64,000 bases of DNA, taken from positions 1,302,001 through 1,366,000 of the forward strand of contig JAIWND010000004.1 in NCBI GenBank assembly GCA_025330725.1, written 5' to 3'. This document shows positions 1 through 64,000 of the stretch, piece after piece. The number at the start of each line of letters is the position of its first letter. Positions within the stretch are counted from its first letter, which is position 1. The position numbers and the translations under genes are program-made. The notes under the pieces are model-generated. The model worked only from the letters and a program-made list of their open reading frames with translations, was not told where the DNA came from and did no database searches. The stretch comes from Chlamydoabsidia padenii. Lineage: Eukaryota; Mucoromycota; Mucoromycetes; Mucorales; Cunninghamellaceae.

Positions 1-28
1 TAATTAACACTGCTTGATTTGATTACAG

Positions 29-1057
29 GCTCCATTTATGGCAACCTTCAAGGTGGAAAAAGAAGTGGAAGATGCAGAAAAGATGCGGGAAGCTCTCATG
101 CGTGGTGAACAAGGTGCCGTCTACAAGCATACCATCCAAACTTGGCAAAGTGCTATCTTCAAGGTGGGCGACGATTGCCGTCAAGATGTTTTGGCGCTTC
201 AACTGATTGCTGTATTCAAGAACATCTTTACAAGTGTGGGCCTTGATCTTTATGTTTATCCTTACCGTGTGGTGGCTACCGCTCCAGGTAATGGTGTGAT
301 CGACGTCTTGCCCAACTCTATTTCTCGTGATCAACTTGGTCGTGAACGGGTGAACAGCTTGTATGATTACTTTGTGGCCAAATATGGTTCCCCTGACTCC
401 ATTGCTTTCCAACGCGCTCGCATGAACTTTGTGCAATCAGTGGCTGCCTACTCTTTGATCTCCTACCTTCTTCAATTCAAGGATCGACACAATGGTAATA
501 TCATGTTGGATGACGATGGCCATATCATTCACATTGGTAAGTTTCTCCATGGTACATACAAAACAACTTGTTGACTATTTTTTTTTTCTTCCGTTTGTCT
601 AGACTTTGGATTTATCTTTGACATTGCGCCCGGCGGTGGTATTCTTGAAAGCTCACCCTTCAAATTGACTGCGGAAATGATCCAGGTGATGGGTGGTGGA
701 TCTCAACAACAAGCATTCAAACACTTCTCTGAACTGATGATCAAATCTTACCTTGCCTGCCGACCTTATGCTGAACATATCATGCAATTAGTGACTCTCA
801 TGCTCGAATCTGGTCTTCCATGCTTTAAAGGGGAAACGATTAAGCGTATGCGATCTCGATTCCAAGTGGACAAGACTGAACGTCAAGCGTCGGACTTTAT
901 CATGATGCGTATCAAGGACTCGTTTGAAAATCAACGTACGGTGCTTTATGATTACTTCCAAAAGTTAACCAACGGTAAGGTTATATGCCAGAAAAAAAGA
1001 TCATACATTTAACTGACTAACTAACCTTCTTCTTCGCTTCTAGGTATTCCATATTAA
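29..1057 (+). CDS. STT4: Phosphatidylinositol 4-kinase type III alpha (Stt4-like), 3' end
   Basis: C-terminal 297 residues of a PI4-kinase that makes PI4P at the plasma membrane; the 5' part lies outside the window. Exons 29-536, 603-974 and 1044-1057 join in frame; the first begins right after an intron acceptor (TTACAG). The catalytic loop reads [20 protein letters not shown] and continues across the intron into the metal-binding DFGF. The N-lobe has [12 protein letters not shown], conserved in type III PI4Ks. The protein ends in NGIPY, a short aromatic C-terminus like that of other PI4K-alpha proteins, so the 14-nt last exon is credible. PI3K and TOR kinases are less likely because of the PI4K-specific loop. 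It converges on the ADP/ATP carrier gene. Confidence 0.93.
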
Positions 1058-1415
1058 ATTAGGGTAGTTATTTAAATCGTAGTGAAATATAGTCATTTAG
1101 TTTATAATAAAGACCATCAGTGTTATCAATATTATTATCATGCCCACATAAAGGACACACGTTTGCTCTGTACCACATCTTCTTGCTCCCGTATAATTCA
1201 GGCACCATTTTAAAACCAAGCCACACATTGATCCACCCCCTCCCAGACACAATCCATCATTGGTATACAAACACATCACAAGACATACACTTTTTTTTTT
1301 TAACTTGAACAAAATATCATTGTATTTTTATTATGGACTCCTAATATAAACATGTGTTAAAAAAAAAAACTACTGTGTTATCTATAAAAAAATGTTCCTA
1401 ATCTACTAAAACAAA
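1058..1415. other. Convergent 3' UTR region, STT4 / ADP-ATP carrier
   Basis: Gap between two stop codons. It holds AT-rich 3' UTR sequence with AATAAA-like signals facing both ways. Short frames here on both strands lack any recognisable domain and I do not call them. Confidence 0.6.
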
Positions 1416-2676
1416 CTAGTACTTCTTGCCGAAGACAGCGACTTGGAGGTAATCGTAACCACTATTGTTTGAAGATAAAAATAAAAAAGATGAGTATAAA
1501 GATGATCAAACTTACATAAAAGACACATCCCCACTTTTCTTTCTATTTACCTGAGCACACCAGCACCAGCAATGGCACGGAGAATGTTAGCACCAGCACC
1601 CTTGAACAAGGACTTGGTACCTTCCTTGGCAACGATTTCCTTGAAGGCGGCCAAAGAGGAGTCGTACTTGACGGCAGCACCAGAGGTCATCATCATACGT
1701 CTACGGACAGTATCGATAGGGTAAGAGGCTAGTATATAATAAAAAAGAAAAAAAGAAAAAGAAAAGGTAAGCCACCATTCCATTCAAGTCCCGATACTTT
1801 TTTTTCCCTATCCACTTACCAAGACCAGCACCAGTAGTAACAGCCCAACCCAACAAGAAGGAAGCCAAGAAGGAATCCTTGAGGTTTTCGGGGAGGACGG
1901 GCTTGATGGAATCGTACATACCGAAGTACAAACCTATGAAAAAAAGATAAAGAGGATGAGTATATTTTATAAAAAAAGATCAAGACCAATCCATTATACT
2001 TACCGCGGTAAACAATGATACCAACACAAGAGATGTTGAAACCACGGTAAAGACCAGCAATACCATCGGAAGCCAAAGTCTTACGGTAGACATCGACCAA
2101 ACCATTGAATTGACGTTCACCGGAACCCTTGGAGGACTTGGCATCGTTAGCAAGACGGGTACGGGCGTAATCCAAAGAGTAGACGAAGAAGAGAGAACAG
2201 GCACCAGCAGCACCACCGGAAGCCAAGTTACCAGCGAACCAAGCCCAGTAGCCATCCTTCTTCTTGTCCTTGTTGAACATACGCTTGAACTTGTCCTTGA
2301 AGGCAAAGTTCAAAGCTTGGGTAGGGAAGTAACGGATAACGTTGGCAGTGTTACCTCTCCACATGGAGACCAAACCTTCATCCTTGACAGTACGGTTGAA
2401 GCAGTCAACAATACCCTTGTAAGGAGAGTTAAGACGACCTTGCTTGATCATTTCATCTTGGTTTTGGACCAAAAGCTTGATACGTTCAATGGGAGCAGCA
2501 GCAGTCTTGGAGACGGCAGCGGAGACACCACCCATGAGGAAGTCCTATCATGTTCATCCAAAAAAAAAAAAGGAGATGAGTAATTGCATGTGTTGCATTC
2601 ATAACTATTTTTTCTTTTTTGTTGACAGTGGTATACTTACAATAGCAAACTTGTTTTGTTCAACGAAAGAGGACAT
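1416..2676 (-). CDS. AAC1: Mitochondrial ADP/ATP carrier
   Basis: Inner-membrane antiporter exchanging cytosolic ADP for matrix ATP. Five exons (2641-2676, 2004-2544, 1820-1933, 1551-1728, 1416-1461) encode 304 residues, normal for the family. Three mitochondrial-carrier repeats are visible, with PIERIK, LDYART and PIDTVRR as the Px[DE]xx[RK] signatures, and the ADP/ATP-carrier hallmark RRRMMM. The start at 2676 gives a short N-terminus with no presequence, as expected. The last exon ends in FGKKY. Codons are strongly biased (GGT, GCC, AAG, TCC), suggesting high expression. The ISA2 gene is divergent 874 bp away. The common GCGGGATTTGAAA promoter element is not within 300 bp of this start. 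Confidence 0.95.
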
Positions 2677-3550
2677 TTTTTTATATATGTGCCGGAGTGG
2701 GGTTAAGAGTAAAGGGAAAGGGAAAGAAAAGAAAAAGGAGGAAAAGCAAAGGGTGGAAAACTTTATATCCACTAAAAAAAATTTTTTTCGTCACATTTGA
2801 TTGGTCGGAGTCTTGTTTTTCTTTTCCATCAACCAGGGGTAGGCTCGAAAATAGCTTTTTCGATAGGGTGATACCCGACAGGCAGAAAGCTTCCTTTCCG
2901 TGTAGAAGCTGACGTCGAAGAAATCATTTCTTATCCCGCATCTCACCAATCAGACCATGTCCCCTAACGTTTGTCTTCTATCATACACATAGAAGCAACA
3001 TCATCATGGCTCTGGGATTTTAGGATCTCCATGAATTCAAATCCCGGCATCCTTCCGACATTAGGGAAAAAAAACAAACACGCCAGCATCAAATCCCTCC
3101 CCCTTGATTCGGCGTCTTTGGTAAGAAAGCCATCACGCATAAACAGTCTATCTGAGAGAAAGGTAAATGCACACGAGGGAACCGGGAACCCTTGGGAGGA
3201 AGGAAAAGTTTAATTTCAGGTGCGGAGACACTCGGGTATGAATTCTTGTTGACTAATTCGCCGCATAGGTCAAGTAGACTGTCTTGATCCCATCTTTCTC
3301 CCCTTCCCCCTTTTTTCTTCTTCTAACAACCATCTTGATTTATGAACAATCCTGCTTGGTCGATTTTTTGAGCCATGCCAAACGAATGAATACTACAGTA
3401 AAGAAAACGACCAATGGGAGGAAGGCGGAATTTGAAATTAGGACCACCCACAAAACGATTCTTTTTTCATTTTTCCTTCTCTCCCCTCTTCCTCCCTATC
3501 CTTTTTTTATTTTTTATTTTTTCTCGAACCGACTTACAGTGTCATATCTT
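2677..3550. other. Divergent intergenic region AAC / ISA2
   Basis: Two CCAAT-type boxes are visible (TGATTGGTC near 2800; CACCAATCAG near 2945), suited to the carrier promoter. A TTCAAATCCCGGC match starts near 3038 and the ISA2-proximal element is listed separately. Short open frames here have no domain and look random. Confidence 0.5.
3425..3437 (+). promoter_or_regulatory. GCGGAATTTGAAA promoter element (ISA2)
   Basis: Variant of the window-wide GCGGGATTTGAAA element, sense orientation, 114 bp before the ISA2 ATG and followed by a pyrimidine-rich leader. Function is inferred from recurrence alone. Confidence 0.5.
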
Positions 3551-4217
3551 ATGTTTCGATCAGCACTATCACGCCATTGTTTACCAAGATCTCTCTATTC
3601 ACCACTACTGGTACCAAGACCTTTGATTACCTCATACAATCAACGGCCACTTTTGTATCGTACTTATGGATCACATGCAATCGACGACAACAGCAGTAAT
3701 TTATGGAATGGTGCGATAGTCAAACAAGCTTCAAATGAATCTGGAATTAACATTACCGATAGGGCTTTAAAGGTAATATAACTTGATCAAGAGCATAGCA
3801 AATGTTGTGCCATGTTACTAATCTCTCTTCATGACTCAGCAACTGAAATACATTGCCGAACGAGACAACGACCCCAACCAACTATTGCGTGTCTTGGTAG
3901 ATTCAGGTGGCTGCCACGGATTCCAAAACAAGATGGAATTGACCAACACAACCGACGAAGATGACTTGTAAGTTGATGTGTCGACTTCTTATCAGTCATA
4001 AACTAACTTTTTGGTGTATGATAGTGTGTTTGAAAAGGACGGTGTACGAGTGGTGGTGGACGGTGTCTCTTTACAATATCTTCGGGGGTCCAACGTCGAC
4101 TTTGTGGAAGAATTGATTGGATCGACCTTCCAAGTGGTGGACAATCCAAACGCCAAACACTCTTGTGGTTGTAACATCTCTTTTGATATTGACTTGGATA
4201 TGATCACTCAAAACTAG
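3551..4217 (+). CDS. ISA2: Mitochondrial iron-sulfur cluster assembly protein (ISA2/IscA type)
   Basis: A-type Fe-S carrier acting late in mitochondrial [4Fe-4S] assembly. Exons 3551-3772, 3840-3967 and 4025-4217 give 180 residues. The first ~45 residues are rich in Arg, Ser, Leu and Tyr with almost no acidic residues, as in a mitochondrial presequence. The IscA fold follows, with GGCHGFQ (Cys about 99) and a C-terminal SCGC (Cys about 164 and 166), the three family ligands. The segment DDFVFEKDGVRVVVD is typical of ISCA2/Isa2 rather than Isa1. The DDF codon is completed across the second intron. Confidence 0.9.
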
Positions 4218-4759
4218 TTATAGTATTTATTCCCCACATAAATTAGAACCTCCCCCCCTTTTTTTATATATACTCTGTATTCCACTTTTTAATTAATAAT
4301 AAAAATCTCTTTTTATATTGCTCTAAGACCTTTGACCAATGAACCCAAGTCTTATTTTCATATAATGTTGTCCCATCCCTTCAAGTTACACTTTGTTATA
4401 CAGTACAGTATCTATACATAATTCACTCTATGAATACATTTCATACAATGTATGATACCATCAAAGCGAACTTTCCTTACCTTTTTGGGCAGATGAATAC
4501 TCGAAATTTGCCATCCCGCCCAACGAAGACCCTGATAAAATTTGAACAGCATCTTTTCAATACGTTATACAGTTTCTCTAAACAAAATGATCCAACGACA
4601 TTTATTTTGTACCAATGATTAAATTAATGGTGTATACATTAGAGTGTCCTTGTTTAGACAAATGAACAATTTTTAATCGGTGGTTCCGTTTCGGCAGCTG
4701 CTTACCAAATGGCAACATTTTAAACGCCAGCCCCAGCATGATTTACATCAATCTACGGG
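4218..4759. other. Intergenic, no gene seen
   Basis: ISA2 3' flank with AATAATAAAAATC-type polyadenylation signals. A frame at 4430-4618 has no domain and lies next to repeat sequence, so I treat it as chance. Confidence 0.4.
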
Positions 4760-5400
4760 AAATGCCAGGCGCACGGGGGCTTGGAATAGCACTACTCACC
4801 CAATTGTTAACAGATGCTAATGATTAAAGTGGTGATCTGGACATCACAGCCTATTTCCAACAAAGTTTACATAATGGCCATTGTACCAACTACCTTTCAT
4901 GGAGCAATATAGCTTCAAGATCGTTTCAACCTGACTATTGTGAAATTGGACAGACGGGACCAAACTTATTTTCAAAACCCGCTTACCCTCACCTTGAATC
5001 TTGGGAGAGTTCTACTGCCTTAATGGACAAGTGATGCTAATGACAAAAGTGACCATTTGCATTCCTTAGCCTATTTCCAACAAAGTTTAATAATGACCAA
5101 TGTACCAAGTCCCTTGTATGGAGCAATATAGCCTTAAGATCGTTTTACCCTGACTTTTGTAGAATGAAAATGGACAGACGAGACCAAACTTCAATTCATT
5201 TTCAGATCCCGCCTGCCTCTGCTAAGATTTGGAAAAGCACTACTCGCTCCAATTGTAAACGGATACTAATGAGTAAAGTGGCGATGTGAACACTATAGCA
5301 TATTTCCAACATAAGTAACCGCAAAAGCTAAGCTCCAAGACTCTTATGTCGGTCAGTCCAGACTTGCGATGACTTTTACCTGTACTTTGTAAGAAAAAAA
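4760..5400 (+). repeat. Dispersed repeat family R, three tandem units (~220-230 bp)
   Basis: Units recur around CTATTTCCAACAAAGTTTA (4851, 5071, and a diverged third near 5299), followed by a segment reading AATGGCCATTGTACCA and then ATGGAGCAATATAGC and AAGATCGTTT. Unit spacing is 220 and about 229 bp. Related copies are at 25.8-26.0 kb (same strand) and at 37.7-38.4 and 9.3-9.5 kb (opposite strand). No open frame is conserved among copies, so it looks like a non-coding mobile or satellite-like repeat. Each unit contains a CAAAACCCGC or CAGATCCCGC segment resembling the gene promoter element. Confidence 0.75.
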
Positions 5401-5934
5401 AGGACGAAGTAACAAAACCATATAGCTGTCAGGTAATTTTGGTTGCACGGGCACAAAAAAAAAGCATGAATTTTACATGATTCATCATGTATATAGGTGT
5501 TATCTATCGTGATACATAAATCATTCATGATAGAAACACCTTTATTGATAAACGCATTTATATTGACCAGCAAACATATGATAAAACAAGACTTTATTGA
5601 CATTAAGATTCAATATAACACTATGTCTACAATAAAACTAATCTACCACTATTGTTATCCACAAGATATCATATTTTGATCTTGCTGGACCAATGATTGG
5701 TTTGCCATTCATATATATCCCCAGTTGCAATCAAGAGATGTACCATCATCGTACTTGACCACCCAACCCACCCTTAATGTCCACCGCGTTTGCGATAGCA
5801 TTATTATTCTTTTCAACCAAAGCCTACTGCACTCCATTCAGAGAATGTCGTCCTATTTCCCAGTTTGTTGTATCAGACAAAAAAGAGATTCGTCCAGGAT
5901 CAATTGGTAGGTATTGATTCTACATCAACTTGAA
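5401..5934. other. Intergenic, no gene seen
   Basis: AT-rich sequence between repeats. Short frames on both strands carry no domain and no credible splice structure. Confidence 0.35.
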
Positions 5935-6160
5935 TTGAAAAGTATTAGTATTAGAGTCTTGGGTAAGGTGATTGTCCAAGAAGAAAGATACAGTATACAT
6001 TACTACCACTTTCTCTTTGTACCTTTCATTTACCTTTGCCGTGTTGATCCTGTTTGGATATCTTCCAAGAGAGCCCATTACTACCACAGTCAGTTGCTTC
6101 GTCACCTCTTTTTGTTTATCTTCATCATTCAATCGTTACAACAAATGGGAGTTCCTTGTT
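5935..6160 (+). repeat. Repeat pair S, copy 1
   Basis: About 150-200 bp resembling the reverse complement of 24440-24680: both have AGTATTAGTATnAG, GTCCAAGAAGAAAGA or ATCCAAGAAGAAAGA, then ACTTTCTCTTTGTACC-like sequence and TTACCTTTGCCnnGT. In one frame both copies can encode QEER-S--Y--FLFVP followed by YLC-V. It may be a fragment of an old duplicated gene or mobile element. Confidence 0.45.
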
Positions 6161-6546
6161 GAAGAGGACCAAGTTGAATGTCTTTGGAATGTAAATTCAA
6201 AGAAGAAGGAAATGCTTTTTCGCCAAGTTGTTAAAATCCCGCCACATTGCCAACTATGAAAACGCGATTTCTAAAATTCCTTTTCTTTCCTTCTCTTTCC
6301 TCTTCTTTTTTTAAACTCCACTATACAAAAACCTCCCCTTTAAACAAACTTTCTCCAAGAAGCTGTGCTTGACAGACAAGCTGTCCCCCGCACTCATTCC
6401 TATTGCTGGCCATGATTACAAGATGGATTAATTAACACACAAAAGTAATCAATGAATCACCTAATGGCTGTCTATATGAAAAACCTGTTTTCTGGTGGAT
6501 GTAATCTCATGGCTTCCTCCCTCTTATTGAGATTCTCGTCATAAAG
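6161..6546. other. Leader of the exon-intron array, no gene seen
   Basis: Contains an AAAATCCCGCC element-like match near 6234 followed by a pyrimidine-rich tract and CACTATACAAAAACCTCCCC, resembling the promoter layout of real genes here. It may be the promoter of the transcribed array that follows; this is inference. Confidence 0.3.
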
Positions 6547-8216
6547 GTAAGTCAATGCATCTTGAATGATACACTGCCAAAGTTGTCACTGTTTTATACT
6601 CTAACTGAATTGTTAATTATTTACACTAGGTTTATGCTCCCTCTTTGCCTCTGATATGTGAAGTCTCCTGTTAGTAGTCAAATGGATAAGTTGGCAGATT
6701 TTGCGAGGCGGCTACCTTTGTGTAGAATAGTGATTAGGCCCAGTCTTTTTACCGTGGCAGGACGTAGGCGACATCGTGTCCTGTTCCACACCTGGATCTG
6801 CTAACGAATGGGTTGTGCTGGTAAAACAGGATGTCTGGTATGTTGAGGCATTATTGTGGATCTACCTATTCTCGGGCATGTTGCACTAGCCACCAGTTAT
6901 GGCGCTCCATTTGATTCTTGGGGATGAATCATGATGTACAATGTTTATGGGTACTTTATTGTAAGTAAAGAAGAAAAAAAAACATTAAAAGACAATGTTA
7001 CTAATCACACTTCTTGTTCTTATTGCAGGTTTGTCTTCCGGTATTGTTACTTGCCTTCGATGTTTATTGTCACTTGTTGTGTATGATCTCTCTCTGTCCC
7101 TGATATGTGAAGTCTCCTGTTAGTAATCAAATGGATAAGTTGGCAGATTTTGCGAGGCGGCTACCTTTGTGTAGAATAGTGATTAGGCCTAGCCTTTTTG
7201 CCGTGGCAGGACGTAGGCGACATCGTGTCTTGTTCCAAACCTGGATCTGCTAGCGAATGGGTTGTGCTGGTAAAGCGGGATGTCTGGTATGTTGAAGCAT
7301 TAATGTGGATCTACCTATTCTCGGGCATGTTGCACTAGCCACCAGTTACGGCGCTCCATTTGATTCTTGGAGATGGATCATGATGTGTAATGTTTATGGG
7401 AACGTTATTGTAAGTAAGGAAAAAAAAACATGAAAAGACAATGTTACTAATCACACTTCTTGTTCTTATTGTAGGTTTGTCTTCATGTATTATGGTTGGG
7501 CGTTCTTCCTTGATTGTTTTATCTGGTGTTTCGTGGTCTCTCTTTGCTTTTGGTACAAAGTAAGTAAAGAAGAAGAAAACAACATGAAAAGACAATGTTA
7601 CTAATCATTCTTCTTGCTCTTATTGTAGGTTTGTCTTCATTTATTGTTACTTGTCTTCCATGTTTAATGTCTCTTGTGGTGTGTGAACTCTCTCTCTGTC
7701 CCTGATATGTGAAGTCTCCTGTTAGCAATCAAATGGATAAGTTGGCAGATTTTGCGAGGCGGCTACCTTTGTGTAGAATAGTGATTAGGCTTAGCCTTTT
7801 TGCCGTGGCAGGACGTAGGCGACATCGTGTCTTGTTCCAAACCTGGATCTGCTAGCGAATGGGTTGTGCTGGTAAAGCGGGATGTCTGGTATGTTGAAGC
7901 ATTAATGTGGATCTACCTATTCTCGGGCATGTTGCACTAGCCACCAGTTACGGCGCTCCATTTGATTCTTGGAGATGGATCATGATGTACAATATTTATG
8001 GGTACTTTATTGTAAGTAAAGAAAAAAAAACATGAAAAGACAATGTTACTAATCACACTTCTTGTTCTTATTGTAGGTTTGTCTTCATTCGTTATGGTTT
8101 GGCTTTATTCCTTGATTGTTGTCTCTGGTGTTTCGTGGTCTCTCTTTGATTCTGGTACGAAGTAAGAAAAAAACAAGAAAAGTCAAGATTATTAATTACA
8201 TTTCTTCTGGTTGTAG
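6547..8216 (+). repeat. Tandemly duplicated exon-intron array
   Basis: A ~280-bp core (starting TGATATGTGAAGTCTCCTGT) occurs at about 6652, 7101 and 7703. The last two copies are almost identical; the first differs by a few percent. Six intron-like segments punctuate the array: 6547-6629, 6961-7028, 7410-7474, 7560-7628, 8012-8076 and 8162-8216. Each has a GTAAGT or GTAAGA donor and a (C/T)AG acceptor, and the four central ones carry ACTAAT branch-like sites. Segments between them alternate ~381, 85, ~383 and 85 nt, so a 602-bp double exon was duplicated. Downstream exons begin GTTTGTCTTC or close to it. No long frame crosses the array. It runs into a gag-like frame at 8.26 kb. Confidence 0.7.
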
Positions 8217-8256
8217 GTTTTGTCTTTCTGTTGGTTGTTTCATACTTGGTTTATTT

Positions 8257-8631
8257 AATACGGCAAGGAACGGCGTGAATGACAAGATCTTCTCCAACGC
8301 CTACTTGGAACGACGACAACGGACTAGATTTCCAACTTTTGCAACGAAAGCACAGCAATGGATGGCAAGATACGAATCTCTGGCGGAATTCTTTGCCTAC
8401 ACTCCTGTGGAAATTGTGAAAAAACTACAAGCTGTGTTGGAAGGTCAAGCTTTTAGTTGGTATACTCGGCTACAATGTACTACCAAGAAGGACTGTGTGG
8501 TACTGAATGGCAAATTCTTACATCAATATAATGAAGACTCATATCCTGTTATGGCGGCTGTTGACGAACTCAAGTTAATCAAGCAAGAAAAAATGGCAAT
8601 TGGTGAACTGGCTTTTACATTATTACAGTAG
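8257..8631 (+). pseudogene. Truncated retrotransposon gag-like fragment
   Basis: About 125 codons resemble the retrotrans_gag region of LTR elements: WMARYESLAEFF, VKKLQAVLEGQAFSWY (the typical hydrophobic...W[YF] segment), then LNGKFLHQYNED and VDELKLIKQEKM. The frame stops right after IGELAFTLLQ. No zinc knuckle, protease or reverse transcriptase follows, and no LTRs are visible. The preceding intron-like segment ends at 8216, so the fragment may be the last exon of the array transcript. It is probably a relic; co-option cannot be excluded. Confidence 0.6.
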
Positions 8632-9189
8632 TGTTAATTATATTGTCATATTGTGTTGGTTATTATCCCTTATCTCCCCATAGACCTTCTATTATAAATA
8701 TCTACATAATCTTATTAAATCAACTACTTATCTTATTCACTACCCTTTGCTGTCTTATAACTTGACAGGGCTACTGAACTTTTGACGTACAGTTAATTGC
8801 CCAATTACATTATACGGTTTTTGCTGGACTTCCCATTCCCATATATGGATTTGAAAGGGGGCGGTTTTTTGATAAATATGTACAATAACCTTGATGCATC
8901 TACATGTCTTCACTCCATCTGCATATCTTGATTTTATCTATATGTCTTCTATTCATCTATATGTATTGTTGTATATATAAATGCCTTTTTTTCTTATCTG
9001 GGTGTCCTTTTATTAATTTATATGTGTACTATATGTGTTTCTTCTGTCTATATGTATTGCTACCATCTTTACCGCCTGCATCGACCTGTATTGCAATGTA
9101 TCGGTCGGTGTCACCATTGTTTAAATGTACGCCTTTGTGGCACCAGTATCGGATCTATATAAATTTCAACATTGCGGTATTGACCTGTA
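8632..9189. other. Intergenic, low-complexity pyrimidine-rich DNA
   Basis: Degenerate repeats of TCTATATGTCTTC/TCTATATGTATTG type between about 8900 and 9070. The frame at 8904-9200 reads through this repeat and is not a gene. Confidence 0.45.
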
Positions 9190-9545
9190 GCCACCCATAA
9201 TCACTATATCCATCTATATAGATAAAAGTCGATTTGGGATGGCAAAAAGGTATCGAGGTCGCGCATGAATTTCGGGATATGAAAGAATATTTGTCTGGTT
9301 CCTCTTCGTACTTTCTCTTTCTTTTTCTTACAAATGACAGGTAAAAGCCAGTGCAAGCATAAACATACTGATACAAGAGTCTTGGAGCTTGGCTTTTGCT
9401 GTAAAGTATGTTGGAAATATGCTATAGTGTCCACATCACCACTTTAATCATTAGCATCTGTTCACTATTAAGCCAGTAGAGCTCCTCCCGAATACGACTA
9501 GGGAATAAAGGGAGGGCGGAGTTTACAACTGGTTGCTTCTCTGTG
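9190..9545 (-). repeat. Repeat family R, inverted diverged copy
   Basis: Read on the minus strand, 9500-9330 matches 5230-5400, including TATGTTGGAAATATGCTATAGTG and TAAGAGTCTTGGAGCTTnGC-like blocks written in reverse. The adjoining 9240-9196 matches 25675-25710 (CTATATAGATGGATATAGTG). The copy is therefore a mosaic of two modules found next to each other elsewhere in the window. Confidence 0.6.
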
Positions 9546-10052
9546 AATCTTCTTCCCACTTGCAAAAGGATTCCCAAATTGGAAGTCGGAATGTAAAAAT
9601 AAAAGTCGCCCTTGTATATACCGAAGTAAGATCACAAAAGACAAAAGTTACACTTGTAAAGTGTTTGTTCGACACAGGTTTTTGGTAATGATGGAGAACC
9701 TCCAATAAGATTATGTCTGTGATATTACTTTTTATTATAAATTATATTGGGTCAAGTTTTACAGACAAAAAGCTATACTAGAGATCACTATACTAGAAGT
9801 TAATGAGGGCGAGGATGATCACATTGTACCATATAGAATCCATTGTAGAGTTGAAAGTAAACTATAATAAACAGTTTGTTTTGCATGCTTGTTGTTGTGA
9901 TCAGCCCATTTCCATATCTTGATACAAAAGATTCATCCGTCCCGAGGCGATCAATTCCATCCAGGCATTTATGCCGCCATTTGATACTCTGGTTACTAGT
10001 ATTTCTTGTTGATAATTACGGCAGACTATTACACAATTGTTAAAATCGTCTG

Positions 10053-10054
<2 letters not shown>

Positions 10055-10127
<73 letters not shown>
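10055..10127. repeat. Poly-T tract, 73 nt
   Basis: Uninterrupted run of 73 T. It produces an artificial polyphenylalanine frame. The length is likely unstable in vivo and in sequencing. Confidence 0.9.
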
Positions 10128-11515
10128 CCGAGACACATACTCATTTTTACCCTGATTCACAAGGCACTTTTCTTGTCGTTAAGTCCAGCATTTTAATCTA
10201 CAGTTGGTGTCCTTTTTCAGTCGTAGGTATTGTTGTATCGTGATCATGTTGTCGCTTTTTAAGAGATTGTGGCAGCCAAGACCACAACAACGCAACATCA
10301 AGCTTTTTAGTAACAGAGCCCATAAGTTCCAGTAAGAGTAAACAAGTAGAATTATTAAGACTTAGTGCTGAATCGATTCGAAGGTACGAGGTTTTCTTTT
10401 CTTGAATGCCGTCGAACCGAGTTGAGAATCCAGCCTTTTTATTTCGACCTAAAACCAGAAGGAGGAGACACTGTAACGAGGATGATGGACAAGAGATGTT
10501 GTTGTTTTATCTTGAATGGACTTGTTTGTTAATCCACACATATTTTCAGTGAGTTCCATCATTTAGTTTCTTGTTATAATGAGTGGCGTTTCCTAAATAT
10601 CAAATTAGTATGCATGCAATTAGCTTTATGTAGTATCTATTACCATTCATCAATTGAGAGTGTTCATTTTTGGATGAGCAAGGTTGTCAAGAAGAGAAAA
10701 GAGAGAGAGGAGATACAGGAAAAAAAAAAAAAAAAAAGATCCCTTCAAAATTGGCGGGATTTCAAATGTCGTTCTTTTCAAAAATGCAGCTCCTCCCCCA
10801 AAAAGACTTTAAATTCCAGGTAGCATAACATAGAATACAACTTACATTAAATTTTATTGATGGTTTTACCAAAAGATTGCGTGCAGAAGAAGAGAGAGAA
10901 ATAAGCGATCATCATTGTTCATTTCAAAACCAAGATCGTCTTCAATTCGTCTGTTACACATCCGGTTCCGATTATCTCGGAAGGTAACCGTCTTTGTAAC
11001 TATCCTGATTAACAACAAACAAGTAATAGACGTTTAAACTAGAATGTTTATCTATGAAAACAAAGGGGTTTAACAAAAATAGAGATTTTCTTTTTACTGC
11101 AGTAATGCTGAAACAGAAGCACAAAGCATAAGCAAAACGTCTTCTTAACTAGGAAATCGAGTGAAGGGGGAAACTGCAACGCCCGCCCCCTTTGACTCCT
11201 CTCTGATTTAAATAATGGGTATGATAGAATATGTATGATAAAAAGAGGATGTTTATTCCGATGACATGAGTAAGAGAGAGAGAGAGAGGGTGATGATTGT
11301 GTCTTTTAGATAGAGACATGTTATAAAAAGTGAGAAGAATGATGAGGGAGAGGCAGTAATCATGGTAATATAATAATCATTGTTTTTCTATATAGGGTAC
11401 CAATAAAAAAAGCATAACAAAAAGAAAACATAGTATAAAAGACATACATATAAGTAAAAAGCATAAGTGAAAGTTCAAAAAAAAAAAAAAAAAAAAAGTA
11501 TGGGGTAGAGGAGGA

Positions 11516-11528
11516 GCGGGATTTGAAA
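11516..11528 (+). promoter_or_regulatory. Exact GCGGGATTTGAAA element, just beyond the Zn2Cys6 stop codon
   Basis: Perfect match to the recurring element but at the 3' side of the neighbouring gene, with no start codon assigned downstream on either strand. It may mark an antisense or unannotated transcript. Confidence 0.3.
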
Positions 11529-11538
11529 ATGATCGAGG

Positions 11539-12197
11539 TCAAAATGGAGATCGTTCGAAATCAGAATGTAAATGGAAAACAGGGAAAGTCTTTTGATTTT
11601 CGGCTGCTGCCAAAGCGACTGCAGAGAAAGTTCGACATGATAATTGATCTATATAAAGTAAGGAGAGTTAGTCGATTAGAATATTTTAGATGATGATGAT
11701 GTTGATGATCGCTTACCCATCATGCTCGGCATTTCCTTCTTTTTTGAGTTTCTAAACAGAGATGGACAGCTTATTTGTTTTATCAGTACTGGTGAAGAGT
11801 GATGATACTGATGATCTGCCAAAGACATGGGAGGAGGAGGAGGAGATACAGATGAAGTAGACGAAGGTGGAGATGATGAAGACCAAGATGAGGCAGATGA
11901 TTGGTGGTACGAGTGTTGATAACGTGTATCTAAAATGGGTTTAGATGAGTATTTTGATGATAATCGCTTTCTTCGACTGGGACGATGTATGCATTCAATT
12001 CGATTTGATGCACAAAAGGCACAAGGTTGACCGCCATCACATTTCGTTTTCCGACGCCGGCAGGTTTCGCAGGCAGATCCCGAGCTTAAACGGCGAGGCA
12101 CATGCTGCATAGTGCCTGTGCTCTTGGATCGAAAAAGAGAAAGATGATTATTATGATGAATAACCGAAGGTGGAGGTGACAATTGCTCAGAAGTCAT
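11539..12197 (-). CDS. Short Zn2Cys6 (fungal C6) transcription factor
   Basis: Encodes about 196 residues from exons 11717-12197 and 11539-11648. Residues ~43-69 form the zinc cluster CETCRRRKTKC-DGGQP-CAFC-ASNRIEC, spacing CX2CX6CX5CX2CX6C, followed by a basic HRPSRRKRLSSK patch. The rest is Ser- and Pro-rich and disordered; there is no fungal-specific TF domain, so this is a mini C6 protein. The 68-nt intron (donor GTAAGC, branch CTAAC, acceptor TATAG) replaces a short read-through tail (KRSSTSSSSKIF) with 36 residues that include SAVALAAAEN. Both ends are open; the spliced form is favoured by the branch site. The target is unknown. Confidence 0.75.
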
Positions 12198-13378
12198 AGA
12201 ATGGTGTTTATAGGGTTAACAAAATGAACGGTGTGGTAGAAAAGGCAAAAAGAAAAGAAAAAAGAGTCGGGGTTTGAAATAAAAAAAAAGGTACGAAAAA
12301 TGGAGAAATGGTGTTTAAAGAAGGAAAAAGAAAAAAAAAAAAGACAAAGACAAAGACAAAAAAAAAAAAAAGAAGGAAGAAAAAAGAAGTAGAAAGAGAA
12401 AGAGAGACAGTTTATGATAAGAAAAAGTGGATTCCTTTATAAAGGGTGAAAAGTAAAAAGCAGCATAGAATCATCATGTGGCAAAAAAGTTCACTAAAAC
12501 GTGGTTCCGATCAAACAAGGATTGTCTTATTGAAAACATATAACATCATCATCATCATCACCAAAATTAAAAAAGGACTCGAAACTTCCGGTTTAATGAG
12601 AAATAGGGAGAGAGAGAGAGAGAGGGGGGGGGTAGTTGATGGATCGACGTTTAATTTGCCGCCTGCTGCTAGAGGTTGATTTATCGATCTTCACCCATAC
12701 ATTGGCTGAAAACGTGGTTTGCGACTGAACCAAAGGTACCCCACGTTTTTTTAGTTTGAAGCTTAAATAGAATGCACTTCATCTATCAAATGGATTATCA
12801 TAGAGTCTTCAAGCGGTCGGGATTAACCACGTTTTCATTGGTGGTCAAGCAGTCGGGGTTTGATTACCCCTGAGTTTCATTAAAGCGAGCCCACATACAC
12901 ATAAAAGAGTGGATCGACTACGTTTCAATTGTCAACTAATATCACTCTATGTCTATTTCATACACTTGAACCCCTTCATTTTAGTTTGCATTAACAGAAT
13001 CGGAAGAGATTACGAAAAATGGTATGTAACTTTCTATTCTTCTTTTTCCATTTTCCAGTAAATATCAAAACAAAAGTCAACAAAAAAACCTTTTTTTATT
13101 GTTCTCCAAAGTAAAACAAATGTTACAAACAAGGTGTTACCATCATCATTATTATCACAATTATCACCGATACCATGCAATCATCATCACCACAACAGAG
13201 TATTTTATTGTTTCGTTAGTAAAAAGGGAATGATATATATATATATATATAAATATAGACTATGGTTGAGGGAAGACATACAATGGTTTTATGGGAAGTG
13301 GTACAAATATAATACACAATAGATTTTAAATAAGGTGGGAAAAAAGAGAGTGGATAGGAGGAAGGGAGGGGGGAGTAA
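12198..13378. other. Intergenic between the Zn2Cys6 gene and the promethin-like 3' end
   Basis: The 5' flank of the Zn2Cys6 gene is purine-rich with several A runs. From about 12700 to 13010 there are repeated CCACGTTTT and CGGTCGGGATTAACCACG / CAGTCGGGGTTTGATTACC segments (near 12815 and 12855), an imperfect direct repeat. (TA)n occurs near 13232. No gene was resolved. Confidence 0.35.
12267..12279 (+). promoter_or_regulatory. TCGGGGTTTGAAA promoter element (Zn2Cys6 gene)
   Basis: Variant of the recurring element 70 bp upstream of the minus-strand start codon at 12197. Confidence 0.45.
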
Positions 13379-13911
13379 CTATTTCCTATTGGGATATATA
13401 ACAAGATCATCAGTATCACTACTATCACCACCGCTGTCATCTTCTTTATGTTGATTAGATACAAAGGATGTTGTTACAAAGATATACGCTTGATAAGTCA
13501 AGACCAATACAACAGCCATACCAAAGGATCCAATCAAAAAAGGTAAGAGCACAAAGAATGCTATCGTACCAATAAATAACCAGACGCCACCCGCGATAAA
13601 AAATATAAAGGAAGACAGACACGTACAAAACAAGAGGAAGATACCAAAAGGAATAAAGGATAAGCTAAGGAATATATACACCAATATACGGAATTCCATA
13701 CTATAGTGTTTATATAGTTAAACAAGTTTCATTAGAGCAGATCTTTTCTTAGTATTCATACTCGTACTTACTATTGCCAAAGCTGAATCACTACATCTTT
13801 CAAGACAAGCCAATAGTCAGAAGCCAACGTAGTGAGTGTTTTCTTGTATTGTTCACATGTTTCCAAAACACTATGATCTTGTCGTGATTGTTTACTGTAT
13901 TCAACGGTCAT
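13379..13911 (-). CDS. Promethin/LDAF1-like lipid-droplet protein
   Basis: 153 residues from exons 13772-13911 and 13379-13700, joined by a clean GTAAGT...TATAG intron. Residues ~1-47 are a polar helical N-terminus (LETCEQYKKTLTTLASDYW). Then come two long hydrophobic stretches: residues ~53-84 (LVYIFLSLSFIPFGIFLLFC...) and ~86-123 (GGVWLFIGTIAFFVLLPFL...). They are followed by an acidic tail, EDDSGGDSSDTDD. The hydrophobic double hairpin with LSFIPFGIFLLF resembles promethin/TMEM159 and yeast Ldo proteins, which work with seipin in lipid-droplet formation at the ER. The match is by eye, so it could be another small hairpin membrane protein. Divergent from the DYRK kinase gene. Confidence 0.7.
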
Positions 13912-14547
13912 TGTTCAAAAGTATCGGGAAGAAAGAAAAAAAAAAAGGATTTGAATTTTCCCGCACTATTTGATAAAATGCTTTTGTCGGGTTTTGAAAT
14001 TCCCATGGGGAAGAGTGTGTAGCAGATGATCGATATTTAGTGGGTGAGTAAGATTGACATTAGATAGAATACTCGAGTCATTTGAAATATACCTATTTTG
14101 TATTATTTAAAGTGTAGATAGTAATGTGATAATAATCATATAGTACTGTATGTACATAGTTTAACTATATACACTTTTATTAAATGCTGTCTTTTGCAGA
14201 ATCTTGGTTTTTCGTTGGATTTTGAACCCCGCCCTCTTTCCTTTTTGTTTCTCTCTTTCTTTTTCTTTTTTTCTTCTTTCTCTTTCGCTTTACATTCTCT
14301 ATTTTACTTGGTTACTATTTATTATCACCACCATCTCTCCTATATAGACTCTCCTGTAGTTCTTTATTTTGGCATTCTTTAGCCTCCTCTTTTTATTCTT
14401 TTGTCCTTGCGATTTGGAAACAGGTAAAACCCATAGAATGAAAAGAAAACATTAGTGTATGACACAACCTTGTTGGATCACATTTTTATAAACTGATATT
14501 ATCCTTGTTTTTACTAACGACTTTATTCAACTTTTAGAAAAGATATC
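13912..14547. other. Divergent promoter region, promethin-like / DYRK kinase
   Basis: Carries TTTTCCCGC (near 13956) and TCGGGTTTTGAAA for the promethin-like gene. TTTTGAACCCCGC (14220-14232) lies before a pyrimidine-rich leader for the kinase. A probable 5' UTR intron for the kinase spans 14424-14537 (CAG|GTAAAA ... CTTTTAG), which would put the element close to the transcription start although it is 316 bp from the ATG. Confidence 0.45.
13987..13999 (+). promoter_or_regulatory. TCGGGTTTTGAAA promoter element (promethin-like gene)
   Basis: Variant of the recurring element 76 bp upstream of the minus-strand ATG at 13911. Confidence 0.45.
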
Positions 14548-17786
<3,239 letters not shown>

Positions 17787-18290
17787 TCTCTCTTTGGCTA
17801 GTGTAGAAATTTAGTTGTAGAAATAGCTTTTATATATACTCCTATTAATACTTTTTACTACTATTCTTTTTAACTTTTTTTAATCTTGTATATCTTCATC
17901 TTTACACATAATAAATTCATTTTGATAAAGTCTTTACTCAAAGCGGGGGTCGAAAATACATACCTTTTGGGCACATTGGTGTAATGGATCATCCATGTTA
18001 AACTGTTTGGGAAGGAACAATAGTGGCACTTTGATACACTAAAACAAATCATTATGCATGGCAAGACATGACGACCTCCTCTCTCACTCTTTTTATGGAT
18101 TTGTATCAAAGTATAAAAATAAAACGCATGCTGTTTGTCAATGATATCTTTTTTCATACAGATGCAGCTTTGGGGGTGTGAAGCGGGATTTTAATTTAGA
18201 AAAAAAAAACCTCGACCTCAACTTCCGGGTTTTTTTTTTGTTTTTGCTTCTTTCTTTCTTTCTTACATTAATCTATATATACCAACCAAA
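17787..18290. other. Intergenic, kinase 3' UTR and RPC34 promoter
   Basis: Holds AATAAA-type signals near 17910, a minus-strand frame without domains, and the RPC34 upstream element. No further gene seen. Confidence 0.45.
18183..18195 (+). promoter_or_regulatory. GCGGGATTTTAAT promoter element (RPC34)
   Basis: Sense-orientation variant of the recurring element, 108 bp before the RPC34 ATG. Confidence 0.45.
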
Positions 18291-19624
18291 ATGGATGTTG
18301 CCCCAGGAACAACAGACAGCAGCAATCCTCATGGCCTTTCCAATGACGAATGGGCTTATTACCAGTTTGTGAAAAACAGTGGCAAGGTAGGATACACATC
18401 TTCCTCCTTCCTTCAAACTTGACGATTGATCTGTTTTTTTTTTTTTTTATTGTTTTTTAATGTAGGGTGTCAAATTTGATGAACGACCTCAAGACATGGA
18501 GATGAATACTGCTATGCAAGCCTTGAACATTCTATTGAAGAAGGTAATCAACAAAGAATAGACCAACTTGTATACTCACTTTGTTTTACAGAATGCATTG
18601 GAAGTGATCCAGCTTAATGGGGAAAACATGGTACGAGCCATTGATCTACGGGATGCTGAAAAGTAAGTCAACAACAAGTAAACGAACGATCATGATTAAC
18701 AATATGTGTTCTCTCTGTTTTTATTTGAATAGGGCAAGCCGTTTGAACGATGAACAACGTATTGTGTATAATGCTATCCGAGCTTCCGGTGGGGATGGTA
18801 TCTGGACCAAAGATTTGAAAAAGAAGACCAACTTGCACACCATTGTACTAAATAGAACTCTGAAAACACTCGAACAAAAACAGGAAATCAAATCTGTCAA
18901 ACATGTCAAGGTAAAATGGATGAAAAAAATAATAATAATAAGAGTATATGAATTGTATATAACTTTCTTTTTTTGTTGTAGTATCCGACACGCAAGATAT
19001 ACATGTTGTTTGATACGACTCCATCAAGCGAAGTGACTGGTGGTGCATGGTATACAGATCAAGAATTGGATACAGATTTTATCGACAGTTTGAAGGCGGC
19101 ATGCTTCAAATACATTCTGGGAAGAGTAAGTTGGTCCAAAAAAAAAAGTAGTGTATGTGTGGGTGATCATCTATTCTAACCGTCTTTATAAATGTATAAT
19201 ATAGAGTTTCCCTCGGAACGAAACGGCCCGTGATGCAGTTTATGGTGCCGACTATGAACATTACCCCACAGCAAGCGAAGTACGACGGTTTATCACAGAA
19301 TCAAGAATCTCCTCTATTGATTTATCGGTCAAGGATATCGGCAGTTTATTAGATGTATTGGTGTATGATGGTGAAGTGGAAAAACGATTGCCTTATATGG
19401 GTGGAATGGAAGAACTCAGCGATGATGAAGACGACGGGGCTCTGGGCGAAGAACATGGTATTCAATGGATTTACAAGGCATCAAGGAAGACTCGATCTCA
19501 TCTCCCAACTGAAGCCTTGACTGAAACTCCTTGTGGTCGATGCTCCGTTTTTACTTTTTGCAAAGAAGATGGTCCCATCTCACCCTTCTCTTGTGAATAT
19601 TTTAAAGATTGGTTAGATTGGTAA
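18291..19624 (+). CDS. RPC34: DNA-directed RNA polymerase III subunit C34 (RPC6)
   Basis: Subunit of the RNA polymerase III initiation trimer (C82/C34/C31) that contacts Brf1 and helps open tRNA and 5S promoters. Six exons (18291-18386, 18466-18543, 18592-18662, 18733-18910, 18982-19125, 19205-19624) encode 328 residues, close to the family norm. Tandem winged helices are apparent: LNDEQRIVYNAIRASGGDGI and TKDLKKKTNLHTIVLNRTLK lie in WH2. The C-terminus has CGRC-x5-C-x10-C (PCGRCSVFTFC...FSCEYF), matching the cysteine motif that binds an Fe-S cluster in human RPC39. An acidic loop (LSDDEDDGALGEE) precedes it. The stop lies 143 bp from a convergent small gene. Confidence 0.95.
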
Positions 19625-19767
19625 ACTACAGACCTCTCTCTTTCCCTATTTTTATATATATATATATTTTAGTTTATACATCATTAGTTATAGTCATCAT
19701 CATCATTTATACTACATTCACTTGTATACAATAAAGCTTTTTTATGTTGTTGTTTTAATTTGACTGT

Positions 19768-20007
19768 TTATTTAACTCTATGGCTGACTTTGTGGGGTGA
19801 TTGTCTTTTTACTATGTCTTCTTCAGAAGCATTTACAAAAGTGGGTATGGTTTCTACTTCTTGACCTTCGTCGGGAACAGTGGGGGTGGCAATCTTGGTG
19901 ACATCATGTTCACCTTCTCTAAAAGTACCTCCGAGATGCTGTAGTGCGACCATCCTATCTTTTCCAGTTGGTGCTGGGTTGATTGAAGGAGCAGTGGTGG
20001 TGTCCAT
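19768..20007 (-). CDS. Small hydrophilic protein, unknown
   Basis: Intronless frame of 79 residues starting MDTTTAPSINPAPTG and ending SPHKVSHRVK. It is acidic in the middle (PDEGQEVETIP, NASEEDIVKR), without signal peptide, membrane segment or known domain. Support comes from context: codon choice resembles neighbours, an AATAAAG signal faces it downstream, and a GCGGGGTTTTAA element lies 100 bp upstream. It could be a short disordered or stress-type protein. No function is assigned. Confidence 0.5.
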   Translation of the reverse strand: MDTTTAPSINPAPTGKDRMVALQHLGGTFREGEHDVTKIATPTVPDEGQEVETIPTFVNASEEDIVKRQSPHKVSHRVK

Positions 20008-20106
20008 TTTTTCAAGATTTGCTTATATGAGGGAAAGAAGAAAAAGAGATGAGGACAAGTGAATACTTGATCACGATCGTTCATGCAACGGTGGGGGGGG
20101 GGTAAA

Positions 20107-20118
20107 GCGGGGTTTTAA
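20107..20118 (+). promoter_or_regulatory. GCGGGGTTTTAA promoter element (19768-20007 gene)
   Basis: Variant of the recurring element 100 bp upstream of the minus-strand ATG at 20007; a run of eight or more G precedes it. Confidence 0.4.
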
Positions 20119-20448
20119 TTACCACGAACAAGGGAGTTTTTTTTTTTTGCATGAATGTCTTCCTCGGGACAATGAAAGATAAAACGTTTCACTTGTAAGT
20201 AGGTGCTTGTGTTACTTTTCGTTATCACTATCTTGTATGGCTGCTTACTATGAAAAAGACTACCTCTCTGAACAGTACTGGGAGAGGACGCAGATTTCTT
20301 ATGGTACAGAGAACATTCTAGTGAATGGGATTAGTCGCCAGTTAAATATGATGATGAATCATCCGATTACATACTTCTTTGTGAGAGGATGGGTGTGAAA
20401 TGATGGGGGAGCACACGCTTACCGCTTTGTACAGTCAGAGCTTAGTCA

Positions 20449-20461
20449 TTTCAAATCCCGC
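20449..20461 (-). promoter_or_regulatory. TTTCAAATCCCGC promoter element (20522 gene)
   Basis: Exact reverse complement of GCGGGATTTGAAA ending 61 bp before the ATG of the reductase gene, followed by a T-rich leader. Confidence 0.5.
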
Positions 20462-20521
20462 CATCGAGGCTGATTTAACGTCGCTCTGACAAATCTTAAT
20501 TTTTTTTTTTTGCAACATAAA

Positions 20522-21946
20522 ATGTTATCTTCTTTCCGCTCTTCTCTTCGTATTCCCACCACACGTCCTACTTCTTCTTTATTATACAAATCCACTTTTA
20601 CTACTTTTACTAAACCTACCATGTCTAAAAACATTCTCAACTGGGCTTCCAAGGATGGTGAATTCCGTCGTCAAACTTCCTCCTTCCGAGACTTTGTATC
20701 TGCTGATGCGACTGCCACTTTTGCTGCTGAACCGTAAGTTGGAAACAAAAACCAAAAAACTGGGGTAATGAAAAGGTATAGTGGTGGATGACTAATTGTT
20801 TTGTGGGATATAGTGACCGATACCATCTTTATGTGTCATACGCCTGTCCTTGGGCTCACAGAGCTATTGCTTTACGTGCTTTGAAAGGATTGGACTCTTT
20901 GATTGGTTTATCCGTGGTTGATTACTTCCTTGGTGAAAAAGGATGGTAAAGTAAAAAATGACAACACTGTTATCATCAAATCGATAATGAAAACTAAAAC
21001 CCTCTTCTCCTTAGGAAATTCTCGACTGAAGAAGAATGTCCTGGTGCTATTCCCGATACTGTGAACAATGCAACACATATTCGGGATTTATACTTCAAGG
21101 CTAATCCTGACTATCAAGGCAGATTCACTGTCCCTGTCTTGTGGGATAAGAAACTTAATACCATTGGTAAGAGGGGGGGGGGAAAATAGGAATGAAGAGG
21201 ATGGGCAATAGACTAACTAGAGTTTTTTTTTTTTGGTATCTAGTAAACAATGAAAGCTCTGAAATCATTCGTATGTTTAACACTGCTTTCAATGATTACC
21301 TCCCCGAAGACAAGAAGGCTCTCAACTTTTATCCTGAATCTCTTCAAAAGGAAATCGATGAATGGAATACACCAATCTATGATAATGTGAACAATGGGGT
21401 ATACAAATCTGGTTTTGCCACTACTCAACAAGCTTGTAAGTAGCTGCTCTCTCTCTTTCTTTTGGTCAAATACTTATCTAACATTTCCCTCTTCTCTCCC
21501 TTTTATATGATCCATTCACTAGATGAAAACAATGTGTACAATGTCTTTACTTGGTTGGATAAGATTGAAAAACATTTGGAATCAACTGATTATCTAGTGG
21601 CAAACACACTCACTGAAGCAGATCTTCGTTTATGGACCACTGTCATTCGGTAAGTCATCACTCATTACTCCCTATTCTTTCTTTCTTTTTTGCTTTTAAC
21701 TAACCCTTTGGTTATAATAGATTTGATCCCGTTTACTTTGGTCACTTCAAGTGTAACATCAAAGGAATTGAAAAGGATTATCCCAACATCTTGGAATGGG
21801 CACGTCGTATCTATCAATTACCCGGTGTGGCTGCTACTGTTAACATGGATCATATCAAGAAGCATTACTACATGTCTCATTTGCAAATTAATCCTACTGG
21901 TGTTGTCCCTGTCGGCAATGGTCCTGATCTCTCCATCCCTATCTAG
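20522..21946 (+). CDS. ECM4: Glutathionyl-hydroquinone reductase (Ecm4/Gto, xi-class GST)
   Basis: Six exons (20522-20733, 20814-20945, 21015-21166, 21244-21435, 21523-21649, 21721-21946) encode 346 residues. These enzymes reduce glutathionyl-hydroquinones with glutathione through a cysteine. The active-site motif CPWAHR is at ~82-87, after the RYHLYVSYA strand. Further xi-class marks are VPVLWDKK, VNNESSEIIRMFN, and the C-terminal domain with LTEADLRLW and FGHFKCN. The first 33 residues are rich in Ser, Thr, Arg and Tyr and free of acidic residues, like a mitochondrial presequence. A second in-frame ATG at 20621 (M34) starts the conserved part, so two isoforms are possible. Confidence 0.93.
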
Positions 21947-22059
21947 GTTAACTGTATATACATCATCTTTTTATAATTAAAAAAAAAATGCCTTTATTGA
22001 TATAACACACACATACTATTTAAAAAAAAGGGGGGGTAATGCAACTCTATCTTTAAAAA

Positions 22060-22071
22060 GCGGGGTTTAAA
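22060..22071 (+). promoter_or_regulatory. GCGGGGTTTAAA promoter element (22150 gene)
   Basis: Sense-orientation variant, 79 bp upstream of the ATG of the secreted/membrane protein. Confidence 0.4.
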
Positions 22072-22149
22072 TATTACACATGACCCTGCCCGAAAAAAAT
22101 AAAACTGCTCTTTTTTTTTTTAACTCCTTTCTTCTCTTTATGATCCACT

Positions 22150-23790
22150 ATGCTACATCAATTAGTGGTTGTTTTTTATATACTACTATCTTTTGTTGTA
22201 GCACAAAACACTGACTTTGATATTACTATTGATCACTTTGAAACCCACGCTGAACTTGATAAAGGTAATGTCTTTAAGAAAAAGAAAAAACATGTACTGA
22301 TGACTCATTTTGTTGCTAGATCTAGACCCTCTGTTTACTGTGGAATACAAAAAGTGGTATAAAGTAGTGACAAATCATGCCGTCAATCAAAAGTATGCTC
22401 TCGTTTGTTGTGGTGAAGGATCAACTGACTTGGATCACGAACACTACGATGCAGTTATTAACATTCCTGTAAAGACGGTGGGTGTAAACGGGGCATTCAA
22501 TGTACTTCCTTTTATTGACGTAAGTGACTCATACCTGAAATGACTCACTGATCTATCTAACCTATCTATCTATCTTGACTAGTTGTTGCATCTTCAAGAC
22601 ACGGTGGCATTCATCAATGGGTACGAAAATGTCACCTCTCCTTGTTATGCAAACGTCACGAAACAACAAGGTACGTCTGATATTGTATTCGTAGCAACTG
22701 ACGGTGCCACTGCTGGGAAAAACAGTATTGTGTTTTCCGCTAATGATAACCAATTGACTCCCCTTGCGGTAAGTAGTAAAATACAAAAACAAGATAGTAT
22801 ACTCAATGGGCACTTTTTTATTTATTTAATTGACTGTATGTATATAGAAAGCGGAATGGTTATTATACCTATCCTTCTTTTTCGACAAGGAAAAAGAAGC
22901 AATGAATATACTTGATACGATAAAACAAGAATACAACTGTCATGCATCCAACCTTGCCACCACATCAAAACGACCTTCTATTGCTTGGACATTTTATCAA
23001 CAAGGTGAATGGTACATGTATCATGAACCTTACTTCCAACAACTATTAAAGGATTCAGGTAAGACATCTTTTTAATCATTCAACATAACTAACGATGCAT
23101 CTTCTTTTAAAACGGTAGGATCTCAATTGGTGATTCCTTCGGTACCTCTTCAATTCCATAAAGATATTCATAATGCAGATATGGTAATCGATCAAACGGA
23201 TTTGGCAAAGGATTTAGGTGATGGTGATTCTACTTATCAAGATTGGCTTGGAGCTGGGAAGTTTGAACCTGGAACAGTCAGTTTTGATCAAGCTTTTATA
23301 CATCATAATGCCTTGTATCGTGTGGATGGACTGACAGATGAAAAAGGATTTCTTGATTGGACTCAGCGTGCAGCTGCACGACCTGATCTTGCTTTAACAG
23401 GTACTATACTGTACAGTATATATAAAGATGATTAACCAACTTTGTTTTTATTTTTATTTTTTACTATTATTAGATATGATTCATCTCAGTTATCCACTCT
23501 ATGATCGATCTTATAAATATGTTTGGTTACGAAACTTTGCTAAAATGGATCATGTTAAAACACTATCATCAACCACTTACTCTTGCACCAACAACCCCTT
23601 GGATTCAATCACATCTTGTACTCTACAAAAAAATCTTTTTGGTGAATCAAGTTCTTCCTTCCGCCATCCTGGGAACGTTGGTATTATTCTTGGTATTCTG
23701 GTCACCACTGGTTTCATCATTTGTGGTGTGCTCTTTTATAGAAACCGACGTCAAGTCAAGCCTGAATACTTTCCCCTTGATAATTTTTAA
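22150..23790 (+). CDS. Secreted, membrane-anchored protein with periplasmic-binding-protein-like ectodomain
   Basis: Six exons (22150-22264, 22320-22519, 22583-22768, 22848-23058, 23119-23400, 23474-23790) give 436 residues. Residues 1-18 are a signal peptide (LVVVFYILLSFVVAQ). The ectodomain has HFETHAELDKG, YKKWYKVVTN, YALVCCGEGST, a repeated aromatic/charged pattern and NVT glycosylation sites. A single C-terminal helix (VGIILGILVTTGFIICGVLFY) is followed by basic RNRRQVKPEYF, giving a type I topology. The strand pattern (YKVVTN...YALVCCG; TVAFINGYENV; EWLLYLSFFFDKE) recalls the TroA/helical-backbone substrate-binding fold annotated on some fungal surface proteins; this is a visual impression. 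Metal or siderophore capture would be a guess. Confidence 0.75.
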
Positions 23791-24439
23791 TTTTGATGTT
23801 GTCATTAGATTTGTAGTATTAGCTTCCCCATCTCTTTTTATAATTGTATTAATAAAACATATTCATTATTTGTGACATTCTGTTGGGTTGTTGTCTTGAT
23901 TCTCACTCTTCTATATATTTGGGCCCTATTGCTTTTAGCCGGCCACTATTTGACAAGACCTTCTTATGTGGCCATAATGCATATCGATTTGACAAGAAGT
24001 CTCCCCTTTTTGTTAAACTATTCGTAACCAATCATCATCAATGTCTCTCACTCACCTATTTTTTATGGGGAGGAGGGGTCGGCACCTTTTCCCCCACCGC
24101 TCTCCCATCCTGATTTTATTTTGAAAACCCGACAATGCAAAAACTCTAGTGTGTGTTGAAACTTAGTTTGGACAAGTCAAAATTCAAAAGGCGGATTTTA
24201 AAAATGAATCCAAAGTGGGTACAAAAAAAAAAAAAAAAAGTCTTCTTTCCCCTCTTCCTTTTTCTTTTTTCTTTCCCAATTCTCTTTCCAACTTTACTCG
24301 CTCCTCTTGAACATTCTTCTTTTTAAAATGGCGAAGTTATGATTATACTGTATCACTAACAATGGATTATAATCCCTACTGGTCTCAAGCCATTCAACTG
24401 TGCGAATCCTAATAACGAACGAACCTTCCCACCACTGGT
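23791..24439. other. Intergenic, no gene seen
   Basis: Tail-to-tail gap. AATAAAAC signal near 23850. A GGCGGATTTTAAA element-like site occurs near 24190, then an A16 run and a pyrimidine tract resembling a promoter, but no convincing gene follows. Confidence 0.35.
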
Positions 24440-24680
24440 CTTCTTCACAATCGGTAACTGATTTTGTGGTAATGGGCTGTGTTTAACTGATGATGGCCGA
24501 CTCTCAACTGGAACTCATTGAACTGGATCTCGACGTGGCAAAGGTAAAAAAAAAAAAAAAAAAAAAAAGAAGCAGCAGTAGGCACGAAAAGAAAGGTGTG
24601 GTAGCGGATACTGTCTCTTTCTTCTTGGATGAACACCTTTAGCAAGACCCTGATACTAATACCTTTGTTTCTCTTCTTTG
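24440..24680 (-). repeat. Repeat pair S, copy 2
   Basis: Inverted relative of 5935-6160, interrupted by a 24-nt A run. On the minus strand it can encode QEERDSIRYHTFLFVP, close to the copy 1 peptide. On the plus strand an alternative short frame starts at 24491 (MADSQLELIELDLDVAK) and reaches a GTAAAA donor. Neither is convincing as a functional gene. Confidence 0.4.
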
Positions 24681-25619
24681 TTTATTATTGTGTAGGTATG
24701 TATCTGTTTGGGGGATCAAGTAGGTGGGATGAACTTGAATGACTACACCAACTGTATACAACTCACTCAACAAGATCAGTAATTGCGTGGGAGACTAATT
24801 ACTCCCCCCTTCACAAATAATGTCGCTCTTTATGCCCCTGGGTGGTCCTCTTTTGTTTTGGGCTCTATTTTGATAAGAATAACCATGGGTGTACAAGAGT
24901 ATGATATACTAAAACATGTTGACTTTTTTTTTATTTATGCTCATTCCATTAGTGTTGTCTGTTTCTATGATCAACATAAACAATGATTGGTATGGCTTGA
25001 TTGGGTGGAAAGGGGGATCTTAGTAATTTGCGGTATTGATATGACTATCTTCTCATCAGCTGTGTGGTCAATGCTTGCGATTTTTTATAAAAGGTACCCA
25101 GAACCAGCGACTGTAACCTATAATGCTTTTTACGAAATCGAATGGATATCAGCATTGGAATTGGATGGATCTCTTTTCTTTTGTGTGTGTGTACTCTTTT
25201 GCTTGTTCTGACTGTGGAAAAATTGGTCAAATCATAACATGATACCCTGAATCGCAACCCATCTTTTACCGAAACCCCCTTTAAATGTTGGTTCTCAAAT
25301 CAAATGCAGTGGCCTTGACAGGTAAAGAACAAAAGAGGATTCAGGAATGGTGATCTACAGGAAATCGTTTAATGATGGCTAAACATATCTTGATAGGTAC
25401 CCTTTGACCAATGGTATCCAAACTCATCTTCATCCTTATCTTTTTAATCTCTCAAGCGATTACCACTTGGTGGTGGCCTTAACTTGATGATAGCCATTTT
25501 TAGTGATTGTAGTATATTAGATTAGATTTTGCTTTGTTTAAACGAACACAATAATAAATCATCTTTTTTAAAACATGCCTCTCTTGTCTTTTTTGAAAAA
25601 GAGCACCATTTTAATATTT
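24681..25619. other. Intergenic, possible decayed coding remnants
   Basis: After a TGTAG acceptor near 24694 a short open stretch (VGGMNLNDYTN) stops at 24782, and later frames (24783-25211) are broken and without domains. It could be a dead gene. An AATAAATC signal occurs near 25550. Confidence 0.25.
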
Positions 25620-25718
25620 AAAATCCCGTTTCTTGTTTGCATGAATCGGGCGTCGTTATTTCACCCCAAATTGACTTTTGTCTATATAGATGGATATAGT
25701 GGTTGTTTTACCCTGACT

Positions 25719-25795
<77 letters not shown>

Positions 25796-26060
25796 GCAGA
25801 ATAAAAATTGACACACAAGACAAAACTTAGTTCAAAACCCGCTTACTCTCGCCTGGAATCTTGAGAGCTCTATTGTATCAATGAACAAGTGATGCTAATG
25901 ATTAAAGTGGCGATGTGGATATTATAGCCTATTTCCAACAAAGTTTACATAATGGCCATTGTACCAAGTCCCTTGTATGGAGCAGTATAGCCTCAAGATC
26001 GTTTTATCCTGACTTATGTAAAAAAAAAAAAGTTGCAGAACGAGAAGTCAGAGAAAAATG
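25620..26060 (+). repeat. Repeat family R, single copy with expanded A tail
   Basis: Contains the shared blocks CTATTTCCAACAAAGTTTAC, AATGGCCATTGTACCAAGT, CCTTGTATGGAGCAGTATAG and TCAAGATCGTTTTA. The 5' side starts with the module also found at 9196-9240. CCCTGACTTTTGT is followed by 69 A, whereas the next homologous point (CCTGACTTATGT) has 11 A. Position-specific A tracts hint at a retroposon-like origin; copies at 4.8 and 37.7 kb have only short A or T runs there. Confidence 0.65.
25724..25792. repeat. Poly-A tract, 69 nt
   Basis: Uninterrupted run of 69 A at the A-rich position of repeat R. Confidence 0.9.
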
Positions 26061-26301
26061 CTTTTTTTAATGAGCGGTAGTTAAATAGTTAAACGCCGCA
26101 ATCGAAATGACTTGTTTTGAGGAAAACATTTTTTTTATATTGATTATTAGGATGCCACAGCAAATGTCACTACACCATCAATTCCCTACGACTTTTATAT
26201 CAATTAAGAGTAATCAACCATCATAAATCACCATTGTAATACATTTTATTTAAAATCCAAATATCTACTTGTAGCAACAATAATATTTTACAAGATCGTA
26301 A

Positions 26302-27431
26302 CTATACTATCAGCCCTCCATCAATCGCCAGGACCTGTCAATTTTTAAGTACCGCAAAAAGGCATAAAGTGAGACATGATGTGATTCATTCGCTTCTTTT
26401 TTTTCCTTCATTATTACCTGTCCATGCATATACTTTGACTTTTCAATAAAAAGAGCAGCTTCTGCAACATCATCAGGTTTTCCAAATCGCCGTAATGGAA
26501 TTGATGCCAGTAAACTTTCCCTTTTCTCGTTTTGGTTTAAGAGATCTAAGTCCAAATAAAACAGAAGGTTAATGGCCAAATTCCAATATTACTTGATTTT
26601 TTTTTTTTTTTTTAATTTACCTGCTGTCATATCTGTTTCTATAAATCCTGGTGCTATGGCATTGACTCTAATTTGCAATGGTCCGAGTTCCTTTGCCAAT
26701 GATTTGGTAAATCCTATAATAAATAAATATGTGCATCATTGCAAAATGTGAATATATATATATATATATATATAAATGCATGTTCATATGTCCATCCATC
26801 TAATATACCTACCTATGATACCAGCTTTAGATGCACTGTATGCGCATTGACCACTATTTCCGGAAAGCCCGATCACACTTGATATATTGATGATACACCC
26901 ACCTATACAATATATATATAAGAGAAGGTCATGTTGTTAGAGCTAGTTAATAGAAAAAAAAAGATTTGTGTTTATTGTTTACCTTTTCGTTTCCTTACCA
27001 TAGCCTTTGCGACGTGTTGTGTCACATGGATTGTGCCTAGTAAGTTTGTGTTGATGGTATCTACCAAATCGTGTTCTTTCATCTGAATGAGTAGCCCGTC
27101 CCTCGATATACCTATTCAATAAGAATCTGTCAAGTAGTTGTATTCCCCACCCACTCCTTTTTTCCCCCTTACCTGCAGCATTCACCAAAGTGTCAATGGT
27201 TATTCCTTTGGTGAGATCTCTTAGAGTACTGTCGATCGATGCTTTATCTGTTACGTCCAATACCACACCTTGGTGTCCTTCTCCGTAGGTGTCCAAAAAA
27301 AGTTGTTGAGTAGCAGCCACACGACTTGGATCACGGCCAATGAGAATCAACTTTTTATCAAGTTTTGCAAATGCATGTGAGATGGCCAGTCCTATTCCGC
27401 GTGTCGCCCCAGTGACAATGACAGTGTTCAT
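26302..27431 (-). CDS. FabG-like 3-oxoacyl-ACP reductase, short-chain dehydrogenase
   Basis: Six exons (27173-27431, 26983-27111, 26813-26902, 26621-26713, 26418-26545, 26302-26334) encode 243 residues, the classic SDR length. Seen: Rossmann motif TGATRGIG (~7-14), NAAG (~86-89), catalytic Ser in [13 protein letters not shown] (Tyr and Lys of the triad), [12 protein letters not shown] and the C-terminal LAIDGG. It matches FabG/CBR4/Oar1 proteins that reduce 3-oxoacyl-ACP with NADPH in mitochondrial fatty acid synthesis. No clear presequence precedes the Rossmann strand, so location is uncertain. It shares a 241-bp divergent promoter with the flippase gene. Confidence 0.88.
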
Positions 27432-27512
27432 GTTGATAGAATCGGAAAAAAAAAAAAGGAAGAGAAAGAAAGAAATCCAGCCCGGGCGCCAAGTTTCATT
27501 ACACAAAGGAAA

Positions 27513-27524
27513 TTCAATTCCCGC
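27513..27524 (-). promoter_or_regulatory. TTCAATTCCCGC element in the FabG / flippase promoter
   Basis: Variant of the recurring element 82 bp before the reductase ATG and about 150 bp before the flippase start, so one site may serve both genes. Confidence 0.4.
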
Positions 27525-27672
27525 TATTGATAAAAAAATTTGTGGGGAGGGGATTCATTTCGTTTCTTTCCTTTTCTTTTCTCCACTTTATCTAATTCGC
27601 CTTTTTTTTTTTTACATTGTTTATTATATTACTCATTTTTACTCTTATTCTCCCTCTTAATATTTATTCAAC

Positions 27673-30600
27673 GTGGCTTCTAACAATCCCTTTGACGATC
27701 TTCAAGACTCCTCTGAGCCTTGGCAAGATGTCGGTCAACCTTCACAACAACAAGAACATCAACAACTTTCTACAACTGTAAATCAGCAACATTATGACTT
27801 ATCATCTCAACAAATAATTCATAGACAACACTATTCCCCTTCTGACTATGGCTCAGATCTAATAGACTTACAACAAGGCGCTACGACTGGTTCTCCACCT
27901 GCAACTTACTCCAATTATCCATCAGCTGCTCCTTCTCAACCTCGAAACCCTCCACTCTCTGCTGCTGCACCAGCTCATTTACAAGGTGCTCACCAACCTA
28001 AACGAATGGATACTTTTGCTTCTGATGGTAAGAAGAAAAATGAAGTAAGAGGTGGTGTGAAAAGACTGATCCTAACTTTTTTTTTTGTGTGTGTGTGTGA
28101 AGCACCGTCGTTATATGAAGATACAACTCCATTTGACGATGACGATGATTTACAATTACTCAGTCACCAAGCCGCCATTGCTGGCCATGCAACTTCCTCT
28201 CCAGCTACTAACGCTACCGCTGCCAGTCATCGTCCTCATCGTCAAAGTAGTAGTAGTGGTGGTCGCCGACCATCAAGTAAATCATTCTTGGCATCCGTCA
28301 AGGAATCTATTCAAGGTATTTTGAACAAAACACCTACGGCATCTGGTACAATGGGTCCTGGTGGTGAACGTATTATCCATATCAACAACACTGAACTCAA
28401 CGACCAACAACACTTTTTGAACAACAAGGTGTTTACGGCAAAATACACGGCATTTACCTTCCTTCCTAAGTTTTTATATGAAGAATTCTCCAAATACGCC
28501 AATATCTTCTTCTTATTTGTCTCTGGTATACAGGTAAGGTGGGAAACACGGAGTGGGGTGGATAGAAACTAAAACTAGAACCCTTTTCTTTTTCCCAATA
28601 GCAAATTCCTGGTGTCTCTCCTACATCAAGATGGACGACTTTGGTACCCTTATGCATTGTCTTGTTTATCACAGCAGTCAAAGAATTTGCTGAAGATTTG
28701 GTAAGAATATAGTTTGATGGGGAAAAGGGAATAAATGGACTAACATCTTTTTTTGATAGGGTGTTCATCGATCGGATGCTGAACTAAATGCAAAGAAATG
28801 TAAAGTACTGGTCGGAAATCAATTCGTGGAAAAGTCTTGGCGAGATGTCCATGTGGGTGATATGCTCCGTGTGGAAGGTGGTGAAAACTTCCCAGCTGAT
28901 GTGGTACTGCTAAGTAGCTCCGAGCCCGAAGGATTATGTTACATCGAAACAAGCAACTTGGATGGGTAAGTATGTAAACAAAAAAAAAGTGAGAGGACAA
29001 TGAAAGAGTTTGAAACTCATCCATCTTTTTTAATGAATAGCGAAGTCAACTTGAAAATCAAACAAGCATTACCACAAACAGCACGTTTATTGACTCCATT
29101 GGAAGCATCACAATTCAAAGGTGTTATCAAATCGGAACAACCTAACAATCGTCTTTACAACTTTGATGGTGTCCTCTCGACTTCTGAAGAATTAGGAAAG
29201 ACTAGGGATTATGCATTGGATCCAACTCAAATTTTACTTCGTGGTGCTCAACTTCGAAATACTGCTTGGATTTATGGTGTCGTTGTCTTTACTGGTCATG
29301 AAACAAAGCTAATGCTGAATTCGAGGTAAAGAAAAAAAAAAAAAAGAAAGGGTGGTGATGGTGGACGGGGATTCCAAGTGAATTTTGACTACTAACTGTT
29401 TATGTATCTGTATTAACTGTAGTAAAAAGCCTTCCAAAGTCTCAAATGTTACCCATATCACGAACCGCAACATCCTGTATCTCTTTACTATCCTTGTATT
29501 GATGAGTATTGGGGGTGCCATTGGCGGAATGCTCTTTACAGTAAGTAGTAGGTTTATATGTGTGGAACGACGATTAAAAAAAAAAAAGCTGTATTGACTA
29601 TTGGCCAACTCTTGTTGATTATATACATAGTCTACTCGCGGTGAAGAATTGGCTTATCTACCTATCCATCAAGAAAGCAAAGGTCAAGAATTCGGTTACG
29701 ACATTTTGACTTTTTTGATTCTATTCAACAGCTTTATTCCTATCAGGTTTGTTTAGGAGAAGAAGAAAAAGAGTGTATGCAGAACTGCTATATTAACATT
29801 CTATTCTGTTTTTGTTTTTTTAGTTTGATGGTGACCATGGAAATCGTCAAATTTGTCCTCTCTTACCTTATCGAATCGGATCTGGATATGTACTACGAAC
29901 TCACAGATACACCTGCTGTTGCAAGAAGTAGTAGTCTTATTGAAGAACTTGGGCAGGTAAGGTTATATTTGGGAAGCACTGATTATGATACTAAATCACT
30001 CTATTCAAATAGGTGAAATTCGTATTCTCTGACAAGACTGGTACTTTGACATGTAACGAAATGCAATTCCGACAATGCTCAATCGCTGGTCTGTCTTATG
30101 CTGACAAGGTGGAATCCGACAAACAGGCCCGTGATGGTGATACTGATCCTTCCCTCCAGCACACATTCGCTCAACTTCAAGAACATCTCAAGTCTCATGC
30201 TACAGCTAATGTTATCAATGAATTCCTCACTTTATTGTCCACCTGTCATACGGTCATTCCTGAAACACCTGAAGGTACGACTGAAATTGTATATCAAGCT
30301 TCTTCTCCCGACGAAGGTGCCTTGGTGAAAGGTGCTAGTGAATTGAATTATGTATTCCATGTAAGTATGACATTATCTTTATTGTAGTTAACCTGGGTAT
30401 GAAATCAATTCATTTATCCTTGATTTGTAGACTCGACGACCTAACTCGGTGACGATAACAGCTCTTGGCCATGATTTGGAATACCAAGTACTCAATGTCT
30501 GTGAATTCAACTCGACAAGAAAACGCATGTCAGCAATTATTCGTGGACCCGATGGTAAAGTGAAACTCTATTGTAAAGGTGCGGATACGGTGATTCTGGA

Positions 30601-32662
30601 ACGATTGGCCGAAAACAACCCATACGTCGAACCTACTTTGTTACACTTGGAAGATTACGCCAACGAAGGTCTCCGGACATTATGCATTGCCATGCGGGAA
30701 ATCCCTGAAGAAGAATATACAAGGTGGTCTCAGATATACGACAAGGCAGCAACAACTCTTGTGAATCGCTCTGACGAACTGGATCGGGCGGCGGAAATGA
30801 TCGAAAAGGACTTGTTTTTATTGGGTGCTACTGCTATTGAAGATCGCTTACAAGATGGTGTCCCCGATACTATCCATACTTTACAAGAAGCTGGTATCAA
30901 GGTCTGGGTGCTCACTGGTGATCGACAAGAAACAGCTATCAACATTGGTTACTCTTGCAAACTCTTGAACGAAGACATGTCTCTGATTGTTTGTAATGAA
31001 GATAACCATTGGGATACAAGAAACTTTTTGGAAAAGAAACTCAAGGATATTACCGATGTCATGGCTCGTGGTGAAGAAATGGAGGTAAAGGGGAAATGGA
31101 TCTGGGAAAATGGGGCGGAGCTAATCTTTATTATTTATTCGAATAGCCTCTGGCTTTAGTGATCGACGGGCGTGCATTGACATTTGCTTTGGAAAAAGAT
31201 ATTGAAAGGATCTTTTTTGATCTGGCTGTCCTATGTAAAGCTGTAGTATGTTGTCGTGTGTCTCCTTTACAAAAGGCTCTTGTGGTAAAAGTCGTCAAGA
31301 AATTCGATACATCTATTCTATTGGCAATTGGTGATGGTGCGAATGACGTGTCTATGATTCAAGCTGCTCATGTTGGTGTTGGTATCAGTGGTGTAGAAGG
31401 TCTCCAGGCGGCTCGAAGTGCTGATTTTGCCATATCCCAATTCCGATTCCTCAAGAAATTATTACTGGTCCATGGTGCTTGGGCCTATCAACGTCTCTCC
31501 AAAATGATCTTTTTTTACTTTTACAAGAATGTGGCTCTTTATCTCACTCAATTCTGGGTAAGTATTATTTATACCAAGGCGTAAAAAAGAAAAAGCAACT
31601 TGATCATTTACTTTATTCTTATAGTATGCCTTTTATAATGGATTCTCGGGGTCAACACTTTATGAATCATGGACAATGTCTTGCTTCAACGTTATATTTA
31701 CATTTTTGCCACCATTAGCCATTGGTATCTTTGATCAAATTGTGTCTGCCAGAATGTTGGACAAGTACCCGCAAATGTATATTCTCGGTCAAACCAACGA
31801 ATTCTTCAACCAAAAACGGTTCTGGGGCTGGATTGCAAATGCTATTTACCATTCTCTGGTAAGATCATACTAGGAAAAAAGAAACTTGTTTGCAATGTAT
31901 GATGATATTAACTGTATGCTGTTGTTTAGTTACTGTTTTTCCTTGGTCTTGGCGCCTTTAGGATTGATGGTGTCTTCCCTAACGCCGTCAATGGGGGTCA
32001 ATGGTGGGTTGGTACAGCCGTTTTTACTGCTACCTTGGCCTGTATTCTTTGGAAAGCTGCGTTGATTACAGAGTAAGAAACATACAAACAAGCTGTACTC
32101 CATCTAACACATCCTTCCTTTTTTTTTAAAAAAAAAAATCTGTAGTGTTTGGACAAAATATACTGGGATTGCTATATTCGGATCAATGGTGGTATGGTTT
32201 ATCTATCTTCCTGTGGTGGAATACATTGGCCGAGCCATTTCTGTCAATACTTTCCCAGAATATGATGGTATGGTGCCTATGCTATGGGGAAATGTCAACT
32301 TTTGGCTATTCATCATCTTGGTGCCATTTATCTGTAATCTTAGAGATTTTGTTTGGAAATAGTAAGTGGACCAAAAAGATGAAAGGTAGGAAGGTTGCTA
32401 ACATCATCCACTCTTTTTTTTTTAACTTTACAGTATGAAGCGAATGGTGCGTCCTCTACCATACCATTTTGTCCAAGAAATCCAGAAATACAATTTGCCC
32501 GACTATCGCCCACGTATGGATCGATTCCGTCAAGCTGTCAACAAAGTGCGCCGTATCCAAAGACTCAAACGCAACCGTGGTTATGCCTTCTCTCAAAACG
32601 AAACTGACCAGACAAAGATCATCCGTGCGTACGACACAACACAGCAAAAACCACAAGGTTAA
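27673..32662 (+). CDS. DRS2: P4-type phospholipid flippase (Drs2-like)
   Basis: Fifteen exons from 27673 to 32662 encode about 1325 residues of a lipid-translocating ATPase that keeps PS/PE on the cytosolic leaflet of Golgi or plasma membranes. Exons: 27673-28027, 28103-28533, 28602-28700, 28760-28965, 29041-29325, 29423-29540, 29631-29746, 29824-29956, 30013-30360, 30431-31084, 31147-31557, 31625-31858, 31930-32072, 32146-32361, 32434-32662. Seen: P4 N-terminus [19 protein letters not shown], actuator motif DGEVNLK (~363; usually DGETNLK), PISL in TM4, DKTGTLT (Asp ~588), KGADT, DGANDV and ten plausible membrane helices. The C-terminus GYAFSQNE...RAYDTT is Drs2/ATP8A-like. The expected ATG is GTG, with an in-frame TAA at 27658 and no acceptor between; the next in-frame ATG is residue 112. 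Confidence 0.93.
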
Positions 32663-33481
32663 AAAAACAACACCCTATCTATATTCCCCCTTCCCTTCTT
32701 TATACTTTTTACTTTATAGTGTAGTTATCCCTCATCATGTTAACACAACCACTCCTTTATTATCTTCTCTTTTGTTTGTATCTAATGATTATATATACTC
32801 TCTCTCCCCCAATTTGTCTGCCTAGTGTTTTGTATAAATAAAATAAAAATAAAACTTGGAATGTTGTATTATTCTATTTTTTTAATGTAATTGATCAATG
32901 AAACAACTAATGACCCGTCCACATTCTCTCCAGCTTGGCCTGACTGACAAAAGAGTATGTCCACTTGGTTTGCATAGTAAAGCTGGTTGGGGATGATCTT
33001 TGTACAATCATGGCCTTTTTGATCATTAGCATCAGTTGGAGCACAACGCTCAAGACGCCTAGGCGGGATTTAAATGTTTTTAAATCGGCATGATTTCCAT
33101 GAAATCCATGATTTTACATGAACCCATCGTGTAAAATACATCATTTTGCGCAATACCCATTACTGCAAGTAACACCCCCACGGTATCCAATGTATACAAT
33201 AGTGTTATAAAATACTCCATTAATATGATATACAGTGATATGTATCATGTCAATTCACGATCGAATCATGCATTTACGGTACAGTAAAACGTTGAATCAG
33301 AAGTAAATGCATGTAATAAACAAGGGGATCATTATACTGTAGTGTCAACAAATCACATAAAGTTATCCAGCAACGTAATTTATTGAAGATCTATAAGATA
33401 GAAAGAGACACTTCAACAACCGCACATGTTATTAAGATATACATATAAAACAAAATGAATCTATAAATCTATACTACATAT
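32663..33481. other. Intergenic, flippase and aminopeptidase 3' flanks
   Basis: TAAATAAAATAAAAATAAAA polyadenylation-type sequence near 32840. Around 32930-33075 lies a weakly R-like stretch (GATCATTAGCATCA ... GGCGGGATTTAAATG), possibly an old copy. AT-rich spacer follows. Confidence 0.4.
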
Positions 33482-34217
33482 CTATTCTGTAAGTACTTCT
33501 ACACCATCTTCAGTAATAGTAACCTATCAAAACAGAGGTAATGTGATTATTATACATTTCCCCCCTCTTTTATTGATACCTACCATATGTTCAAACTGTG
33601 CACTGCGTCCACCATCGATGGTTGCAATTGTCCATTCATCCGGCCACATCAATCCAATAGATGACCCTTGACTAATGACAGGTTCGATTGTAAATACCAT
33701 ACCAGGGGTCATCACACCGTCTTCACAATTCACTAGGATCAAAGAGAAAAAAAGAGAGGTTATATTTACATGATATAGCAATGGGACTTACCATGATGAT
33801 AGATTAAAGGTAAACAGTGGAATTCTTTACCAATGCCATGCCCTGACAGTTCGTCGGAGACTGAATATCCATGTGCAGCCGCATGATCGCTAGATACAAA
33901 TCTGTCAGTGTTTCCATTCATCCTACCTGATCCACAATCAATTTACCTAATCACCCGCCCAATTTCATTCAATGGTACGTTGGGTCCACATATATCAATA
34001 GCCTTTTTAAGTGCTTCTCGAGTACATTCTACCAGCGCCTTTCCTTGATCATCCACTTGTCCAACGTAAAAGGTAGCCGAAGTATCCCCATGAAATCCAT
34101 TTAGATAAACCTAAAAAAAGTATGCATGTTAGTAAAGTATCCTTTTTTTGGGGGGGGGATTGACTTACCGTAACATCAATATTGATAATATCCCCGTTTT
34201 CTAAAGGTCGCCTATTC

Positions 34218-34248
<31 letters not shown>

Positions 34249-34854
34249 GTCATTGGATGAGTGCATAGGAGTAAGACTACTTACTCGTCAGGAATACCAT
34301 GAGCAATAACATTGTTGACTGAAGTACATATACTTTTAGGGAAGCCCATATAATTCAAAGGAGAAGGATAGGCACCTGCGGCAAGAATGGCATCATGTAG
34401 AATCCGATCGATATCACTAGTTGTGACCCCAGCCTATAAGAGAAAGTTAGTGCCATTGTCAAGTACTCTGTTCCCCACTTTTTTTTTTCCCTACCTTGCA
34501 CAAGTCGCCCCCCATGTATAGAATCTTCTTTGCCAGTTGAGCTGATGTACGTAGTTTGTCGATATCTTGTTTGGAATTATGTGGTACCCAAGAAGCCCAC
34601 TCCGAAGAAAGACCTTGAGCGGCATAAGAAGGTCTCGAGATGTTCAAAGGCACGTCGAGTCTAGGTCGTTGTCGGACAGGCACGGGAAAGAGAGAAGGTG
34701 GTGAAAGACGTTGGTATATGCCCCATTTATGGTTGGTTTTACTAGGATCTTTTCTTGGTGATAATAATGTGGTTGTTCCGTGTATAAAGTACGAGGGTTG
34801 ATGGCAATAGTTTACAAAGTGACGTGGGACCCTTTTTGGGATCGAGTGGAGCAT
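33482..34854 (-). CDS. Type I methionine aminopeptidase, mitochondrial type (MAP1D-like)
   Basis: Seven exons (34495-34854, 34285-34433, 34169-34211, 33947-34110, 33792-33889, 33584-33732, 33482-33523) give 334 residues. The enzyme removes the initiator Met. Metal ligands are seen in order: Asp in NIDVTVYLNG, Asp in FHGDTSATF, His in SGHGIG, Glu in FTIEPV and Glu in [22 protein letters not shown] holds the S1-pocket and His positions. The first ~100 residues are Arg/Pro/Ser/His-rich with [20 protein letters not shown] and no Zn-finger, unlike cytosolic MAP1, pointing to an organelle form. Intron 2 carries a 29-nt A run. Divergent from the membrane-protein gene at 35.5 kb. Confidence 0.92.
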
Positions 34855-35354
34855 GACAAGTGGAAGTGGAAGAAGAAGGAGGACTAAAAATAAAAAATAA
34901 GATCGGCAAAGTGGCTAAATGATCGGAATTTGAATATGGCCGAGACAAGTTTTTGTGTGCCATTACGATAATCATACGCTTTTTGCGATCTTTTTTTTTT
35001 ATTAAGGTTTCACCATCAGAGTGGGAAGGATTTGATAAAGATCTCAATGAACAATGGAAAGATCCAAGGATATGGTAAGATGTAAAAGAGGAGAAAGAAG
35101 AATGACCTCATATTAAAAGATGTATGGATGCCTCTATCAAAAAGAAACTTATAATATCAGTAGTAGTAGCAGAATAAGGTAGGGAAGGATGTGGGCTTTT
35201 TTTTTTTTTTTTTTGCTTTTTACAAATATGTATAGTAGAGTACGAGTGGCCACTTTGTTTGTAAGAAAAAAAAAAAGGAACCGGCGAATTGACCAATTGA
35301 TAGTTGATAGAATAGTTTCAAATCCCGCATTTGATCAATTGGATAAACACCCCT

Positions 35355-35391
<37 letters not shown>

Positions 35392-35521
35392 TTTTTTCTT
35401 CTCTTTTTTTTCCACTTTACAAATCTCTTTACTTTAAATATATTATATATAATCTTCCCCTTTCTTGGTCCTAGTCCCATTTAACCCACAACAAACAGAC
35501 ATAGTAAACTACGACAGTGGC
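34855..35521. other. Divergent promoter region, aminopeptidase / 7-helix protein
   Basis: CGGAATTTGAA (34924-34934) lies 70 bp before the aminopeptidase start; TTTCAAATCCCGC lies on the other side. A CACTTT/GGCCAC-rich stretch and a 31-nt T run (35358-35388) follow. No extra gene. Confidence 0.4.
35316..35328 (-). promoter_or_regulatory. TTTCAAATCCCGC promoter element (35522 gene)
   Basis: Exact reverse complement of the recurring element, 193 bp before the assigned ATG and followed by a long T-rich leader. Confidence 0.45.
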
Positions 35522-36744
35522 ATGCTAGGTGCATTGACAAGTTATGAATTGGCGTCTATCATACTGGAATCGGTGGTAGTTAGTTATGCATTCGAACTCT
35601 GTATCCGTAATCTGCTATTGATCAAGAACGACAAAACTCTGGGTATTCATGTCGGTAAAAGTGTATTGGGTTTCTGTTTTGCTTTGAAAACATCCTTTTT
35701 TTTATCGTTTTATACAAAGTAAGTACACCGCTTGAATAAAGCTCACTCGCTCACCCTTTCTTTTCTGTAATAGTCAAGGACCTTTATGTTATATTACTGC
35801 TCGCTTTGCAGATATCTTTTATCATCTTGGTATGGTAGCTGGTGACTATGTGATGTTATCACGGGTACATGCTGTTGTGTTGCCACCTTGGAAAACAGCA
35901 TCAAGATATTCGGTGATACTCCTCTTGGTACTGCGATTAACGATTGGTGTGGTGGATGTGGTGCTTCTGCATGTGGGGTACGATGAATATGGAAAATGTA
36001 TTTACATTGACAATTATTACGTAAGTAGTAATAGAAAAACAAAAAAATGGGAAATAGATCATCTAATTGCATTATGCACTTTGTATATCAAAATATACAT
36101 AGGCTGGACCAGTATATACCTTTCTTGATCTTTTTATAGATATGTATGTCAGTGTAATGATCACTTATATCCTTGTCACTCATATCCGAAGACTCGAAAA
36201 TGCCCGTTTGCCCGTCAATATATCCGTCTATCTTGCCGTCGTCAGTCATAATGTTATTCGTACCATCATGCTTACCGTAGTCAATCTCATCTCTGGTGTC
36301 TTCCTTATCAATGTAAGTAGACATGATACATTTGTGGGGTGTGAATTAATTACGATCCATAATGTTGTGTGATCCATATGGTAAACTATGACTAAACCTA
36401 CTTTTTTTATATATATTTTGTTTTATTCTCAACTAATGAAGAAAATGTCTAATGATTCCATCATGCTGGTGTGGCCCATCATCAACTTATTTGTAGTCCT
36501 ACTTATTGGATACGACTCGGACTTGACCAAGACTATCATCAAGTTGAAGGATCAATATTGGCGCAAGGTAAATAGTATGTTGTCATCTGCTACTATTGGT
36601 ACTCCTCTTGTCATGGAATCTGTCTTGGTCAATACCGTGAAACAGCCATTGTGGAAAAGCTCGCCAGATTTGCCTTTACGAAATGTACCAGATATACAAC
36701 CAACACCTTCTTCATCAACACAACAACAATTACAACATCTCTAA
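35522..36744 (+). CDS. Polytopic membrane protein, about seven helices, unknown
   Basis: Exons 35522-35718, 35774-36020, 36103-36312 and 36442-36744 encode 318 residues. Hydrophobic segments: SIILESVVVSYAFELCI, LGFCFALKTSFFLSF, ARFADIFYHLGMVAG, YSVILLLVLRLTIGVVDVVLL, FLDLFIDMYVSVMITYILV, VIRTIMLTVVNLISGVFLI and VWPIINLFVVLLIGY. The C-terminal tail is cytosol-like and Ser/Gln-rich. The spacing suggests a GPCR-like or 7TM sensor fold, but no diagnostic motif is visible. The ATG at 35522 is the first in frame; the frame is open upstream through a TTG at 35465 to an apparent CCTAG acceptor. No function assigned. Confidence 0.7.
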
Positions 36745-37689
36745 TGGGATCATCCTTGTCAGCACTTGGTTAATAGGTCGTTGTTTTGTTGTATCCAGTG
36801 ACTACCATGCAACCTCAGCCCCCGCCCCCTATATTCATTATTTACTTTATTGTTTTACAAGCCTACTGTATATCATCCATCTACTCCATTAACATAGCAT
36901 AGTTACATACATACATACCCCCCTTTTTTATTCTTATCATTACTCTTCTGCACCAATAAAAAATATTCTTTATCAGTCTTTGTCTCATTGTTTATATATA
37001 AAGGATCTCCGCTCATGCTGGTGACACAAAAGTGCCATATAGCACACACACAAATGTTTAATAACCGACAGTATCCTAAAATGGGCGCCGGCATTTCAAT
37101 GTAATATTCATGCTGATTTGGCATAAAGAATATTCCGGATCAAGACGAAAAAGAAACCCGCTTTTAATCACTTTCACTAATGATGTCGGTAAGGAAGGGC
37201 GGTGGTTTTCTTATTGACAATTTGTGTCAGACTTGTCGAAAGGTTTCCGCGGATCAGTGGTGATCTGTTACTTTTTGGGTGCAAGTGTCAAAATCATAAG
37301 GGTATTCTTTTTTCTAAATCCCGCCGTCCATGCGAAAAAAAAAAAAAAAAAAAAAAAAAGGATGAAACCCAAAACTCATTTGGTTGTTTCATTATCTTTT
37401 GACCCCTGATGTTGATTACTATTATGAAAGGAGAATAGGGCTCGCTTTTCTGATAAGGGCGTCCGGCATGGTGAATGACAAAGGCTCTCTAGATTATGAG
37501 CTCTTGGCTCACCAAAGGCCTATAAAATAAAAAGAAAACACCATTGGTACCATCATTCAACTACCAGCCTTTCCCTTCCACCAGAAATCACGTAATTTGA
37601 AACCAAGCCAGGTTTGGAAAATGAGTACCGTTAAATCGCCTGAAAAAAAAATGCATTTCCTCAAAACACAATTCTCAAAACACAAATTT
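36745..37689. other. Intergenic, no gene seen
   Basis: Downstream flank with AATAAAAAATA signal near 36955. An AAATCCCGCC element-like site at 37317 sits just before a 23-nt A run. No gene resolved. Confidence 0.35.
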
Positions 37690-38405
37690 TATTCTGCGTC
37701 CTTTTTTACAATAGACAGGGTAAAACGATCTTGAGGCTATGCTGCTCCATACAGTGGACTTGGTACAATGGACATTATGTAAACTTTGTTGGAAATAGGC
37801 TAAGGAATGCACATAATCACTTTTGTCATTAGCATCACTTGTTCATTAAGCTAGTAGAGCCCTCTCAAGATTCAAGGTGGGGGTAAGCGGGTTTTGAAAT
37901 AAGTTTGTTCTCGTCTGTCCATTTTCATTCCACATCCTTTTTTTTTATCCAAAATTCAGGGTAAAACGATCTTGAGGCTATACTGCTCCATACAGTGGAC
38001 TTGGTACAATGGCCATTATGTAAAATTTGTGGGAAATAGGCTGAGGAATGCACATGGTCACTTTTGTCATTAGCATCGCTTGTTCATTAAGCCAGTAGAG
38101 CTTTCTTAAGATTCCAGGCGAGAGTAAGCGGGTTTTGAACCAAGTTTTATCTTGTGTGTCAATTTTCATTCTGCATCCTTTTTTTTTTAGAAAAGTCAGG
38201 GTAAAATGATCTTGAGGCTATACTGCTCCATACAGTGGACTTGGTACAATGGCCATTATGTAAACTTTGTTGGAAGTAGGCTAAGGAATGCTCTTGGCCT
38301 TTTTTGTCATGAGCATCACTTGTCCATTGAAGCAATAGAGCTGTCGCAAGATTCAAGGCGAGCGTAAGCGGAGTTTGACCTCGTCTGCCCATTTTCAATG
38401 TGGTT
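37690..38405 (-). repeat. Repeat family R, three tandem 240-bp units (inverted)
   Basis: GGGTAAAACGATCTTGAGGC (or AATGATC) begins at 37718, 37959 and 38199, a period of 241 and 240 bp. Each unit continues with GCTCCATACAGTGGACTTGG, TACAATGGnCATTATGTAAA and TCATTAGCATCnCTTGT, the reverse complement of the 4.8-kb and 25.9-kb copies. Each ends with TAAGCGGGTTTTGAAA-like sequence (37889, 38127; diverged at 38366). Divergence between units is a few percent, so amplification is not ancient. Confidence 0.8.
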
Positions 38406-38597
38406 TTGGTAGAAGTGAAAGGTTAGTATTCAAGTTAAATTTTTAACATCCGACAGCTTTTCGAACTTCTCTCATCTACCAGTCTTTATGAAACGTCTTG
38501 GCATCGGGCAGTGTATATTTTACGTCTCGGGTGAGGCACCCACACGAATTAGGGAATAGCTCAAATGAAATGTCTGTTGAATTACAACGTTTCGATT

Positions 38598-38610
38598 TTT
38601 CAAATCCCGC
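38598..38610 (-). promoter_or_regulatory. TTTCAAATCCCGC promoter element (DED1-like)
   Basis: Exact reverse complement of the recurring element, 83 bp before the helicase ATG, followed by a pyrimidine-rich leader. Confidence 0.5.
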
Positions 38611-38692
38611 ATTTTAGCGCTAAAGCAAATTGGTATATTTTTTTGACCTTTTAACTTTTTTCTTTTTTCTTCTTTCTTGTTTTCTGACAAAC

Positions 38693-40989
<2,297 letters not shown>

Positions 40990-41355
40990 ATCAACAATGT
41001 CTTATCTGATGAATCAAAAATGGACAAGAACAAATATCTCAAACTAGGATTAACCTTAGTATATTCCCCCCTGTCATTCTCCACTTGATGTACCTTCTAT
41101 TTATACATATTACCCTTTTATATCCCCTTTTAATGTCCTTTAACTACATATATAATTAAAACCACTTAGAATCCCAGGTAGGATATATACATTTCTCTTT
41201 TTTTTTTTTAACCTAGTAACTTTTGTCTATTGTACTGATTCTTACTAATAAATAAAATTTTTACAATGATGACTATCAACAAAACATAGAGGGAGTCTTT
41301 ATTATTATAAACAACTACAAAAGAGGGCTTCTTTTTTTATATGCAAATAAAATGA
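40990..41355. other. Convergent 3' flank, helicase / secreted protein
   Basis: Two facing sets of AATAAA-type signals (near 41250 and 41345). No gene seen. Confidence 0.5.
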
Positions 41356-41679
41356 TTAAGCAGGTCCACAAATAAAATAATGAGAAACCAACTCATTGCC
41401 ATTGTCTTTACGAAGAACAGTACCTTGGGTGAATAGGAGGGGTTCCAGAGTAGCCACAGGTAATGATTGACAAGTCGCATCTTCGTACAAGGCACAAGAC
41501 GACATGGTGTTGAATTGGATCGTGCTTAACTGAGCATCTTGATGTAAGGTAGGTGTACATTGTCCATACTCAATCTCTTTGGCCGATCCATCTTCATGTG
41601 TCAATGTAATAGGCCCAGCTGCTGCTTTGGCTAGTAGAGAAGACAAGAGTACAATGCAAAGTCGGGGATTTAAACGCAT
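41356..41679 (-). CDS. Small secreted protein with four cysteines
   Basis: Intronless, 107 residues. Start chosen at 41679 (MRLNPRL...). Residues 1-22 form a signal peptide (CIVLLSSLLAKAAAG). The mature ~85 residues have four Cys (YGQCTP, SSCALYEDATC, HYFICGPA), enough for two disulfides, and no membrane segment or GPI signal. The spacing resembles small extracellular proteins of saprobic fungi, but no family is recognised. A 50-nt A run lies 25 bp before the start codon and may affect expression. Confidence 0.65.
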   Translation of the reverse strand: MRLNPRLCIVLLSSLLAKAAAGPITLTHEDGSAKEIEYGQCTPTLHQDAQLSTIQFNTMSSCALYEDATCQSLPVATLEPLLFTQGTVLRKDNGNELVSHYFICGPA

Positions 41680-41702
41680 GATGTGCAAGTATGAATAGAG
41701 AT

Positions 41703-41703
<1 letters not shown>

Positions 41704-41753
<50 letters not shown>
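41704..41753. repeat. Poly-A tract, 50 nt
   Basis: Uninterrupted 50 A immediately upstream of the small secreted protein gene, within its likely 5' UTR or core promoter (T50 on the coding strand). Confidence 0.9.
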
Positions 41754-41754
<1 letters not shown>

Positions 41755-42022
41755 GATGGGGGTTATTTATACTCATCTGGGAAACAACGCCAAAAGGAGG
41801 AATCGGTCCGGCGTTAATGAACCAGACGAATGGGATGAACAGTGGCCCATGTCCTAACTCCTATTTTTTTTGTTTTCTTTTTGGAAGAAACCCGATAAAA
41901 GCACCACATGGTCAATCAAGGAGAGAGAAGCGCCGACGACTTGATTGGGTTATTAACCGCATGAATGATCGATAGGGATGAACTGGTCATTGTAAACCCT
42001 TTTTTGTCGGATATCAAAAAAG

Positions 42023-42035
42023 TTTCAAATCCCGC
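42023..42035 (-). promoter_or_regulatory. TTTCAAATCCCGC promoter element (Dad2-like gene)
   Basis: Exact reverse complement of the recurring element 95 bp before the ATG; a T31 run (42071-42101) follows in the leader. Confidence 0.5.
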
Positions 42036-42068
42036 TTTTGTGTCTTGTTTTTAATTCCCCTTTTTTTA

Positions 42069-42104
<36 letters not shown>

Positions 42105-42129
42105 TTCTCTCTCTCTCACGCACACACAC

Positions 42130-42512
42130 ATGGATCATAATACAAATCAACCACAACCAACGACATCAAGGGCGGCGAAACTGGACTATATACGGGAAAA
42201 AATCGAGGAAATGAAAACCTCGAATCAAATCAAGACTCAAAGTGCACAAATGGCACTCTACCTTGAAGAACTGGGTGATCAGGTGCAAATGGTATCTGAA
42301 GGCTCACGAAGTAAGTTGATAAGATTTGGTATACATGTTGTCCAAGCTAACTTGTTTTAAAATGTATTCTTGTAGGTGCTGCTAATGTGTATGGGAATTG
42401 GGCTCAAGTGTTTAGAACGATGGGTGTGATGAATAATGAATCGGGACCATACGCCAGTAATCCTACTATAATCAACCTACCGAGACGTAATAATGATACT
42501 GATATACCTTAG
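42130..42512 (+). CDS. DAD2: DASH complex subunit Dad2
   Basis: Outer-kinetochore DASH/Dam1 ring component coupling kinetochores to microtubules. Exons 42130-42310 and 42376-42512 encode 105 residues, typical for Dad2. The core is a coiled coil (KLDYIREKIEEMK...SAQMALYLEELGDQVQMVSEG) followed by the conserved second helix AANVYGNWAQVFRTM, the VLxNWxxVxRxI-type Dad2 signature. The tail is short and polar. Other DASH subunits have different second-helix motifs. Confidence 0.85.
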
Positions 42513-43554
42513 CACTTTATACTGATACAATAATAAACGTGTAATTCGAATTCCGGCTTTAGCGGTAAACAATAAAAAATGGGTTGACTTTTTTTATTCA
42601 ATCTCTCTTTTTATCATTGATAGACATTCTTGGCCCCCTCCCCTTTTTTTTTTTAACAACAGCACCACGATCCTTGCGATGAACCGCCGTTTCTTATAGT
42701 CTGTCACCCTTTTACTATTATTATCAACCTTATGGATCAATCACTCTCTAATATCCACAAAGATCTTGTTACAACAGGAGGATGGTACAAGTCCTATTGA
42801 ACTTTACAGGTTTATGGGGAAAAGGTGGTCAAAATGAAACTAGCAGGATTGATGTAAAGGAACAAAAAGGCAAGAACAAACGGAATGAATACGTGTGTAT
42901 TAATTAACATTGCCTTTATATGTGTAGGAGTGATGGGGAATAACAACAACAACAGGATGGGGATTACCGATCTTAACGCTTGGTGGTTTGTTGATGCTCT
43001 GAAGGACCAGATAGTGGTAAGTACCTTTTTTTTTTATGTTTGCATGATAATGGCACTGGCTTGCTTATTGATATGTATGGTAGATGTATGTATATATGGC
43101 GAAGAAATCGACTGGGTATAATGGGAATACATTGCTACAATGAAACCACTTTTGCTATGTCACGACTACAATCACCAAATGACATTCACCTCTACCACTT
43201 GTCTGATTTCATCCATTGGAAGGAAATAATATACTTCTTTGTCAACGCATCGCACTCCTCAACTGATATCATGTGGATCCTGTCATGGGATCGGGGTCAA
43301 CGGGAAAGGAAACTGATCGGGTACAATGTGAAGCTTGTGGACTTGCCCTTCATCCAATCGACGGGTATCTTTATGATGATAGAATAGCATAGGATAGAAT
43401 AGCATTTGGACCTTGGATAAGCAAGGGTACGATTATAAAATAAAACATGTTTTACTTTTTTATTGTCTTACTTTTTTTTTTTTTTAATTGAAAAGATCGT
43501 CGGTCAGTTTTATTGTTTGTTTGCTTTTTTTTTTTATCTTGTTGATTTATTACT
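42513..43554. other. Intergenic with decayed coding-like fragments
   Basis: Short frames at 42731 (MDQSLSNIHKDLVTTGGWYKS, then stop), 42885-43121 and 43040-43387 (NETTFAMSRLQSPNDIHLYH...WILSWDRGQRERKL) suggest a degraded gene, but no domain or complete splice chain was found. Leader sequence of the next gene begins near 43470. Confidence 0.3.
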
Positions 43555-43985
43555 ATGAATACTAACACTGGGTACCAAGGTCAATATGATAATCGTGGAG
43601 GGGGTTATGATCTCGGAACTGGTGGCTATAATAATCAAGGGGCTGGGTATAATCAAGCTGGAGGGTACAATCAAGGGGCTGGGTATAATCAAAACGCTGG
43701 CTATAATCAAGGTGGGTACGATCAAAGTGGGTACAACCAGGGCTACTACAATCAAAGTGGTGTAGGCCAACAACAAGCAGGTTATCCACCAGCACAACAA
43801 GGACAACAGTCAGGCAATATGGCCGCCGATGGTGCGGCAGCATGGTAAAAAAAAAAAAAAAAAAGAATACAACAGCCAAGGGATCATGCTAAACATTCAT
43901 TTCCTCCTTGTTTTTTTTTAGTTGTGCGGGACTTTTGTGTTGTTGTTGTGCCGAGACATGCGTTCAATTGTGTACCATAATGTAG
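43555..43985 (+). CDS. CYSTM-domain stress protein with GYNQ repeats
   Basis: Exons 43555-43844 and 43922-43985 join (GCATG|GTAAAA...TTTAG|TTGTGC) to give 117 residues. Residues ~1-85 are a Gly/Tyr/Asn/Gln repeat (GYNQGAGYNQ, YDQSGYNQ). The C-terminus is CCAGLLCCCCAETC, the cysteine-rich transmembrane module (CYSTM) found in small tail-anchored proteins linked to metal and stress tolerance. The module is encoded mostly by the second exon, so unspliced reading loses it. It probably sits at the plasma membrane with the N-terminus in the cytosol. The common promoter element is not seen upstream. Confidence 0.85.
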
Positions 43986-44131
43986 AAGAGGGCCTAAATT
44001 ACATAATGAAAACATTCATGCAAAAGTTCAAACCCCGTCATATGTAATAAACAAGATGTTAAAAACTTTATTGAGTAATTATATTAAACAAACAAATTCT
44101 AAATAAAGAGAGGGGGTAGGCATAGAGTATT

Positions 44132-45736
44132 TTATATTAAGGAGCCACCAGGGAATTGTCGCCTTGAACCTGTATTGAGTTGGTATTCCAGTATTGCATT
44201 TTCTAGACCTATAAAGAAGGGTTAATGTTGACAAACAAATAAGTAGGTTTAAACTTGCCTACAAACATTTTATGACTATCTGGGGAGAATGATAAGCCTG
44301 TGATGGATGTATCGCGATTAGCAGGACCGACTCGAAGTATTTGTTGAGTATCAAAAGTGCGAGCATCTATGATACTAACATGAGACACATGCTACAAAGA
44401 TATATATATATATATATATAAAAGTATGAGAAGAAATAAATGGGAGGAGGGGGGATCTTTACCTCTGAATAAGCCAAGAGATCGACAGCACCACCTTGAC
44501 TAAACTTGACACACCTAGCCGCGGTTTTCGTGATAGTATTCTATATAACAAGTCAGTCAATATCATCCTATAAACCTTTTCTTCTTCTTCTTTACCTGTT
44601 CCCCACCAAATTTACATAACGGTACTTGACTGCGAATATCCCATACATGTACAGTTCCATCTTGACTTGCTACGGCAAATTTTTCAGAAGAATGATTCCA
44701 AGACACTGAAAAGTTCGCATCACGAGAGGCTAGTAAAAATAAAAAAAAGAGAAAGTCATGGATGCATCCCCCCTCCAATACTTGCTTACCTGCCATTGTC
44801 GACATTTTTTCATAATGACCATTCGAGTTCAACTTGAATAGGTGTACAGTACTGTCATCACCTACAGATACCATCATGGATTCATCAGGACTAACCGAAG
44901 CTATTCAAAAAAAATCTAGTTTTCAGTCATCCAACCATTAGTAGTAAAAAAAAAGATCTATTACCTTGATTCACAGGAGATTGGAATTCGATAGTTTCCA
45001 ATTGTTGAAGCAGAGGTACCGAGAATATGCGAAGGGTGGCATCATTGTTGGAGACTAGTAAACGGAGATCTTGTCTTGATTTCGAAAAACAAAGTCCATT
45101 GTTAATACTACGGCTAGGAGATGCTAGAATGCTCCTAGGGTGAATTAAAATAATCAAGTTAAGAGATGATTTATTATATTTGTTTGTCTTACATTTTGTG
45201 ATGACTATTAATGTCACATAAAGTCAAATCACCTCGTTCTCCACCTGTTGCCCAATAGCCATGTCTATAGTTGTAAGAGGGAAAGAGAAAAGGATAAGGG
45301 GGGAAAATTCAAAAAGATAAAGTAAAAATCGGGATTTGAAAATTCCGGTCTTACCCAATTGTCATGCAGGAAGGAAAGTAGCCCAGATCTCTAATCAACG
45401 CTTGCCGTTGACAAGTCTTGTAATTATACTATCATAGCACACTTTTATCAGATCAATTCTCTCTCACTTGTAGACTTACTTTATATATTGTTTGCCCCAA
45501 TGGGAACAATAGTTCATGGTGAGGCAACACTAATACCTTGTCACGTAATTGCCAATGATGAACTGTCACTCTTTGTTCATGCACTTTGGGTGTGGGGTCA
45601 AGAAAGTAGGCACTGCCATCTCTTACAATACATAAAAAGTCAGTTTTTTTTTTTTTTTAGTTTCCCTGGTTGATTTTTTTGTATGTGTCTGGGTGCTTCT
45701 TTACTTGACGGTTAGTGTGGATTCAATAATGGTCAT
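44132..45736 (-). CDS. WD40-repeat protein (DUF2415-like)
   Basis: Ten exons (45705-45736, 45480-45621, 45355-45428, 45193-45264, 44965-45134, 44790-44900, 44596-44729, 44463-44540, 44259-44391, 44132-44208) encode 340 residues. WD40-type strands recur: GHGYWATGGERGDLTLCDI, LLVSNNDATLRIFSV, MVSVGDDSTVHLFKL, FAVASQDGTVHVWDIRS and GLSFSPDSHKMFVGLENAILEYQL, ending RRQFPGG. The last two match the layout of fungal DUF2415 WD proteins. The role is unknown; such proteins are scaffolds. The final intron uses a GC donor (GTAG|GCAAGT...TATAG|GTCTAG), needed to keep the frame. Intron 3 contains an exact TCGGGATTTGAAA. Confidence 0.85.
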
Positions 45737-45854
45737 AGTGTTGAATAAGAAGAAAAAGATGGAGGAAAATTAAACAAGAGAGACAAAGGTCATTTGTTTC
45801 CTTTGTTTCATACCGCATTATCAAATAGGGGGTTTTTTGTTCAATTTCCCAAAT

Positions 45855-45867
45855 TCGGGATTTGAAA
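45855..45867 (+). promoter_or_regulatory. TCGGGATTTGAAA promoter element (WD40 gene)
   Basis: Near-exact element 119 bp upstream of the minus-strand ATG at 45736. Confidence 0.5.
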
Positions 45868-47446
45868 TTCTCACTTTAGAAGAGTGAATTGTGGTGGGTG
45901 AGGTTTTCAAGGTCTCTCTTTCACTTTATTTTCTCTGATACACTCCCCCGTCAGCGGTAAAAAGGTAATCAACGTCAAGAACATAAAAATTAATATGGAA
46001 AAACTGATTCTTTAGATCTTCTTTGGACTATCGCTAGGATGATATATATATATATAACAAAGATCGACCTACTTGATTGCTATATCATTACTTCCAACTA
46101 GCTTTGGTGGCCATTCTTCTATGACTGGTAAGACAAGCATGTGTTGGGGGTTAAAGGTAAGTATTCTTTTCCACGGCTATATTAAATTCTTTTTATTTTA
46201 TAACTTTTTATCGGCAGGCTCGATTTTTGTCAAATATGTAAATAGTTGTGGGGACTGGCGATCATATAAAGGTAAAGTGGGATGATTCTTTTCCCATTGA
46301 CTTGGCTGATCCAACCTTCTATTATTCTTACCAGTAACCTTCGTCATATCATTCAATAAGGTGCTTATCAAACAGCATTGAACCCCCACATTAACTCCGA
46401 TGTGTATAGAACAAGTAAACCAAAAAACTATAAAGCTGACTCTGAATCACTCGATGCAACCTGACTCCACTGGGCTCACTTTTTTTTTTCTTCTTCTTCT
46501 TCTCATAGGAAGTGCGGTGAAACTCTTTAACCGACAATCAACCAATCAACATTGGTCAAACAACACAATATATAGCATCACTGTATCTCATCATCATCAT
46601 CATCATCATAACATAATTACTCTTTAGCACAGGAAGGATCTTAGACAACACATTGTCCTACGTACCATCAAATCTAGAATAGCCATAAACAGTATCTTAT
46701 TATCACATTATATGTTATTAGTATAGACTATATCTTTTTATATTAACTCAATAAAGCCAAGTTAACCTATTACTTTTTATCTCTCTCTATCCTCCAAAGA
46801 TTTACTGATGGAAAAAGATCTGTCAAATTCCAAATCCCGCCGCTTACCAAATGGAGATGCCCGGATTTGTAAGAGTGCAGCTCTTTTGTTGAATGACCCG
46901 AAAGTTCGGCTCGTTCTTCCTTACCTTAGTTGGTTTGTATATAATTCCATATACATATCCTTTACATGATGATATATGCTTACTGTATCGGAGTTGTAGT
47001 ATTATTACCAATAATCATGTAAGCGGCGATCATGGTATGTTCATAGTACCCTATTCATAGTGCCCCTTCCTCCCTTTTTTGTGTATTCTTCTTTCTTTTA
47101 AATAATGGCTGCATGATAGACTTTGATTATACATGTTTATCTTTCAATGGGATTTGTAATTTCATTCTAGTAGTTTATTTTTTACCCGATTCATAAGCTA
47201 GCGGCGACTGAATTGATAAATAAAAAGTCGTACGTGATGATGATGATGATGATGAAATGCATCTCCAAGTAACAAATGACAGCTCGGTAAATCATATCTC
47301 ATTTCCTATTCCATAGGTGAAAAAAAGAAAAGGGGAAATGGATTTACTCATCATTATAAAAACAAATAGGTATAACGAAAAACGTGTCTCTGTGATACTA
47401 TTGAACTAATATGACAGGTCGTATTGTCCAGAAATACTGGAAGCAT

Positions 47447-47459
47447 TTTAAAATCCCGC
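47447..47459 (-). promoter_or_regulatory. TTTAAAATCCCGC promoter element (velvet gene)
   Basis: Variant of the recurring element, 216 bp before the ATG with a long CT-rich leader between. Confidence 0.4.
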
Positions 47460-47675
47460 TTCGGCATTACAAATTTGAAAAAAGGTCGACTGAACCCAGA
47501 TGTCCGGATTTTTTCGTTATTTTAACTCTCTCTTTTTAATTCTTCTCTTATCCGGTTTTCTTCTTCTTTCTTTTACACTTTTTTTTCTTTTTCTCTTTAT
47601 CTTTCTTATTCTTATTCTTCTTTTACTTTACCACACTTGACATTGTCACTTTAGTTGAATTGACATTACTATTTT

Positions 47676-48268
47676 ATGGACAACATAACAACACAACGAC
47701 AAGAAGAAGAAGACCCTTCTGACCATCGATTCACCAACTCACCTTCCACACCAATAACCTCTCAATCAATATCATCCACTTCTTCTTTACCAGCACAATG
47801 GAAATCATCAGCGATCCCATTGAATCGACGTGAACAAGTCCATCGCTATGTAGGTCATATTCCCTCCTATACACCCAAGTCTACCTCCGCGTATGTATGA
47901 TAAAACAAAATAAAAAACTTGTGAAATGACACTCACCATCATTTTTATTACTATTATGCAATGCATTAATAGGAATAGAAGATATGAACTTGTCATTCGG
48001 GAACAACCCCAACAATGTCGAATGTCCGGATTTGGTGAAAAGGATCGTCGACCCATTGACCCTGCTCCTATTGTTCAACTGATTATCTATGAAGATGATC
48101 AACCTATTGACCTAAAGTAAGTAAAATAATGATCGCCAATGCTTAACTAACAAATCCTTTTAGAGAACAACAATACCCACTTTGCATACTACATGTTTCA
48201 TTATGGTCAGAAGATCAATCTCAACAATTGGATACAGTACAAATCATCAGTAGGAAAACAACATCAAC

Positions 48269-48303
<35 letters not shown>

Positions 48304-48888
48304 CCTCTTCCTCCTCCTTTTCGTCTATACCATTAATATCGTCCAGCTCTACACCCAATGTCACCAACCCAGTACGTACCATGATAGGCACACTCTCAAG
48401 TTCACCTTGTGTCTTGCGGGATCAACAACATCAATTAGGACTCTACTTTTCTTTCCCTGATATCGGCGTCAGGGTCGCCAAAACTTATTGTTTAAAATTC
48501 GATTTGGTGGTTTTGGAAGAGTAAGTAAAAAATAAAAATAAAAATAAAAAGCTTCTAGATCGCCAAATTGAAATGTGGGGGTGTTGTTTTTTGTTTATAG
48601 GTCTTCCCAAATGGGTGAATCCGTTGCTCATGTTTATTCGGATCCCTTTATTGCTTACTCTGTAAAAGGATTCCCTGGAATGAAAGGTAAAACAAACTAA
48701 ATAACTATCCAAAAAAAAAAAAGAAAAGAAAGGTGTGATGACTGATGGGGGTGGGTTTTTATTGTTGTGTAGAATCCAGTGACTTGGCTAAACATCTCTC
48801 AAGACAAGGTTTGAAAGTGTCTGTCAGACATTCTGTACGACCAAAGAAACGGAAAGATGGCAATAGCAACAAAGAAGACGATGACTAG
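47676..48888 (+). CDS. Velvet-domain transcription regulator
   Basis: Five exons (47676-47890, 47973-48116, 48164-48520, 48601-48686, 48773-48888) give 305 residues. Velvet proteins bind DNA with an NF-kB-like fold and link development, spore maturation and secondary metabolism. Velvet signatures: RRYELVIREQPQQCRMSGFG, EKDRRPIDPAPIVQLII, LHVSLWS, then after a Ser/Gln-rich loop (11 Q) LGLYFSFPDIGVRVAKTY, LKFDLVVLEE, SDPFIAYSVKGFPGM and SDLAKHLSRQGLKVSVR, ending in basic RPKKRKDG (possible NLS). The order and KGFPGM segment fit VelB/VosA-like members better than VeA. The loop inside the domain is where VelB proteins carry an insertion. Confidence 0.93.
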
Positions 48889-49067
48889 CATCCCTCCTAT
48901 CCCTCCCTATATAACTAATAGCATGGGTTAAATAAAAATTCATGTTGTAATCCTTACTAATAAAAAAACTCATGCATTGATCATCCTTATGGTTTTAAAT
49001 CCCCGATCCGGTATCTAGATTGTTGCTTATTTTTGGGGGCTACCCTTTCTGGTTGGAACGAAAAGGG

Positions 49068-49080
49068 GCGGGATTTGAAA
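49068..49080 (+). promoter_or_regulatory. GCGGGATTTGAAA promoter element (CCCH gene)
   Basis: Exact sense-orientation match 80 bp before the ATG, preceded by GGGG. Confidence 0.5.
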
Positions 49081-49159
49081 ATTATGTGTGGCTGGCATTG
49101 ATTTATAAAAATAACAAGAAAAAAAAGCGGCCCTTTTTTCCCTTTTTCTTTCTTTTGAT

Positions 49160-49295
49160 ATGACTCCTTCACAATCCTCGGGTGGACTGAATCTCAGTTT
49201 CATTAAAAGTCTTTTTGGATCAGCCAAAAAGAATGAAACAGCATCCAATACAACATCAGCTGCCACTTTACAAACTCAGCAATCCATCTTACAGC

Positions 49296-49348
<53 letters not shown>

Positions 49349-49700
49349 CCTGATCAAACAACGATTTCTCGACTGCACACTACTCTTGATCCACATCAGA
49401 AACCGACAACACAAACCAATGTAGTGACAACTAAACCAGCAGTACCACCACCATCACAACAAACACCAGTAATCCAAAGCTGTATAAAGACATTACCCGT
49501 AGCAGCACCCCCACCACCGATTAATAGTAGTATTCTGACTTCGCCACCAGGATCAGCGTCACCACAGAAATCAGTAGCTCACACTCCTTCATCACCACAC
49601 ACACTACCAACTAATACATGGACAAATCCAGCATCCCGTCCACAGGCAACTTGTATAGCACCACCTGGTAGATTGAATCAGTTGACACCAACCTCATTTC

Positions 49701-49732
<32 letters not shown>

Positions 49733-50189
49733 AAGGTGAAAAAGAAAGAAGGCAAGCGACAGCGATTGCAAAGGATCAGGCAAAAACAGAAAATGAATGA
49801 ATACAACAAGGTAATTGAATGATGTTAAAAAAAAAAAAAGCAGATGGAACTCATATTAATTATCTACATAGGGTCTTGACGATACTGAAAGACCGGATCT
49901 CGATTTTGATCAACTTCTTGCTCTTCATGAAGAAAAGAAAACAAAGGTAAAAGTAGTATCAGGTGGATTGGGATCGAGTCTTAACTAACCTTCTTTTTAA
50001 ATATCTTGGATGTTACAAGGCACCCGCGAATCACGCAAAGTTGCATGAAAAGGCGGGAAACGAAGCTGGAAATCAACCTTCTTTATCAGCACCACCACCT
50101 TTGACACCATCTGCAGTCATCAGTAAACAAGAAGCAGCATTTGTATCCAATCTATTAGACAGTCTGTTACAAACTGTATCACCAGTATC

Positions 50190-50233
<44 letters not shown>

Positions 50234-51465
50234 CCTCCTCACATCAATCACAACCACAATCACAACATCATCAGCAACCCTCCTCACAACAACAACAACA
50301 TCCTGTCACAGGAAACAACAACAAGAATCAACAATGGAAACGAAAACAGAACCAACACAATTACAACAATGCCAAGGTAAGAAACGGAGAAGTATGTGTA
50401 TGATGATACTGATTATTAGGATTTAGAAACAAAGGCAGGGACAAAGTGATTTGTATGCGGTACAAGCTATGCTCTCGGAACAAGGACAGGTAAAAGAAAG
50501 AAAAAAGGGAAAAGATAGATTGATGACTAACACCAAAGGGGTTTTGTTTAGGGCAACCTATCCATGGTAGATATTGCTCGTGGCAGTAAGTTAATAATAG
50601 GGTGATTAACCTGGGAAAGATCAATAACGAATATCTTTATCTTTTTAGTTCTCGGTAAACCTCGACAACAAGTGTATCAACCTAAACGATCTTCCGACAA
50701 CAACAGATCACAACCGGAACAAAATAAAAAGCCTACAATCACCTCTGATAATGTATGTCGATTCTATCGCCGGGGCAACTGTGCATCGGGTACCAACTGC
50801 AAATACAAACACGAAGGACAACAAGAATTAACCCTATGCAAATATTACAAAAGCGGCACCTGTGTTAATGGAGACAGCTGCACCTTTAGTCATGTAAGTA
50901 CATCCCCCTCTCAACATGCTTTCCCCCTCTGAATTGACCCAACTTTTTTTTATAGAACCTTCAAATCGAACCCTGTCGCTTCTTTTTTGCAAATAATGGA
51001 ACATGTGAAGCCGGTGATCATTGTAGCTTCTCTCACGACCCATTGACTGACACCACACGAAAAGCACTTCATCGCATGACGGGTCCTTGTCGATTCTATC
51101 ATTTCAAGGGATACTGCACCAATGGCGATCAATGTGGGTTTTCTCATACAGAAATCGACGAGAATGAACGGAATCGATTGGAACAAACGTTAACGCCTTG
51201 CCGACACTTCCATACCATCGGGTCCTGTATCAAAGGCGACGATTGTTTCTTCCTCCATTCTGAAGCGTCACCCGAAAGTGTCCGGGTCTTTTTGGACTCT
51301 CTAAAGCCACCACCAACACGACCCTTCCATACCACCAAAGGCGATAATGGCTCCTTTTTGCACGCCAAGGCTTCACCAGATAGTGTGCAGGGTTTTTCGG
51401 ACACTCTAACACCAACAAGGGATCCTCGATTACTATTACAACAACATCAACAACAACCTAATTAG
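49160..51465 (+). CDS. CCCH zinc-finger protein with polyglutamine tracts
   Basis: Seven exons (49160-49810, 49872-49946, 50020-50376, 50427-50489, 50552-50585, 50649-50893, 50956-51465) encode 644 residues. The N-terminal half is disordered with three Q tracts (CAA/CAG coded near 49292-49348, 49700-49733 and 50188-50230) and a basic KGKRQRLQRIRQKQK-like helix. The C-terminal third holds five CX5-8CX5CX3H fingers: CRFYRRGNCASGTNCKYKH, CKYYKSGTCVNGDSCTFSH, CRFFFANNGTCEAGDHCSFSH, CRFYHFKGYCTNGDQCGFSH, CRHFHTIGSCIKGDDCFFLH. A sixth, RPFHTTKGDNGSFLH, has lost all Cys. Tandem CCCH arrays bind RNA; processing or decay of mRNA is a reasonable inference. No RING domain, so not a makorin. Confidence 0.87.
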
Positions 51466-51616
51466 TGCTACATACCCTCCTCCTCCATTTACTACATATA
51501 TAAATAAAAACATATTATCCATCTTATCCATAATAATCATAATAGAGTCCCATTTTATTTGACAAACAATAATAAAGTCCCATTTTATTTTTAATAAACT
51601 ATAGTATTCTATTCAT

Positions 51617-53058
51617 TTAATAGGCAGTGTAGGTCAAGGCAATACGGTGTTGAAGGTAGTCTTTTGATGTTTTAAATTGGTTGGGTTCTTCTTGCGCCAT
51701 ATCGGTATAGGAAGGCTGGGATGGGATGAGAAGACTGGGTACGGGATCCAATGCCATACCACCACCTTGCACAAAATAGGCAATACTGTAACGTTCCTGT
51801 TGTTGTTCGAGTCCAGGTTGGAAAATCACACGGTGTTTGGTGGATCGGATCAGGCCGTTCGTCCAGTATTGTAAACAATCGCCCATGTTGACCACCACAC
51901 AATCGTCTCGCACAGGTACATCCAACCATGTCATCTTGGACGGATCCTTTGGTTCACTGTTGCTTTGGATCTGTAAACCACCTATTTTGTTCTGCCACAA
52001 TAATGTAATCAAACCATAATCCGAATGTCTTTTTTATAATAAATAAAAAATAAAAAAAAGGGAGGGTGAGTCAATGTGAAGAACATCAATATGTTTTTTT
52101 TTTTTTTTTTTCCTTTACCTGCCAATGCGGACTTCCTCTTTGAGATCGGTGGGGTTATCGTTTTCTGCGATGGGATAGTGGAGTGTGCGTATAATATCAC
52201 AAGGTTGAGTTTCTTGAAGGTACTGGCGAGAGAAGTAGGACCGACCCCCTTTTTCATCTGGGATCTAAAAATAATAATCAGGTATCAGGTGTATCAGGTT
52301 TTGCATAAGTGTTTATTGAGTCAATCATATGGCATTACCTTTAAAGCGATTGCCATACATTCCATGATATCAACAGCAATAGAGTCACATTGCTAGAGAG
52401 AGAGAGAGAGAAAGGATTGAGTCGACTTTTTATTTTTTATCTGGTTTGTTAATACTTTACATTTTGGAATTGACGTACTAGGTCGATCTTGTCGGCAAAA
52501 GTAGGAGCAATGGCATGTTTTGATTCGCCATTGACTAGGCGACCTATGTTATAAGATCTAATTAACCAGTAAGTAATGTATCCATTTCCTTTATCATGTT
52601 TGAGCCCTTACTCTTTATAATCCCTTCTGGTGCTTGTGACATCAACCCTATAGAATACAAAGAGCATTAGATCGTTTTTTTTTTCTTTCCCCAGTCCAAG
52701 TTCTTTGTTACTTACATTTCATGACGGATTGCACTGTATCCAACATTGGTTTCCATATCATGCTTGTATTTGAGTTTTTCTTCCACCGGTAGTTTGAAGA
52801 ATTCCTTGGCCTAATCGAATAAAAAAAAGGATCATGTTTTGTTTTAATCACATATCAAATAGTTTTTTTCTTAATACTTACTGTATCAAACATTTGTAGA
52901 TATTCCTTTTGTTCGGGAGGAATTCGGACAAAGAAGAAACCAACCTGTGTAGCTGCTTCCAAAACTTGATTGGCTGTTTCTTCCAGATTGGTGTTCATGC
53001 CACCAAGATCGATGACAGGAATGTGAGTAATGGTGTGGTTATTTTGTTCGAGGGTCAT
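51617..53058 (-). CDS. 2-oxoglutarate/Fe(II)-dependent dioxygenase (isopenicillin-N-synthase-like)
   Basis: Seven exons (52882-53058, 52716-52810, 52612-52647, 52461-52557, 52339-52392, 52119-52264, 51617-52028) give 338 residues. N-terminal DIOX_N domain: IPVIDLGGMN and ATQVGFFFVR. Double-stranded beta-helix: RHSDYGLITLLWQ (His and Asp iron ligands), GDCLQYWTNGLIRSTKHRV (third His), and RYSIAYF (Arg for 2-oxoglutarate). This is the general IPNS/gibberellin-oxidase/thymine-hydroxylase-like family. The substrate cannot be told; no biosynthetic neighbours are present. It converges on the CCCH gene (151 bp between stops). A GAA/TTC microsatellite lies directly upstream of the start. No common promoter element within 300 bp. 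Confidence 0.9.
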
Positions 53059-53076
53059 AGTTGCACACTATTCAAA

Positions 53077-53078
<2 letters not shown>

Positions 53079-53107
<29 letters not shown>

Positions 53108-53113
53108 AAGAAG
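53079..53113. repeat. (GAA)n microsatellite
   Basis: About eleven GAA units just upstream of the dioxygenase ATG (TTC repeats on its coding strand, in the 5' leader). Confidence 0.8.
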
Positions 53114-53219
53114 GAAGAAAGACGTTAGTTAAATAGATAAAGGGTGAGAAAAAAAAAGTCGCTATATTGTTTAAGGGGGCATGACTTGGGCCTTTATGAA
53201 GGTTGCACACTTGTTTGTA

Positions 53220-53670
53220 TTGCAACCACAATTTCGGCCCTAAAGAATAAGATTCATGTACAAGATATAGTTAGTGTTTACCTGTAGAGAGAGCGAGAGA
53301 GATAAGGGAGATACACAAAACATGTTAATCGTCATACGGTCCCTATGCATTTCCAGAAGAAAGTGAGTAGACGAGCTGGTTATACTTTTACCCACCCTTA
53401 CCTTGGCTGGTTTCAAAGAAAAAACACCATTAGATAGGATAAGAATTTCATCCCCCGTTTGATTCACGCACAACCCCAAAGTTACCTAGAAGTTTTTTTT
53501 TATATAAAGAGAGTTGATCATTATTGTCGATTCATAGGAGACCCACGTAGTTTGAGATAGTATTGATTTGACCAGCTGAATCAGAGTCGTTGTTGCTTGT
53601 AATATCATGTTTTAGTTAAACAAAAAAAAAAGGGGGGGTTGGAGTCCATTCATGACTTACCTTCGTCATT
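53220..53670 (-). other. Candidate small multi-exon gene, roadblock/LAMTOR5-like, splicing unresolved
   Basis: On the minus strand a start at 53608 opens MILQATTTLIQLVKSILSQT, and an exon at 53402-53485 with good splice sites encodes VTLGLCVNQTGDEILILSNG followed by VFSLKPAK. Further down are LLEMHRDRMTINM (53315-53355) and AEIVVAIQTSVQPS plus stop (near 53200-53240). The helix-strand order and the final IVVAIQ strand recall roadblock/LAMTOR5 proteins of the Ragulator complex. I could not find a splice chain that joins all parts in frame, so the locus may be a pseudogene or mis-joined by me. Confidence 0.3.
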
Positions 53671-53843
53671 CTATCCAACCATCTTTCACGTTTCCAAGAT
53701 TACATACGTAGATGACCAATTCTTTTATTATAAAGAGTACTTTGGGGGTTACAGGAGAGGAAAAAAGAAAGAAAAGAAAGCAAACAAATAAAAAAAAGAA
53801 AAAAGATATTTGTAATCCCTCCCATCAACTCCAGTGGGTGTAA

Positions 53844-53856
53844 TTTCAAATCCCGA
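53844..53856 (-). promoter_or_regulatory. TTTCAAATCCCGA element
   Basis: Near-exact element in the gap between the possible roadblock gene (starts about 180-240 bp away on the minus strand) and the transporter 3' end. It supports a real promoter for that small gene. Confidence 0.35.
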
Positions 53857-54042
53857 TGTGGTACTTTTTCATCTGACTCTCCAAAGAGGTAACAAAGATA
53901 AAACGATACCATACCCGCCATTTATACAGACTCCCTAGTCGACTAACCTCTCTCTCAAGTATTTAAAGGCTGTAACAACATAAAACCACTGAATCTAACC
54001 TTATTACTATGTATAATTTTTATTTTCTGTCTAAACTTGAGA

Positions 54043-55965
54043 TTACACAACTGGATTCCCCGCATTTTGATCGTCAGATGCATCTTGACTGTTTTGTTTA
54101 CCACCATCAATAGCCAGTCGTTTCAAATCACCTTTTAACCAAAACACAGGGACAAAACAAATGGCAGAAATTACCGTCATGGCTATGATGGAATTTGTCA
54201 TGTTATTTGGAGGATTGGCGTCGGGACCTGCCCTTAGTGAATCGATCATCACCGAGAAAACTAGCATAAAGGCTGTCACCAGACTCCAGATAAGGCATGA
54301 ACTAATGGATTCAGGGACAGGGTAAGTCACTAGGAAAGGCAAATGATTTAGTCAAACTTTTTTTTGCATGAATGTCGAAAACTCCGCTCTCCATTTTTTT
54401 TTTTTTCTTACCTTCACAGCAAAACTCGAGCATGACTGGAAAGATACCATAAGCAAAAAATCCGTTTATGAGACATGCGATGATGACTGCTCCGGTGGCA
54501 TTAGGGATTACTAAAATAAACAAAAAAGACAAGGTTTAGATAGTAGACCTTTTTTTTTTTTTTCCTCGGCTCATCTTGACATACGTTGAAAGATAAAGAC
54601 TATATATGAAAAAACCACTAAAGGAGAAAACATCTTGATGACCATAAGATACTGAGATGTTTTCCCAGCCCAATAACCTGCCATGACTATTACCTTATCA
54701 TGTTAGTCTTTTTTTTTTTTTTTCCTAATTGACAAGTTACCTCCACCGGCAAATCCAGCAAAAATGACCACGGAAGCACAAACACCGGCGATTTGATCGG
54801 AATAACCCAAGGGGAGAATAGCCTCAATGATCAAGACCGATACCGAGAAAGCTATACCCATATCTACAGATGCCAAAAATGCAATCCATCGAAAAGTCGG
54901 GTTTCTTATTAGTTGCTTGATGCCTTGAATGAAACTCATGCGTTCTTCTAATGCACTTTTGGATGGAGGAAGGCGGGGTTTTCTGGGAATGAAAAAAGCG
55001 GGGATGGTGACAATGGCGGAAAACCCCGCAGTGACCAGTAACTAAACTTACAGGCATGAAAGACTAATAAATATTGTGTGGGGATAAAAGTCGAAAACGA
55101 AAAAAAAAAGCTTACCGCACGAGGCACATCATATCGTGAAAAGGCGATTTGCGGTAGTATCAAAGGGGCCAGGGCCATTCCCAATTGGATTGCTGTTAAG
55201 GAGATCAATTTTAACGCCTGCATCAATGATTATATCTTTTTTGTATTCACTTTACATATAAGTGTATTTGCAATAGAACGATCTTTAGGAGCAAACCAGA
55301 CGGCTACGAGCTATGATAAGAAGAAAAAAGGAGGAGTTAATATAGATTTTAAATCCCGCTTACTCCTTTCTGGTTTCAGTATACCTTTGCTGCAATACTA
55401 AACAATAGAAATAATCAATACTTGTGGTTCAAAAAGAAAAAAACATCCTTACTTGTATATCAATGGTCCACCTAGACTAGCGACGATCTGACCCAGCATC
55501 ATCATTATGAATCTATGCTGTTCAGGGACAATGATAGCAAGACAGCGAATCCAACACCCAGTCGTATTCAAGATGGCTGACATTAGGATCTAAAAAAAGG
55601 GGTGGTGAGATAGCACAGGGAGAAATAAAAAAAATATATACTACACCTACTGATGTTTTTAAACCAAATCGCTCGTAAGACCAAGCTGAAGGTAATGAGA
55701 AAGTGGTGTTGATGATGGCCGATATATTGGAAAGCCAGTTCAACTGAGTTAAACTAATCATCATATAGTCAGTGAAAGCAGTGGGCAAACTCGATGCTGT
55801 CAACCACATTACAGCACAAGATGTATTCACTGCAACTACCACCCCGACTACAATCCATGCCATCCAGCTTGTTTTTTCCTCTTCGGGTTCCATATGAATC
55901 TTTTCATTCTTTGTATAGACATGATCACAATGGCCCACCATCGTTGTTTCGTATGATTTACTCAT
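54043..55965 (-). CDS. MFS transporter, SLC49/FLVCR-like
   Basis: Nine exons (55651-55965, 55453-55589, 55385-55397, 55251-55310, 55116-55217, 54741-55041, 54585-54686, 54412-54510, 54043-54329) give 471 residues and 12 plausible helices. Family cues: TQLNWLSNISAIINTTFSLP in the first helices, GCWIRCL, MMLGQIVASLGGP, then LVAVWFAPKDRSIANTL, matching the WF(P)xxER..A pattern of FLVCR/DIRC2 carriers. SLC49 members move heme, choline or similar solutes; the substrate here is unknown. Cytosolic N-terminus ~1-35, C-terminal tail acidic (SQDASDDQNAGN). Exon 3 is only 13 nt, and the exon 4 donor GTGAAT is weak, so this segment needs transcript support. Confidence 0.85.
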
Positions 55966-56837
55966 GTCATGTATGTAGGGAAAAGAGGAAAAGAAAAGGA
56001 TTGAATTGTTATATGGATATTTTATACTCTTATTAGGGGAGGTTGCAATGGTGCATGGGAGATTTATTTTAACATTCAAGCCCCGCCTGCATGAACTGTC
56101 TCCTTGTTGGGGGCGACCTCCCCTCATTGAGGGTCTTTTTGTCTGGACGTAAACATGTATCGGGATTTCAATACTTGTATGATTCAAGGATGCCTGGTTA
56201 AATCAATAATCTATTATGCAATATCAACCAATTTATTATACTATTCATGATTACGGCCGAGGGATCTTCCTTTTCCCACTTCATTTTGCTCGTAAATGCT
56301 ACTGACACCATCAGCCATCTATAAGCCCGACTTGCATGGGCAGAGACAACTGAAAAAAGGAACAAGAACATCAGATTAAGTGATATTACAGATGATGAAT
56401 GATTTGCAAACAGCTTCAATTAAGATAGGAAGAAAAAGAAAAAAGAAAAAAAAAAGACTAACAATGTTGAATGTAAAAGTACCGCTGTCACCGGTTCCCT
56501 TCGTCCCATTACAAGAAACATCCACATGTCGACGCTTCCATGTTTTGTCAAGTGCATGTATTATGCTCAGCATTCTCACTGGTAAAAATCTGTACAACGT
56601 TTCTTTTTGTTCAAACGACTAACTTGATTATGTAGTGACCATTCTCATGAATGAGCTGGTTTCGAAAAAACGATAATGCATGAATTCAATATTTAAGCTC
56701 CGATAACTTTTATAGACATTAAAAAGACGTTATTAACTGAGAAGACGTTAATAACCGAGTTCATTTTTTATTTGTTAAACCATATAACAAACATCTGTTT
56801 GGAAACTTTATTTTTTTATAGTGCAGATTTGGTTCTT
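55966..56837. other. Intergenic between transporter start and metallothionein stop
   Basis: Holds the transporter promoter. A minus-strand frame (56376-56597) contains ALDKTWKRRHVDVSCNG and ends at a GTTAGT donor, with a possible continuation after TTTTCAG at about 56350; no family is recognised, so it is not called as a gene. Confidence 0.35.
56075..56086 (-). promoter_or_regulatory. TTCAAGCCCCGC promoter element (transporter)
   Basis: Variant of the recurring element 109 bp upstream of the minus-strand ATG at 55965. Confidence 0.4.
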
Positions 56838-57144
56838 TCAGCATTTGCATTGTCCTTTTTCGCACGAACATCCTGTTCCGCTCCCTAAAATAAAGTTGAG
56901 TGGATTGCTTTTTTTTTTTTTTTTCATCAATAGGAATGACTACCTCACCTTTACATGCACAGGAATTGCTATGTTGTGCTTTACAATCAGTGCATTTACA
57001 GCTGTTTTCACATTTACAAACACCAGTAGATTGGCAGCTTTATACAAAGAAAAGAATATCAGGATCAACCAAAGAGTCTTTTCTTTCTTTTTTTCAAATG
57101 AAGACTTACGAGCATTCATTATTTTCTTTACAAGGGCAGGCCAT
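56838..57144 (-). CDS. Metallothionein, 56 residues, 15 cysteines
   Basis: Three small exons (57110-57144, 56949-57037, 56838-56884) total 171 nt. The product starts MACPCKENNECSC, continues VCKCENSCKCTDCKAQHSNS and CACKG, and ends CSCEKGQCKC. The 15 Cys lie in CxC, CxxC-like and CKC arrangements, there are no aromatic residues, and Lys alternates with Cys: the textbook metallothionein composition. It should bind Cu, Zn or Cd in the cytosol for storage and detoxification. All splice sites are good (GTAAGT/AAAG, GTGAGG/TTTAG), and intron phases 2 and 1 keep the Cys pattern. The leader lacks the common promoter element. The family subclass is uncertain. Confidence 0.9.
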
Positions 57145-57753
57145 AGTTGAGAGTGAGATTATAAGAAGGAAAGAAGAAAGTAGAAACCAAAAAGAAGGCT
57201 AAAGAGACTAGATTTATAGTCTTCAAAATAGCCTATCGTTGAAACTTCGGAAAATTCCATTTGACCAACATATACCGACTGAGTCATTTTTCACTTGACA
57301 TCTTACTTTTTTCCCCACGGTATGATTTCCATATCACTCATTTTCATTCGACAGCCCATGCATTCATGCACATAAATTAAAGTGGCGCTTGAAATTTGAT
57401 GTGTCTAGAAGGGTCATGTGTTGTAAAGGAGGGAGAAGCGAGTGTGTTCAAGGGGGTGTGCATGGACAAGGACAACATGGTAGAATGAGAAGAGACATGA
57501 ATGATTTTACCATTTTTGTTTATTATATAAGGTGATAAAGAAGATAGTAGCTATACTAAACTAAACTAATAAAGATCGAGGTTATCATTGGAGGGTAAAG
57601 AGATACTTTTTTGGGGGGGGGGTACTAAAACTTTTTGTTGGGTTATTTTTCAAAATGGGGAGAACAAACTATTTACAAAAGGTATGTATAATATAATATA
57701 TGTATAAAGAGCAAAGTGTACAGAGGTAATAAAAAAGGGATAAGGGGGGTTGA
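57145..57753. other. Metallothionein promoter and SFP1 3' flank
   Basis: Upstream of the metallothionein start the sequence is AT-rich with several TTCC/GGAA and CATTC repeats; no clear metal-response consensus is recognised. A G9 run occurs at about 57613. AATAAAG and ATATAATATATG occur in the SFP1 3' side. Confidence 0.35.
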
Positions 57754-58997
57754 CTAAAACATGGGGGATAAACAAGAGAGTTCAGGTGAAGAGGAAGGAG
57801 ACAAGTTTGGTGTTGACATGGAAGAAGAAGCTTGGGAAGAAGAAGATAATGCGTGAGGAGGATACGATTGTTGTAAAAAGGTATTACTAAAGGAAGCCAA
57901 AGTTTGATTCAAAAACGCCACATGGGAATGTTCAATATGATACTTGAGACCGTTCAGATTTTTGTATCGTCGATTACAATCACCAAGAGTACATTGATAA
58001 GGTTTAGAAGCCACGTTTTCACTATCATCGGTAGCCAAATTGCAGTGTCCATGTTCATTATGATACTTGAGTCCATTTGGGTTCTTGTACGCCTTGTCGC
58101 ACCCTTCCACTGGACACTTGTACGGCTTATCAGCATGCAAATCTAAAAAAAAAAAAGAGAAAAGAGGGTTAAATAAAACTTTACATAATGAAAAGTGGGG
58201 AACTTACTTGAGTAATGGGCGGAAGATGCCAACAAGGCACCAGCATGAGCCAAAAAGTCTTCATCCGTAAAAAACCCAGCAGCAACACTTTGTGTAGTAC
58301 ATCCAGTAGCATTAAGAAAGCCATCATAAGGTTGTATGTTTAGTTTCTTCACTGCTGATTGAGCCACAAGATCAAAGGTCGATTGTTCAAAGGTTCGTTT
58401 CTTGCCAGCCATCATTGGTTTGCCCGTCTTCCTTGTTGAGTCATCATCACCATCGTCGTCATCATTGCGTTGTTGTTGTTGTTGTTGGCAAAGGTCAGAG
58501 AGGTATGCTGCGGCCTTTTTCTTCAGGTGATTTAGATCCAAATCTAGATTATTTTCAAACAGTCCTTGATCATCTTCCTCTTGTTGTTGAGCACCGTCGG
58601 TCGATCCTTCAGGTTGTCCATCGTCAAATAACACCATATCGTCATCACATTCGTCAACTTGTTCTTCTTCTTCCAATCGGACATGACATTCTTCATAATG
58701 TTGAAGCAAGTCATGGAGGTCATTCAGAATCAGGCCACAACAAGCAAAGTCCCGACAGTAACTTGCTTCCAGTTCGCGCGATTCAAAGGTATCCTTGACA
58801 TCTGTTTGTGGTTTGCAAAGTAAAAAGTCATAAGTACTATTTGTAAAAAGATAAAATAAAAGGGTCATGTTAATCAATGACGGCAACATTACTATTGCTT
58901 TTTTTTGGGGGGGTACTTACTCAAAGTTAATGTCATGGATGGGAGCAGAGATGGTGCTCATTCTTCGTACACTGTTGTATTCCACAGGAGCAGGCAT
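57754..58997 (-). CDS. SFP1: SFP1-type C2H2 split zinc-finger transcription factor
   Basis: Exons 58921-58997, 58208-58836 and 57754-58142 encode 364 residues. Sfp1 drives ribosomal-protein and ribosome-biogenesis genes downstream of TOR. Features: an N-terminal finger CRDFACCGLILNDLHDLLQH followed by YEECH (~46-70), characteristic of the family. An acidic Glu/Asp region follows, with a short Q run and a basic AGKKRTF segment. Then come two C-terminal fingers: KPYKCPVEGCDKAYKNPNGL...HNEHGH and KPYQCTLGDCNRRYKNLNGL...HIEHSH. The KNxNGLKYH phrase repeated in both is diagnostic. The C-terminus is Ser/Pro-rich. The second exon starts at 58836 so that DTYDFLLCKP joins in frame. Confidence 0.92.
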
Positions 58998-59162
58998 TTT
59001 AATGTAATGGTTTATATGTATTGTATAGTATAGTAGAATTCAAAAAAAGAGTGGGGGAATAGAGTAAAAGGGGGGAAGAAGAGTAAAAAGGTAAAGAAAA
59101 AAGTAAAGAAAAGGAAATTCATGGCAGCCTTTATAAAAAGACAGGTGTCGCACACAAAAATG

Positions 59163-59175
59163 GCGGCATTTGAAA
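59163..59175 (+). promoter_or_regulatory. GCGGCATTTGAAA promoter element (SFP1)
   Basis: One-base variant of the recurring element, 166 bp upstream of the minus-strand ATG at 58997. Confidence 0.45.
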
Positions 59176-61156
59176 ATCAGTTTATTCTTTCAACTCTATG
59201 TGTCTTCCATTTTTGGAAAAGCCTTGTTTTTCATAGTGCAACTTTTCACACCTCCCTCCTTTCAAGCCTCTCTTGAAAGCTAGTGAATACCACAACACGA
59301 TCATTCATTATACATGTCTGTTTTGAATAGATAATCACTTCATTTAGTATGTTAAAGGAAAAAAGCTTTTAGGGCTTTCTTTTCCAAACCAATTAGGGAT
59401 GTAACGTTACACGGCTGAATGGAACGGAGTGGGAAAGCTAAACCTTGCTCTTTGTGATAGTTTTTTTATACAGTGACTTTATGTTAAATAGGATTTACTT
59501 GGTTGAAGGGAGGGAACACTAAATGGATCAACACAAAGGAAAACTGTGTTGACAAACAGAGTCAAACAAGAGATTCTTCTAAAGAAAATAATAATTGTCT
59601 TGGAAAAGAGAAACAATATGTTAAGCTTTAGTTGATTTGATAGAAAGTCTCAACAAAATAGTTGGTCCTTTTGTAGTAACGTTAGTAAACAAGATGTTTC
59701 ATCCGCATTGTTGTGTTGTTTTTGTTGGTTGCTGGGTCCTAAACTATAATTTTTCGTACCCCGCCCGTTTTTAAGCTAGTTACTTGGAGATACCTTCATC
59801 TTTGTATTGTGTATCAATATCTTCCAAACATCAATGTAAGAGTGAAGGGAAAAAAAAACGGGACTCATGTAAAGAATGGATAGATGAAAACTTTAGGGTT
59901 GCCCATTTATTCATGCGAGAAACCCGTGCTGACAGGGGAAGAGAAAAAAAAAAAGCACTTTATACAACCCACCTTTGTTATCGGGGTTACCAAATAAAGA
60001 CATTAGGCATGGAAACAAAAAAATAAAAAGTATGATCGGTTTACGCCAACACCAAACAGTACTCATCATGGGAAAGAGACAGATTGACGGATTGCATTCT
60101 AAACTGCATCTAACATCAACCAAAAGTGATTTATGCAAATCCTCCTTGATTTTTTTAATCAAAATGGGTTCAAACAAATAAATCCCCAGTTTTTTCCTTT
60201 CCACCTTTTGCATGAACCTCCAATATGCGGATGTTCAAATACCCAAATCCCGATTCCCAGAGTGATCGGTCTCTCACTATCCACGTTCATGATGATGGTG
60301 TCACCAACTTAAACATGATGGATATAACAGATAGATGACACGACATCATGCGTAACCGAGTTTTGAAAAAATAAAAAATAAAAAGATTCTTAATGTACAT
60401 GTACATAATGTACGTTGTGTATGATATATGTGTGTCTTTGTTATGGTTCTCTCGTCAGGTTTGCTGGGAAAAAAGTCTGATCCTGCAAACCGCTCTCATC
60501 GATGTATTTGGAAAGTTGCCCATATGTCATTGTATCTCAACCTTTTTTTTTTTTCATATGTTGTTTGATTTTATTTGCGCCCTCTCTACCCTTTACATTG
60601 AAACAACAACTAAAGACAAACAAATCGGTATTGGCATCGTCTCTGTAAAGTAGGGCTTCCTTTTGCATCCATGGCGGTATTTAAAAAATAGCACCCCTGA
60701 TCCCAAATGCACTGCTACCTTGTTTTTTATCATCTCCAGTAACACAGTATAAAACAAAAGAAGAATAGGAACAAAAGAATAGGATAGAAAGAAGAAAGGT
60801 TCCATCCTATGGAAATCAGGTTGATGGAAAGAAAGAAAAAAAAAAGTCAGATAACTTGGATAATCATTTTGTCGAGTGGCTGGAGGGGATGATGACTCAC
60901 GTGGGTTCGACAGGGATCACTGTCAAAGCATCTAACACTGAGTTTGAACTGTCATCTTTTTTTTTTTTTTTTTTTCCTGTCAAATACGTCAAAGCTTAAT
61001 ATGATTGAAACGGATCATCCTTCAATTCTGATTTAACCTCTCAATCAGAAACTACTCGAAATGGAGACTTTCTTAAAACTTGCCGATATCACTTTCTCCC
61101 TTTCCTTTCTTCGCTGAATACATTTATCATGAAATCACCCAGGAATAGATCAACAT

Positions 61157-61169
61157 TTTCAAATCCCGC
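61157..61169 (-). promoter_or_regulatory. TTTCAAATCCCGC promoter element (URA2)
   Basis: Exact reverse complement of the element, about 490 bp before the URA2 ATG but only about 270 bp before the inferred 5' UTR intron, consistent with a promoter position. Confidence 0.45.
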
Positions 61170-61659
61170 TTTATCGGGGCGGGACAAAAAAAAAAATTTT
61201 TTTTCAAGCCGATTTAATATAAAAGAGGAATTCATTTTGGATTTAATCTTATTCTTCTTCAGCTCCTCGGCTGAACAAACCATACCCTACCAATAAAGCC
61301 TTTTTTCTCCCCACACTTTTTTTATTGTCATTCACATACATTTAATATATATATTTATTATATATACTTCTTTATCTTTCTACTTTTGTCCTTCTTCTCA
61401 ATCTGTTGACACTGCCTACGACATTTTGGAAACAATGTAAGCAATGAATGGATTGGGGGGGAAAGGAAAGAGAGGTTGGTCTGTGCTCTCTTTCCAGGTG
61501 ATGTCTTTTATATAGTGTTGTAATGGTGTATATTTAACAGCTTGTACTCTTCTTTTGATCTATATAGACAAAAAAAGAAAGTAATCTTACAAGCATCCTG
61601 ACTCTGTATTATACAAACACAAGCATCGTCCTCTCTCTTATATAATCCATTGACTTATC

Positions 61660-64000
61660 ATGACTTCCAATCAAACTGCTATGGGTGCACGTCTTCCTGT
61701 ACCTGCTGCTAATGCTACTCCTTTGACATTCTCTCCACGATCTCCTTCTGCTCCTCATCGACCTGTCACTGCGGTGGAAGATCCCAAGGATGTCACAATG
61801 GCTACTTTGTTGTTACAAGATGGAACTAGCTTCCAAGGTGTCTCCTTTGGCTCGGAATCTGCTAGCATTTCTGGTGAATGTGTCTTCCAAACTGGTAAGT
61901 TTATTTTTGGGGGTTGTGTGTATGTATACAATGAAAAAGACTAATGGGGACTTTATTGTGAATGATAGGCATGGTGGGTTATCCTGAATCATTGACTGAT
62001 CCTTCTTATCGTGGACAAATCTTGGTGTTGACATTCCCTTTGATTGGCAATTATGGTGTACCTGATCGTAATGTAATGGATGAATTGCTCAAGGATATTC
62101 CCAAATACTTTGAATCCAATGAAATTCATATTGCGGGTTTGATTGTGGGTAACTATGCGCAAGACTACTCTCATTATCTTGCCTCTTCCTCTTTGGGTGC
62201 TTGGTTGAAGGAATACAATGTGCCTGCTCTCTATGGGATTGATACTCGTGCTTTGACAAAGAAGATTCGTATGAATGGTGTGCTACTTGGTAAGATCTTA
62301 TTCCCCAAATTGACAGCGGTGTCTTCTTCTTCTGTGATCGACTCTGCTGCTTCTGCTTTGGGTTTGTCCTCTACCTCTGGTACTACTACTGAAGATCGTT
62401 GGATGAAGGATTATCAAGATGTGGCCTGGGTGGATCCCAATGAACGCAACTTGGTCGCTGAAGTCTCTGTCAAGGAACCCAAGCTTTATAAACCCGATCC
62501 TGCTACTGCCATCAAAAGCAAGTCTGGTGATCGTACTTTGCGTATTTTGGCTGTGGATGTTGGTATGAAGTATAATCAAATTCGTTGCTTTGTCCAACGT
62601 GGTGTGGAACTCAAGGTGGTGCCCTGGGATTATGACTTCACTGCTGAACCTCAAGATTCCTTTGATGGTCTCTTCTTGTCTAATGGTCCTGGTGATCCTA
62701 CGATGGTGGCGACCACCTTCAACCGTCTTCGATCTTTCTTGCAAGAAGGAAAGAAGCCTATCTTTGGTATTTGTCTGGGACATCAATTGTTGGCTTTGGC
62801 TGCTGGCGCTAAAACTCTCAAGATGAAGTATGGTAACCGTGGTCAAAACATTCCTTGTACCAACCTTTTGTCTGGCCGCTGCTACATCACCTCTCAAAAC
62901 CATGGTTATGCTGTGGATGCCGACTCTCTTCCTTCTGACTTCCAAGAACTGTTTATCAACGCCAACGATGGATCCAACGAAGGTATCATTCACAAGTCAC
63001 TTCCCATCTTCTCGGTGCAATTCCATCCTGAATCTACTCCTGGTCCTCGTGATACGGAATTCCTCTTTGATGTGTTTATCAAGACTGTCAAAACTTGTGT
63101 GGACGAAAATAAGCTGGTGCCTGTGAAAATGCCTGGTGGAACTATTAAAGAAAACGTTACTGCCAATCCTCGTGTCCATGTAAAGAAGGTGCTCGTGCTC
63201 GGCTCTGGTGGTTTGTCTATTGGTCAAGCTGGTGAATTTGATTACTCGGGCTCTCAAGCGATCAAGGCATTGAAGGAAGAAGGAATTTATACTATTTTGA
63301 TCAACCCCAACATTGCCACGATTCAAACTTCCAAGGGTCTGGCTGATAAGGTCTACTTCCTTCCTGTCACTCCTGATTATGTGCGCAAGGTGATCAAGTT
63401 TGAAAAACCCGATGGTATTTATGTAACTTTTGGTGGTCAAACGGCTCTTAACGTGGGTATCAAGTTGAAGGATGAATTCGAATCGTTGGGTGTCAAGGTA
63501 CTCGGTACTCAAGTGGACACTATCATCACCACTGAAGATCGTGATCTCTTTGCTCAAGCTTTGTATGAAATCAATGAAAAGTGTGCTCCTTCTGCCTCTG
63601 CTGTGAACCACGAAGAAGCTCTTGCTGCTGCCAAACAAATCGGTTATCCTGTGATTTGTCGTGCTGCTTTCGCCTTGGGTGGTCTGGGATCGGGTTTTGC
63701 TGATAACGAAACTGAATTGGTCGCTCTTTGCAACAAGGCCTTTGCTACCTCTCCTCAGGTCTTGATCGAAAAATCCATGAAGGGCTGGAAGGAAATCGAA
63801 TACGAAGTGGTGCGTGATTGCCGTGACAATTGTATTACTGTATGCAACATGGAAAACTTTGATCCTCTTGGTATTCACACCGGTGACTCTATTGTGGTGG
63901 CTCCTTCTCAAACTTTGTCGGATGAAGATTACAACATGCTCCGTACTACTGCTGTCAATGTCATCCGTCACTTGGGTGTGGTTGGTGAATGCAATATCCA
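61660..64000 (+). CDS. URA2: URA2/CAD-type carbamoyl-phosphate synthase (glutamine-dependent), 5' part
   Basis: First enzyme block of pyrimidine synthesis, making carbamoyl phosphate from glutamine, bicarbonate and ATP; the aspartate transcarbamylase part should follow beyond the window. Exons 61660-61894 and 61969-64000 (open at the end). CPSase small-chain domain: [38 protein letters not shown]. Glutaminase: [15 protein letters not shown] (nucleophile Cys), VQFHPE (His-Glu). The synthetase domain starts with [20 protein letters not shown], then TFGGQTALN and [12 protein letters not shown] (ATP-grasp). Fusion of small and large chains marks URA2 rather than the arginine-pathway CPA1/CPA2. 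The ~50-residue Ser/Pro-rich N-terminus precedes the conserved domain. Confidence 0.95.

Follow-up and report, generated by a model that had tools for sequence, protein, structure and literature searches.

Do the genes of a mucoralean fungus share a promoter element and, if so, what kind of site is it? The question is raised by a 64,000-nucleotide window of the Chlamydoabsidia padenii genome (Mucorales; 34.2 Mb), the whole stretch of DNA analysed here, for which the initial annotation had proposed a common upstream word of 13 letters. As far as we are aware, little has been written on how promoters are built in early-diverging fungi. The recurring element GCGGGATTTGAAA, with the consensus [A/G][G/T]CGGG[A/G/T]TTT[G>A,C]AA[A/T], is present in seven exact copies in the window, all located as originally reported. 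Allowing up to two mismatches yielded 33 sites, versus 1.91 expected (sd 1.47, largest value 6) from 100 dinucleotide shuffles, confirming the observation of a shared element (Table 1). The whole genome contains 1177 exact copies and 5405 with one mismatch, compared with 0 and 18, respectively, for the reversed word, whereas the degenerate form KCGGGDTTTNAAW occurs 7042 times against 31 for its reversed control. The 8-mers most enriched in 64 promoters, AATCCCGC and AAATCCCG, are both words of the element. Its internal spacing is rigid, the two halves being directly adjacent (spacing 0) in 27 sites versus 3 over all spacings from 1 to 24. The base following TTT in 71 CGGGANNNNAA words (TTTG 30, TTTC 7, TTTA 7, TTTT 4) reveals the TTTGAA core. 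GTCGGG, considered as a second promoter word on the basis of 6- and 7-mer counts, was not retained, as many of its occurrences turned out to be this element in its TCGGG form.

Table 1. Element sites and units of the 240-bp repeat in the window. Gene names are those of the initial annotation, matched to translations by eye.
Feature	Position	Strand	Remarks
Element GCGGAATTTGAAA	3425..3437	+	114 bp upstream of predicted ISA2 start (3551)
240-bp repeat family units	4780..5420	-	elements at 4970 and 5200
240-bp repeat family, one unit	9272..9504	+	element TCGGGATATGAAA at unit edge (9272)
Element GCGGGATTTCAAA	10754..10766	+	1 mismatch
Exact element	11516..11528	+	within predicted intron of Zn2Cys6 gene model
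Element TCGGGGTTTGAAA	12267..12279	+	70 bp upstream of Zn2Cys6 start (12197, minus strand)
Element TCGGGTTTTGAAA	13987..13999	+	76 bp upstream of promethin-like start (13911, minus strand)
Element GCGGGATTTTAAT	18183..18195	+	upstream of RPC34 (start 18291)
Exact element	20449..20461	-	61 bp upstream of reductase-like gene (start 20522)
Degenerate element GCGGGGTTTAAAT	22060..22072	+	3 mismatches; upstream of gene starting at 22150
240-bp repeat family, one unit	25780..26060	-	element at 25830
Element GCGGGAATTGAAT	27512..27524	-	81 bp upstream of FabG-like start (27431, minus strand)
Degenerate element TCGGAATTTGAAT	34923..34935	+	upstream of methionine-aminopeptidase-like gene (start 34854, minus strand); absent from initial annotation
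Exact element	35316..35328	-	194 bp upstream of 35.5-kb gene (ATG about 35522)
Three tandem units of 240-bp repeat	37702..38423	+	element present at 37887 and 38128, degraded in third unit
Exact element	38598..38610	-	83 bp upstream of DEAD-box-helicase-like start (38693)
Exact element	42023..42035	-	95 bp upstream of Dad2-like ATG (42130)
Element TCGGGATTTGAAA	45329..45341	+	near putative WD40 gene start
Element GCGGGATTTTAAA	47447..47459	-	217 bp upstream of velvet-like gene (47676)
Exact element	49068..49080	+	80 bp upstream of CCCH gene (49160)
Element GCGGGATTTAAAA	55347..55359	-	transporter region; putative gene start
Element GCGGCATTTGAAA	59163..59175	+	166 bp upstream of SFP1-like zinc-finger gene (58997, minus strand)
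Exact element	61157..61169	-	about 500 bp upstream of predicted URA2 start (61660)

A word of this abundance could owe its copies not to promoter function but to the spread of a repeat or mobile element, and a dispersed 240-bp repeat, previously missed, indeed carries the element in several of its units. Six of the 33 window sites fall inside this repeat or border on it (Table 1), and 29 of the 152 sites in the fetched loci (overlapping loci counted twice) lie within it. Of the 204 kb examined, 60 kb was picked near known exact sites, which inflates the totals. The remaining 123 sites are outside the repeat. When 37 exact sites were compared, each with its 413-bp surroundings, no mutual similarity was seen except that due to the repeat, to overlaps between loci and to a few short stretches (44–96 bp) that cover the element and the T-rich tract following it. 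Moreover, the left-out matrix test described below was performed with the repeat masked. A repeat origin was thus discarded for roughly four in five sites of the fetched loci, and as an explanation of the abundance it is scarcely credible.

The position of the element relative to the ATG was analysed with a weight matrix from whose training the region under test was left out, in seven regions with the 240-bp repeat masked. A threshold of 9.5, at which an in-sample matrix matched 58 of 80 genes versus 5, is loose, giving 14.2 matches per simulated 64 kb; a threshold of 14 was adopted for the main claims. At this threshold, 107 matches were obtained (91 intergenic, 7 in CDS and 9 in introns), whereas the reversed matrix gave 0 and third-order Markov sequence 2.0; the peak lies 75–125 bp upstream of the ATG. 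A match at -350 to -20 was found in 46 of 80 predicted genes (reversed matrix 0) and was lacking in the other 34, while 19 of 39 genes carry the element with up to two mismatches at -300 to -20. The statement that it precedes most genes has to be reduced to about half to three fifths of them. In 22 of the 80 genes a match lies 20–350 bp after the stop codon, where it may belong to the neighbouring gene.

With gene starts predicted independently of the motif or taken from open frames, twelve of the individual offsets first reported (ISA2, Zn2Cys6, promethin-like, reductase, 22150 gene, FabG-like, helicase, Dad2, CCCH, SFP1, 35.5-kb gene and velvet) were reproduced within 1 bp when the distance was taken to the nearer end of the element. 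The value of -108 for RPC34 corresponds to the far edge, the near edge being at 96 bp. For the WD40 (-119) and transporter (-109) genes, the reported distances do not lead to an ATG; the nearest ATGs give 110 bp for the former and 90 or 124 bp for the latter. Both strands are used, as had been noted, but the suggested preference for the coding strand is not significant (left-out matrix: 23 same, 31 opposite, p = 0.34). Downstream of 49 oriented sites, a pyrimidine tract is located 40–80 bp from the element (T 0.46–0.49, C 0.23–0.27), and these sites show no clear TATA peak. Its proximal position and the breadth of genes would suit a core-promoter element of TATA or Inr type, read by TFIID; however, the two strands are used about equally and the distance to the ATG varies, scattering across roughly 300 bp about the peak, so that neither strand nor distance is fixed, and such a reading is highly improbable.

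The genes carrying the element are functionally unrelated, including those of the window, ribosomal P1, histones H3 and H4, and three of five MCM genes. All five fetched P1 paralogues have it at -173 to -193, flipped in one case, and it is kept even though their promoters are largely unalignable; a fetched P2-type gene has none. It occurs at -99 in the histone H3 gene and at -110 in that of H4. The matrix placed it at -106 to -116 in three of the five MCM genes, while the other two had no match scoring at least 11 in the 600 bp searched; with up to two mismatches it was recovered at one of the five. Cell-cycle genes thus appear neither favoured nor avoided, and cell-cycle specificity is not supported, because unrelated genes carry the element as often. 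A link to Pol III or structural RNAs was likewise rejected, since neither a tRNA nor an Rfam match reaching the gathering threshold was found in the window. The genome-wide excess, the positional peak and the unrelated gene classes strongly support the reading as a general promoter element, whereas the initial interpretation as a whole is partly supported.

The initial annotation had likened the two halves to an E2F half site and to TTTGAA, the core of the animal CHR element, a likeness that goes no further than resemblance. The element might accordingly be a fungal CDE/CHR or hybrid E2F–LIN-54 site bound by a DREAM/MuvB-like complex, given that TTTGAA adjoins the E2F-like half and that, in the available text of a C. 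elegans study, LIN-54-bound promoters are marked by a hybrid E2F/DP–LIN-54 motif with an accompanying T-rich motif (PMC3093354). The halves, nevertheless, rarely occur apart, and the target genes are not a cell-cycle set. Animal CDE and CHR are separated by a four-base spacer, which is absent here, [GT]CGGGA directly adjoining TTTGAA. In the C. padenii genome, no CXC protein was detected by Pfam TCR or by a typed plant-type CXC query (which finds human LIN54 at 2.8e-23), nor any DIRP/LIN9 or RB_B (Rb relative) match, in searches that gave no match in any control genome either. Because of the rigid spacing, the missing E2F variants and the partners not found, an E2F plus CHR composite was not taken as the default reading, and binding by a DREAM/MuvB-like complex appears very unlikely.

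Another alternative is that the site is bound by the fungus's own E2F–DP heterodimers, released from Rb/MuvB partners and converted to general promoter use, a course suggested for Cryptosporidium parvum, in which E2F-like motifs are the commonest upstream and no Rb is reported in the available text (PMC3734150). Six E2F_TDP exons exceeded the cut-off in the C. padenii genome, three of them E2F-type (RRIYD; L031–L033) and three DP-type (RRRVYD; L034–L036) by translation, and the MCM (by matrix) and histone genes listed above carry the element. The E2F consensus is TTTSSCGC, with C or G tolerated at the two S positions, and GCGGGATT fits it in part. Such tolerance was not seen within the element: the E2F-permitted GCGCGA form accounts for none of the 44 NCGNNATTTGAA words versus 18 for GCGGGA. 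Furthermore, position 1 is T (TCGGG) in 34% of matrix sites, and E2F offers no account of the strict TTTNAA half. In the 204 kb, GCGCGATT (4 vs 0.7 expected) and GCGCGAAA (2 vs 0.6) are enriched, in small numbers, whereas GCGGGAAA alone is little enriched (7 vs 3.9), and the other canonical words GCGCCAAA (3 vs 4.0) and GCGGCAAA (4 vs 3.9) are close to expectation. Taken together, an E2F–DP site is rather unlikely, if clearly less so than the preceding alternatives. A presumed likeness to the animal ZNF143/THAP11 site was also considered.

Judged from its sequence and distribution, GCGGGATTTGAAA is probably the site of one abundant sequence-specific factor acting at a large share of C. padenii Pol II promoters in the manner of Reb1 or Abf1; it looks like a docking site of a protein that helps to switch on genes in general. 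Consistent with a general regulatory factor, promoter enrichment is far above chance, both orientations occur and the target genes are unrelated. Such a factor would bind the 13-mer as one unit in double-stranded DNA and, once bound, would keep the promoter nucleosome-free or recruit the general machinery, thereby setting or permitting initiation in the pyrimidine-rich stretch downstream. More tentatively, and with considerable doubt, a single sequence-specific factor, either a lineage-specific regulator with no known counterpart or an E2F–DP that lost its Rb/MuvB context and changed specificity, might mark most gene promoters of the Mucorales, with a cell-cycle-type composite site now serving an entire fungal order as its general promoter element. 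E2F was lost in Dikarya, and the element opens the questions of whether E2F took a new job in Mucoromycota and of when general regulatory factors of the yeast type arose. A word of 12–13 bp found about 7000 times, far above chance, offers a direct handle on promoters: one oligonucleotide could fish out the factor, gene starts could be predicted from the element, and synthetic promoters could be built on it. Among the matches listed for fungal promoter motifs, the words of the element and Chlamydoabsidia, the titles and openings of abstracts contain no description of it.

The known sites of yeast general regulatory factors presumably differ in word from GCGGGATTTGAAA. In the available text on budding yeasts, the sites of Reb1, Abf1, Cbf1 and Rsc3/30 are, like the C. 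padenii element, short and located at promoters of unrelated genes; they are thought to open chromatin and are replaced from lineage to lineage (PMC2897762), whereas the element studied here appears to be used by a large proportion of genes. The hybrid E2F/DP–LIN-54 and CDE/CHR sites share with it an E2F-like half beside TTTGAA and a T-rich stretch nearby (PMC3093354, available text), but the C. padenii element has zero spacing and lacks E2F degeneracy, its targets are not cell-cycle-restricted, and the CXC, LIN9 and Rb relatives were not found in searches whose control genomes gave no match. C. parvum, described in the text available as having three E2Fs, two DPs and no Rb, with E2F-like motifs (DTTGSCGCCH and TTTGGCGGGAAV) the most abundant upstream, in 2379 genes (PMC3734150), resembles C. 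padenii in a GCGGG-type word upstream of many genes, several E2F/DP genes and no known Rb; it differs in that C. padenii has TTTGAAA as the right half and shows little enrichment of GCGGGAAA by itself. Finally, E2F/DP genes are also retained, according to the accessible parts of two reports, in basal fungi with a hybrid E2F plus SBF cell-cycle network (PMC4862756, PMC10406608), in the first of which the chytrid E2F motif is called unknown; unlike that network, the C. padenii element is not confined to S-phase genes.

Whole-genome searches of Chlamydoabsidia padenii (34,228,448 bases in 95 contigs) retrieved 1177 exact copies of the 13-bp promoter word GCGGGATTTGAAA (596 and 581 by strand) and none of the same word read backwards, together with 5405 copies carrying one mismatch (18 for the backwards control) and 7042 of the degenerate form KCGGGDTTTNAAW (31 for the backwards control), all totals including copies inside a dispersed repeat of about 240 bp. 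C. padenii is placed in Mucorales, Cunninghamellaceae, which bears out the assignment to Mucoromycota in the initial annotation. The 64-kb window harbors seven exact copies, all located as claimed in the initial annotation, and 33 sites with up to two mismatches, compared with a mean of 1.91 and a maximum of 6 in 100 dinucleotide shuffles. The repeat unit is found singly or in tandem, with the element near one end and present in several units, both in the window and in loci L001, L011, L019 and L025 taken from the same genome; at least 123 matching pieces were counted genome-wide, with two units as query and 40 of 369 candidates scored. Six of the 33 window sites, and 29 of 152 sites over the fetched loci (overlapping loci being partly counted twice), lie in the repeat or at its edge. 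At gathering threshold, Rfam had no hits anywhere in the window, repeat units included. One further window segment looks like a retroelement remnant: it holds blocks of 300 and 120 nt that recur, and an open frame that by eye resembles gag.

Coordinates of repeat units, a retroelement-like segment and histone clusters in C. padenii
Feature	Sequence	Positions
240-bp repeat unit(s)	window	4780-5420
240-bp repeat unit(s)	window	9272-9504
240-bp repeat unit(s)	window	25780-26060
240-bp repeat unit(s)	window	37702-38423
Retroelement-like segment	window	6626-8796
Histone cluster	contig C3	539430-542661
Histone cluster	contig C31	166143-169175
Histone cluster	contig C78	864470-869797

Gene starts were taken from a two-strand hidden Markov gene finder, blind to the motif and trained on 207.6 kb of the same genome, which predicted introns with a GTAAGT-like donor, a TAG acceptor and a median length of 71 bp. 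The predicted proteins, judged by eye, agree with the initial gene names for most genes; part of the models are wrong, several containing stops and the Dad2, 35.5-kb and WD40 starts deviating, and the Dad2 and 35.5-kb starts were therefore taken from open frames. Twelve of the element-to-ATG distances first proposed were reproduced within one base and that of RPC34 agrees if measured from the far, not the near, edge of the site, whereas the WD40 and transporter genes have no ATG at the distances proposed.

Across the window and C1:130001-170000, sites with up to two mismatches, excluding those in the 240-bp repeat, reach a density of 1.06 per kb in intergenic DNA, 0.11 in CDS and 0.12 in introns; for genes whose CDS is 300 bp or longer, density is 3.6 per kb at 50-100 bp upstream of the start, and 19 of 39 such genes carry a site at -300 to -20. 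A weight matrix, trained on six of seven regions (204 kb in total) and tested on the seventh at a threshold of 14, gave 107 matches (91 intergenic, 7 CDS and 9 intron) against 0 for the reversed matrix and 2.0 for third-order Markov sequence, the matrix totals being inflated because 60 of the 204 kb were picked near known exact sites. Matches fall at -350 to -20 in 46 of 80 genes (reversed matrix, 0 of 80), with a peak 75-125 bp upstream of the ATG, and at equal distances (20-350 bp) downstream of the stop in 22 of 80. The coding-strand preference initially reported was not upheld, 23 matches lying on the same strand as the gene and 31 on the opposite one (p = 0.34). In a set of 49 oriented sites, of which 21 are on the same strand as the gene and 28 on the opposite one, the element is followed at 40-80 bp by a pyrimidine tract, and no clear TATA peak was seen. 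The top enriched 8-mers of 64 promoters are words of the element.

The genes carrying the element are functionally diverse. The element precedes all five ribosomal stalk P1 paralogues fetched, at -173 to -193 and once on the flipped strand, in promoters that are mostly unalignable, except that those of loci L062 and L063 share about 50 identical bp downstream of it; the element was not found at the sixth stalk locus fetched (6 of 17 genome matches), a P2-type gene. All five P1 loci (L060-L064) also have CATCCATC runs just upstream of the ATG. In the one histone cluster examined, the element lies at -99 for H3 and -110 for H4, and the shared H2A/H2B region has one degenerate copy at -174 from the H2B start. 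The three histone clusters, of similar content and partly similar order, look as if they arose by segmental or genome duplication. Predicted starts are available for five MCM genes; allowing up to two mismatches, a site precedes one of them, and matrix sites scoring at least 16 precede three (at -116, -106 and -110), the other two showing no match of at least 11 within 600 bp. MCM promoters L047, L048, L049 and L053 contain SBF-like words, e.g., TTTCGTGATCAG, AATCGCGATCAG and AATCACGAAA, a possible hint that S-phase genes are under SBF control. Occurrence at P1, H3/H4 and MCM genes therefore marks a general element rather than a cell-cycle signature, in agreement with the general-promoter reading of the initial annotation.

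The matrix consensus is [A/G][G/T]CGG[G][A/G]TTT[G]AA[A/T][A/T], several positions having weaker letters; CGG, TTT and AA are almost invariant in close sites, and many intergenic GTCGGG words are instances of its TCGGG form. Binding by E2F-DP is possible, and Cryptosporidium parvum offers a precedent: according to PMC3734150 it has three E2Fs and two DPs, lacks Rb, and carries E2F-like motifs ahead of 2379 genes. The E2F_TDP profile identified six genome loci over cut-off, and their translation gave three E2F-type (L031-L033) and three DP-type (L034-L036) genes. These occur together in one Mucorales genome; element sites at the six loci are scattered, and their meaning is not clear. A C. padenii E2F protein and the six-frame translation of L032, on contig C56, have a run of 110 residues in common. 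GCGCGAAA and GCGCGATT exceed expectation, though at just 2 and 4 copies. Against E2F-DP, GCGGGAAA is weakly enriched (7 vs 3.9 expected in 204 kb) and E2F variants are missing inside the element, the 44 words NCGNNATTTGAA comprising GCGGGA 18 times, TCGGGA 9 times and GCGCGA 0 times. A DREAM-type complex is suggested by the hybrid E2F-LIN-54 motif described for C. elegans in PMC3093354, but its spacing is absent from the element: [GT]CGGGA directly abuts TTTGAA 27 times, against 3 for spacings 1 to 24 together, and for inverted TTTGAA the counts are 0 when abutting and 8 across spacings 1 to 24. Its proteins were likewise not found as far as seen, the TCR/CXC profile, CXC protein query, DIRP and RB_B giving no match in the genome, with no control genome positive for these; the CXC query retrieves human LIN54 from a structure library at 2.8e-23.

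In view of these objections to E2F-DP and DREAM-type binding, the favoured reading is that the element is bound by a putative protein resembling general regulatory factors. No description of the element was found among the titles listed from the openly licensed literature, in which the words themselves were also sought, which is weak evidence of absence. General regulatory factors are described in PMC2897762 as turning over among yeast lineages.
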